Below, in pieces: positions 1 to 64,000 of a stretch of 64,000 nt of DNA (position 1 is its first letter; each line of letters starts with the position of its first letter). The stretch covers positions 22,874,501 through 22,938,500 of the forward strand of contig NC_092672.1 of NCBI RefSeq assembly GCF_964355755.1, written 5' to 3'. Position numbers and translations under genes: made by a program. This DNA is from Antedon mediterranea. Taxonomy: Eukaryota > Echinodermata > Crinoidea > Comatulida > Antedonidae. The notes beneath the pieces are model-generated. The model was not told the DNA's origin and searched no databases. It was given only the letters and a program-made list of their open reading frames with translations.

Positions 1-3000
1 CAGTCCTGGTAGGGGTCTGGTATCACAGTGTAAAAAACATACATAGCAATACACATCATGTTAAGTTAGTTCCCACAACATAGGAACCACAGTCCTGGTA
101 AGGGTCTGGTATCACAGTGTATAAAACATACATAGCAATACACATCATGTCAAGTTAGTTCCCGCAACATAGGAACCACAGTCCTGGTAAGGGTCTGGTA
201 TTACAGTGTAAAAAACATACATAGCAATACACATCATGTCAAGTTAGTTCCTGCAACATAGGAACCACAGTCCTGGTAAGGGTCTGGTATCACAGTGTAA
301 AAAACATACATAGTAATACACATCATGTCAAGTTAGTTCCAACAACATAGGAACCACAGTCCTGGTAGGGGTCTGGTATCACAGTGTATAAAACATACAT
401 AGCAATACACATGTCAAGTTAGTTCCCGCAACATAGGAACCACAGTCCTGGTAAGGGTCTGGTATCACAGTGTAAAAAACATACATAGCAATACACATGT
501 CAAGTTAGTTCCCGCAACATAGGAACCACAGTCCTGGTAAGGGTCTGGTATTACAGTGTAAAAAACATACATAGCAATACACATGTCAAGTTAGTTCCCG
601 CAACATAGGAACCACAGTCCTGGTAGGGGTCTGGTATCACAGTGTAAAAAACATACATAGCAATACACATCATGTCAAGTTAGTTCCCACAACATAGGAA
701 CCACAGTCCTGGTAGGGGTCTGGTATCACAGTGTAAAAAACATACATAGCAATACACATCATGTCAAGTTAGTTCCCACAACATAGGAACCACAGTCCTG
801 GTAAGGGTCTGGTATCACAGTGTATAAAACATACATAGTAATACACATCATGTCAAGTTAGTTCCCACAACATAGGAATCACAGTCCTGGTAGGGGTCTG
901 GTATCACAGTGTAAAAAACATACATAGCAATACACATCATGTCAAGTTAGTTCCCACAACATAGGAACCACAGTCCTGGTAAGGGTCTGGTATTACAGTG
1001 TATAAAACATACATAGCAATACACATCATGTCAAGTTAGTTCCCACAACATAGGAATCACAGTCCTGGTAGGGGTCTGGTATCACAGTGTAAAAAACATA
1101 CATAGTAATACACATCATGTCAAGTTAGTTCCCGCAACATAGGAACCACAGTCCTGGTAGGGGTCTGGTATCACAGTGTAAAAAACATACATAGCAATAC
1201 ACATCATGTCAAGTTAGTTCCCACAACATAGGAACCACAGTCCTGGTAGGGGTCTGGTATCACAGTGTATAAAACATACATAGTAATACACATCATGTCA
1301 AGTTAGTTCCCGCAACATAGGAACCACAGTCCTGGTAGGGGTCTGGTATCACAGTGTATAAAACATACATAGTAATACACATGTCAAGTTAGTTCTCACA
1401 ACATAGGAACCACAGTCCTGGTAGGGGTCTGGTATCACAGTGTATAAGACATACATAGCAATACACATCATGTCAAGTTAGTTCCCGCAACATAGGAACC
1501 ACAGTCCTGGTAAGGGTCTGGTATCACAGTGTATAAGACATACATAGCAATACACATCATGTCAAGTTAGTTCCCGCAACATAGGAACCACAGTCCTGGT
1601 AGGGGTCTGGTATCACAGTGTAAAAAACATACATATCAATACACATCATGTCAAATTAGTTCCCACAACATAGGAACCACAGTCCTGGTAAGGGTCTGGT
1701 ATCACAGTGTAAAAAACATACATAGTAATACACATGTCAAGTTAGTTTCCGCAACATAGGAACCACAGTCCTGGTAAGGGTCTGGTATCACAGTGTATAA
1801 AACATACATAGCAATACACATCATGTCATGTTAGTTCCCGCAACATGGGAACCACAGTCCTGGTAAGGGTCTGGTATCACAGTGTATAAAACATACATAG
1901 CAATACACATCATGTCAAGTTAGTTCCCGCAACATAGGAACCACAGTCCTGGTAGGGGTCTGGTATCACAGTGTAAAAAACATACATAGTAATACACATG
2001 TCAAGTTAGTTCCCGCAACATAGGAACCACAGTCCTGGTAGGGGTCTGGTATCACAGTGTAAAAAACATACATAGTAATACACATCATGTCAAGTTAGTT
2101 CCTGCAACATAGGAACCACAGTCCTGGTAGGGGTCTGGTATCACAGTGTAAAAAACATACATAGCAATACACATCATGTCAAGTTAGTTCTCACAACATA
2201 GGAACCACAGTCCTGGTAGGGGTCTTGTATCACAGTGTAAAAAACATACATAGTAATACACATCATGTCAAGTTAGTTCCTGCAACATAGGAACCACAGT
2301 CCTGGTAGGGGTCTGGTATCACAGTGTAAAAAACATACATAGCAATACACATCATGTCAAGTTAGTTCTCACAACATAGGAACCACAGTCCTGGTAGGGG
2401 TCTGGTATCACAGTGTAAAAAACATACATAGCAATACACATCATGTCAAGTTAGTTCTCACAACATAGGAACCACAGTCCTGGTAGGGGTCTTGTATCAC
2501 AGTGTAAAAAACATACATAGTAATACACATCATGTCAAGTTAGTTCCTGCAACATAGGAACCACAGTCCTGGTAGGGGTCTGGTATCACAGTGTAAACAA
2601 CATACATAGCAATACACATGTCAAGTTAGTTCCCGCAACATAGGAACCACAGTCCTGGTAAGGGTCTGGTATCACAGTGTAAAAAACATACATAGCAATA
2701 CACATCATGTCAAGTTAGTTCCCACAACATAGGAACCACAGTCCTGGTAGGGGTCTGGTATCACAGTGTAAAAAACATACATAGCAATACACATCATGTC
2801 AAGTTAGTTCCCACAACATAGGAACCACAGTCCTGGTAGGGGTCTGTTATCACAGTGTATAAAACATACATAGTAATACACATGTCAAGTTAGTTCCCAC
2901 AACATAGGAACCACAGTCCTGGTAGGGGTCTGGTATCACAGTGTATAAAACATACATAGCAATACACATCATGTCAAGTTAGTTCCTGCAACATAGTGGA

Positions 3001-4418
3001 GTGGAGTGGAGCTGTGGCTTGGTGGTTATGATGCTTGGCTACCAATCTAAGGGTCCTGGGTTCAAGTCCTGTCATATGTCAGGGTTTTTTTCTCATGACA
3101 ATTTACAACTCCACTCCCAAAGACTTAATAATAAGTCTTTGTCTATGTAGAGCATCTTGTGTATATGTTTGTCTTATATGTTCTAGTGCAGTATATGGAG
3201 AGCCATCTCGATAGTGCTTTGCACTCATGGCAATCCTCAGGGTGCTGCACCGCTGTGTTGTCATGTATGTTTGCCTGAAAATTAAATAAAATAAAATAAA
3301 ATAAAAAATAAAATAAAATAGGAACCACAGTCCTGGTAGGGGTCTGGTATTACAGTGTATAAAACATACATAGCAATACACATCATGTCAAGTTAGTTCC
3401 CGCAACATAGGAACCACAGTCCTGGTAAGGGTCTGGTATCACAGTGTAAAAAACATACATAGCAATACACATCATGTCAAGTTAGTTCCCACAACATAGG
3501 AACCACAGTCCTGGTAGGGGTCTGGTATCACAGTGTAAAAAACATACATAGCAATACACATCATGTCAAGTTAGTTCCCGCAACATAGGAACCACAGTCC
3601 TGGTAAGGGTCTGGTATCACAGTGTAAAAAACATACATAGCAATACACATCATGTCAAGTTAGTTCCCACAACATAGGAACCACAGTCCTGGTAGGGGTC
3701 TGGTATCACAGTGTAAAAAACATACATAGCAATACACATCGTGTCAAGTTAGTTCCCGCAACATAGGAACCACAGTCCTGGTAGGGGTCTGGTATCACAG
3801 TGTAAAAAACATACATAGCAATACACATGTCAAGTTAGTTCCTGCAACATAGGAACCACAGTCCTAGTAAGGGTCTGGTATTACAGTGTATAAAACATAC
3901 ATAGCAATACACATCATGTCAAGTTAGTTCCTGCAACATAGGAACCACAGTCCTGGTAGGGGTCTGGTATCACAGTGTAAACAACATACATAGCAATACA
4001 CATGTCAAGTTAGTTCCCACAACATAGGAACCACAGTCCTGGTAGGGGTCTGGTATCACAGTGTAAAAAACATACATAGTAATACACATGTCAAGTTAGT
4101 TCCCACAACATAGGAACCACAGTCCTGGTAGGGGTCTGGTATCACAGTGTAAAAAACATACATAGCAATACACATGTCAAGTTAGTTCCTGCAACATAGG
4201 AACCACAGTCCTGGTAAGGGTCTGGTATCACAGTGTAAAAAACATACATAGCAATACACATCATGTCAACTTAGTTCCTGCAACATAGGAACCACAGTCC
4301 TGGTAAGGGTCTGGTATCACAGTGTATAAAACATACATAGCAATACACATCATGTCAAGTTAGTTCCCGCAACATAGGAACCACAGTCCTGGTAGGGGTC
4401 TGGTATCACAATGTAAAA
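1..4418. repeat. 89-bp tandem satellite (about 46 copies)
   Basis: Head-to-tail array with an 89-bp unit. Some units are 86 bp because three bases are missing in the acacatcatgtc segment. Units differ at a few fixed variable sites (tagggg/taaggg, taaaaa/tataaa, cccaca/cccgca/cctgca), which suggests mosaic shuffling. It starts at or before base 1 and ends near 4418. A SINE interrupts it at about 2996-3319. No coding capacity is supported. It probably lies in an intron of the ROCO gene, whose Roc P-loop exons are not in the window. Confidence 0.97.
2996..3319 (+). mobile_element. tRNA-derived SINE inserted in the satellite
   Basis: It breaks the 89-bp array between acatag and gaaccac. The head has a good pol III A box (TGGCTTGGTGG) and a perfect B box (GGTTCAAGTCC) about 35 bp later. 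The body is unrelated to the satellite and the 3' tail is an A-rich (aaaat)n run. The sequence atag flanks both sides and may be a short target-site duplication. A partial reverse-oriented relative of its body lies at about 11015-11105. Confidence 0.85.
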
Positions 4419-4739
4419 ATGGTGAAAGTTTATTTTACAGTCTGCATTAATCTGCATGTTTGACTTGATGAGGCATGAACAAAAGTGCTCAGAACAAAAG
4501 TGCTCAGAACAAAAGCAGAGCAAAATAGATAAATAAATGACTATTTATTTGCGCCCTAGATTGCTTCATAAAAATGATAAAAAGAAGAGCTATTTTATCA
4601 CCTTGATGAAACAGTACAGTATGTAGTGTGCAAATAGAATGTTGAAGTTTTTACTTGAGTCATTAAACTTTATCTATATACAATATTGTAATATTATATT
4701 TTAATTAACCATGAAAACATAATCCTTGTTAATTTCCAG
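4419..4739. other. intron sequence before the first visible ROCO exon
   Basis: AT-rich, non-coding sequence from the end of the satellite to the acceptor aatttccag at 4731-4739. The 10-bp phrase aaaagtgctc is locally repeated near 4490-4510. I see nothing else. Confidence 0.6.
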
Positions 4740-5133
4740 TTTTTCCTGACAAATACAGTATCATACTGTGTTGCTTTCAATGTCATGGACAACTTGGATG
4801 AGCCAGCTAAACCACGGTATTCAAAAATAGTAGGTTAAACTTTAGTACTTTAGACAATCTTGTGAACTACAAATGCTATGATTTAATAATGTAATTTAAT
4901 TTCAATATTAGTTTAAAAATATATTGTCATTGTCATTTTAGGGTCAGCTAGGAATGACTAATTTGGACATGAATTTCTTCTGGATAAGGTCCATTTATGA
5001 ACATACTGTGTCACAACATGGTTCAGGAAACACTATTTCAATTGATGGCAAGAACATAGAGTCACCTCCCATCTGTTTGGTTGCAACTCATGTGGACAAA
5101 TTATCAGGGACAGCATCAGAAAAAGAGGAGGAG
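4740..5133 (+). other. Roc GTPase C-terminal exons
   Basis: Two phase-0 exons. The first ends at donor gtaggt and encodes a beta-strand-like FLTNTVSYCVAFNV followed by LDEPAKPRYSKI. The second encodes the FFWIRSIYEHTV helix and the strand PPICLVATHVDKLSG, the nucleotide-specificity loop of Ras-like GTPases. A short acidic Lys/Glu stretch (SEKEEE) ends the exon. The P-loop and switch regions must be upstream of base 1. Confidence 0.85.
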
Positions 5134-8100
5134 GTAAATACTATATAAATATGTAGACATATGCTTAGTTGCATGTATAGTTACCCATGTTCCATTTTTA
5201 CTGTAACTGAGTGAAACTGAAAAGTTTTAAACGTGTCACACGTGTGGTATGGGTAACGGCGACCAGTCGCGATTGGTTTGTATATACTGGTTCCTATACA
5301 ACTATGACTTGCGTTGTGCGTGTAGTAAGGTAAATTAATAGGCTCTTTAGAATTAATATTTTGCCTACAAAAGGGTTGACTGTATTTAACAACCCATCAG
5401 TACAATTAGAACAAAAAAGCAGTTTGAGGTCGAATGTACATGTTTATATACAATCAAATATTTGTCATTTTGAATTACAGTATGAATCAAATAAAACAGC
5501 CTGTAACAGTTATGGAAGATTGTATACATTAGGTTGTGACATATTGTCTTGTAAACCACGGATCATGATGATCACTGAGATCACGCAGATTGATCTCGCT
5601 GATCATGTGAGTATTCTCAGTGGATATATCATTGTCAACACTTAGCTTGAAAATATGCCTGGAGGCGCAAACAAAATCCAAGATGGCGACAAAAATCCAA
5701 AATGACCATTTGATTTAAATTGTATTTATAATGCCTATTAAATGCTCTTTCCGAAAATTTTTGATTGGGTATGTCATCTTCAGAATGTATTTTGTAATTT
5801 AACATATGACTTCTAAGTCCAAGATGGCCGTCAAAATTCAAAATCGCTTCAAATTGATCTAAATTGTATTTATAAAAAATGTCCATTTTAAACTTGTTTG
5901 TTTTTTTTAATTTACCACTCATTGAATACAAAGTAAAAATATTAAATGAAATATACTATATAGATAATACAGTATATCAGCGTGATCAGTAATCATTGTG
6001 ATGAGTTATCAGCGATAACAGCAATATGAATGTATTTATTAATTGAAGGTTATGAAGATGTACAAGAAAATGTTTGATAAAATGGAAGGAATGCCATATG
6101 CTCACCATGTAGATCGTGAAATGTACATGGTTGATAACACCATGAAATCACCTGAAGGTATTACAAAACTTAAGCGAAACGTTGGTAGATACATGAAGGA
6201 AATGGTGAGAGAAGTTCCAGTAAAGTGGGTTAATTTACAGGAAAGTTTGCAAAGAATTGGTGAAACAAAATTGTGTATTACGTTTGAGGAGGTAAAGTTT
6301 TGATTGTGGATTCCAATGTAATTATATAATAATATTATTTATTGTTACTTTGTTTTATTCCTACAGACACTAGTAATATTTATAGTCCTGGCGGCGTATT
6401 TTTTTTTCAGGACGAATGTGGGCAGAAATCATAAATAATTCATATACTAATAATAATTCTATAAAGAATTGCAAGATAGCTGATCTACTTCCTAAATATA
6501 CTAAACCTAACCCTCTAAATAATCTCTCTCAACTATTAAAAAAACAATAACATAATAAGCCACGCCCATTTATGTAAATTGCCCACGTTCGTCCTGAAAA
6601 AAAAAATTACGCGTCCTGGCCTATCATTGAATTTTCCATTAGATTTTCTCCAGGCTCTACAAGTAATGTACTGAGTTAAGTTATTTATTTAAATTAAATT
6701 CTGTATTAGGTTTCCAGGCTTGGCACTAAATGTGAAATATCCAAAGAGAGTCTCGTCACTGCCATAGAGTATATGAATGACATTGGGATCATTTTGCATT
6801 CGAGTTCTAACAAAAAACTGAAGAACACTGTGATAACAGATCTTCAAATGATGATTCAAATGGTGACAAAAGTGATCACAGTAGTTAAACCGTCTATTAA
6901 AGTGGTAGGTAGATAATGTATTTTATTATGATATTAAATTGTCAAAAATGTGGATGTATAGGTGATGTTAATAATCTGTTCTTAGTAACTTGATGTGAAA
7001 CAGTATAATTGTATTGATCATGTGACTGTACTGTATAAAGTAAGAATAAACTGTTTTTTTAAATATAGAAGCAAATAAGGGTGCTGTGGAAAAGGCTTGA
7101 TGAGGAAGGAATACTGGAGGAAAGACTGCTACGGTATTTATGGAAACATGAATTAGAGGAAGATCCACATCGCTTTGAAATCTTTACTGAAGTGATGAAG
7201 ACATTTGGTTTGCTCTTTGAGAAATCAGAGGTAAGTTAAAAATCTTATTTTAGATTGGCTGTCACTTAAATTAGCTTAAATGTTATACTTGTAATATTTT
7301 ATTTTACAACACTTTTTCTTTTTATTTTTTTATTTTATTTCATCTTCTTCCAACAGCGACCAAAGTCGCCCATAACAGGATTGAATCAATAAATATAATT
7401 TATATAGATAATTAATTAAACAACACAATTAGCTAAAATTACAGGTATTTCAATACCAAAGCAAATTATCATAAAGAAAGTAATTAAATAGATGTAATAG
7501 CAACAGTAATGTTACAACGAAAACAATAAATAGTATCACAAAAAATATCAATAAACAGATTACAATAGCAAATAGAATTAAATAATCTAGGAAGACGACA
7601 GATCCAACAATCCCTAGTTACATTAACCCTTCCCTATGGAACAAAAAATAACCCAGGATTTCTTAATCTATAAACAGGAACGGAAAGTTTAAAGTAAGAA
7701 ATGAAGTTACCATCAACAACAGAGTTCATACATTTATACAAGAAAATTAAATCAAATATATTCCTTCTATCTTTAAGTAAAGTTAACTCAGGATTTTGAC
7801 CAAATTTACGGAAATAAAATCTACAAAACTTATTTTGAACACGTTGTAACTTAATAGACTGAGAAGAAGAAATTGAATTAAAAATAACAGAGCAAAACTC
7901 AAGATTAGACGGAACTAAAGATTTATACATAATAATCAATGCCTTACTATCATTGATATGTCTGCAAATTGTAGAAACTTTGCTTACATCTGCAGGTAAC
8001 TGAAGGTAACCAGGTATTCTTGGTTCCATCTCGAATGAAAACCAAGAAAGAGAGTCTTAAAGTTGAAATGGACAAGAAAAATATGGTATCGATCTATCTT

Positions 8101-11100
8101 ACACCTACTGACTTTCTTCCCAATGCTGTATACAATACATTGATTGTTGCATTTCTTGATTTGATGGAGGTCAAAGGTAGACCTGGTGAACCAGTTGTGT
8201 TTCAAAATCGCAGTGAATTTGACTTTTGGGATCATGGAGTCAATCTAGGCACAGTGAAAATTGAAAACAAGCATGCATTAAAGGTTTGGAAATTAATTTA
8301 TTTATTTAATGTTTCAAAATAAATATATTTAAAGGAAAAATTGTAGAAATCTATATATCAAGTGATCTTGTGGTGGTTGCCACTTTATGGTATTAAAATG
8401 TTTATGATTAAATGTGACTGACAAAAAGTAAAATTCCATTGGTACTGTTTTGCATTTATTGTTTAACTAATTTTACAGAAAAACTTTTCTCATCAGCTTG
8501 AAATATGTCATCTGATTGAAGTTGATAACAATGCTACAGAGGTAGGCCCAAAAAAGGAGCCGCAGCTAAGCTTCTGCATAGAGGTAAGAAAGGATATGAT
8601 TTTTAATAGTTTCAGCCACTTCAACTGTTTTTAATCAATTTTTTTAGCTCTTGCTCACACAAATCCATTGAAAACATTTTAGTGGTGGGATTTCCCCCAT
8701 AATTATGGCCAGTTTCACCAGAAATTTTAAATATGTAATCATACCCCTGGGTAAGGATGATTTGTCATTCTGTGTAATAATAAAAACAAATGTTTATGAT
8801 CTTCATTTTTTTAAATTTGTTTTGTAGGTGTTGAAGTATCTAAAACATCAACTAGAAACCGTGCTTGTCACTAGTGAAGAAGTTGGCTACAATCTATGTG
8901 TGTTGTGTACTGCTTGTTATCCAGCAGAGAAGCCTCATTTACATGATCTCAAACGATGCTTGGAACAAGGTATCAATGGTGTTAAATGTGGCAATAAACT
9001 CATGAATACCACTCGTTTAAAGCACCTATTTTTAGAAGGTTAGTTAAAAGTATATATATATATATATAAACACAACAGGCATAGAAATAAATTCCAAACC
9101 GCCCGGTGATACACGGAAAATTATTTAATTAATTTTTGAAACGATAAAGATGAGGAAATCTGGGAGAATGAGAAAAAGTCGCCCCAACCGAAACTCGAAC
9201 TCGGACCGTCTGCTTGATATGCAGTTGCTCTAACCATTAGACCACTGAGGCTTTCATGGTATTGTTTTTTAACTCGATCGGACAACGACCCTTTAACATT
9301 CTCGGCGTGGTACGGTTGGAACACAACTAGTCCTCAGTTGTACGCACGCGCACCAGAGATATATATATATTTTTCATTATTATTTCATTTCCAAAAACAC
9401 AATCAATAGGCCACCAGGTTCTCAACATTTATCATTGTTTGAATAACAAAAATTATGAAGGAGTTTGATAATTAATTATTTAAAACCTACTGTAATAGCA
9501 ATTTATTTATTCGGTATGTAAAACAAAACGACAGTGAAGGACTGAAATGAATTGTATTACAAATAAATAAAAATTAGTTAAAATTGCTATAAAAATAGAA
9601 ACATCTTATTAAAATTAGATATCGTACCATAACATTATAAAACATACATGAATAAAAAACCTTAAAACATTCACTTATTACATATCTAAAAAAGAGCTAG
9701 TGGTGCCTATTAATTAAATCCACCATGGTGGGAACTGGAGACGACCTAAGTCTGCTGGTTTTACAATGAGGTACTTCTAGAAAGCGGTTGAATCTGAGAG
9801 ACCGAGCTGGCTTATGAAGAGGGGGAAGTATTTCTCTAAACAGCTCGGATTTTAATAAGCCTTCCCCGAAAGACAACACCAGTTTGTTTCTTCTCTCAAC
9901 AAGAGTAGGTAAACCAGTACCAAACAATGCATGATCATAGCACAAATAGTTGTTACCTAGCATGATTCGCAATGCTCTCTTTTGTACCTTTTCAATAGAC
10001 TTGGACATATCCTTAGTGATAGCGCCATGCCAAACATGGACATGATGATGTCATATCACTACCATATTTAAGCATATCACCACCATACTTATCACCACCA
10101 TACAGTATTGGGCCCTTCACACGTTTTTTTTTCAAACTAACAGAGCTTTAAACAAAAATGAAAAAAAAAACAAAACAATCAAGCAACATATCATAAAAAT
10201 CATGAGTAGTTACACGACAGATTTAATAATCCTACATTTTTCCATTTTAGGTTATATGCATGCATATTATTATTTTCAAAAGCAATATATTTTTCTATTT
10301 CTATATTTCCTTTAACAATTTGACGTTTTTAAATTTCTACGTTTTTTAGATTTAATTTAAGGTCACAAACTACATTAATGTAACAATAAATACTATATGG
10401 TCTTATTGAGATAACTTCTTTCACCTTTAAATGGTTTAAAATGTGAAAAATAAGGCGATTCTAATAATTTGAGGGGCCCGCTATAAACCCAACATGCAGA
10501 TTGATATTTATGTTTTTTTCTGTAATTCCCCCACTTTTCGATCGATCGTGAGGACAAAACAAGTAGAAGACTTTTCAACGAAAATACTGCGGTTTCCCCC
10601 AATTTGTATCAACAGAGTCTGTCAAAAACATAAAGATAATTAATGCAGCAACTATACAACGTCAGACTAGGCCTATAGCTCACGTACGATGTTGGTACGT
10701 TACCGATGTTTACCAGCTAGACATACAAAACTAAGCCTAGCTAGGCTAGGCCTAAACCCCCTAAATACGGCCAACGACAGGACATTCACCGCGATCTACT
10801 TAGGTAGTGCATTGTTTCTCTCTTTTTATCATAATTTACCATAAAAAACGTACATTTAAGACAAGGAATGACCTGGTTTAATGTTTTTAAAGTAATATAT
10901 ATATACATTATTTTTACAAAACGTCACAAATTGTAGTGAATGGGTCTTTTATTTATTCAATTTCAATTTCCAGGTATACAGACAACAACATTAACAAACG
11001 AAGTGTGGATGGAGTACCCTGTGGATTGCCAACAGTGCAAGCACTATCAAAGTGGCTCTCCAATACTCCAAACCACATACATAAATCACATAAAAATTGA

Positions 11101-14100
11101 AGACACACATAAACTTTAAAATATATAAAATACAGATCAAAAGATTATAAAAATGAAAACTACAATATGACATAAATAGCAAAAATTCAAAACAAAAAAG
11201 GCAAAAACAAATTGAGCAATCAACAATTATAAGAAACTAGATGCTACGCTCGCTTCTAGTTCGTGCCCACAGATGGTTCTCGAATACATAGTAATTTTAG
11301 CGTTAAAAAAACTGGCGACTTCAAATGTACGTACCGCAGGACAATAATACATTTCGTTTACAGGAACGAATAAATAGACACTGTGATTTATGTACTCAAC
11401 TAAAATTAGCACCCTGGGAATTACTTCCGAAAAAGAAACTTGTCACAAAATAAGAAACAAACTGAATTTGTGTTTTGTATGTAACATTAGGGTTGAGGGA
11501 TGGGGAAGAGGATGGGTGCAAAGACGAACAATTTTTAAATATATTCTTTATCGATTTAGTAACGAAATATGAATTGGTTTCATGTTTACCACTAAACACA
11601 GTAAAACATTGCGATGTAATACTTTGTTGAAACTATCACCGTCCTAGTCGATTGAAATAGTACATTACATGTAACGATACATCACTAATACAATGTTTAT
11701 ATTTTGTTGTAGTTACATTATTAATTAATACAAACGTTCAGAAGGAACTCTCAGTAATAAAGTAAACACCTCTATTCGGGGCAAATCGTAAATTCGCTTT
11801 AATCGTCAATAAATAATTATCTAACTCAACTTAATTAGTAGGCCTAATGGTCAATTGTTTCTTAGAGCAAATTCATACTTAAGTTGTTTCCTAACCACCA
11901 AAGTTGTTCTGCGTTTAGGGCATGTGATCCTTCGTACTGTAGGCCTGTCCTCTACTGGATTTACAACGCTACCCATGCCAGTGAGGGGAGGGTGGTGGTG
12001 TTGGTGGTGGTTTAGCTGCAATAATAAAGTTGATTGTACATAATAGACGGCGACTGGAAAGGCTAGCTGATTATGCGTTAAAAAATAAGATTCCACAGAT
12101 TGGAAAAAAATGTATCGAATTTCTGTTATGACTGTACTTGTCTTTACGACGCCTGAGGGAATAGACACTTGTGGAAAAGAGATTGGAATGTTCCATTTAT
12201 CGCAGATCAAAACATTTGTATAAACGTATATTAAATCTATCAAAATAGTATTTTTTAAAGAAAATCGGCCTGTCTTCAACATTATGATGCTGTACTCGAG
12301 CTGTTCAACCGGTTTTCAGCTATTAAAAACAGTTATCGTAGGAGGAGATAGGAAAATGCGAAGCATCCTCGCATTATGGTCTGCGGGTATTTTTCAAGTT
12401 GGACATCCATTAGACAGTGCATACCACGACCACGAAACACCCTCATTTGGGGCAAATCGTTGAACCTAAATTCGTTTTAATTGTCAATAACTAATTATTT
12501 AACTCAATTTAATTAGTAAACATGGTTACATCAGATGGTTAAAATCAGTACCGAAAGTACGAACCAACTTTATATACCATCGAGTAAAAATTCCAGAAAT
12601 AAACCGCGATTTATCTAATTTTGCCCTTACGTAAATTTATATATAGATAATTGTAATTACACAAAGAAATGCACAATTTAAAGTTCAGTAATAGTTGAAT
12701 GAAGAGAATTTTTAAATTGGCTGAAGCTAAATAATAATCGGTCTTTGATGGGGTCAGGGATATTTTGCCAAATACGTGGAAACTGATTGAATAATGAGAA
12801 TTTTAGACAATTGGTTCTTGCAAATTTGTGTTTAAAAATAACTTTTTCAGGGTGTCTAGGGTTAAAATCAATATAATTGTGAATTTCAAAATCAATATGA
12901 CCATAAAAACACTTAACTACAAAATAATACTGAGATACTTTAATCTCTGGTCAATCGAAGGCAACTTTAACCTAAGTAATCGCTCCTCGTAACCACCAGG
13001 AACACATAACTTGGTGACTCAACGAAGGGATTTATTAATAGCAGTGGGTCTTCTGAAATGTTACAGTTGAATATAAATCTTTTAGCTATCACAATTAGTG
13101 TATTTAATCGAAACTCATGTTACATTTTCACATACCAAAACATATATTGGTCCATTGGGTCTGAGAGCTCCAAATTAAAAAATTATATGTTCCTCTAGTC
13201 GTCTATGGTCACGTTCGGGATTTTGGATTTACTTTTGATTTATTGTTTTTTTAACCAAATTTTGTTTCTTCTTCTTGGACGCACCATTTGACATAAGTTC
13301 ACAAAAACTCCTTTCTCTTTACTCACTAGTCAGTATTTGTTAAACATATTTTATAGCATGCTATATTAAAAATCTAGTTAGTAATTCATTTTCATAAAAT
13401 TCTAATAGCCACTATTTTTTCAAACTTATTACTTAATCACTGGCAGATATGAATATAGTATGTACATACTACAGTCAGAGATGTATTAGTTTAACTTAAG
13501 ACTGTTTTTACTTTTTTTAATAACCCCTTGTGGTAGTGTCTTGATTTATGACAAATATATAATGTTCCTTTCATAGGGCCATCAAATGTAGATCCATCAA
13601 ATGTAGATCCATCGAATGTAGATCCATTGATTGTAGATCCACCGAATGTAGATCCACCGAATGTAGATCCACCGAATGTAGATCCACCGAATGTAGATCC
13701 ATCGAATGTAGATCCACCGAATGTAGATCCACCGAATTTAGATCCACCGAATGTAGATTCACCGAATCTAGATCCACCGAATGTAGATCCACCGGTTGCT
13801 GCCCTGGTTACAAGGCCATTTATATCAGGTTAGTTGATTGCAAATTTTGCTTAGTTCTAAGCAATCTGTATAGGATTGCAATAAAGAGGACAATGACAGA
13901 AAATGAAGAAAACAATCTTACATATTTTTTTATGTAAGGTTACCGTTTAATTATCGGATTTTTTAACGTTGAATGAAATATACAGAAAATTCCACAAAAG
14001 TTTTTCGACACCACATGATCAAGAAATTTGCTTATACTGGACAGATATTTCATAGGTGCAAATACAGCACTGAGAATCAGAAGAATTAATTGTGTGTGTT

Positions 14101-17100
14101 TTGTGTTCATGGCTTGTATAATAGGTTGTGCCAGAGTAAGCATCAATTTAAACTCTGGGCAAACAAACAAAAGCCAGCATTTGCTATTAAAGGTTTTCTC
14201 ATTAATTACCTACCAGTACCCTAATTTCATAAATGTTGTATTATATAAGATAATAACTTGATTTTTTTTTTTACTGGTTATCTAGTTAAATCACTGATTT
14301 ATTTTCAATTTTGTGCATGGTGTGATGATTGTCTACCATGTGTCTTCTATGCATCATTTATGATGTGGATTTTAAACTTGAACAATCAATTTACATTTTG
14401 TTTGGCCAATTACAATAGTATGGTCACGAAGATTATAAGTTGACTGGGAAGAATGTTATAATGATTTAAAAGATTTTCTGTTTTGTTCACCTTTAAACTT
14501 TTTATGTTTTTGATTAAACTACTGTTTGGAACTACATCAAGAAACCTGAAGGATAGATATATTATGTGAAGTTAAATGTAATATAAAATTGGTAATACAT
14601 AAGGATAACAACTAAGGAGGTTCTGTATTTATCACTTTCAACTACCATGTCTGTGTTTTGGGGATATTAATTATTCCCTATGCAGCAATATAAATTGTGA
14701 TCTGATTTCTGGAAAGTTATGGTGTTTTAAGAATTTATATTTATACATACAGACATATTCAAACAATGATTATCAACAACTATGATAATTATGCTATTTA
14801 TCCTAAATTTATATCATAATTTTGGAAACTTCTCTTCAACGATTTAGATTTAGATTGTCAGAGGACAATTTCAAACAGTTGATTGCAGACTTTGCAATGG
14901 TTTGATGATCGTGGTCTTCTTAAAAGGCTACAAGTTCTATGCATAGAAATAGTAGATGATTGATATATAAACAATGAGCTGTAATAATACCAACAATAAT
15001 AAAATTATTAAGGAATACTTTACATACCTGTCCTAATACAGCTTATGAGCTTTGATGAAACTATTGGGGAATACTTTACATACCTGTCATAATACAGCTT
15101 ATGAGCTTTGATGAAACTATTGGGGAATACTTTACATACCTGTCATAATACAGCTTATGAGCTTTGATGAAACTATTAGGGAATACTTTACATACCTGTC
15201 CTAATACAGCTTGTAAGCTTTGATAAAACTATTGGGGAATACTTTACATACATGTCCTAATACTGTACAGCTTATGAATTTTCTTTCTGATTAAAATGAA
15301 TATCATGACAAAAAGTTTAACAAACACACTTTTTTTGCCGAACCATATCTCTATGTTTCTTTATCTACCCACTAGACTAGACTACTTATTGTACAATAGA
15401 TAGCATCTGATGGATCATGTAGATATGGAAGGCAACAAACAACTGACATACACCATTTTAAATCTCTATGTTTTTGTAGCCTCTTTATCTACCCACTAGA
15501 CTAGACTCATTAATGTGCAATAGATAGCATGTGATGGATCATGTAGATATGGAAGGCAACAAACAACTGACATACACCATTTGAAATCTCTATGTTTTTG
15601 TAGCCTCTTTATCTACCCACTAGACTAGACTCATTGTACAATAGATAGCATGTGATGGATCATAATAATGGAAGGCAACAAACAACTGACATAGACCATT
15701 TTAAATGTCTATGTTTTTGTAGCCTCTTTATCTACCCACTAGACTAGACTCATTAATGTACAATAGATAGCATGTGGTGGATCAAGTAGATATGGAAGGC
15801 AACAAACAACTGACATACACCATTTTAAATCTCTATGTTTTAGTAGCCTCTTTATCTTCTCGCACTAGATAATAATAATAATAATAATAATTTATTGGAA
15901 ACTTCACTTTTACAACAGTGGCACACTTTTACCGTCTTCAACCCAATACGAGAGAGCTAGATTTTTCATAATTATTTTTGTATTGGAAGCCCAGTTGGCA
16001 TCAAAGTTATCATTACCATTTCGATTATCAGAAAAAAATATCATGTGTACCACAATTATCAATGATATTTCAAACACACAATGGAATTTTAAATGATAGA
16101 TCATTAAAGTTCTGTCAATTTAACTAGTGTTTTCAGTAATATCCTAGGCCAACGTTCATCTTCCATTCTATTTACATTTTGAATATATGAGATTTTTGTC
16201 CACCCAAGTTCCCCATAAAGAGTAGCACAAGGGGTATTCCTAGAGGCCTTAAGGATAAACCTTGCCATTTGTAATTGTAGTCTTTCAATTCTTTCACAAT
16301 AACTTTTGCTACCAACCCAAATAGTACTACCATAATTTATTGATGGAAGTGCAATTGTTCGCCAGAGGATATCACCATAATATACTCTATTAAAATTGTT
16401 TAAATTACCAATTATGGCTTTTGTATAGCCTATGAGTCGGTTACATTTTTGTATAATATATTCTACATTGCTATGGTCATTTGCACCTCTTGATATCATT
16501 ACACCTAGATATTTATACGTTTCACACTCAGTTATCGACTGGTCTCCTAATTTCCATAACTTTTGTTTATCTATTTTCTTACCTACAACAAGTACATTTG
16601 ATTTAGTTGGGTTAAATTGCATTTTCCAATCAATGGCAAATTTTGCAGTTAGCTGTAACATGTGAGTCATTTGTTGCTCATTTTCAGCTAATAGCACAAT
16701 ATCATCTGCCCAGAAAAGGGCTCCTTGCCATACGTTATTAATATGAACTCCTATATCATTTAATTTTAAAATTTTTGTGAGCTCATTGATAAATATACAA
16801 AACAGAATAGGAGATAGCACACATCCCTGTCTAACTCCTTGTTCAATTGAAAATTCATTAGTTACAGTATCCCCAAATTTTACTTTCCCTTTGACATTTT
16901 TGCATAATTTTATCAATAATTCTCCACAAACGCCCTCTTATTCCTATATTCCATATGGCTTTCAGGAGCCCATCTCTCCAAACGGAATCAAATGCCTTTC
17001 GGAAGTCCAGGAAAGCTAGATAGGTGTTTTTTCCTTCTTTTTTTCTTAAAGCAGTTATACTTTTGATTACAAAAATATGGTCCTCACACCTATGATCTTT

Positions 17101-20100
17101 CCTGAAACTACCCTGGACTTCCGTCAATTCATTATCACTTTCCAAATAGTTTGATCCATTCATAACAATTACTCTATTAAATATTTTTGATACACAAGAT
17201 GTAAGAGAGATTCCACGATAATTGTTCAAATCTCTCTTATCACCATGTTTAAAGATTGGAATAATTAAACTTAAATTCCAGTCTTCTGGTGGATGTTCAA
17301 AAAGGATGATTCTATTAAATAAATCTAACAGAGATTTTACCATAATATGACCACCATTTTTTTAAAGTTCATTAGTAATGTTATCTTTCCCTGGAGATTT
17401 ACATTTTTTTTGCAAATACTTAATACATATTTTGTACTTTCAATATCAATAGAAATATCACATAGAGGATCTGTAGCATCATCCTCATCTCTGAACAAGA
17501 CTTGTTTCTAATGTTTTGTATACAGTTCTCAGTCATGTATACATTATTATTGAATGTATTATTTTTAGAATTACTTAGTGATTCCCAATAGTTTCTTAAT
17601 GTTTCGGCTTTTTCTTCAACACTAGTAACAACTTGTTCCGACCCTGGAACCTTAAAACAATCAGTATTTTGTTTGTTAAACTTTGACCCTCTAATTGTTT
17701 GCCAGAATTGCTTACAATTTTTACCTTCTTTGTTTGCAATAACAATTGATTTATCTACCCTCATTTCTAATATCTTAATATCAAATTCTTAGCAAACAAC
17801 CGCTTTTATTGGTAATTCTGCCAAAGGAAGTCACATGTTGCAGCATCTTTGTCTTTTCTTTTAACATAATTTCTATTTGCATCCTATTCTTTAAAATCTC
17901 TTTCTAAATAGGTAGTATATTCACTAAAATCTTCACCAAACTTAATATTCTTACTACACCTATTATCTTTGTTTTTCGAGTTACTTATATTTAATTTAAG
18001 TAGTAACATATATTATAATATTTTGTTGTTTTGTTATACAATACATTTTCATTGTAGATTCTGTCAGATTTACAATTGTTTTTTTGTATTAATATAAGGA
18101 TGAGATATAACACAGGATCACAGTTTTAACACTTACCCAAATTAAACAAGCATTATAAATAATGTATTTCTAAAAATCATCATGTCTCAAGTTCAGCAAA
18201 TTCTAAATGGAATTTAAACAAAAATCATGAAAGATGTCGTGGTGGCTAGGTGTGGTAGTTAGAGATCAGTCGGACACAATCATATGAAGGCAGCATTGAT
18301 TTCCATCAGTATTTCATTTATTCATATTCACATTCATATTCACTGGCATTTATCACATATAAACTACAATCGGATTCACATTCATATTCACTGGCATTTA
18401 TCACATAAACTACAATCAGCCATCTCTTGGAAAAAACCCCTATAAATACAACAGACAAACATACATAATAATAATCCACATTGCTAACCATTGTTACACT
18501 CATTATGTTATCTTTAGTACAATACATACACATAGCATCAGTATTACATTATTATCAATTATATATAACAATTGATAACCACATCTATACCTGGATTAAA
18601 CTATGTTAATTTTGGAGGTGCATACCCATCTTTACTCAGCCTCCATTCCATTCAGCCAAATCTATTAATAAACATGTAAAACCAGGTTCTTAACAGCATA
18701 CTATTCACAACTACATATGACCACAACATTGGTCGCCATATCTGGGGCGGATCCAGACATTTTTGAGAGGGGGGTCCGCCGATAAAAAGGGCACATCAGG
18801 TATTGAGTATTTGAGTCACAGCCCCCCCCCCCCCCCCCCATGGTGGGGGTTGTGGCGAAGCGAATTTTGTCACAGGACACACTTAGATGGCCGGAAATGG
18901 CACTGACGCACGCAAAATCCATGATAAATGGCACCTTTCTAGTTCGCCGGAAATGACACTTTATTAGCAGGGATAACGATGCAAAATTAAAAGTTGTTAT
19001 TTTTCAACCAATTTAAACATTATCTGTTGGTATTTTGTTTCAATATTCCAATAAAGAAAGAATTACGAAAATCTGACTTGTAGTTTTCGAAATATAGGGT
19101 CTAAAATATTGCCGAAAATGATCGTTTTTAGCCACGAACGTTAACAAATTGCGCCATTTTTCGCTAAAATAATTACATATAATCACGTTTTATAGTAATT
19201 TCTTTTATATATCAACATTGGAAATATCAATAAAATATGTTATTAAATGTTTATAAAATATATAGAGTTGTTTATTTAACGGAATTCGTACAAATTCATT
19301 GCTGCTCTAAATTTGTGTAGTACCGTTCAGTACAGAGAGATCACGTGACTTCTTGGTACACGCGAGAGAAAACATTCCGCTGTGGGTGATTCGCGTCCAC
19401 CAATCAAATAGCCAGAATCCAAAATCATTCAACCGTGAGCTCTGCCGATCGTCGCGGGAAAGCTCAGCTTTGATTGGCTTACGATGACATCATATCACAA
19501 AATGGTGGTTTTGTAGTTGAGCCTCACGTAATTTTCACAAATATTGTTTCAAAAATGAAATAAATGAAGCTTCTTTATGGTATGTGTGATTTTTCTTTAA
19601 AAAATTTGAATAATAAAGGCTTCATATCGAGAAAAAAACATTTTTTTTGGCACTTATAATAAATATTTCTCAGAGAAAAAAGCACATGGCTTGTAGAACT
19701 ATATTATCTTGGCGTAGGAAGTAAACAATCTACCGCGTATGGTTGTACGCGCTAGATAGTACGATATTTTAACTACATTTTTTACATGTTTGGTTGGATG
19801 TAATGGAAATGAAAAATAGTTGATCTGATGGAATGATATGTAAATAAACAAATAAACAAAAGAATTATGTTTACAGTTCAATTATTTTCAGAATAATAAT
19901 ACATAAAAATGTGTTTACCAATGGACAAATAATCGCGTCAATGACATATCGCGCAGGGTAACGTACGCGGAGTTGAATCGTAAAAAGTTTACATGTGCCC
20001 TCTGTAGTATGTGAAACGATCTATTTTTAGAAGTTTAAGTAGAGATCATCACGCGTCACCACCTCTCACGATGCTCTTTGATCGGCCGCCGTAACTTAAC

Positions 20101-23100
20101 ATCGCGCTCATTGTGATAAATTTCTGTTTTTATTTTTGGGGTTAGTGTAGCCTACTCTGTACACACAAATATGTCACACGAATAAAATATTGAACCTCTA
20201 AAAAAAGGGCACCCTTAAAATTTAGAGGGGGGGGGGGTCCGGACCCCGTGGACCCCACCTCTGGATCCGCCCCAGCATATTGGAATCTGAACTTGCACAC
20301 TTATAGGCGAGTCATTCTACCATCAATTATAACTACATTTTTTAGCATAAATAACACATTTAATACAATACTACTATTCATTATCATGACTAAATACAAC
20401 AATTGATTATCTTAATTTATGATATAGTATTACAACGTACCTGGAAACGAATAACTGATAATTTAATTAGTATAGCAACTGCCTCTACTCAGCCACAATG
20501 GATATGCCCAATCTGTACCCACGTGCGGGGAAATGGAAATATATGTTTTTAAACAAAACTGTGTGAGCTATTATTTTAGGCCTAAATTTTTATGTTATCT
20601 GAGATTAACAAAAACATACAAGTATTAACTAACACTGACACACAAGCTAATTTTCCCACAAAAAATATAAACGTCGTAGTGGTGTATCGTTACATGTACT
20701 TTACTATTTCAGTCGACTATGACAGTGACAGTTTTAACAAAGTATTAAATCGCAAATGTTCTACTCTATTTAGTGACACTATTCTATTCTATTCATGACA
20801 CAAAATACATGAATAAGGTCCAATGTGAATGGCATAATAAAACAGTGTATCCTAGTGTTAAAAGAATAGTTTATTTAATAAAAACTAACTTTAAAATCTG
20901 TATTGCATAAATTGTACGTGATACTGTTTTTGTTATTATAACTAATATGTTTATTTTGCATAGATACACAGACTGCTACTCCTCTGTCTACAAGCTCATT
21001 AGAGACAGGTTAGTGGTTATCATTAGATCATTATGTATCATATGGACAGTTTGTCTGAAAATACATGAATATAATAGCATAACATCTTGGTGTCATTAGC
21101 AGAATAGTTGATTTAATACTGGTATTCTTGATTATGACTAATGTATATGTTTATTTTGCATAGATGCACCTATTGCTGCTCCTTTGGCTGCAAGCTCATT
21201 AGGGACAGGTATAGGTGAGTAACATTAGATCATTAGGGACAGGTATAGGTGAGTAACATTAGATCATTAGGGACAGGTATAGGTGAGTAACATTAGATCA
21301 TTAGGGACAGGTATAGGTGAGTAACATTAGATCATTAGGGACAGGTATAGGTGAGTAACATTAGATCATTAGGGACAGGTATAGGTGAGTAACATTAGAT
21401 CATTAGGGACAGGTATAGGTGAGTAACATTAGATCATTAGGGACAGGTATAGGTGAGTAACATTAGATCATTAGGGACAGGTATAGGTGAGTAACATTAG
21501 ATCATTAGGGACAGGTATAGGTGAGTAACATTAGATCATTAGGGACAGCTATAGGTGAGTAACATTAGATCATTAGGGACAGGTATAGGTGAGTAACATT
21601 AGATCATTAGGGACAGATATAGGTGAGTAACATTAGATCATTAGGGCAGTGTTACAACCACTTATGTAGTACCAGCTATAATAAAAACTACTGCTAAGAG
21701 AGAAACAATAAAGATAACATATCATTTATTTCATTTGAACAAATACAAACATGAAAACAGAACAAATGTAAATCAATGAGGCAGGATTACCTAAAATAAC
21801 AGTCAAGAAGCAAAAATAAGACATTCAAACATATTTAAAACATAATTAAAAACACATTTTTTGGAAGAAAGTTAAAATTGCTTTATATGAATGACAAGAT
21901 AGTTTAAATTGTATGAAGTTAAATGTATTACAGCAAAATCCACCACAGGTTAGCTAATTCCTCAAAATAATCAAAGCCGAACAAATCAGAATGGAACCGT
22001 GCTCATATTTCTTCTCACTTTCAGAAACATAGAATTATCAACATTATTTTCTTTGATATTATTAATTTGAATACTATAATAACAATTTTCAAATAGTAGG
22101 CAAAACTTTTCTACATAGGAAAGGTGGTCAAAATAATAACTAAAAAATCCTTGAAAACAGATTGTGTGTATACACTGATCATTTGAAATATATTAAGTCA
22201 AATTTATGAATATTATGAAAACACTTTTATTTATTATTAATTTTAATTCAAAAGTTGAGGCCTTAAAATTATACAAAAAAATATGGAAACCGTCATCATT
22301 AATTACTGGTTTGGCTTTAAATTATTTTCCATATCAAGCCCAACTGTGTTAACATAGAGCCTGATTTATTCCTTTTCTCAATGCAACTAAACAAAAGGAA
22401 ACAGGCTTATGATTAATATGGTGACTTTTAGTCATTAACAATAATTCTTTATTACAGAAACAAGTCCAAATTCACTGAAAGACAAGTTAAACAAGTTAAA
22501 TTATGATCTCAGTGAAGTCTTTATGAAGAATAAGAGAAAATTCTTATTTTTGAGATGTTGTCTCTTTGATGAAGTAGATTTACAAGTCCTTGGCAATAAA
22601 GATTACAAAGCAAATGATTATTTTAATGAACTCGCTGATAAAGGAAAGATCAAACCAACCGACGTCAACCTTCTGCTTGAAGTGGCAACACTATCAGAAA
22701 TTAAACATGCTAAAGATCTTGTAAAACAGTATATGAATGACAACAATGTACACATTAGTAATCAACAGAAGTTGTCCCCATATAGAAAAAGATTGTGTAA
22801 GGCATTGGAACAGTTTATCCCAAGTGAGTTGAATAGAGTTACAGCTTATTATCAATTGGAACAACCAACCATTTGGGATGTAACATTTTATTTAGAGAGC
22901 AAATCCAGATTGGTAGATGAATCAGAAAGAGAGAAGTTTGCTGAGCTGCTTGGACCAATCCCAAATAAAATAATGTGTAAGTCAATTTGAGAGATTTCTT
23001 ACCTTAAATCCACAGATTGTAGGTCACGTATATTCTCCCACAATAACTGGCATCAAACCAGAATTTTTAGAAAAGGGTAAAAATATATTGAGAATACATT

Positions 23101-24653
23101 GAGTTGCCCCCTCATAACATAGAATGAATGCTGGACCATTTGATGATGACCGTATGATACAAAATGATTTGTTGACACAGGTTAAGAACATGAAATAACA
23201 GGAATGTTTTCACATCCTGACTTTTCTTTGTCACTAAGGTTCTTATACCCTTTACAACATTATAATGCTCTGTCTATACTATTATAACTTTATGTGACAA
23301 AACAATGTGATGTGCAATTTTATGGACATGATGATTTCATTTCACTTCCATATTTGGAAACATCACTACCATATTTGGGCACATCACTACCATATTTGGA
23401 CACATCACACATTTTTGTCAAACTAATTTGATAGTGTAGACAGAGCTTACAACTGCCAATTATTTTATAGTAATGTTATTTATCATCATGTGTCAGGAAA
23501 CTGTAAAAGGGGATTTTGTGCTAAAACAATTTATGTCATTGTGAGAAACTTGTTTAATAATAACCTAAAGAAAGTGTATACCTTGTTTTAAACTTTCATT
23601 GTGATAATTTTTAGGCAACAAAGAAGATGATCATTGAGGCAACGCTGAATACGCCATTGAGGAACCATTGAGGCACCATTGATACACCATTGCGGCAACA
23701 CTGAAGACACTATTGAAGATGCCATTGAAGAACCACTGAGACACCATTGCGGCAACACTGACGACACTATTGAAGATGCCATTGAGTAACCATTGAGGCA
23801 CCACTGAGACACCATTGCAGCAACACTGAAGACACTATTGAAGATGCCATTGAGGCACCACTGAAGATGCCATTGAGGAACCTTTGAGGCACCACTGAGG
23901 CACCACTGAGACACCATTGAAGATGACATTGAAGAAACTTGAGGAACCTTGAGGCACAACTGAGACACCATTGAGCACCACTGAGCCACCATTAAGACAC
24001 CATTGAGGCACCACTGACAGACACTTGAGACATCACTGAGTCACCATTGAAACACCACTGATACACCGTTGAGGCACCACTGAGCCACCATTAAGGCACC
24101 ACTGATACACCGTTGAGGCACCACTGAAGAACCATTGAGATAGCATTAAGTATTGTGAAGCCAACCAAGTGAAGGCAAGTTACGAGTGGATAGAGATATA
24201 ATAGAGTAATATTAAAATTAGTGTCATGATGATAAACAAAATATGATAATGTAGAGGAAGTTGGTGATAAAGATGACATTGACGTTGAATAAATGTTTAC
24301 TTTAGGACAGTATATGAATAATGACTTTTTTTTTTTCATTAAATGGGAAGAATATTTTCTGCCTCGTTAAATAGAACATATACCCGTTCCAGTCCATAAA
24401 TATTCATTATTTTGTATAATGTTTACTGAATGTAAACTGTAAATTTTAATTCATTCCTTAATTTTACAGCTTGTTCAAGATCTCTTATTCATCTGTGGAT
24501 AGGTGGAGAAGACTGGCAGTGCGACTTGGTATTCAATGGGATGTTATCAGTAGGCCTAATACCACAGGTAAAAACAGACATGATGAATATGAATATGACA
24601 TGTTGGAAGAGGTAGACAATGATCAAAGCATTAACACAATAGGGACGTGTTGA
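4740..24653 (+). CDS. ROCO-family (Roc-COR) protein with C-terminal DED and death-domain-like modules, 3' part
   Basis: Multi-exon gene whose 5' end, including the GTPase P-loop, is outside the window. Exons that I join: 4740-4829, 4942-5133, 6049-6291, 6710-6904, 7069-7230, 7996-8283, 8479-8583, 8828-9038, 13577-13828, 20964-21008, 21164-21214, 22458-22974, 24470-24653. All phases agree, giving one 2,535-nt frame (844 codons plus stop). Roc evidence is the FLTNTVSYCVAFNV strand and the guanine-specificity motif THVDK (NKxD/THxD type). COR follows, then a Cys/His exon, a Pro/Asp repeat linker, a DED-like domain and the start of a death domain. ROCO proteins are multidomain GTPases that dimerise through COR. 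Death folds would recruit death-domain adaptors (inference). DAPK1 also couples Roc-COR to a DD but without a DED. The donor after 22974 (GTGTAA) was chosen by phase; the more consensus donor after 22976 would break the frame. Confidence 0.85.
5640..5935. repeat. degenerate direct repeat in ROCO intron
   Basis: Two related blocks (about 5675-5735 and 5815-5880) share tccaagatggc, aaaattcaaaat and aaattgtatttataa in the same orientation. They are probably remnants of a dispersed element. No coding function is seen. Confidence 0.5.
6385..6621. mobile_element. MITE-like element with ~40-bp TIRs
   Basis: The left end (cctggcggcgta, T run, caggacgaatgtgggca) is matched in reverse complement at the right end (tgcccacgttcgtcctg, A run, ttacgcgtcctggc). 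The inner ~150 bp are AT-rich and non-coding. It lies in the ROCO intron between 6291 and 6710. Confidence 0.75.
7320..7990 (-). mobile_element. 3' fragment of a non-LTR retrotransposon
   Basis: The minus strand holds a 130-residue frame resembling the region downstream of LINE reverse transcriptases (MYKSLVPSNLEFCSVIFN, LQRVQNKFCRFYFRKFG, LLKDRRNIFDLIFLYKCMN). It has an AT-rich 3' tail near 7320-7340. It is 5'-truncated immediately next to ROCO exon 7996-8283 and is not part of that gene's protein. Confidence 0.75.
8828..9038 (+). other. Cys/His-containing ROCO exon
   Basis: Exon ending in phase 1 at donor gttagt. It encodes an amphipathic helix (VLKYLKHQLETVL) and then CVLCTACY, followed by H, C and C residues over about 35 residues (KPHLHDLKRCLEQG, VKCG). 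The CxxCxxC then C...C pattern suggests a small metal-binding module after COR. That is inference from residue spacing only. Confidence 0.6.
9050..9372 (-). mobile_element. tRNA-derived element, copy 1
   Basis: On the minus strand a tRNA-like head contains A-box-like TGGTCTAATGG and B-box-like AGTTCGAGT sequence, followed by a body ending in the cgcccggtgata region. It is flanked on both sides by (TA)n. A second copy lies at 36045-36335 in the same orientation. The reading frame across it is not a gene. This family differs from the SINE at 2996. Confidence 0.75.
9500..10010 (-). mobile_element. second LINE 3' fragment
   Basis: A minus-strand frame of 103 residues reads IEKVQKRALRIMLGNNYL, then GTGLPTLVERRNKLVLSF and ends in NRHH. 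This is the typical C-terminal tail of LINE ORF2 (KVQKRALR, LPTL..RR). It is 5'-truncated and not functional alone. Confidence 0.7.
10020..10145. repeat. degenerate relative of the 23.27-kb MITE
   Basis: It shares the repeated phrases catggacatgatgat, atcactaccatattt and tcaaactaa...cagagctt with the element at 23267-23446. The left end is absent or decayed. Confidence 0.5.
10330..10530 (-). repeat. dispersed repeat, inverted relative of 25.08-25.26 kb
   Basis: The reverse complement matches the segment at about 25080-25260 (shared phrases include gtttgtgacctta, tctaaaaaacgta and gggtttatag with scattered differences). Non-coding. Confidence 0.65.
11015..11105 (-). mobile_element. fragment of the 2996-type SINE, reversed
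   Basis: ggattgcca...agtgcaagcactatc...tggctctcc on the plus strand is the reverse complement, with changes, of the SINE body at about 3195-3245. The tRNA head and A-rich tail are not recognisable. Confidence 0.55.
11230..12650 (+). mobile_element. ~1.4-kb non-coding dispersed element, copy 1
   Basis: Collinear with 29695-31062 in the same orientation. Shared stretches include the opening cagatggttctcgaataca, the middle gttgagggatggggaagagg, tgccagtgagg, cggcctgtcttcaacatta and the terminal acgtaaatttatatatagat. Indels separate the copies. I find no transposase; it is probably a non-autonomous DNA element. Confidence 0.75.
13577..13828 (+). repeat. coding minisatellite exon: VDPPN pentapeptide linker
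   Basis: Exon of the ROCO gene made almost entirely of a 15-bp unit (gatccaccgaatgta) encoding VDPPN, about 14 copies with S/L/I variants. It then encodes PPVAALVTRPFIS before a phase-1 donor. Both borders are phase 1, so the exon can expand or be skipped without frame loss. It probably forms an extended Pro/Asp-rich linker between COR and the death-fold modules. The open frame on the opposite strand is a repeat artefact. Confidence 0.85.
15010..15275. repeat. 56-bp tandem repeat, ~5 copies
   Basis: Unit gaatactttacatacctgt...aaactattgggg at exactly 56-bp spacing. The last copy is diverged. Intronic and non-coding. Confidence 0.9.
15345..15868. repeat. ~119-124-bp tandem repeat, ~4 copies
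   Basis: Each unit contains ctctttatctacccactag and ggaaggcaacaaacaactga. The array abuts the LINE 3' end at 15869, so the LINE may have inserted at its edge. Confidence 0.9.
15869..17995 (-). mobile_element. 5'-truncated, frameshifted non-LTR retrotransposon (reverse transcriptase)
   Basis: Minus-strand fragments cover most of a LINE reverse transcriptase in order: an N-terminal segment (17764-17420), fingers/palm with PPEDWNLSLIIPIFK and LDFRKAFDSVW (17343-16858), then GVRQGCVLSPILF, the catalytic variant WADD (usually FADD/YADD), and the thumb region SINYGSTIW (16916-16104). At least two frameshifts and a stop split it. The 3' end is an (aat)n-type microsatellite at 15869-15890. No endonuclease or ORF1 is seen, so it is dead. 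I do not assign a clade. Confidence 0.9.
18318..18420. repeat. short direct duplication
   Basis: cattcatattcactggcatt with tatcacata(ta)aactacaatc occurs twice in tandem. Non-coding. Confidence 0.7.
18742..20275. mobile_element. TIR DNA transposon (non-autonomous) with 5-bp target duplication
   Basis: The 16-bp terminal repeats ctggggcggatccaga are perfect inverted copies at 18742 and 20275, each followed inward by a G/C homopolymer region. The flanking catat at 18737-18741 and 20276-20280 is an exact 5-bp target duplication. The interior (~1.5 kb) has no credible transposase frame. It shares the internal phrase gcgaagcgaattttgt with the element at 37613-38670. Confidence 0.88.
20964..21214 (+). 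other. twin 45/51-nt ROCO mini-exons
   Basis: Two phase-1/phase-1 exons (20964-21008 and 21164-21214) with near-identical acceptor context (ttattttgcatag) and similar peptides (DTQTATPLSTSSLETG and DAPIAAPLAASSLGTG). They arose by tandem exon duplication. Both are symmetric, so either can be skipped. For the second exon I use the strong donor GTGAGT after 21214, although GTATAG after 21208 is also in phase. Confidence 0.7.
21190..21647. repeat. 34-bp minisatellite carrying a splice donor, ~13 copies
   Basis: The unit is gtgagtaacattagatcatt followed by agggacaggtatag. It begins inside the second mini-exon, so nearly every copy repeats the exon end (cattagggacag) and the strong donor GTGAGT. 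Copies are almost identical, implying recent expansion. Confidence 0.95.
21648..22457. other. ROCO intron before the DED exon
   Basis: AT-rich non-coding sequence ending in the acceptor tttattacag. I see no repeat or element. Confidence 0.55.
22458..22974 (+). other. DED-like domain exon
   Basis: Single exon with about 172 codons. The first half fits a death effector domain: helices SLKDKLNKLNYDLSEVF and KRKFLFLRCCL, then DYFNELADKGKIKPTDVNLLLEVATLSEIKHAKDLVKQYM, which matches the F..L...G.I...D...L.E.L..I.R.DL pattern. The second half (RLCKALEQFIPSELNRVTAYYQL...EREKFAELLG) is helical and may be another death-fold unit, but I cannot assign it. Assignment is from motif pattern only. Confidence 0.6.
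23267..23446. mobile_element. short MITE
   Basis: The left end gctctgtctatactatta and the right end, reverse-complemented gctctgtctacactatca, form ~18-bp TIRs. The interior has repeated cactaccatatttgg phrases. It lies in the last ROCO intron. Confidence 0.75.
23620..24165. repeat. irregular short tandem repeat (caccattgag / caccactgag)
   Basis: Higher-order mix of caccattgaggcaccactga-type 9-15-bp phrases over about 550 bp in the last ROCO intron. Open frames on the minus strand (MVSQWCLSG-type) follow from the repeat and are not a gene. Confidence 0.85.
24470..24653 (+). other. death-domain start exon and possible gene end
   Basis: The exon encodes SYSSVDRWRRLAVRLGIQWDVI, which fits helices 1-2 of a death domain (W..LA..LG). 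It runs on through DEYEYDMLEE before leaving the family pattern and stopping at 24653. A spliced alternative exists (donor after 24567, CAG|gtaaaa). The expected C-terminal helices are found just downstream in another frame (see 24617-24860). Confidence 0.6.
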
Positions 24654-24860
24654 TTTAGCTGATAGCTGGCAGCATGCAGCAGAACATCAACTACCTACAA
24701 TGGTCAAGGCATTAACACAACAGGGATGTGTTGATATAGCTGATAGCTGACAGCATGCAGCAGCACATCAACTACCTACAATGATCAAGGCATTAACACA
24801 ACAGGCTTTAAAATAACAGGGACATGTTGATTTAGCTGATATTCATTGTTTATTTTGATT
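24617..24860. repeat. ~80-bp repeat carrying the death-domain C-terminal coding sequence
   Basis: About three degenerate tandem copies of a unit around atcaactacctacaatg, gcattaacacaacagg and gtgttgatttagctgatag. The middle copy reads openly as WQHAAEHQLPTMVKALTQQG then VDIADS-stop, which fits the last two helices of a death domain. The first copy is truncated, out of frame with the exon before it, and carries TAG instead of CAG. The true gene end is therefore uncertain. Confidence 0.65.
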
Positions 24861-25079
24861 TCTTGACACATGAAACTGAGTGCCAATGCTATATAGTGTG
24901 CATCATTAGTATTATCATCAATATTATGATTATCAATATTATTATTATGATTAAAAGGGGCGCTTGATATATAATATAATATAACACAGTAACAATGGGG
25001 ATTATAAAACCACACTTCTAAAATAATTTTAAATATTAACTGGTGCGTGTGATTAAAGTTGTGTACTCTCTATACCAAA

Positions 25080-25260
25080 AACAAGATCAGCAATGCATCT
25101 TGGGGTTTATAGTGGGCCGCTAAAATTTAAACAATTATTAGAATCGCATTTTAATCCGTTTAAAGATGACCAAGGGTATCTCAATAGGACCGTATAGAAT
25201 TTATTTTTACATTAAATGTAGTTTGTGACCTTAGATTAGATCTAAAAAACGTAGGGAAAG
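25080..25260 (+). repeat. dispersed repeat, partner of 10.33-10.53 kb
   Basis: Matches the reverse complement of 10330-10530 with scattered substitutions. No coding potential. Confidence 0.65.
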
Positions 25261-25514
25261 GGACTTTAATGTAATTGACTGTTGTAGGACTTTCTGTAAC
25301 TGCAGTTTTTTTGTATATAAGATGAGTCTTAGTAATTCGTGCTTTGGTGGCTATGGCTAGTTTTAGTGGCTATGGCTAGTTTTAGTGGCTATGGCTAGTT
25401 TTAGTGGCGTACATGGTAAACCCACTGTGTATTGATTAGCAAAAACATTAACATTCAGAATTAAATAGTCAAGATTTAAATGTTTCATTGGTATAGCTTT
25501 ATTCAATATCTTTA

Positions 25515-26215
25515 GTCGCGTGGACGCGACTCTATAGTTCACTATGTCGGTCGGTTGGTCGATCTGTCTGTCTGTCGGTCTGTCTGTCGGTCCGGTATCA
25601 CTATGCGTTTTATCGCTTTCTGACCTTATCTTGATATCAGTTTAATCTAGCTAGGTCAATTTTTCACAGTATATTCCTTATGGCCAGGAATCGATGTGGT
25701 TATGTTTTCACGGTGCGCAATAAAAAATTACGCGGTCTACGCACGATTTAACGAAATCACGTTTGTAATCATATCTTCACAACCATGAATCACAATTAAA
25801 TAAAATTTGGTACTCATAAATTTCAGGGCATAAATCATCATATGGCAATACAAATACGTGCGTAGCGCATGCGTACGCGCGCTTAAAATTTTCAAAATTT
25901 ATTTTCGATGAAATAAGAGTACGTTTCAGGCAATTTTAAGCGTTTACAAAATTGCCATGAGTGCGCATATTTTTGCGCGCGCTCTGCGCGTTAAATGTTA
26001 TTGCGCACTCTTTTTGCCCGATTTCTGTTTTCTTGACTTACTTTTCAACTCGAAATCACGTTATACGAGCACATCAACAGTGACAGGCTACGCACGTGTA
26101 AATTAAAAAAATATAATGTTTTTAAACATTTCTAAACATGTTCAGTAATTTCGGTCAGTATAGTTCACTGTGTCGGTCGGTCTGTCTGTCTGTCTGTCTG
26201 TCGGTCTGTCTGTTT
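25515..26215 (+). mobile_element. ~0.7-kb dispersed element with hairpin end and GTCTGTC tracts, copy 1
   Basis: Opens with the self-complementary hairpin gtcgcg-tgga-cgcgac, then a (gtcggtctgtc)n tract, a ~550-bp body rich in gcgcgc/acgcg motifs, and a second gtctgtc tract. A reverse-oriented copy is at 47966-48701 with high identity through the body. Confidence 0.85.
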
Positions 26216-28544
26216 TAAACTTATCTTGTAAAGATAAAGTAAAATGTTGGTGTTTTATGTATTAATCACTGCCGATGATTTAGAAAGGTTTAATAAGCTC
26301 TCTAAACAAACTTGCTAACAGTACATTTACTAAAGCCAAATTAGTAGAGTTAGAGTTACTGCATAAATACATATTTCATATTCTATTTTATTAAATGATA
26401 TACAATCTTTTTTGTATTGTATTTTTGTTTTCTTTTAAATCTCAACGCGAGTCACAAGTAAACTCATTATATAATGTTAAGATAAATTGGTTGGTTTCAG
26501 CATAGGCAATTGACTATGGTACCAAAATAATAAATGATGTTTGATATTATTTTGGTATCTCTGAATTTAGTAAATGATTTGGCTATTGACTTGCCTAATG
26601 CAAATGAGATCATTTGTAGAAATTAGACTTACAGAATTTGATTAATGGCCAATATCACCTTTATATGATTGACAGACTTACTAAACAGGACGAAAGGTAT
26701 GGAGATGGGATCATTCACTGTATAACAGCAATTATATAAATATCTACCATATTTTCGACCCCTGGTGTGTAATTTTTCAATATAAAATTGACTAATGGTT
26801 GCCAAGGTATGGGACATATTTTTAGTATAGTATCATTATGTCTATAATTATATTTTGTATTAGAAAACTTTTGTCTAATTTTTATTTTGTTTACTTGCAT
26901 GTTTGTGGAAATACAATTTTTTTTAAAGAATAAAAAACCTGACATAGTTCATATTTTGATACACCACCTGATTATGCAAATTACATTCTCTTTTGGTTGG
27001 CATAGCTTAATAGTGTTTATCCTTAAAATTCAGGAAAGTGGCATAGCCTATCGTGTGCGGCCCATCAATAAACATCAGTGTGCCAAATGTGAGCATGTAC
27101 CGTTCAGTGGTTTTGGAGGAGATATGTAAAATACGCGAACAATTTAGTAGCATTTAATATATAGATTGCTTTATACATTGATACCAAAAATTATGAGCAT
27201 GGAAAACTGCACTTACAGATATTTGTGTCCCTACCCCAAAATTGTCCAAAACTGTGGAGATGATTGGAATAATTAGAAATGCGTTAAAATCCCACCTTTC
27301 ATATTCCGTTATGGTAATTACTTTATTCCATTTACTATTATTTACTAATTTGATTTTAGGTACTTTTTGTTTTTGTTCAGGCACTTTCAACACAAGCTTT
27401 TGCTTTTTAGAAATGGTGCCTCCTTCATGATATTGTTTTATTCATTTTAAAGATGAGAAAAAAAATTGTATTGTTTTAACTATCTTTCTTCATGAATTTT
27501 GTATTATATTATTTATTTTGTATATTATGAAGGAATTAAATGTTACTATGAAAAAAATATGTAATGTATGATTTTTGTGTTCACTGGATATAGATGACAA
27601 AATATGTACGTAGTGTAGACCTCTCATATCCCATGTACTGTATTTTGTTGCTTGTAACCCGTTTTTCCCTTCACTTCTTCAATGCTCAAACTTGTGGCCA
27701 TGTCAAGAACTTAATCACAAGATGATTCCTGATTCTTGTTAATCTTCCTCTGGCCAACAGAATAGACCACTTTCATTACTCTAGTGTGCAAGGCTATCAA
27801 ACAACTTGATAGCCTTGGTCTGTGTCCCTTCTTTAAAGTTGTCTTTTCTATAAATATATTGGGTTGGATGGAACAACTCAGTCACAATGTACTTCATCGA
27901 AGTGAAAATCTAAATTTGTGAACTATGATCTAATCGGATGCTATAAAGGATATTACTTTTATAATTTACAGTCCCTTTCTTTTTTATGCAAAAAAATAGA
28001 ATAAAAGAATACTAAAATCAAACATTGAAAAGTCATTTTGTAGTTTTAATCAGGTTATTTAAAAAATAATGATTTAGCTTATAAAAAATAAAAACCCATT
28101 GAATTTCAAACAATGGGCTTCCAGTTTACTACTTTAAAAAAAAATTTTATTAGGTTAAATAATTTTTCGTTTCCATCAATTTTTTTGTCAAACTAGTGTA
28201 ACATTCAAAAATAAAAAAAATATGTGGTGATCATTTAAGCATTTGACCTTTAACATTGTATCTACAGAAGAAAGCACAGATAAAATGTTATTTTAAAGCT
28301 TTAAGGCCACATTTATATTTGTACCTAATACATTCTTATTCAAAATACTCAAGTTTAAGATATAAAATAATTGTATATAGTGTATTAATTGACCTAGACT
28401 CTAAAGGCAAAATTAAATTAGTTATTCTAAATTTTAAGAATAATGTTTGTATGTGTTTCTTTCATTCTTTACAAAAACTTAGTGGTTAAAGAGAAAATTA
28501 GGGAAAAGTTTTCAAATGGCAGCCATTTTGAATTTATGGAAAAC

Positions 28545-29692
28545 AAGTAATTACTAATACACAACCCAGGGTATAGATACTAATATCTATATAGGCCTAT
28601 ATTAAAACAAGTAATTACTAATACACAACCCAGGGTATAGATACTAATATCTATATAGGCCTATATTAACACAAGTAATTACTAATACACAACCCAGGGT
28701 ATAGATACTAATATCTATATAGGCCTAGTATTAACACAAGTAATTACTAATACACAACCCAGGGTATAGATACTAATATCTATATAGGCCTATATTAACA
28801 CAAGTAATTACTAATACACAACCCAGGGTATAGATACTAATATCTATATAGGCCTATATTAAAACAAGTAATTACTAATACACAACCCAGGGTATAGATA
28901 CTAATATCTATATAGGCCTATATTAAAACAAGTAATTACTAATACACAACCCAGGGTATAGATACTAATATCTATATAGGCCTATATTAAAACAAGTAAT
29001 TACTAATACACAACCCAAGGTATAGATACTAATATCTATATAGGCCTATATTAAAACAAGTAATTACTAATACACAACCCAGGGTATAGATACTAATATC
29101 TATATAGGCCTATATTAAAACAAGTAATTACTAATACACAACCCAGGGTATAGATACTAATATCTATATAGGCCTATATTAACACAAGTAATTACTAATA
29201 CACAACCCAGGGTATAGATACTAATATCTATATAGGCCTATATTAACACAAGTAATTACTAATACACAACCCAGGGTATAGATACTAATATCTATATAGG
29301 CCTATATTAACACAAGTAATTACTAATACACAACCCAGGGTAGATACTAATATCTATATAGGCCTATATTAAAACAAGTAATTACTAATACACAACCCAG
29401 GGTATAGATACTAATATCTATATAGGCCTATATTAACACAAGTAATTACTAATACACAACCCAAGGTATAGATACTAATATCTATATAGGCCTATATTAA
29501 CACAAGTAATTACTAATACACAACCCAGGGTATAGATACTAATATCTATATAGGCCTATATTAAAACAAGTAATTACTAATACACAACCCAGGGTATAGA
29601 TACTAATATCTATATAGGCCTATATTAACACAAGTAATTACTAATACACAACCCAGGGTATAGATACTAATATCTATATAGGCCTATATTAT
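28545..29692. repeat. 61-bp satellite with internal palindrome, ~18-19 copies
   Basis: The unit contains acaagtaattactaataca, cacaacccagggtataga and the near-palindrome taatatctatataggcct followed by atatta. Copies are nearly identical, implying recent amplification. It stops exactly where the dispersed element at 29695 starts. Confidence 0.95.
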
Positions 29693-29694
29693 GA

Positions 29695-31062
29695 TTTACG
29701 TAATCGCTTCGCTCGCGTACCATCTAGGTCGTGCTCACAGATGGTTCTCGAATACATAACAATTTCAGCGTTAAAAAACTGGCGATTTCAAATATATACG
29801 TACCGCAGGACAATAATACATGTCGTTTACAGGAACGAATAAATAGACACTGTGATTTATGTACTCAACTAAAATTAGCACCCTGGGAATTACTTGTCAC
29901 AAAATGAGACAAATTGTTTAAGTCAAATTTAAACAAACTTAATTTGTGTTTTGTATGTAACATTAGGGTTGAGGGATGGGGAAGAGGATGGGTGGAAAGA
30001 AAGAGGAACAATTTTTAAATATATTCTTTATCTATTTAGTAACGAAATATTAATTGTTTTCATGTTTTACAAATAATATACCACTAAACACAGTAAAACA
30101 TTGCGATGTAATACTTTGTTGAAACTATAACCGTCCAAGTCAATTGAAATAGTACAGTACATGTAACGATGTAACATCACTACGACGTGTATATATTTAT
30201 ATAATGTAAAACAATTTGTGAAACGATTTGATCGTCAATAAATATTAAATTATCTAACTCAACTTAATAAGTAGGCCTAATGGTTTTCAATTGTTTCTTA
30301 GAGCCAATTCATACTTAAGTTGGTTCCTACCCTACCCACCAAAGATGTTCTGCGTTTAGGGCATGTGATGTACCGTAGGCCTATCCTCTACTGGTTTTAC
30401 AACGCTACTCATGCCAGTGAGGGAAGGGTGATGATGTGGGTAGTTTAATTGCAATAATAAAGATTTGTACATAATATACGGCGAGTGAAAACTCTAGCTC
30501 ATTATCCGTTTAAAAAAAAATGTATATCCAACCACTGCAGCACAGATTGAAAAAAAAATGGATCGAATTTCTGTTATGAGTATATAGTACTTGCCTTTAC
30601 GACGCCTGAGGGAATAGACGCTTGTGGAACAGAGATTGGAATGTTCCATTCATCGCAAATCAATACATTTGTATAAACGTATATTAAATCTATCAAAATA
30701 GTATTTTTTAAAGAAAATCGGCCTGTCTTCAACATTATGATGCTGTACTCGAGCTGTTCAACCGGTTTTCAGCCATTAAAAACAATTATCGTAGGAGGAG
30801 ATATTTTTCAAGACGGACATCCATTAGACAGTGTATACCACGATCGAAAAACACCCCTATTTGGGGCAAATGGTTGAACCTAAATTCGTTTTAATCGTCA
30901 ATAACTAATTATCGAACTCAATTTAATTATTAAACAGGGTTACATCAGGTGGTTAAAATCAGTACCGAAAGTACAAACCAACTTTATATACCATCGAGTA
31001 AACATTCTAGAAATAACGCGCGATTTACCGAATTTTGCCCTTACGTAAATTTATATATAGAT
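29695..31062 (+). mobile_element. ~1.4-kb non-coding dispersed element, copy 2
   Basis: Same family and orientation as 11230-12650, ending in the identical acgtaaatttatatatagat. No transposase frame. Confidence 0.75.
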
Positions 31063-31841
31063 TAGAGCAAGATTGGTACAAAAAGATTTCACAAAAACAA
31101 TTCACAAATGCTGTGCCATATCTAAATAAGGACAAAATTCACATGCCAAAATCACACCTTTTACCATGGCAACCATTAATTTTTTTTCAAAAATATTTCA
31201 GTTTTGTTATATTTATCTAAAGTGTGAATAATTACCAAAGTATGAAGAAAATTCATTTTTTTGGCATTTGGCCACATTAGGTTGATATTTGTAGTCAACC
31301 GCTCTTAAGACTTAGAAGATGTGCTTACATCCTCAAAAATGCACTCTCGTAGACGTCATTTTAGATTTGACCAACAATTCTCCAATCAAATGACAAGAAT
31401 TCGAGTAACTGACCTCAACTGACCGACACAAAAAATTTCTATTGTTTCGGGACTGAAAGAAACCGAATGCAACTTTAAATCATGTCACACGTCGTGCAGT
31501 AAGGGTGACCACGACCATATAAGCTACCTTACAGACGGTTACAACGCACATACAGTATTATGACTTATTTCCAATGGAATGGTGTCGGGAACACACACAC
31601 AAAGTTTGAATCCCAAATGATCCTAAATGACATAAAAATCACAAACTTAAATCATATTTCTGAGAATTATTTTTATTTACTGAAATTATATTGTTAGTTT
31701 TACATGATTTGTTTATAATAAAATTTAAAATTTGGATTTTATATTCATTGACATGAAACTTACTCATGCGTGAAAACCAAATCAAAGCTGAAAGAGCTCC
31801 ACAAAGACCCTGAATTCTTACAGTGTAATGGATGTTAAGTT

Positions 31842-31847
31842 TTTATT
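31842..31847 (-). promoter_or_regulatory. candidate MYO19 polyadenylation signal
   Basis: AATAAA on the minus strand about 190 bp after the MYO19 stop codon. Other AT-rich candidates exist nearby. Confidence 0.35.
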
Positions 31848-32037
31848 GTACAACAATTGTATTATTGTTTGTATTGTGAATACAAATTGCTACGACAGCA
31901 CACGCATGTAAAAATGGAATTTAGTCAATATTCATTATTCTTTCAACATATACAGTAGACAATTTGCGGCATTTGACACAACCTTGATACTGGTGGTAGT
32001 TCCTGGATTAACATACTTAATCCTGACATGAACTGTA

Positions 32038-32595
32038 TTATAGCCTAACTGGACCATGATACAGCAAACCAAGTAACACAATACCAAAAGCTATATCAAT
32101 GGCAGGAGTTGTTGTAACTTGCACAAACTTGTTAATGATGGTAGTAGTTCCTTGATTTACAGGCTGACCTTCAACATGTCTACCATTCTGGTGCTCACTA
32201 ACTATTGGTGTATGTGTAGCACATTGTTCATCTGAGCTCTTCTTTTGAGATATTTCATCCTCATCTTTCTTTTGTTCAATGTTTACTATGCCTATTGTAT
32301 TTCCTTCACTTCTACCACTATTACAGTTCAGGTTAACATTTTCATGAAATTGTATTCTAGAATTGTGTTTTACATTTTCTGGTTCTTCAATTTCATTGAT
32401 GCTCTTATCGGTAAACTTATCTCTCTTATCTTGATCTTCAACTTCTTTGCTAACATTGCTTGAACTAATCACTGACAGGTTACTGTCATGAGGTTCATTA
32501 TCCAGTGATACTACTGACAGTATACCTTCTGTTAATATGCTATTGTTTTGTTGCGATTGTTCATCATTGCATTCTTGCACATCAGAATCAGCAAA
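32038..32595 (-). other. MYO19: MYO19 terminal exon: acidic tail plus C-terminal hydrophobic segment
   Basis: The exon encodes 185 residues in phase 0 from acceptor ttttaccag. Most of it is Ser/Glu/Asp/Asn-rich and probably disordered ([32 protein letters not shown]). The last ~20 residues contain a hydrophobic run [14 protein letters not shown] followed by HGPVRL and stop. That is the geometry of a tail anchor. I cannot recognise the vertebrate mitochondrial-binding tail here. Confidence 0.8.
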
Positions 32596-35500
32596 CTGGT
32601 AAAAATAAATGTTAAATTGTATTAAATTGTATCAAGAAAAAAAAAATTAGATTAAAAATCATAAACTGAATGTTTATGATTTGAATACGGAGAATATTTC
32701 ATGAAAATTAACTGATTGACCATTTAATGAGGCGGAACCAAGCACAGGCAGTCTCTCAGTAAATGAAATATACTCTATTCAACATTATTAGTTTTATAGC
32801 ACAGTACATATGATGATGTGTTAATTTAACATTAAAGTAAGTACCTGTAAATGAGGATGTGTTAGTGATGAAGGAACATACTTCACATTGTAAAGTTTGT
32901 TGGTGCAGCGAAGATTGAAAATTGCGAGTTTTAAGTAAAGGCCTACCTCGTCTGAATTCAATTCATTTAATTGTTCATCTAACTTGCGTTGGTGTAAACG
33001 AATTGAATATCCAATCATAGCATACTGTATGACACGTGCTGCCTCATGTCGTCTCTTTACATCTTCTCTCACCTTCCAGCCTCTAAAACCTACAACATAT
33101 CAATTCTAATTAGTGACAATTAGTGGCTTGGTTTGGTAACAGCATGATGCCTGCAAGATATTTGTCAAAACACAATTACAATCAATACCTGCTTGAATGA
33201 TGACAACAGCTGCCTCTTGTTTACTTTTGGTTGCCAGGATCTTCCTCCACCATATCTGGATTACACCAGCACTTAAATTGAATTCCTTCAATCTTGCAAC
33301 TTCAAGTTTATCCAACTAAATGAAAAATAACGGAATATAATAAATATACAATGATGCAGATTCTTACTTATTTTTTTACACTGACAAGCTAAAAACAAAA
33401 AGCTAAAAGTATTATAATTTTGTGCTACAACTTTTTCATAATTACACACATTTAACTGGGTAATAATTTTTAATAAAATGGTATTTTTTAAATTGTGTCA
33501 AATTAATTGTTCTTTTCTTTTTTATATTTATATACTTTTTTTAAAAAGAAAAATGCCTCAATTTTACATAAATATTTAGTCAATTATGGTGAATTTCCTA
33601 TCTTATGCTACAAAAATATTCCTTTAGCACTACTTTTAAAAATAAAGGTTTATTTTACGACACTCATTCAGCTCTACTACAAAGGTTTATATTATACAGA
33701 TATTGCCTACTTAGAGGTGAAAACCCCGAGGGAATGATATTTTTCTAAGGAACTAAATATTACATCTGTTATATTAAAATATGTAGCAAAGTTTAAGTAG
33801 ACTTGGCTGGGTCGGCTAGCCTAAGTAATAAGACTGCCTAGTTCACCTTACCTTGCCTAAGTAATAAGACTGCCTAGTTCACATTACCTTGCCTAAGTAA
33901 TAAGACTGCCTAGTTCACCTTACCTTGCCTAAGTAATAAGACTGCCTAGTTCACCTTACCTTGCCTAAGTAATAAGACTGCCTAGTTCACCTTACCTTGC
34001 CTAAGTAATAAGACTGCCTAGTTCACCTTACCTTGCCTAAGTAACAAGACTGCCTAGTTCACCTTACCTTGCCTAAGTAATAAGACTGCCTAGTTCACCT
34101 TACCTTGCCTAAGTAATAAGACTGCCTAGTTCACCTTACCTTGGCGAAAAATGACCGTATAAAGTCAAATAATTGCTAATGATTCCTTTGCCATAAAATA
34201 TTCACTTAAATTAATTAAAATGTAATTTATTCTACTGCAAATATAAAATAATTAAATTATTACTAAACTACTTTTAAGTACCTGTCCCTCTCTTAGGAAT
34301 ATCTTTGTTTTTCCAAACAAAAAGCTTTTCATTTTATTTTCTTTGTCTGCTTCAGCTAAAACCAGATTCGTAATAACAGCACATTTACTTTTAATATCCA
34401 AATCTTTGATATCTTCTGAGTTTGACCTTATTAATAATTCATACCTCTTAAGAAAATCACTGTAAAACATTCTATAAGAAAATTGTCATTATTGTTCAGA
34501 ATCAAGTATAACAAACAACACACTGGCAAGTATGTTAGTAGGTGTTTAACATGTACAGTATACACAGGGATATATATAGTATATATTATAAACAACACAC
34601 TGGCAAGTATGTTAGTAGGTGTTCAACATGTACAGTATACACAGGGATATATATAGTATATATTATAAACATCACACTGGCAAGTATGTTAGTAGGTGTT
34701 TAACATGTACAGTATGCACAGCGATATATATAGTATATATTATAAACAACACACTGGCAAGTATGTTAGTAGGTGTTCAACATGTACAGTATGTACAGGG
34801 ATATATATAGTATATATTATAAACAACACACTGGCAAGTATGTTAGTAGGTGTTCAACATGTAAAGTATGTACAGGGATATATATAGTATATATTATAAA
34901 CATCACACTGGCAAGTATGTTAGTAGGTGTTCAACATGTAAAGTATGTACAGGGATATATAGTATATATTATAAACAACACACTGGCAAGTATGTTAGTA
35001 GGTGTTCAACATGTACAGTATGTACAGGGATATATATAGTATATATTATAAACATCACACTGGCAAGTATGTTAGTAGGTGTTCAACATGTACAGTATGC
35101 ACAGGGATATATATAGTATATATTATAAACAACACACTGGCAAGTATGTTAGTAGGTGTTCAACATGTACAGTATGTACAGGGATATATATAGTATATAT
35201 TATAAACAACACACAGGCAAGTATGTTAGTAGGTGTTCAACATGTACAGTATGCACAGGGATATATATAGTATATATTATAAACAACACACTGGCAAGTA
35301 TGTTAGTAGGTGTTCAACATGTACAGTATGCACAGGGATATATATAGTATATATTATAAACAACACACAGGCAAGTATGTTAGTAGGTGTTCAACATGTA
35401 CAGTATGCACAGGGATATATATAGTATATATTATAAACAACACACTGGCAAGTATAGTAGGTGTTCAACATGTACAGTATGCACAGGGATATATATAGTA

Positions 35501-38500
35501 TATATTATAAACAACACACTGGCAAGTATGTTAGTAGGTGTTCAACATGTACAGTATGCACAGGGATATATATAGTATATATTATAAACATCACACTGGC
35601 AAGTATGTTAGTAGGTGTTCAACATGTACAGTATGCACAGGGATATATATAGTATATATTATAAACAACACACAGGCAAGTATGTTAGTAGGTGTTCAAC
35701 ATGTACAGTATGCACAGGGATATATATAGTATATATTATAAACAACACACAGGCAAGTATGTTAGTAGGTGTTCAACATGTACAGTATGCACAGGGATAT
35801 ATATAGTATATATTATAAACAACACACTGGCAAGTATGTTAGTAGGTGTTCAACATGTACAGTATGCACAGGGATATATATAGTATATATTATAAACAAC
35901 ACACAGGCAAGTATGTTAGTAGGTGTTCAACATGTACAGTATGCACAGGGATATATATAGTATATATTATAAACAACACACAGGCAAGTATGTTAGTAGG
36001 GGTTCAACATGTACAGTATGTACAGGGATATATATAGTATATATTATAAACATCACAGGCACAGAATAAATTCTATATCGCCCGGTGATATACTGAAATT
36101 CAATTTATTAATTTGAAACGATGAAGATGAGGAAATCTGTGAGAATGAGAAAAAGTCGCCTCCATCAAGATTCAAACCCGGAACCTTCTGCTTGATGTCC
36201 TAACCATTAGACCACTGGGGCTTTCATGGTATTGTTCAAACTCGATTGGATCGTCGTGGTACGGCGGTATAGCACTAGTCCCTCAGTTGTACGCACACGC
36301 ATCAGAGATCAAATTGATACGCCCTCATCTTTCAGTATATATATACATATATATATAAATCCAAAGGCAAATTACTGAACAAAATGACAATGCTGTGGGT
36401 ATCAGTGGCTGGATCTCAATGGAGATACGAAAATAAAAAGCGAAAAGCTAAATCAAAACGATAAAGTAAACAGCCGCCAGAAAAGTTAGCAGAGCTTTCG
36501 GGCAACACTAGCCCTTCATCAGTGCAATACCTATATATATATATATATATATATTGTAAGTCCTAGAGCAAGCTGTTTAATTGGGATTTTAATAGTAAAA
36601 AATACAGTAAAATACAAATTACAACAAATAAGAAGGTTGTAACATGTTTAGTGCAACCTATAAAACAATACAACAAAACCATTTTAGTTTTTGCTTAATT
36701 ATTCAATATCGAAAACAAACAGGTGTAAGCTGACCTGGTAGGGAAGCCTGTTGCACTGATCTCAATTGTTTCAAGAACACCGCAAGCACGTAGTTGATTT
36801 ATAACATGAACGTTATCAAAGCTGTCTGGTTGACACTCAAGACTTGGTTTGATACAGCGGATGTAGTGAGGTGTTGTTTCATGTAAAGTAGCCATAAGAC
36901 TGTCCAATGAATTCTAAGATATAAGATACAATTGTTAGATTGTTACCCCGAAGATTACATGTAAAAACTAAATGGTATCAACCAAAATAAGTATAAGTAA
37001 ATACAAAATGGATTGAGGAAATATGTCTGATAATCAAAAAATAAAATATCTTGCATATATTTATTATTATAAGTTACATTTTCAACAGAAGTTTAAAAAC
37101 AATTGGGAAGCAATAATTTGAGTGATCTTGCAGATGTTTATTTGATTTATTTCAGCGTCATAAAAAACAATTTACAGATAAAATACAATTAATATAATAT
37201 ACAGGAAACAAAATATGAAACATCAACAATATACAAAAACAGGGATGCCGAGGAAAACCCATAAAAGTCCTTGTTTCCCTGTTTCTCCTTTCAAGAAAAA
37301 GCAAAAACAACAACAAAGCAAAAAAACCTATCTAAATTCTAAAGCAAGAGCTCAGTCTTGAAGCTATTTTTCCATACTAAATTCATCAAGAGTCTAAATT
37401 AAGTTTTGAATGAGTTTCAACTTTCAGGATTCTGTACCTTAAATTTTGATACCACTGTAGTAGTCTTTTTTCCTTTTGTTTTACTTGGACTCTGAAAAAA
37501 ATTCATAAAATTAACCTATTTTAGGTTAAACAGAACTATTAACATAACTGATGCAAAGGCATTATAAATATCACACATTTATTCTTTGTTTAAAAGTTTC
37601 ATGATGTAACATCAGGGCCGTAGCCAGGATCTGTCAAGGGGGGTTCGGACACTAAATATTTGGGTCAACCCCCCCCCCCCCTCCCCTGGGGGTGGGGCCT
37701 GATGCGAAGCGAATTTTGTTAAATGACACCCCTAGACGGGCGGAAAAGACACTCTCGTGCAGCATGCTACCAATGAGAAAAAAGATCGTACTTTTTTCCT
37801 CCTTCTCAAACACGTCGATAATTTAAAGGACGATAACTATTTGTTGCCGTATGTTAGATGCGCGTGCTCTGTGCGGAACCGCCGATTGTTTGATCATTTA
37901 CTCCGTATTTTGTTTTGCGTTCAAGTTCAATGCGAACGTACATCTAGGAGCAGCCCCGAAAAAAACACACTGGTTGAAGGCAAATGCTATTTGCTAGCTC
38001 TATCTATAATATTTATTTACAGCAATTTGTTGAGGAATATAAATATTTAAATAGGTGATATTGATACATTTTAGTACGTATCGGCTGGTGGTCTAGAAAA
38101 AAATACTCGGATGCCATAATGTGAACTACAGTACTTGATACCATAGATATTATAGTGTAAAATATTAATATTCACTATAATCCTCTATGATACATTATAC
38201 TTCATAGTCACACATAAATACTGATGTACGTCGGAAGGCTACTTTATGCATGCTGCCTGACTGCCAGTGATCTAAACAATTATAGGTACGCAGTTGTCTG
38301 GCGGTGTCCTTTGTACGAATCGTTCGTGCCCCAGTTCGCTATGAGACGCGTCAATATCATGTTACATGCAGGGACCAAACATTTATTTTTCAGGTTAAAA
38401 TCGGCAATTCATTTGCAGCTTTTAGAAATTTACAGACACGTATCGCTAGTTGACGCTCATACAGAGAAGAAGGTTCACGAACAAGTTTACGAATTTTTCA

Positions 38501-41500
38501 ATTTACAAACAACTTTTTGTACTGTGGGGCACGTATTTGGAGGATTTTTGGAGATGAGGGTGAGGTATTGGGCATGTCGGGGATGGGGGTTCGCAGTCGG
38601 TTAAGGGGGTTCGCTGTAAAGGGGGGGGGGTTCGCCCGAACCATAAAAACCCCCCCTGGCTACGGGCCTGAACATTGATGAAGACAGAACTTTAAAAGCA
38701 ATGGTGTAGTGTTAGTACAGTGTTACTACAGTGTTAGTATGGTGTTAGTATGGTGTTACTACAGTGTTAGTATGGTGTTACTACATTGTTAGTATGGTGT
38801 TACTACATTGTTAGTATGGTGTTACTACAGTGTTAGTATGGTGTTACTACAGTGTTAGTATGGTGTTACTACAGTGTTAGTATGGTGTTACTACAGTGTT
38901 AGTATGGTGTTACTACATTGTTAGTATGGTGTTACTACATTGTTAGTATGGTGTTACTACATTGTTAGTATGGTGTTACTACATTGTTAGTATGGTGTTA
39001 CTACATTGTTAGTATGGTGTTACTACATTGTTAGTATGGTGTTACTACATTGTTAGTATGGTGTTACTACATTGTTAGTATGGTGTTACTACATTGTTAG
39101 TATGGTGTTACTACATTGTTAGTATGGTGTTACTACATTGTTAGTATGGTGTTACTACATTGTTAGTATGGTGTTACTACATTGTTAGTATGGTGTTACT
39201 ACATTGTTAGTATGGTGTTACTACATTGTTAGTATGGTGTTACTACATTGTTAGTATGGTGTTACTACATTGTTAGTATGGTGTTACTACAGTGTTAGTA
39301 TGGTGTTACTACAGTGTTAGTATGGTGTTACTACATTGTTAGTAAGGTGTTACTACATTGTTAGTATGGTGTTACTACATTGTTAGTATGGTGTTACTAC
39401 AGTGTTAGTTTGATGTTACTATGGTGTTACTACATTGTTAGTATGGTGTTAGTATAGTGTTACTATGGTGTTTAAAAACAAATGATAAGATCAATCACCT
39501 GTAAACTGGTAACATTAGCATCAACTAATTGTTGCACAAACTTCTTGCTGCTAATTTTAAGCAAATCTACAAGTTCTGCTGGAATACCATCCTAAAAACA
39601 TCAAATGATACACAATAGATTAATTAGTAAATGAACATTCACCTGTGTACACTGCACATCAAATCTAATGAGCAAATATAATGTAAATAGCAATAAGGTT
39701 TCCATTCAAAGTAAATATTATAGGGATACTCGGAAAAAAAGCCATGGTAATAGGGCAGGAGGGCAAGTTGGTAAATTGATTGTTCGTTAACTTGATGAAA
39801 TTGTAATATTGGAGAGCATAGTGGTTAAATAGGTTGAAACACTCTTGTCGTTTTCTAAATTGAATTGTGTTAGTGAACCAATTCTTATTTTGATATAAAA
39901 ACAGAGAAATGTAATACTGTAAGCTGAGCACGTACTCCAGACTGAAAAAAGATGGCAGCCGTAAATGTGTTCAAAAACATTATTTAACATAACAAATAAT
40001 AATCTAATATAATACATTCACATATTCTTGTCAAAGAACAGTGAAGATTTATAAATCGCAATGGAATGAATAAATTCTAGGTAATCTAGCATTTTTGTAT
40101 TTGAGGATCATATAGAATGCGTTCACGGTTATACGCTTAACACGCTGCATTGTGTATTGTTCTCACGCAGATAGGCTCAACACAGGCATATAGCAGTGCG
40201 TACTGCGTAGGGCATATCTGATTGGTCGATTGAAAGCCGCTATTTTGTTGGTTCCCTCTCCATAGAGAATCACCTTTTGAACTGCGATAACAGAGCATAA
40301 TAATAGATAGAGCATTACCTATAGCTACAAACAGCCATTCATACATTTTACTGTGGTATTTATTTTCAGTTATAAGATTATGAGAAATGAGTTTAAACGA
40401 AGCAGATGCACTATTCCATAATTGTAATGCTTTGAGAAACTATTTATGAACTTCTAACCCCATTTTTTTGTGAATATACTGTAAAACTGGCATTCAGTTG
40501 TAAGTATATTACCTTATTCTTTTCAATTAGACCATCCACTTGGTACGTAACTTTCTCTGCATAGTGATGCACAACAAAAGCTGGTGATGTCACTGATATA
40601 TGTGCACGAGATAAGCTTGCACTGCTGATGGTGTCAAGAAGAAACTCACAAAATGAACTTGGATCTGAATGTCTGTTTAACTTGCATTGCTATAAACAAG
40701 ATAAACTTGCAATTAGAAAGTAAATGACATAATAACATGATTGTGATCTTAGATCTTAGATGGACAGTCTAAGCACAACAACTTGTAGTTTGCAACTGGT
40801 TGTGGTGTTACTGTACTTTTGCACCTAACTCACTGGGCATAAGGTCACTCACCATCACTGATGTGCAGCAGGTGAATATTGGGGTTAAGCTTGAGGTGCA
40901 AAAGTACATCAGCAGCAGGTTTTCTAGTGTAAACTAGGCTCAAAAGTCCATTATTTATCTTCTTACAAACTACAGTTTATTTATTGATTTGGGCAATCAA
41001 GACAAACTATGGTTTTCAAGACAAACTATGCCTGTCGGGTAAAAACCACTTTTTTTCAAAATGTAAAATTCAAAATAGGAAGGAGTTATTATTTTACGAC
41101 ATACTGTACTACGATTGAGAAAGGCGAATTCTTAATACAGCACTGGGACAACTCATCTTTTTGTTGTCATACATGCAGCATGGTTTCATGGTACAGCAGT
41201 TTATCTTTCAATAATAAGTACAAACTACAGAATACAGGTTGTCTTTTTCAACCATTATTTTTCGTCTTGCGAAAAACTATGACTTAGAAACTTATTGTTT
41301 GTATTTTAATCGAAAGACAAACTACAACACCCCAATATTCAACATCAAAACATGTTTTATTGTGAGGGGAATAGCAACACTTACTTGATTCATGAGAACA
41401 AATATACTGATGTTGCCTTCAATAACATCAAGACATGTTTTATTGTGAGTGGAATAGGAACACTTACTTGATTCATGAGAGCAAATATACTGATGTTGCC

Positions 41501-44500
41501 TTCAATAACATCAAGACATGTTTTATTGTCAGTAAAGTCTTCAAATTGCCATGGAATTCCCTCAGATTGACAGTCATCCTAAAATAATATAAAGATGACT
41601 ATTTAATCAGCAGTATGATTATGTTTATAAAGGTTCATCATTATCACTATTAGATAAAAAAAGTGAAAGATAATTCTCATAAACTTTAATTATTATTGTT
41701 ATCTTAATTATCATTTTATATTGTATTATAATTATACTAGTATTTTGATATTATTAAGTTTTTACCAGATTTGTTTGATATCAACTAAAAGAAGTGCCAT
41801 ATTATTTTTCTCCATTTTTTTTAATGAATAAAAGAACTGTTGTTATTATCACTCTTATATGGTGCTAATGAAACACTGTTGCACCAACTGTATATTGGCA
41901 TACTCTATATATAGAAAATAAGTTTGTTGGAATACCTGTTCTACTTTGAGGAAGTTGTGCACAAAATGTTGCTGAAGTTTCTCATTTGCATAATTTATGC
42001 ATAATTGCTCCAAACTGTTAAATGAAAAACTTTCAAATCCGTAGACATCCAGTAGACCAATGTAAGACTGGCAACTCCTGGCCATGGTACAGCCATTGAT
42101 GAATCCAACGAGCCAATCAAAAACTCTGAAACATTAAAACATAATTTAGTCAGTCTTCAAAGCTAGTTTTTTTTGGTAAAACCAAAGTGGGGTTGAAAAA
42201 GTTTGCATGTAAACATTTTCTCCTGTTACATACTAACTACATGACAAAGAAAGAAATTAGGCAGAAAGAAGTCAGGCCATGACAGCAAGAGAGATTAGGC
42301 AGAATAAAAATGAAATTAAATTGACTATGTTTCAGAGTTTGCATGTAAAGTATGGTTATTTTATTTTTGTGAATGTTTAAAGGTGTATGTACGATTTGTT
42401 GTGGGTAATCCACCTCAGTGCAGACCAGCATGCATATGGGGAAGCAAATAAAAGTTATTGGATATGTACAACATCTTCTGTGGGTTTGTTTTGAATGTAT
42501 AACAGGTCAGTAAAAAGGCAAATACTGCACAACAAGATCATTTTCAAAAGAGTAAGTAGGTTTCTTTAACTACAAACAAATATAGCTTTAATGTTTGTAA
42601 AATACCTGGCATAGAGTAACTTTGCAAGACAATCTCTCCTTGTATGACATTCATCTTTTAAGCAAGGTTTCATAAAGACAATCTTTCTACGCTTGTGAGA
42701 TGCAGTGATTTGTCGGAATGCAAGACATCTAGTTAAGGCATCAACATCAAGACCAAGTAACTGTGCAGCAGCATTAACAGATGTGTCAACTCCTGATGAA
42801 GCAACATCAATAGTACAACAATATGATATATTGAATAATTAGTAAATTAGAAAATCTCTCTTAGGCTGAAATATTTTATCAACATTTTTTGAAGATGGAG
42901 AAGAATATTAATAAGATTATTTAAGATTTTAAAATTATGTAATTATTAACGATATTATTTAAGATATTTTGTGACCAACCTACCATAACATTAAGGTATT
43001 CCTTATGTCCGTTTTTAGTTATGTCTCATATATTATATTATGGTAGAAATAAAAACAAATTAAAAAATACTAAAAAGATATATATACTGTTGATAGAATA
43101 TTTTGAATCATAAGTAAACGTCAATTTATTATAAACATAATCTATTAAAACTTAAAGGTTGCAACTACTTTAAGCTAAACTATAAATACTGTATGCAATC
43201 TTAAAGGTCGCAACTACTTTAAGCTAAACTATAAATACTGTATGCAATCTTAAAGGTTGCAACTACTTTAAGCTAAACTATAAATACTGTATGCAATCTT
43301 AATGGTCGCAACTACTTTAAGCTAAACTATAAATACTGTATGCAATCTTAAAGGTTGCAACTACTTTAAGCTGAACTATAAATACTGTATGCAATCTTAA
43401 AGGTCGCAACTACTTTAAGCTGAACTATAAATACTGTATGCAATCTTAAACGTCACAACTACTTTAAGCTAAACTATAAATACTGTATGCAATCTTAAAG
43501 GTTGCAACTACTTTAAGCTGAACTATAAATACTGTATGCAATCTTAAAGGTTGCAACTACTTTAAGCTGAACTATAAATACTGTATGCAATCTTAAACGT
43601 CGCAACTACTTTAAGCTAAACTATAAATACTGTATGCAATCTTAAAGGTTGCAACTACTTTAAGCTGAACTATAAATACTGTATGCAATCTTAAACGTCG
43701 CAACTACTTTAAGCTAAACTATAAATACTGTATGCAATCTTAAAGGTTGCAACTACTTTAAGCTGAACTATAAATACTGTATGCAATCTTAAAGGTTGCA
43801 ACTACTTTAAGCTGAACTATAAATACTTTATGCAATCTTAAACGTCGCAACTACTTTAAGCTAAACTATAAATACTGTATGCAAACTTAAAGATCGCAAC
43901 TACTTTAAGCTAAACTATAAATACTGTATGCAATCTTAAAGGTTGCAACTACTTTAAGCTAAACTATAAATACTGTATGCAATCTTAAAGGTCGCAACTA
44001 CTTTAAGCTAAACTATAAATACTGTATGCAATCTTAAAGGTCGCAACTACTTTAAGCTAAACTATAAAAACTGTATGCAATCTTAAAGGTTGCAACTACT
44101 TTAAGCTAAACTATAAATACTGTATGCAATCTTAAAGGTCGCAACTACTTTAAGCTAAACTATAAATACTGTATGCAATCTTAAAGGTTGCAACTACTTT
44201 AAGCTAAACTATAAATACTGTATGCAATCTTTTTATTGGTATAATACAGAAAATAATTAAACAGCATAACCTTTATATCATTTACCTTGTTTTTCAGAAT
44301 CAATTTCACATGGTCCAGTGACATCATCACTAATAAACTCTATATTTCCAAGATGAAGTATACCACTTAGAACCTACAAATAAACACATTTTCAAATTCA
44401 ATTCAAAAATTCAAAAAATAGAATTATAACATTACTATTAGATTTATGTATAAAAAACATCAAAGTCTATTATCACTTATTTATATACTACCATTTGATT

Positions 44501-47500
44501 TTCATTACCATAAATTTGTAAAAGTTGTTTTGAATCAATATACTATCATAATTGTAAAAACTAGGTAAAAGTTCACTGATGTTTACTGTCCACATGTGCT
44601 GGATTAGTTCAACCAAGGCATCTAAACACGGTTCAGTTAGTTCACTGATGTTTACTGTCCACATGTGCTGGATTAGTTCAACCAAGGCATCTAAACACGG
44701 TTCAGTTAGTTCAATAATGTTTACTGTCCTCATGTGCTGGATTAGTTCAACCAAGGCATCTAAACACATTGCTTTGGTTCAGTTAGTTCACTGATGTTTA
44801 CTGTCCACATGTGCTGGATTAGTTCAACCAAGGCATCTAAACACATTGCTTTGGTTCAGTTAGTTCACTGATGTTTACTGTCCACATGTGCTGGATTAGT
44901 TCAACCAAGGCATCTAAACACATTGCTTTGGTTCAGTTAGTTCACTGATGTTTACTGTCCACATGTGCTGGATTAGTTCAACCAAGGCATCTAAACACAT
45001 TGCTTTGGTTCAGTTACTAATAATATCACCACTAAGTTTAACCATGTTTTACCAGTTAATTCACTCTTCCCTTGTAAAACAATGTTTGTTAAGTAACCAG
45101 TTCTAATTAAGTAAAAGTTTCTTACTTTAAATAATTCTTGTTGCTGTGACCTGCTAAGTCCAACATTAGACATTGCTTACTAACTAATTAAGTAAAAGTT
45201 TCTTACTTTAAATAATTCTTGTTGCTGTGACCTGCTAAGTCCAACATTAGACATCGCTTACTAACTAATGAAGTAAAAGTTTCTTACTTTAAATAATTCT
45301 TGTTGCTTTGACCTGCTAAGTCCAACATTAGACATCGCTTACTAACTAATGAAGTAAAAGTTTCTTACTTTGAATAATTCTTGTTGCTGTGACCTGCTAA
45401 GTCCAACATTAGAAATTTCTTACTAACTAATTAAGTAAAAGTTTCTTACTTTAAATAATTCTTGTTGCTGTGACCTGCTAAGTCCAACATTACACATTGC
45501 TTGCTTTGTAACTATAAAATCTTGTTTATCCTTTTGATTACCTGCATCTTCTGAACGGTTTAGTTTCACATAGTTTAAGTTGTCTGAACTCAATACATTT
45601 GGTAGTAACCAGTTCCTCATTTCCCTTTCATTTGCGCCAAACAGCATCTATGATAATTTGAAAGAAGAAATGTTAATGATATTATTAAAAAGACTAATAA
45701 TGAGAATAATATAAACTAATAATATATTTCATGCTTTGATAACATTAGTAGAGTGAGTGCTTTCTTGCGCTATATTACAAAATGACAATTTTGTTTCAAG
45801 ATGTTTAATATCAGTACCAGAAAGATCCTTTTCACATCTGCCTACATTGATCTCCAGACTTATTACATGTTTTCATATTTACTAACGAACCTTGTGAAAT
45901 CACGGGAAAAGTATTGTCATTGTATAGTTGACGGTGCTATCATTAGTACAATCTCAAGTTTGTGAGAAAAAAAAAGTCACGCTTCGATACTTTCAAACAG
46001 GTGTACGGTCAGTTAAATACCAGGACAAAGCACAAATGCGCAGAACAAACAAAAAAACAGGCCCCTGTGAATATCAGTAGAATTTTAACAACCTGATTAA
46101 AACCAAAGGGTATATGTTTGCTATTAGCCTACTCACTTTAGAAACATGGCAACAGAAATATGCAAATGTATCACAGTTTCCAGCAGTTAAGTTAAACAGT
46201 TGGTTATCCGGTTTAAAGGTACACAGAAATGAAACATAACTAATACTAACTTGGTAAAAGATGTGAAAATTCCTGGCACCATCACATTGATAAACAACTC
46301 TAGTTTTCTCAAGAAGATATGTCTGAATAGAAGCACCAACAACATGATTTCCACTGAAAACAAAATTGGAAAGTTAAAATAAGAATTCCTCTTGTGTGTA
46401 ATTTCATTCTTCCCTGCTATGACACACAAAATGGCATATGTAGAAACTCAAAATGCATGGCCTGTATACAGTATGTTGGTTGAACATTGACAAATAAAAA
46501 TAATGTATGAAACTTACCGACTGAATTGTAGCTGAATGTACTTTCCAAAGCGGCTACTATTGTGATTCCTGGTTGTGCTAGCATTGCCTAAGAACATGAA
46601 ATAATAGTTGTCTAACAGAGATGGAGTTGTAGGGAGGTGTAGGGTACTGGGTGGCAAAAGATTAATATTACTGTGTATATATGAATACTGGTGCAGGCCA
46701 TCAATTTCAATTAATTCTACTAGTCTTAATGATACCAAATCTGCCAAACAATTTGAGCATAAAATCTCACCAAATTCATATTTAGAACATACTGTAAGTT
46801 GGCCACTGCTCATCAACAGTTTTAGCCTATATATTATAATAGGAGTTTAAAGGATTTTGGCACCATGACTGAAGGTTAAAGATTATGCTAGAATTACAAA
46901 ATGTAAAATCAGTACACAAACTGCTTTAAATTAGCATTTAAAATTTCATTTTACATAAAGCGTTAATCAATTTTAGGTTAGGTGTAGCTTTATTTATTTA
47001 TTTTTAAATCAGTATGATATTTATTGACTTTTATATTTCAGTTTTCTTAGGGAAGAGTTAAATTACAATTTAATTTAACTCTTCCCTCGTTTTCTTGTAA
47101 TTTTAATGGTACCCTATCATTATGCTCATTTTTATTTGGTTCTCATCTCTTTATCGACTGTTCTTATTCTATTTTCTTCTTTATCTGTTGATGATAATGA
47201 TGATGAATATAGAAAATTTGATATATTGATATGATTTAAAAATGCTGATTTTGTATATTTAACAAAAATAAAGGTCCAACTTCTAGCGATCTTTATTAGG
47301 ACCATAACAGTACATAGATGTTTTTACATTTGAGAATGACATGTGTATCTTACTGTACTTTATTAAAGATAAACATAATAATTACCAAATGCTTCAAGAA
47401 TAGGATTTGAGTCTAATATTCTACGTTCAATGCAATCTGCTGGTGATGGTGTAAAACCACTATGAACAAAAAAGACAACAAGTTATCACAAATAAGTAAC

Positions 47501-50500
47501 AAAACAGAGACAAATCTATAATTATGATGAAATAAAAACTGTAATTTTACATACATGAGAGTGTTTAATGATATTAAATTAAATGTGTTTATTTTTATTA
47601 CCCAGGGTTACATACTGCCACCATTGTCAGATATTTCAGTAAACATCTTGCATTCCATGTCTGTAATAAAACAATAATAAATAACAGAGAATAACAAACG
47701 TTTTTGTATGCTCACAAAAAATATTGACTAAACTGCATTTGTGAAAATGGATTCCCTCTTTGCACGTCTGGCAAGCATTTATGTGACATTCAATAAATGC
47801 TGATTTTGTAACAGTGTCCTTTGAAACAGTAAAAACAAATTATAGCACTCTCTATATACTTGTCCATGCTTTTAGCCTCTCTATTTTTATTTAAGTTTGG
47901 GCCTCTCCATTATTTCAAAATAAACAAGAAATGGTTTTAAAGGTAAACAAGGCCAACAGCCATTAAGTCGCGTGCTACAATGCATAGTGATACCGGACCG
48001 ACAGACAAACAGACTGACAGACAGACAGACCGACAGTTTAAAAACATTTATATTTTTTTAATTTACACGTGCGTAGCCTGTCACATTTGACGTGCTCGTA
48101 TAACGTAATTTCGAGTTGAAAATTAAGTCAAGAAAACAGAAATCGGGCAAAAAGTGTGCGCAATAACATTTAACGCGCAGTGCGCGCGCAAAAATCTGCG
48201 CACTCATGGCAATTTTGTAAACGCTTAAAATTGCCTGAAACGTACTCTTATTTCATCGAAAATAAATTTTGAAAATTTTAAGCGCGCGTACGCATGCGTT
48301 ACATGCGCTACGCACGTAATTGTAATGCCATATGATGATTTATGCCCTGAAATTTATGAGTACCAAATTTTATTTAATTGTGATTCATGGTTGTTAAGAT
48401 ATGATTACAAACGTGATTTCGTTAAATCGTGCGTAGACCGCGTAATTTTTTATTGCGCACCGTGAAAACATAACCACATCGATTCCTGGCCATAAGGAAT
48501 ATTCTGTGAAAAATTGACTTAGCTAGATTAAACTGATATCAAGATAAGGTCATAAAGCGACAAAACGCATAGTGATACCGGACCGACAGACAGACCGACA
48601 GACAGACCGACAGACAGACCGACAGACAGACCGACAGACAGACAGACAGACAGACCGACCGACCGACTTAGTGAACTATAGAGTCGCTTCCACGCGACTA
48701 AAAATTGACTCTGATTACATTGGTGAAAACAAACGTAAAACTGAAATTGTTGAATTACCTTTCCAGAACCACTTTCACCGCTGACAATTATTGACTGATT
48801 AATCTTGTCTAGTCTTCTAGTAAGATTACACAAAGCTGTTTCTGCAATTACAAATACATGTGGTGGGTGTGCCTGAAAAAAAAAAAAATAAAGATATATA
48901 TTCCCCAAAAAACATGAAAATGAGGATTAATAAAATCAAGCCATTTTGCAGTTTTAAAAAAGTTATTCATTTTAAAGAAATAAAAACAAACAAATATAGT
49001 GTTTTTACTTTAAAAAAAGACAAAATTAATGGTTAAACTTAACCAAATGCTAAAAAATTACAATTTTTCAGGTAAATAATGTTTTTTGTCCAATTTTTGG
49101 TCAAAGTGAATAACTACAGTATTATGTGACATAAAATAGCATATTCAGCAAAACAATTATCTTTTCAGAGGAGCTCTGCATATATACTCTAGTAGCTAGA
49201 TCAACTTTCGTATGCACTTTGAGGTCCAGAGAATTTGACTTCAGAAATTGGTTTAGGGTGGTCAAACAATCATTTTTGGCTTGGTTACACATTATGAAAA
49301 TGTGGCGAAAGGTCAAAAGGTCAGGGTCAAAGGTTATAAAATCAAACACCATTATGTTCTTAAATCTCGACAACCACTGGTCACAGCGAGGTAATTTTGG
49401 TCTTAAATTAATCAGAAGGTATACATTTATATTCAGTCTAATGAAACATTTTAGTCGAAAATGACCGGAAATGCCATTTCTGACCTTTGACCCATAAACC
49501 AGGGCATGTCTGTATCTCCGTAACTATTGGCCGTAGTGACTTGAATTTGGGCTCAAATTGTTCGAAATATACATTTAGTTATTTGTTACACATTTTGAAA
49601 AATGTTACAAAAGGTCAAAGGGTCAAGGTCAAGGGTTATTTGAACAAATAAAAAAAGGTACTTGTATCTCGGCAACCACTGGTCGCAGCAAGACAATTTT
49701 GGTCTCAAAATGTTCAGAAGGCATGCATTTATATTCCATCTAATGGGGCATTTTAGTCAAAAATGATCAGAAATGCCATTTCTGACCTTTGACCCACATA
49801 CCAGGGCATCTTCATATCTCTGTAAGTACAGGTCGTAGAAACTTAAATTTGGTATCAAATTGTTCGAAATATACATATTTACATTCATTGTAATAGAAAA
49901 TGTGGTTAAAAGATGAACAGAAATACTATTACTAATGTTTCAAACAAAAAACATATCTACACAACTTATCCTTAGACAATAATGTTATGCAATAACTGAT
50001 ACTTTAAATTGTTTTAATTTCAAGTTATTGCTGTCCCCGAGGACATTTTGATAGAAACGTTAAGCTCAACAGTTCTTTTCAGAATGCTAGAAGTAACTTG
50101 CCATATGTATCCGATTAAACGCTCCAGGCATTTATTGTTCAAAAGGGTTTTTAGGGGGAAAGGAGGCATCTTTATTTGGGGTATAATATGGTAACATGTA
50201 TAATCAAATAAATACCACCTAGATGTAAAAAAATACTGCACAATTAATATCAAAAAGTGATAAAATTATGTCAAAATGCTTGGTAAATTGTAGATTATTG
50301 TAGTTAATGAAATGTGTTGACGTGATACAATTATTCTGTAAATGCATGTGGCATGTTTATTCCACATGGTGTTCTATTGGAGGGAATGGTGGCGTTTATT
50401 TGAAGGAATACTCTAATTTTAATAATTGTATTTCGTTTCTCAACTGATAAAAGGTACTTTACATGATTCGTTTTCCTCTTTATGCTTTTTAACGAAATGT

Positions 50501-53500
50501 TTCTGTCTTTTAAAATAAAGGTGATAGATTCCATTAAATGGATCTTCTCCTCCAGGTGCCAGTATAATGATATAAAACAATGACACATCATTATCCTGAC
50601 ACGATTGCACTCATAATGGATCTTCATTCTATCATCTATTTGTTTGTAACTACAATTTGACAACAATCTTTTGCATAGTTTTAAATGCCAATACATAGTT
50701 TCATTACTATTGTACAATATGTCCAGCTTTCCTGAAAACACCCTTGTGTACTGTAGTACAGTGTTGTAGTATGATTTTATCATGATAAACTTCTGATGCT
50801 TTTATTGTCAATGCATTCAGTACCTATAAACATGTCAAAGTTTCTAGTGGTATTGATAATAAATCTCCAGAAATATATATTGTTTTATTATCTACACTGG
50901 GAACAGACATGTATGTATAAGTGTTGTCGTTGACATTCAAAACTATTATGCAACAGTGTTACGTAATAATGACAATGACTTGGTTTATTATTGTGGTCTC
51001 CGATACCTTTTATTACATGATTGTACTTCCTCCAGGATAGAATGAGGTTTAATCCCGTTATTATTCTTATTATATATATATATTTTTTTTATATATATAT
51101 CTGGGGTGTATTTATTTGATTATACATGTTACCATTATTACACCCAACAAAATAAACACCTTCCCTGAATAAATAAATGCTAGAGGATTTTATTCGGGTA
51201 ACTACAGTAAATAACTTCTAGCATTCTCAAAATGTTTGAACGTTAGGGGGTCAACAATACTTTCTAGCATTATTATAAGCAAAAGTACAATTATTACAAA
51301 CAGTAAAGGATTTGTTTTAATTCCTACAGTATAATGAAATCATTAAGCATCAATTATTGCATAACATTACTGTCTAATGATAAGTTAGGTAGATATGTTT
51401 TTCATTTAAAAGATTAGTAATTAATAGTATTTCTGATCATCTTTTATCCAAATTTTCTGTTAGAATGAATTAAATATGTGTATTTCTAACAATTTGATAC
51501 TAAATTTAAGTTTCTACGACCTGTACTTACAGAGATAAGAAGATGCCCTGGTATGTATGTCAAAGGTCAGAAATGTCATTTCCGGTCATTTTTTACTGAA
51601 TATGAATGTATACCTTCTGAACATTTTGAGACCAAAATTTACTCGCTGTGACCAGTGGTTGCCGAGATACAAATACCTATTTGTGTTTATTCATATAACC
51701 CCTGGCCTTGACCTTTTGTAACATTGTTCAAAATGTGTAACAAATAACTAAATGTATATTTCGAACAATTTGAGCCCAAATTCAAGTCACTACGGCCAAT
51801 AGTTACGGAGATACAGACATGCCCTGGTTTATGGGTCAAAGGTCAGAAATGGCATTTCCGGTCATTTTCGACTAAAATGTTTCATTAGACTGAATATAAA
51901 TGTATACCTTCTGATTAATTTAAGACCAAAATTACCTCGCTGTGACCAGTGGTTGTCGAGATTTAAGGACATAATGGTGTTTGATTTTATAACCTATGAC
52001 CCTGACCTTTTGACCTTTCGCCACATTTTCAAAATGTGTAACCAACCCAAAAATGATTGTTTGACCACCCTAAACCAATTTCTGAAGTCAAATTCTCTGG
52101 ACCTCAAAGTGCATACGAAAGTTGATCTAGCTACTAGAGTAATATCTCTAAGTTCTCAACAGAGGAAATAATAATATTTTTGCCCAATATTGAAGATAAA
52201 GTGAAGTCAAGATTTTAATAGTGATGTCATCAACATATCAATTTTCCTAAAAATCAATAGTATACTAGCAAATCATTGTTTACCTTTTGATCACTATGGT
52301 AACGATGAATCATATGAACATCAAAATGTCCAGTTTCTTTGAAAGGATTCAAAGTAACAAGTGTGTTGCCAGTCTGAGTGTGGTATCTACCAGCTAAGTA
52401 CCGTTCACGTAAACAGTTCAGCACTATGAACAGAAAATATTAGGTTAAGTAACAAGTGTGTTGCCAGTCTGAGTGTGGTATCTACCAGCTAAGTACCGCT
52501 CACGTAAACAGTTCAGCACTATGAACAGAAAACATTAGGTCTTAAAAGTAACAAGTGTGTTGCCAGTCTGAGTGTGGTATCTACCAGCTAAGTAGCACTC
52601 ACGTAAACAGTTCAGCACTATGAACAGAAAACATTAGGTTAAGTAACAAGTGTGTTGCCAGTGTGAGTGTGGTATCTACCAGCTAAGTACCGCTCACGTA
52701 AACAGTTCAGCACTATGAACAGAAAACATTAGGTTAAGTAACAAGTGTGTTGCCAGTTTGAGTGTGGTATCTACCAGCTAAGTACCGCTCATGTAAACAG
52801 CTCAGCACTATGAACAGAAAACATTAGGTTAAGTAACCAACGTGTGTTGCCAGTATTTTGTCTAATTTTCTTCAAATTGTCCGCTGTTCTACTCTAAAAA
52901 TGTATTAGTTTATACTGTAATTATAAAATTTTATTTTAAAATGGTCTTTAATTGCAGGGAAATTTGAAGGAAATTGTTCAGTTGGATTCATCCAAATTGT
53001 GGTCTCTGATCTCTAATTAGAGGGAGGCAGCAGCTAATGGTAAAAAATAGGTGATCATCTGGCTTTAAATTAGATTGAGCTTTTAATTAAAGGGGTCTTT
53101 AATAGAAGGAAGACCTGTATAGTACTAACAACCATTGAAACATGTGTCTACTATTAATTCACTTACCAGCAGGTTCTGAGAGAGGATTAAGCAAAACAAG
53201 ATCATCTGTATTGATCCAATCTGTTTGAGTACACAGCACTGGATAGCCAGCATGACCACGTATCACAACCTCCTAGACAATGAAGTTACAAGCAATATTT
53301 AAAATACATTATATAGAATACTTAGTAGCAAGGTTGGGTTGTTGACATAGATGGTATGCTTCCCTCCCCTCCTTACCTCACAATTATATTTTGTGTCTAT
53401 AATCTTGCCATCACTAAAACATGAATCAACACACGCTGGAACCCAAACCTCTTACCTGGCCATTAGATTTAGTCACTATAATCTTGCCATCACTAAAACA

Positions 53501-56500
53501 TGAATCAACACATGCTGGAACCCAAACCTCTTACCTGGCCATTAGATTTAGTGACTATAATCTTGCCATCACTAAAACATGAATTAACACATGCTGGAAC
53601 CCAAACCTCTTACCTGGCCATTCGATTTAGTGACTATAATCTTGCCATCACTAAAACATGAATTAACACACGCTGGAACCCAAACCTCTTACCTGGCCAT
53701 TAGATTTAGTGACTATAATCTTGCCATCACTAAACATGAATTAACACACGCTGGAACCCAAACCTCTTACCTGGCCATTAGATTTAGTCACTATAATCTT
53801 GCCATCACTAAAACATGAATCAACACATGCTGGAACCCAAACCTCTTACCTGGCCATTAGATTTAGTGACTATAATCTTGCCATCACTAAAACATGAATT
53901 AACACATGCTGGAACCCAAACCTCTTACCTGGCCATTCGATTTGTGACTATAATCTTGCCATCACTAAAACATGAATTAACACACGCTGGAACCCAAACC
54001 TCTTACCTGGTCATTAGATTTAGTGACTATAATCTTGCCATCACTAAACATGAATTAACACACGCTGGAACCCAAACCTCTTACCTGGCCATTAGATTTA
54101 GTCACTATAATCTTGCCATCACTAAAACATGAATCAACACACACTGGAACCCAAACCTCTTACCTGGCCATTATATTTAGTGACTGTAATCTTGCCATCA
54201 CTAAAACATGAATTAACACATGCTGGAACCCAAACCTCTTACCTGGTCATTAGATTTAGTGATTATAATCTTGCCATCACTAAAACATGAATCAACACAC
54301 ACTGGAACCCAAACCTCTTACCTGGCCATTAGATTTAGTGACTGTAATCTTGCCATCACTAAAACATGAATTAACACATGCTAGAACCCAAACCTCTTAC
54401 CTGGCCATTAGATTTAGTGACTATAATCTTGCCATCACTAAAACATGAATTAACACACGCTGGAACCCAAACCTCTTACCTGGCCATTAGATTTAGTGAC
54501 TGTAATCTTGCCATTACTAAAACATGAATTAACACACACTGGAACCCAAACCTCTTACCTGGCCATTAGATTTAGTGACTGTAATCTTGCCATCACTAAA
54601 ACATGAATTGACACATGCTCGAACCCAAACTTCTTTTTCATCATGTATCCACACCATTAACCCCTGAAAGTACAGTAAACAGTTCATTATTCAATTCAAT
54701 CAACTTTTATTATCCACAATCTGATTCTTTTGGTTGTGGCAGACTCACAAATGTAAACAAACATTTAAAACAAATGTTTAAAATACACATGTATACAAAT
54801 TATTGCTAAAGAGTAATTTTTGTAAAGTCTAACAGCTTTCATAATAAATTATTCATTTGGAGCTTTGAGGACTAATTAATATGTATTGAAAAGAGGATGT
54901 GTTTAATTTTGAAGGATCTAATAGTAATTATTCTGTATATAATTAAAACCATTCATGAATACGTACATGTGTGACGTTTCAACTTGTTTTTAACAAGTCA
55001 GGCAATGACTATTTGTAATTTGTAATAGTCTGTGATTTTCCGAAGTTCTTTGCCTTTTTAGGGGGCGCTAATCTACAACTAGCAAAGCTACAGTACTCCT
55101 AGCAACTACTAACATCTAGTCAGTTGCCAGATGAAGACTTATTAAAAACAAGTTGAAACGTTGCACATGTACGCATTATTTTTAAACAATCTACTGATTT
55201 AAAGAAGGGCTTACACAGATGGAATTAGTAAATTAACCAGCCAATGTGTGGGGCAACCATTTCATTCCATGTCTTTAATACCCTAATGAATAACTGTGCC
55301 AAGTATCAGAATGTTCACTTCAGGTCTACTAAAGTAGGACTACTATGCATGACAAGTGTCAGAATGTTCACTTCAGGTCTACTAAAGTAGGCCTACTATG
55401 CATGACAAGTGTCAGAATGTTCACTTCAGGTCTACTAAAGTAGGCCTACTATGCATGACAAGTGTCAGAATGTTCACTTCAGGTCTACTAAAGTAGGCCT
55501 ACTATGCATGACAAGTATCAGAATGTTCACTTCAGGTCTACTAAAGTAGGCCTACTATGCATGACAAGTGTCAGAATGTTCACTTCAGGTCTACTAAAGT
55601 AGGCCTACTATGCATGACAAGTGTCAGAATGTTCACTTCAGGTCTACTAAAGTAGGCCTACTATGCATGACAAGTGTCAGAATGTTCACTTCAGGTCTAC
55701 TAAAGTAGGCCTACTATGCATGACAAGTGTCAGAATGTTCACTTCAGGTCTACTAAAGTAGGCCTACTATGCATGACAAGTATCAGAATGTTCACTTCAG
55801 GTCTACTAAAGTAGGCCTACTATGCATGACAAGTGTCAGAATGTTCACTTCAGGTCTACTAAAGTAGGCCTACTATGCATGACAAGTGTCAGAATGTTCA
55901 CTTCAGGTCTAAGTAGGCCTACTATGCATGACAAGTGTCAGAATGTTCACTTCAGGTCTACTAAAGTAGGCCTACTATGCATGACAAGTGTCAGAATGTT
56001 CACTTCAGGTCTACTAAAAGTAGGCCTACTATGCATGACAAGTGTCAGAATGTTCACTTCAGGTCTACTAAAGTAGGCCTACTATGCATGACAAGTGTCA
56101 GAATGTTCACTTCAGGTCTACTAAAGTAGGCCTACTATGCATGACAAGTGTCAGAATGTTCACTTCAGGTCTACTAAAGTAGGCCTACTATGCATGACAA
56201 GTGTCAGAATGTTCACTTCAGGTCTACTAAAGTAGGCCTACTATGCATGACAAGTGTCAGAATGTTCACTTCAGGTCTACTAAAGTAGGCCTACTATGCA
56301 TGACAAGTGTCAGAATGTTCACTTCAGGTCTACTAAAGTAGGCCTACTATGCATGACAAGTGTCAGAATGTTATGCATGACACAGAGAATATCAACAGCA
56401 TTTTCCTTTACCTTTTTAAAACGACATGCTGGTTTCTTTTTAACTTGAGGAGGAATGCATCTAGGCCTAGATTTAGTAATAATCTGAAAAAAAATAGCAA

Positions 56501-57819
56501 AATGATAAATTTGTACAAACAAATTTTTATAAACATATAACCACCTGTGACCTAGCCTACGTAGCTAGGACCCGGAGAATTGAAATGGTTATTTGGCCCT
56601 ATACTACTATTATAGCGTAGACAGGCCTGCCTACAGTACTAAGTACTAGGCCCAGGCTAGGCTTGTAGAAAAGTGTAGTCGGTCTGATTTGATTTGAATT
56701 TATTAGGAAAATCATCATAAAAAATACATACAAAAGAAAGTGACAACATAAATTACTGACATTACAAATAATACAATTATAAAAGATTTTGCAGGATAGC
56801 TCAAAAAGCTTAGGCCTAAAGCGTTGTGAAGTTGGTTACTTATTCCTTATTCCACATTCCGGGTATTTTTTCCCTCACTGTTAGTTATAGTAACCTGAAG
56901 TATTAATTAACATTATTATAACAATTAAATATGTTATAATAATTTAAAATGTTTGCTTTCATGCTACACTTAAATGGATAACACTCATTCTTCTATCCAT
57001 ATTATATCTTGTCAATACGCTATGGTACTGTAGATTCATTCCTCAATCAACACATCAGTTTATAATAGGCCTACCCTAAAACATGTACTCTAGTATATTC
57101 ACTTGTATTGTAGGCATAGAAAGAACGTCTTTATGGTAATAAATACTCTATTACTAATTATAAACTATTTTAACTATTAATTTCTGATATTTTTTCCAGA
57201 AATAACGTTTTTACAATGATTTTCAAGAGCACATATTCACAACTTTTTGCAACCACCTGTAAAATAAATTAAAAACAAACATTTATATACATTATTTGCT
57301 TTGGCCTAAATAAACATTCATCCCTTATACCAAACAAATATTGACCAGAACCAATTACAACCACAAAAGCGTATCAGCAACGCTCCATACCGAATACCCA
57401 ATTTTATCGGAACCAAAATGCAACGCATGAGACGATCGGGGTCGGGCCAAACGCTGAAGACGATCGGGACCACGTTTTCTGGGCCCAACCAAGACGATCG
57501 GGCAGCAAATAAAAAAATTTTACTGTGATAACCGGCCTAGGTAGGCCTAGACTTAGGTTAGGCCTAATAATACCCTACCCAAGCCTACCTACCTAGTAGT
57601 AGGTACTCTCTGGGCTAGTTAGGCTAGGCCTAGCTAGTCTAGCTAGCTAGTAGGGGCAAGAAGGCTAGGCTAGCCTACCTAGATTTATTGCACCTGACCT
57701 GCATAATCCTACATTGCCTGTCTGTACTAGCTTAGCCTAGCTAGGCGCCGCCTAGTAATTGCATTAATTTAGTAACTTACTTTTTTGCCTACTGGAATGT
57801 AATTATTGCTTTTTTCCAT
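32038..57819 (-). CDS. MYO19: unconventional myosin-XIX, complete 24-exon gene
   Basis: Exons in transcript order: 57819-57781, 56483-56412, 54663-54559, 53272-53167, 52423-52284, 48872-48759, 47660-47602, 47459-47386, 46587-46518, 46353-46251, 45647-45542, 45499-45450, 44373-44286, 42792-42606, 42125-41936, 41578-41468, 40689-40513, 39591-39499, 37491-37438, 36913-36735, 34471-34282, 33315-33189, 33089-32845, 32595-32038. All phases match, giving about 1,078 codons (human MYO19 is 970). Motor landmarks are P-loop GESGSGKT (~186-193), switch [10 protein letters not shown] (~244-252), switch II DVYGFE (~464-469) and HYIRCIKP (~662-669). Class XIX is indicated by [34 protein letters not shown] and the GFPTR lever junction. 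Three IQ-like motifs follow (~785-850). Known role of the family: actin-based motor on the mitochondrial outer membrane. The start ATG precedes a clean GTAAGT donor. Confidence 0.93.
32845..33315 (-). other. MYO19: MYO19 lever-arm exons (three IQ-like motifs)
   Basis: Two exons encode [36 protein letters not shown] and [20 protein letters not shown], each with the IQ core (I/V-Q...R/G...R). They are expected to bind calmodulin or myosin light chains. Human MYO19 likewise has three IQ motifs. Confidence 0.85.
33800..34142. repeat. 36-bp tandem repeat, ~8-9 copies
   Basis: Unit ccttgcctaagtaataag + actgcctagttcacctta in the MYO19 intron. Copies are almost identical. No exon sequence is contained. 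Confidence 0.95.
34497..36055. repeat. 77-bp minisatellite, ~20 copies
   Basis: Unit with aaacaacacactggcaagta, tgttagtaggtgttcaacat and a TATATATAGTATATATTAT stretch. It lies in the MYO19 intron between 36735 and 34471, ending about 25 bp before the exon at 34471. Because 77 is not a multiple of 3, each frame crosses several units, giving overlapping spurious frames. Not coding. Confidence 0.95.
36045..36345 (-). mobile_element. tRNA-derived element, copy 2
   Basis: Same family as 9050-9372: cgcccggtgata, gaaacgatgaagatgaggaa and, on the minus strand, AGTGGTCTAATGGTTAGGA with a B-box-like GGGTTTGAATC. It inserted at the edge of the 77-bp array and is flanked by TA-rich sequence. Confidence 0.75.
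36355..36555. repeat. dispersed repeat fragment
   Basis: Contains gagctttcgggcaacactag followed by cccttcatcagtgcaa and ends in (TA)n. It looks like the end of a retroelement or MITE, but I cannot place it in a family. Confidence 0.4.
37613..38670. mobile_element. TIR DNA transposon (non-autonomous), second family member, 5-bp target duplication
   Basis: The ends caggGccgtagccagg (37613) and caggCccgtagccagg (reverse complement of 38670) are inverted repeats followed inward by G/C runs. The flanking aacat at 37608-37612 and 38671-38675 is an exact 5-bp duplication. The interior shares gcgaagcgaattttgtt with 18742-20275. Frames of 97 and 126 residues inside show no transposase motif. Confidence 0.88.
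38700..39475. repeat. 22-bp minisatellite, ~34 copies
   Basis: Unit gtgttactacattgttagta + tg with an attg/agtg variant. It lies in the MYO19 intron downstream of exon 39591-39499, ending about 20 bp from its donor. Confidence 0.95.
41340..41530 (-). repeat. partial duplication of the end of a MYO19 exon with its donor
   Basis: The exon 41578-41468 ends GCTCTCATGAATCAA|gtaagtg. An ~88-bp downstream copy at about 41385-41455 repeats the last ~60 nt of that exon plus the donor and intron start (cttacttgattcatgaga on the plus strand). Functional assignment goes to the copy joined to the intact exon. Confidence 0.8.
43140..44230. repeat. 49-bp minisatellite, ~22 copies
   Basis: Unit cttaaaggttgcaactactt + taagctaaactataaatactgtatgcaat with ggtt/ggtc/cgtc variants. 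It occupies the MYO19 intron between exons 44373-44286 and 42792-42606. No splice-site content. Confidence 0.95.
44570..45020. repeat. 69/77-bp minisatellite, 6 copies
   Basis: Unit gtttactgtccacatgtgct + ggattagttcaaccaaggca. The first units are spaced 69 bp and later ones 77 bp because of an inserted attgcttt. The minus-strand frame [12 protein letters not shown] is a repeat artefact with no myosin counterpart. Confidence 0.9.
45115..45505 (-). repeat. tandem array of a whole 50-nt MYO19 exon, 5 copies, 81-bp period
   Basis: The exon at 45499-45450 ([16 protein letters not shown]) is repeated at 81-bp spacing; donors lie at about 45445, 45364, 45283, 45202 and 45121. Each downstream copy keeps the ag before CAATG and the AAA|gtaaga donor, leaving 31-bp spacers. 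The copy at 45499 has the usual residues; others encode [16 protein letters not shown] or a close variant. Confidence 0.85.
47966..48701 (-). mobile_element. ~0.7-kb dispersed element with hairpin end, copy 2 (inverted)
   Basis: Reverse complement of 25515-26215, with gacagaccgacagaca tracts at both ends and the hairpin cgcttccacgcgacta at the right. It lies in the MYO19 intron, ending ~58 bp from the P-loop exon. Confidence 0.85.
49186..52140. mobile_element. ~3-kb foldback element with ~1-kb inverted arms
   Basis: The left arm (about 49186-50225) and the right arm (about 51100-52140) are diverged inverted copies. Matches include the termini actctagtagctagatcaac, the body ggtcaaaggtcagaaatg and, near the loop, atttatttgattatacatgt. 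The arms are closest at the outer ends. The ~880-bp loop holds a 150-residue minus-strand frame (50783-50331) of unknown nature. It sits in the MYO19 intron between exons 52423-52284 and 48872-48759. Confidence 0.85.
50331..50783 (-). other. unassigned 150-residue open frame in the foldback loop
   Basis: Longest frame in the loop between the inverted arms. It is rich in Lys, Ile, Cys and His ([31 protein letters not shown]) with no motif I recognise and no obvious splice context. It could be decayed transposon protein or chance. Confidence 0.2.
52340..52850 (-). repeat. ~95-99-bp array carrying a MYO19 splice acceptor and exon start, ~6 copies
   Basis: Exon 52423-52284 begins ctgttcatag|TGCTGAACTG. 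Its first ~70 nt, with the acceptor, recur upstream in transcript order at about 95-99-bp spacing. All copies retain the ag and most coding positions. Confidence 0.85.
53396..54605 (-). repeat. 79-80-bp array made of a MYO19 exon 3' part plus its donor, ~15 copies
   Basis: Exon 54663-54559 ends AATGGCCAG|gtaagag. The array continues directly with gtttgggttc, the same sequence found inside the exon, so the unit is about 72 nt of exon plus about 7 nt of intron. Each copy retains cttacctgg(c/t)catta, an intact donor on the minus strand. Confidence 0.9.
54960..55174. mobile_element. MITE with ~36-bp TIRs
   Basis: Left end acgtacatgtgtgacgtttc + aacttgtttttaacaagtc; the right end is its near-perfect reverse complement. 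The interior is non-coding. Confidence 0.8.
55290..56372. repeat. 53-bp minisatellite, ~20 copies
   Basis: Unit gacaagtgtcagaatgttca + cttcaggtctactaaagtag + gcctactatgcat. It ends about 40 bp from MYO19 exon 56483-56412. Nearly homogeneous copies; not coding. Confidence 0.95.
56484..57780. other. MYO19 intron 1
   Basis: AT-rich with CTAG/GGCC-rich patches. A GC-rich stretch at about 57430-57505 holds gacgatcggg three times. Otherwise nothing supported. Confidence 0.6.
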
Positions 57820-58538
57820 CAAAATAGTTGTCATTATGATAAATAAAAAAAACTGCTGTGTACCGCCCTCTCTGTTATGACTCGGTGACCTTTTAAAATA
57901 AACAACAGCTAACACATGTTTTTTGTTATGATTTTTGCGATCAATCAATGATATGTTTGTAGCTGTTACTACACCCATAACATATTTTTACCTAAGTTTA
58001 AACTGCATGTGACGTATATACTGTAGATGATAAAATATTTGCTGATATTTGGAAACCGGTAAAACCTGTTGCTGCCAAATCTTCTTTCTAACCAGACACT
58101 TTCTTAATCTTAGGCTAGCCTAGACAGCAGAGCCTGGTCTGGTCCTAGTTAAGTAGAACTAGTAGGCCTGTCTAAACTAACCCTACCCTAGACCTAGGCC
58201 TAGGCCTTTATTTTGGAAATTAGATTTTTGCCGCTGTAGCCATACTGAAAACTTTACATATATGAATTTATGATATAGGCCTTAGTCTAGGGTATGCAGT
58301 ATTTTTATGATTTACATGCACAGGTCAAAATTAACAAATTATGCATTATGATGGTACAGTACGGTAGTACTGTAGTTTCCATCATAAGTGCTCCGTTTAA
58401 GCACTGAGTGAGTACATATATGGTATGTAATTTAAATGTGAATGGGAAATAGAGAGAAACAAGCTTCAAATTGGAGCTACTGTATAGTACATATAATATT
58501 AATAATAAAATGTGAATTGTTTGTGTATTATTTTGTAG
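57820..58538. promoter_or_regulatory. head-to-head interval between MYO19 and OGFOD2-like
   Basis: 719 bp separate the MYO19 start codon (-) from the first recognisable OGFOD2 exon (+), so the divergent genes may share a promoter. I see no convincing TATA box. The expected first OGFOD2 exon (Cys-rich N-terminus) is not recognisable here. GGCCTA/CTAG motifs are dense. Confidence 0.35.
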
Positions 58539-60738
58539 ATTCTTAAAAACAAAGGGTGTGACAATGAAGAAGGATTCACAGACGTTCTGAGAGTCGTAAG
58601 TAATTGATGTTTTAATTTATGCATAGAGATATTATAATATCTCTATGATTTATGTAATTATGTTAAGTTATCTGGCTGATAATGGTACAAGTAGCAAAAT
58701 ACAGTTCATGTGTAGCAGAATGCGGTACCTGTGTACCAGAATATGGTACATGTGTAGCAGAATATGGTACCTGTGTTGCAGAATAGTATACATGTGTAGC
58801 AGAATACGGTACATGTGTAGCAGAACACAGTACCTGTGTAGCAGAATACGGACCAGCGTAGCAGAATACATTACCTGTGTAGCAGAATATAGTGCCTGTG
58901 TAGCATAATAATTGTACATGTGTAGCATAATAATTGTACATGTGTAGCAGAATAATTGTACATGTGTAGCAGAATAATTGTATATGTGTAGCAGAATAAT
59001 GGTAACAAACAAGAAACATAGACAAGTTATGAATGAAGACAAGTTTTGATAATTATTATAATTATTATAAACATATATCAGTAAATGTGAATTGTCAATA
59101 AACTCTTCTAAGAATAAAACAGAATTTGGCTCATGCAGACATTTTTCCTCATAGTGGGACATTCAAATGCAAAACTATATTTTCTTTATTTTATTTCATA
59201 CCATTACACACATGTTATCTCACTAACAATTCATTTCAGGTTAAAACAGAAGTAGAACGTAGAAAATCACTTGGCCGAGATTATTTAAAGAGAAAAGAGA
59301 GAATTTTAAAACATTACACACCACTCCATCAAGAGATATACAAACTACAGGTATGGAATTAAGTAGTAAAAAAATTAAAAGAATATTTTACCTGTTAACT
59401 ACACCTTGCTGACGAAACACAACTATAAATGCATGTCTGATTTTGTAAAGAACAACTATTACAACAAATGTTTAGCTTGACTATTTGCCTGACTACAACT
59501 GACAAGGACAACTTCCCCCTTTAGTTATATATTTAGTCAAGATATTTAACTAAAAAATTTGAAATAGTTGGAAAATTTTTCTTCTTTATGGTATTATTTT
59601 CTCATTGAAATTGTTGTAGATTTCATTTCTGAGCCTAACATTTCTGAAGTTGGTTGAACATAGCAAGCACAAAAATGCATCAATGCAAAGTTTGATAAAA
59701 CTCATGAGTACTGAAAAAAGGTTTGTTGATAGTTGACCTATTGTAATCAAATTCTATAAAAAATTAGTAAAGGATTCTAACTTAAATAACTGTACATTGT
59801 GAAGCTCATTCTGCCATGGAACAGTAATCGTAAAAGATAAAAATCAAAGCTATACACTAGTAGAGCAAGCTTTCCTATATGATTAAAACTATTTGACGAA
59901 AAGGCATATTTCAAACACATTAAAGGAAAAGTTAAGCACACAAAAAATGGCAAAATTACATGTTTTTGCATTGTTATTTTGTGAACAATGGATGTTCTAT
60001 AACTCATTAAAATGGCATTCAAAAACTTGCATATTTACTGTAATTACGTTTTATGTTTCACATTTAACTGTTTTTTTTTATGTAGGAGAGCGTATTTACT
60101 CTTTTCCAATATTTACTGAAGAGTTTTGTAATTCATTTAAAGAAGAAATAGAACATTTGAAAACACAGATTTACCAAAAGGAAGACCAAATACAATGAAC
60201 AATTATGGTGTAAGTGTGGCTACCGTAAATGCCCTGCTTTGCATAAACTAATCAAAAACCCCACCTCAAATATTAACTCCCCTACCCCATAGAACATCAT
60301 TTGGTATAAATGCCCCTCATAAACATGACATGACTTCCATGATCTACAATTGACCAAGCATTGTGATTTTTACTGTATTTTATGACTTCTTGATATCGAT
60401 TTTGTTTTTAAAGAATTTTTTTGATTTCTTTGTTATGTAGAAAGATTGAAAATAAATAAAAATAAATGTATTTTGTTGTAGGTATTAATGAATGAATTGC
60501 GATTTGATGACTACTTCATCACACCTTACGTCAGAATTACATAACTCCACTTGCTAGGCTCTTGTATCCAGACTGTGGTGGAGACTTGTTAGACTCTCAC
60601 AAAGCTTTTGTTGTAAAGTACAAGATTGGAGAAGATTTGGATCTTAACTATCATTATGATAATGCAGAGGTCACTCTTAATATATCACTTACAAGTGATT
60701 TCACTGAAGGCTCATTGTATTTTTGAGGCATGCGTCAT
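58539..60738 (+). pseudogene. OGFOD2: OGFOD2-like 2-oxoglutarate/Fe(II) oxygenase, disrupted and partial
   Basis: Exon-like pieces: 58539-58595 (ILKNKGCDNEEGFTDVLRV), 59240-59351 (VERRKSLGRDYLKRKERILK), 59620-59720 (SLIKLMSTEKR), 60086-60209 (RIYSFPIFTEEFCNSFKEEI) and 60482-60738. The last contains LLYPDCGGDLLDSHKAFVVK and YHYDNAEVTLN, with the HxD iron ligands intact. Lesions: a 1-nt frameshift before PKGRPNTMNNYG near 60170; a 1-nt frameshift at the TP/LRQNY junction near 60525; a TGA in place of Gly after SLYF near 60725. The phases of the third and fourth pieces also disagree unless an alternative donor is used. The first exon and the C-terminal third are not seen. The family hydroxylates through 2-oxoglutarate; its substrate is not well defined. 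Confidence 0.8.
58685..59005. repeat. ~20-bp tandem repeat in the OGFOD2 intron
   Basis: Irregular gtacatgtgtagcagaata units. The long minus-strand frames (YSATHV/LLHMY repeats) are artefacts of the repeat. Confidence 0.9.
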
Positions 60739-60979
60739 GTAAGTAAAAACAATGCCTGAAAATGTCCGGTTATAAAAAACAAAGCAACGATTTGTATAAT
60801 TTTGGCACTGAACACCATAATTAAATGGTTTACATTCTATGTTAAGTAATACTTTATGACAAATATGATTTTGTTATTATGACCAGAATACAATTTTTTA
60901 AAGTAAAAATGTATCTATATTGGTGACAATCATATTGTATATATTCTCCCAACCACTCTCAGATGCTTGTTTTCAGTAC

Positions 60980-63900
60980 CTGAACTATTCTGTTCATACA
61001 CATGATAAAGAATCAAGACAAGGTGTTCTTAATGTCATTTCCTGGTGGCAGTCAGAAGCCAGTCTAACATTAGTCATATAAAATATTGCACACTAGGCGT
61101 TCTTAATGTCATTTCCTGGTGGCAGTCAGAAGCCAGTCTAACATTACTCATATAAAATATTTCACACTAGGCGTTCTTAATGTCATTTCCTGGTGGCAGT
61201 CTAAAGCCAGTCTAACATTAGTCATATAAAATATTCCACACTAGGCATTCTTAATGTCATTTCCTGGTGGCAGTCTAAAGCCAGTCTAACATTAGTCATA
61301 TAAAATATTGCACACTAGGTGTTCTTAATGTCATTTCCTGGTGGCAGTCTAAAGCCAGTCTAACATTAGTCATATAAAATATTGCACACTAGGCGTTCTT
61401 AATGTCATTTCCTGGTGGCAGTCTAAAGCCAGTCTAACATTAGTCATATAAAATATTGCACACTAGGCGTTCTTAATGTCATTTCCTGGTGGCAGTCTAA
61501 AGCCAGTCTAACATTAGTCATATAAAATATTGCACACTAGGTGTTCTTAATGTCATTTCCTGGTGGCAGTCTAAAGCCAGTCTAACATTAGTCATATAAA
61601 ATATTGCACACTAGGCGTTCTTAATGTCATTTCCTGGTGGCAGTCTTAAGCCAGTCCAACATTAGTCATATAAAATATTGCACACTAGGCGTTCTTAATG
61701 TCATTTCCTGGTGGCAGTCTAAAGCCAGTCTAACATTAGTCATATAAAATATTGCACACTAGGCGTTCTTAATGTCATTTCCTGGTGGCAGTCTTAAGCC
61801 AGTCTAACATTAGTCATATAAAATATTGCACACAAGGTGTTCTTAATGTCATTTCCTGGTGGTAGTCTAAAGCCAGTCTAACATTAGTCATATAAAATAT
61901 TGCACACTAGGCGTTCTTAATGTCATTTCCTGGTGGCAGTCTAAAGCCAGTCTAACATTAGTCATATAAAATATTGCACACTAGGTGTTCTTAATGTCAT
62001 TTCCTGGTGGCAGTCTAAAGCCAGTCTAACATTAGTCATATAAAATATTGCACACTAGGCGTTCTTAATGTCATTTCCTGGTGGCAGTCTAAAGCCAGTC
62101 TAACATTAGTCATATAAAATATTGCACACTAAGCGTTCTTAATGTCATTTCCTGGTGGCAGTCTTAAGCCAGTCTAACATTAGTCATATAAAATATTGCA
62201 CACAAGGTGTTCTTAATGTCATTTCCTGGTGGCAGTCTAAAGCCAGTCTAACATTAGTCATATAAAATATTGCACACTAGGCGTTCTTAATGTCATTTCC
62301 TGGTGGCAGTCTAAAGCCAGTCTAACATTAGTCATATAAAATATTGCACACTAGGCGTTCTTAATGTCATTTCCTGGTGGCAGTCTTAAGCCAGTCTAAC
62401 ATTAGTCATATAAAATATTGCACACAAGGTGTTCTTAATGTCATTTCCTGGTGACAGTCTAAAGCCAGTCTAACATTAGTCATATAAAATATTGCACACT
62501 AGGTGTTCTTAATGTCATTTCCTGGTGGCAGTCTAAAGCCAGTCTAACATTAGTCATATAAAATATTGCACACTAGGCGTTCTTAATGTCAGTTGCTGGT
62601 GGCAGTCTAAAGCCAGTCTAACATTAGTAATATAAAATATTGCACACTAGGCGTTCTTAATGTCATTTCCTAGTGGCAGTCTAAAGCCAGTCTAACATTA
62701 GTCATATAAAATATTGCACACTAGACGTTCTTAATGTCAGTTGCTGGTGGCAGTCTAAAGCCAGTCCAACATTAGTAATATAAAATATTGCACACTAGAC
62801 GTTCTTAATGTCATTTCCTGGTGGCAGTCTAAAGCCAGTCTAACATTAGTCATATAAAATATTGCACACTAGGCGTTTTTAATGTCATTTCCTGGTGGCA
62901 GTCTGAAGCCAGTCTAACATTAGTCATATAAAATATTGCACACTAGGCGCTTAATGTCATTTCCTGGTGGCAGTCTAAAGCCAGTCCAACATTAGTCATA
63001 TAAAATATTGCACACTAGGTGTTCTTAATGTCATTTCCTGGTGGCAGTCTAAAGCCAGTCCAACATTAGTCATATAAAATATTGCACACTAGGCGTTCTT
63101 AATGTCATTTCCTAGTGGCAGTCTAAAGCCAGTCCAACATTAGTCATATAAAATATTGCACACTAGGCGTTCTTAATGTCATTTCCTGGTGGCAGTCAGA
63201 AGCCAGTCCAACATTAGTCATATAAAATATTGCACACTAGGCGTTCTTAATGTCAGTTGCTGGTGGCAGTCTAAAGCCAGTCTAACATTAGTAATATAAA
63301 ATATTGCACACTAGGTGTTTTTAATGTCATTTCCTGGTGGCAGTCTAAAGCCAGTCCAACATTAGTCATATAAAATATTGCACACTAGGTGTTCTTAATG
63401 TCATTTCCTGGTGGCAGTCTTAAGCCAGTCTAACATTAGTAATATAAAATATTGCACACTAGGTGTTCTTAATGTCATTTCCTGGTGGCAGTCTAAAGCC
63501 AGTCCAACATTAGTCATATAAAATATTGCACACTAGGCGTTCTTAATGTCATTTCCTGGTGGCAGTCTTAAGCCAGTCCAACATTAGTCATATAAAATAT
63601 TGCACACTAGGCGTTCTTAATGTCATTTCCTGGTGGCAGTCTTAAGCCAATCTAACATTAGTCATATAAAATATTGCACACTAGACGTTCTTAATGTCAT
63701 TTCCTGGTGGCAGTCTAAAGCCAGTCTAACATTAGTCATATAAAATATTGCACACTAGGTGTTCTTAATGTCATTTCCTGGTGGCAGTCTTAAGCCAATC
63801 TAATTAGTCATATAAAATATTGCACACTAGGCGTTCTTAATGTCATTTCCTGGTGGCAGTCTTAAGCCAGTCCAACATTAGTCATATAAAATATTGCACA

Positions 63901-64000
63901 CTAGGCGTTCTTAATGTCATTTCCTGGTGGCAGTCTTAAGCCAATCTAACATTAGTCATATAAAATATTGCACACTAGACGTTCTTAATGTCATTTCCTG
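60980..64000. repeat. 75-bp satellite, ~40 copies, continuing past the window
   Basis: Unit gttcttaatgtcatttcctg + gtggcagtctaaagccagtc + taacattagtcatataaaat + attgcacactaggc. A few units carry shared variants (ttgctgg, taatat) in blocks, indicating multi-unit amplification. Any remaining OGFOD2 exons must lie to the right. Confidence 0.97.

Follow-up and report, generated by a model that had tools for sequence, protein, structure and literature searches.

Tandem arrays across exon edges and their splice sites in a myosin gene family of the crinoid Antedon mediterranea

Introduction

Why should tandem repeats within a gene be built from the ends of its exons, splice sites included? This question is raised by a stretch of 64,000 nucleotides of Antedon mediterranea DNA, called the window here, which has a G+C content of 30-37% over most of its length. 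In accompanying microRNA searches let-7 scored above its cut-off, the best bantam match (E 0.69) fell below the cut-off, and mir-2 gave no match. A sequence-only reading of the window described tandem arrays made of an exon edge plus its splice site, and offered intron gain, or a mechanism that amplifies splice junctions, as a possible cause. Five such arrays were confirmed in the window. Their structure, their copy numbers among paralogs and their placement relative to exon edges were used to weigh these and other explanations. The arrays are probably minisatellites of the type known as mirages; they would have arisen by chance duplication, then expanded and contracted, and they lengthen introns that already exist.

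Exon-edge arrays in the window

Four of the arrays lie in a myosin motor gene on the minus strand (34282-54663), mapped from reading frame and homology as 14 exons, a to n. The map lacks some exons in the a-b and c-d intervals. One open frame is continuous across exons b-c and a second across exons d-n. The arrays occupy the donors of exons a, g and k and the acceptor of exon b, and each unit joins the border part of an exon to the splice site and roughly 6-26 nt of the adjoining intron. Exon a (54559-54663) encodes an N-terminal part of the myosin head and ends in the donor CAG/GTAAGA, where the slash marks the exon border. Its array (53372-54635) consists of 16 copies of a 79-bp unit that carries the last 73 nt of the exon and 6 nt of intron (GTAAGA), with the functional copy at the high-coordinate end and 14 more identical donor 9-mers downstream. 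At exon b (52284-52423), about 5.2 copies of a 95-bp unit (52348-52854) carry about 23 nt of intron with the acceptor TTCATAG and the first 72 nt of the exon, and the functional copy stands at the low-coordinate end. The array at 45103-45505, previously taken for a repeated whole exon, is in fact built from the 3' end of exon g (198 nt, 45450-45647); its 81-bp units, in about 4.9 copies, hold the last ~55 nt of the exon, the donor AAA/GTAAGA and ~26 nt of intron. Exon k (41468-41578) has 2.3 copies of an 83-bp unit (41341-41533) with the last 66 nt of the exon, the donor CAA/GTAAGT and 17 nt of intron; ACTG stands at both the exon end and the intron end of this unit and is a candidate seed. 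Exon m (36735-36913, donor CAG/GTCAGC) is single in the window. All these myosin features are on the minus strand.

The fifth array (21196-21646, plus strand) has 13.3 copies of a 34-bp unit which, if the donor is ACAG/GT, comprises the last 13 nt of an exon and 21 nt of intron. The probable exon is 45 nt long (21164-21208, plus strand, donor ACAG/GTATAG). A sister exon some 200 bp upstream (20964-21008) and paralogs speak for it, and no known protein supports it. A candidate seed match, TCATTAGGG, has copies 34 nt apart. The view that the reading frame fixes the exon borders independently holds for the four myosin arrays, with added weight from myosin homology, and not for this one, which depends on the sister exon and paralogs. 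The further claim that repeat borders coincide with exon borders fails, since the units straddle the exon border in each array.

Other candidates were set aside. A 36-bp array on the minus strand (33816-34143) contains a donor-like AAG/GTAAGG and no supported exon edge; it was dropped because exon n ends (34282) ~140 bp before it, with a donor of its own. No exon edge could be supported at the array at 15358-15857, and a death-effector-like reading of the open reading frame at 22445-22987 was unsupported.

Copy-number series among paralogs

At least 19 copies of the myosin gene lie on C3:19.6-25.1 Mb, a count based on 19 places each for exons j, g and k; exon b has 20 loci. For comparison, the window gene (W) was set beside eight paralogs (P1-P8). 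A single junction may be unarrayed, present in two copies or present in many, depending on the paralog, and the series by junction runs from 1 to 17. Across these nine genes, exon a has 2 to 17 copies and exon g 2 to 5, while the acceptor of exon b has several copies in seven of the nine and is lost in P1 and P2. A deletion in P2 has also removed the exon a acceptor together with the first 60 nt of that exon. Five gene copies reach exon m, with 1 to at least 3 copies of the junction; here the donor is duplicated or arrayed in P1, P3, P5 and P7 at a spacing of about 128 bp, an array found in paralogs only.

Another series is that of exon k, with 19 loci examined, of which 10 have a single junction without any copy, 4 a single junction with a 27-nt partial copy, and 5 an array (W, L029, L030, P4 and P6). 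The copies in P6 carry exon variants of the other clade and so probably originated separately, which suggests that the exon k array probably had two origins. A comparable series exists for the 34-bp unit: among 10 short loci it is present once in six, twice in one, three times in one and not at all in two more distant ones, and another locus holds about 4 kb of 34-bp units.

Are exon edges targeted?

One explanation is that a process linked to replication or transcription favours the amplification of splice junctions. To evaluate this, array units were relocated at random and the arrays covering a known exon edge were counted, a version for the myosin loci of the shuffled-interval check that had been suggested for the whole genome. 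Self-BLAST was run beside TRF, equally on the window and on the other loci, because both edge duplications in the latter escaped TRF when it was run by itself. Counting excluded minority-strand exon matches, weak splice sites and very low-complexity units. The other myosin loci comprised 11 stretches (167 kb, 161 edges), among which stretches J and K, with just 1 and 3 exon matches, are probably one gene. Two exon pairs in these loci (71% and 75% alike) are probably mutually exclusive exons and were not counted as arrays.

In the discovery gene, which was picked for showing the pattern and is thus ascertained, 4 of 12 arrays cover a known edge at a unit length of at least 20 (1.8 expected, p=0.08), and 4 of 9 at a unit length of at least 30 (1.5 expected, p=0.04). 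Depending on the unit cut-off, p ranges from 0.02 to 0.08. When two paralog-only arrays are added it ranges from 0.006 to 0.04, with 5 of 14 at an edge (the expected number for the two counts, 4 of 12 and 5 of 14, is 1.8-2.1), 5 of 11 for units of at least 30 (p=0.02) and the value of 0.006 at the strictest cut-off. In the other myosin loci, by contrast, only 2 of 46 arrays overlie such an edge, against 2.4 expected (p=0.70), or 2 of 18 against 1.7 for units of at least 30 (p=0.51). Pooling all loci gives 7 of 60 against 4.5 expected (p=0.14) for units of at least 20, 7 of 29 against 3.4 (p=0.04) for at least 30, and 7 of 18 (p=0.01) for at least 60.

General targeting of exon edges is thus not seen in the other myosin loci, and the excess in the discovery gene is modest and ascertained. 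Some local preference for edges in that gene is possible. Exon k, where an array probably originated twice, also hints at a possible local hot spot. The pooled excess for longer units also speaks for a junction-amplifying process, yet a selective filter against duplications inside exons would mimic targeting, and such a process is improbable.

Other explanations

The intron gain originally proposed would mean that tandem duplication of exon sequence bearing AGGT is now making new introns. The units do hold exon sequence together with splice signals, the 81-bp unit even has an AG before its exon piece, potato RdRp provides a documented example of the route (PMC4974935), and it has also been suggested for lancelet globins (PMC3087553). 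Nevertheless, introns occupy the same place in unarrayed copies (14 of 19 loci at exon k; exon m in the window itself), and the probable exon of the 34-bp array is unarrayed in 6 of the 10 short loci. AGGT is found at the duplicated junctions of a, m and the 34-bp unit, but those of g (AAAGT) and k (CAAGT) lack it. Since intron and donor were already present in unarrayed copies, existing introns have just been lengthened, and gain in progress is very unlikely.

A third possibility is that the arrays are kept for a function of their decoy sites, for example to lower or regulate correct splicing. In the window gene, 14 identical decoy donors follow exon a, 4 follow g and 1 follows k (7 in P4 and 2 in P6), and 4 identical decoy acceptors precede exon b. 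Donors are mostly identical across many units, as selection for function might ensure; however, young homogenised arrays would retain their sites without it, and close paralogs vary greatly in the number of copies. In addition, in-frame premature stops are predicted from every decoy tested (the first three each of a and g, k's single one in W, and all four of b). A function of this kind is very unlikely. Least likely of all is inflation of array length by assembly error: paralogs this similar make long arrays difficult to assemble, but at many loci the flanks are distinct, the copies carry variants of their own and the copy numbers are graded, which is unlike a single collapse or inflation.

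A probable mirage-type origin and its possible effect on coding edges

The preferred explanation, mirage-type minisatellites, would begin with a chance tandem duplication across a splice junction, started by short matches of a few bases to either side of it, which would place a copy of the exon edge and its splice site into the intron. With two copies present, the array could grow or shrink by unequal exchange or slippage. Duplications within exons would presumably be purged by selection, while those straddling an edge could be survivable if splicing stays with the copy on the exon body. If splicing uses that copy, everything past it stays intron, and the result would be longer existing introns and decoy splice sites. 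The functional edge itself forms one end of the array, so contraction or conversion may sometimes replace it with another copy, leading to amino acid changes or a destroyed splice site.

A more tentative extension, doubtful at present, is that the intron array serves as an unselected reservoir, in which neutral mutations gather in intron copies and then enter the protein through contraction or conversion. If so, evolution in the arrayed portion of an exon would proceed by linked jumps, and deletions, frameshifts and the loss of splice sites would be the cost. The haplotypes are compatible with occasional replacement of the functional coding edge by array copies. Those of exon a largely track a marker in the linked flank, and much of the pattern can be explained by exchange between two old gene lineages without array capture. 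At exon g, in the window and in seven paralogs, the functional edge is free of variants typical of the array (the P2 row listed as functional was left out as an array copy), and in P8 one variant is common to the functional edge and the first array copy. The functional edge of exon b is distinct from the array in W, P3, P4, P6, P7 and P8; P1 and P2, with their acceptor lost, were left out of the diversity comparison.

Comparison with known systems

Identical splice sites competing within one transcript have a precedent in engineered duplicated sites, whose competition Reed and Maniatis reportedly tested in 1986. The present case is natural, unlike those constructs, and has up to 15 identical donors. 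Two questions follow: can a spliceosome pass over as many as fourteen identical decoy donors in a natural transcript, and can a coding edge be rewritten from an array in the intron?

Intron gain by tandem duplication (Rogers 1989; Zhuo 2007; as cited in PMC3087553) shares with these arrays a duplication across an intron-exon boundary. The difference is that existing introns grow here and no new intron is seen: an intron gained in this way would be absent from unduplicated homologues, whereas unarrayed paralogs keep both donor and intron. Edge arrays thus need not yield new introns, which bears on tandem-duplication models of intron gain. In human segmental duplications, an account of internal tandem repeats (PMC2812944) places about half in coding sequence and proposes new introns with transcript support; the likeness lies in minisatellite change in recent paralogs, with some repeats at exon-intron boundaries.

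The phenomenon itself is already known from lancelets, where tandem repeats across exon-intron boundaries are called mirages. They are described in Adh3 (Canestro 2002, cited in PMC3087553), in the globins BflGb6 and BflGb9 (PMC3087553), and in PGBD5 and troponin C (PMC3902484); somatic instability is reported at Adh3, and normal mRNA splicing is reported to be undisturbed. Both systems have units of exon edge, splice site and intron on the donor or acceptor side, unit lengths of tens to about 160 bp, variable copy number, splice signals kept in many copies, and array ends that differ from inner copies. Here, the units span the boundary with its splice site at a, b, g and k, and at m in paralogs; either boundary is duplicated (donors of a, g, k and m; acceptor of b); and length instability appears as copy-number differences between paralogs of one assembly. 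Unlike the lancelet mirages, the present arrays, known from DNA sequence, occur several to a gene in a family of at least 19 paralogs that includes unarrayed states, and they reach up to 17 copies at one donor and about 4 kb of 34-bp units at another locus. What is new is this staged natural series, from unarrayed junction to many copies, which goes beyond what the lancelet cases offer as described in these accounts and opens the question of how such arrays start.

Gene structure and edge arrays

The window, at C3:22874501-22938500 of a 354-Mb genome, carries a myosin motor gene at 34282-54663 on the minus strand, identified by Pfam Myosin_head matches and by colinear matches to the myosin Va head. 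Fourteen exons (a to n) were mapped, with ordinary splice sites in nearly all; the model has gaps in two intervals, a-b and c-d. One open frame runs through exons b-c and another through d-n, so the reading frame determines the g and k donors from either side. Elsewhere in the window, a reverse transcriptase ORF (RVT_1; 16104-16937, minus strand) is likely a retroelement fragment, large arrays of 89-bp and 74-bp units occupy the two ends (1-4419 and 61021-64000), and an open frame at 13563-13937 (plus strand) crosses a 15-bp repeat of 14 copies that would encode a repeated peptide if coding.

Four edge arrays, tandem repeats whose unit carries an exon edge, its splice site and adjoining intron, lie in the myosin gene on the minus strand: donor arrays at exon a (79-bp unit, 16 copies), exon g (81-bp unit, 5 copies; 45103-45502) and exon k (83-bp unit, 2.3 copies), and an acceptor array at exon b (95-bp unit, 5 copies). 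A fifth, on the plus strand, repeats a donor as a 34-bp unit in 13.3 copies; the exon to which it belongs is probable and 45 nt long (21164-21208; sister exon at 20964-21008), and no known protein was found for its gene. The sequence-only reading that arrays exist and are tied to exon edges is borne out, with some details to correct. Every unit straddles the edge instead of ending at the exon border, the array at 45103-45502 repeats the 3' edge of an exon rather than the exon as a whole, and the proposed AGGT-like sites are not general, the donors of g and k being AAA/GTAAGA and CAA/GTAAGT.

Decoy splice sites

The arrays place extra splice-site copies, or decoys, beside the exons. Past exon a there are 14 decoy donors identical over 9 nt, past exon g four, and past exon k one in the window copy (W), with seven and two in the paralogs P4 and P6; ahead of exon b lie four decoy acceptors identical over 12 nt. 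Exon m in the window has no further donor copies downstream. Of the decoys, the first three past a, the first three past g, the single one past k in W and all four ahead of b were checked, and use of any of them would bring in an in-frame stop. For the gene to work, the site attached to the exon would have to be picked among identical rivals.

Copy-number range among paralogs

Exon searches, whose counts are lower bounds, placed at least 19 copies of the myosin gene, the window copy included, on C3:19.6-25.1 Mb (19 loci each for exons j, g and k, and 20 for b). These copies of a divergent myosin gene spread over about 5.5 Mb and some are apparently broken, with length changes in exon a at two loci (L060 and L061), a stop in exon k at another (L036) and the losses in P1 and P2 given below. 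Eight paralogs (P1-P8) were read across part or most of the motor region, and other copies as short pieces.

Exon a has 2 units in P1, 6 in P5 and 15-17 in W, P3, P6, P7 and P8 (P4 lies outside coverage); P2 has 3.6 units, and a deletion joining the upstream intron to an array copy has taken away the exon's acceptor and initial 60 nt. The exon b acceptor is present in several copies in seven of the nine myosin copies. The acceptor that the others use is missing from P1 and P2, as though the exon body had become fused to the defective leading exon-b copy, which is present in P3, P5, P6 and P7. Exon g ranges from 2 to 5 copies. Exon m, counted in five genes, is single in W, has 2 copies in P1 and P7 and at least 3 in P3 and P5, where the arrays run to the end of the fetched piece; the pieces of P2, P4, P6 and P8 stop short of it.

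Preference for exon edges

Arrays with units of at least 20 bp were called by TRF plus self-BLAST, and each unit was relocated randomly within its own stretch, with array length collapsed and units falling wholly inside exons kept, to count units over a known edge. The 11 stretches from other myosin loci total 167 kb, with 161 edges, and represent one protein family; their edges rest on homology plus a simple score for sites, so that some are wrong or missing. There, 2/46 arrays lay at an edge against 2.4 expected (p=0.70), and 2/18 against 1.7 with units of at least 30 (p=0.51); no excess appeared there at any of four cut-offs (p 0.33-0.70). The window gene, selected for showing the pattern, has a modest excess: 4/12 against 1.8 (p=0.08), and 4/9 against 1.5 at 30 or above (p=0.04). 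Adding two paralog-only arrays gave 5/14 against 2.1 (p=0.04), 5/11 against 1.8 at 30 (p=0.02) and 5/8 against 1.5 at 60 (p=0.006). Pooled loci gave 7/60 against 4.5 (p=0.14), 7/29 against 3.4 at 30 (p=0.04) and 7/18 against 2.7 at 60 (p=0.01). Edge duplications do occur in the other myosin loci, at L011:3814-4038 (a donor copy that has diverged, 80% alike) and L016:664-1075 (an acceptor copy, 95% alike, with a unit of about 203 bp).

Steps of array origin

Exon k was compared at 19 loci: 10 are single without any copy, four have, besides the single edge, a partial copy of 27 nt at a distance of 83 nt, and five are arrayed (2.3 units in W, L029 and L030, 8.3 in P4 and 3 in P6). In P6 the repeat junction falls at almost the same exon and intron positions as in the other exon-k arrays, and conversion between loci is an alternative account of this array. 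Its copies, however, bear the exon variants of its own clade, and the ten other examined members of that clade have no exon-k array, so that a separate origin is probable.

For the 34-bp unit, ten short loci carry one copy (6 loci), two (1), three (1) or, in two more distant loci, none, and the window has 13; about 4 kb at C3:24728335-24732325 is filled by overlapping matches to the donor unit, far above the window's number. The seed of this array is TCATTAGGG, present once in the exon and once 34 nt further in the intron. Tandem duplication had been proposed as a route of intron gain. At the unarrayed exon-k and 34-bp loci the donor and intron are already there, which is evidence against such gain at these sites.

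Exchange between array and coding edge

Across five arrayed exons, variable sites number 28/312 in the arrayed part against 17/421 in the rest of the same exons (Fisher p=0.005) and 57/1424 in all other exon sequence compared (Fisher p=0.0005), counts in which sites are linked, exons differ and the majority of k copies carry no array. Arrayed and other parts give 8/77 and 0/28 in exon a, 6/72 and 2/68 in b, 9/66 and 4/45 in k, and 2/41 and 3/138 in m, but 3/56 and 8/142 in g.

Exon a was compared at 17 loci. Eight share a set of linked variants (R to P, T to I and S to Y, together with silent ones), six have the other type, one is a mosaic and two have 2-nt length changes in the arrayed part. 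The linked variants are frequent among array copies, and several of these copies agree with the full set apart from one additional difference. The reverse direction may hold, with array copies derived from an exon bearing the set; the two types also largely track an upstream-intron marker, which would equally fit two old lineages plus exchange. The exon b edge of P5 is an array type, and W, P3, P4, P6, P7 and P8 keep their own. Functional g edges are without array-typical variants, but one variant in P8 recurs in the first copy of its array. Capture of the coding edge from the array is therefore possible, as an occasional event.

Comparison with known cases

Published work describes similar repeats. 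In lancelet globin genes, minisatellite-like duplications of intron-exon boundaries were named mirages after the Adh3 case; splice signals occur in many copies, two haplotypes have 6 and 3 units, and RT-PCR suggests regular splicing (PMC3087553). PGBD5 is a further mirage case, reported with a citation of troponin C (PMC3902484). Minisatellites at exon-intron boundaries are also described in human duplicated genes (PMC2812944), and intron gain through such boundary duplication in potato (PMC4974935). For the genome studied here, a let-7 match above cut-off points to a bilaterian animal, and searches for bantam and mir-2 gave no match above theirs, a negative result that may fit a non-protostome. 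In the features that genomic sequence can show, the crinoid arrays agree with mirages.
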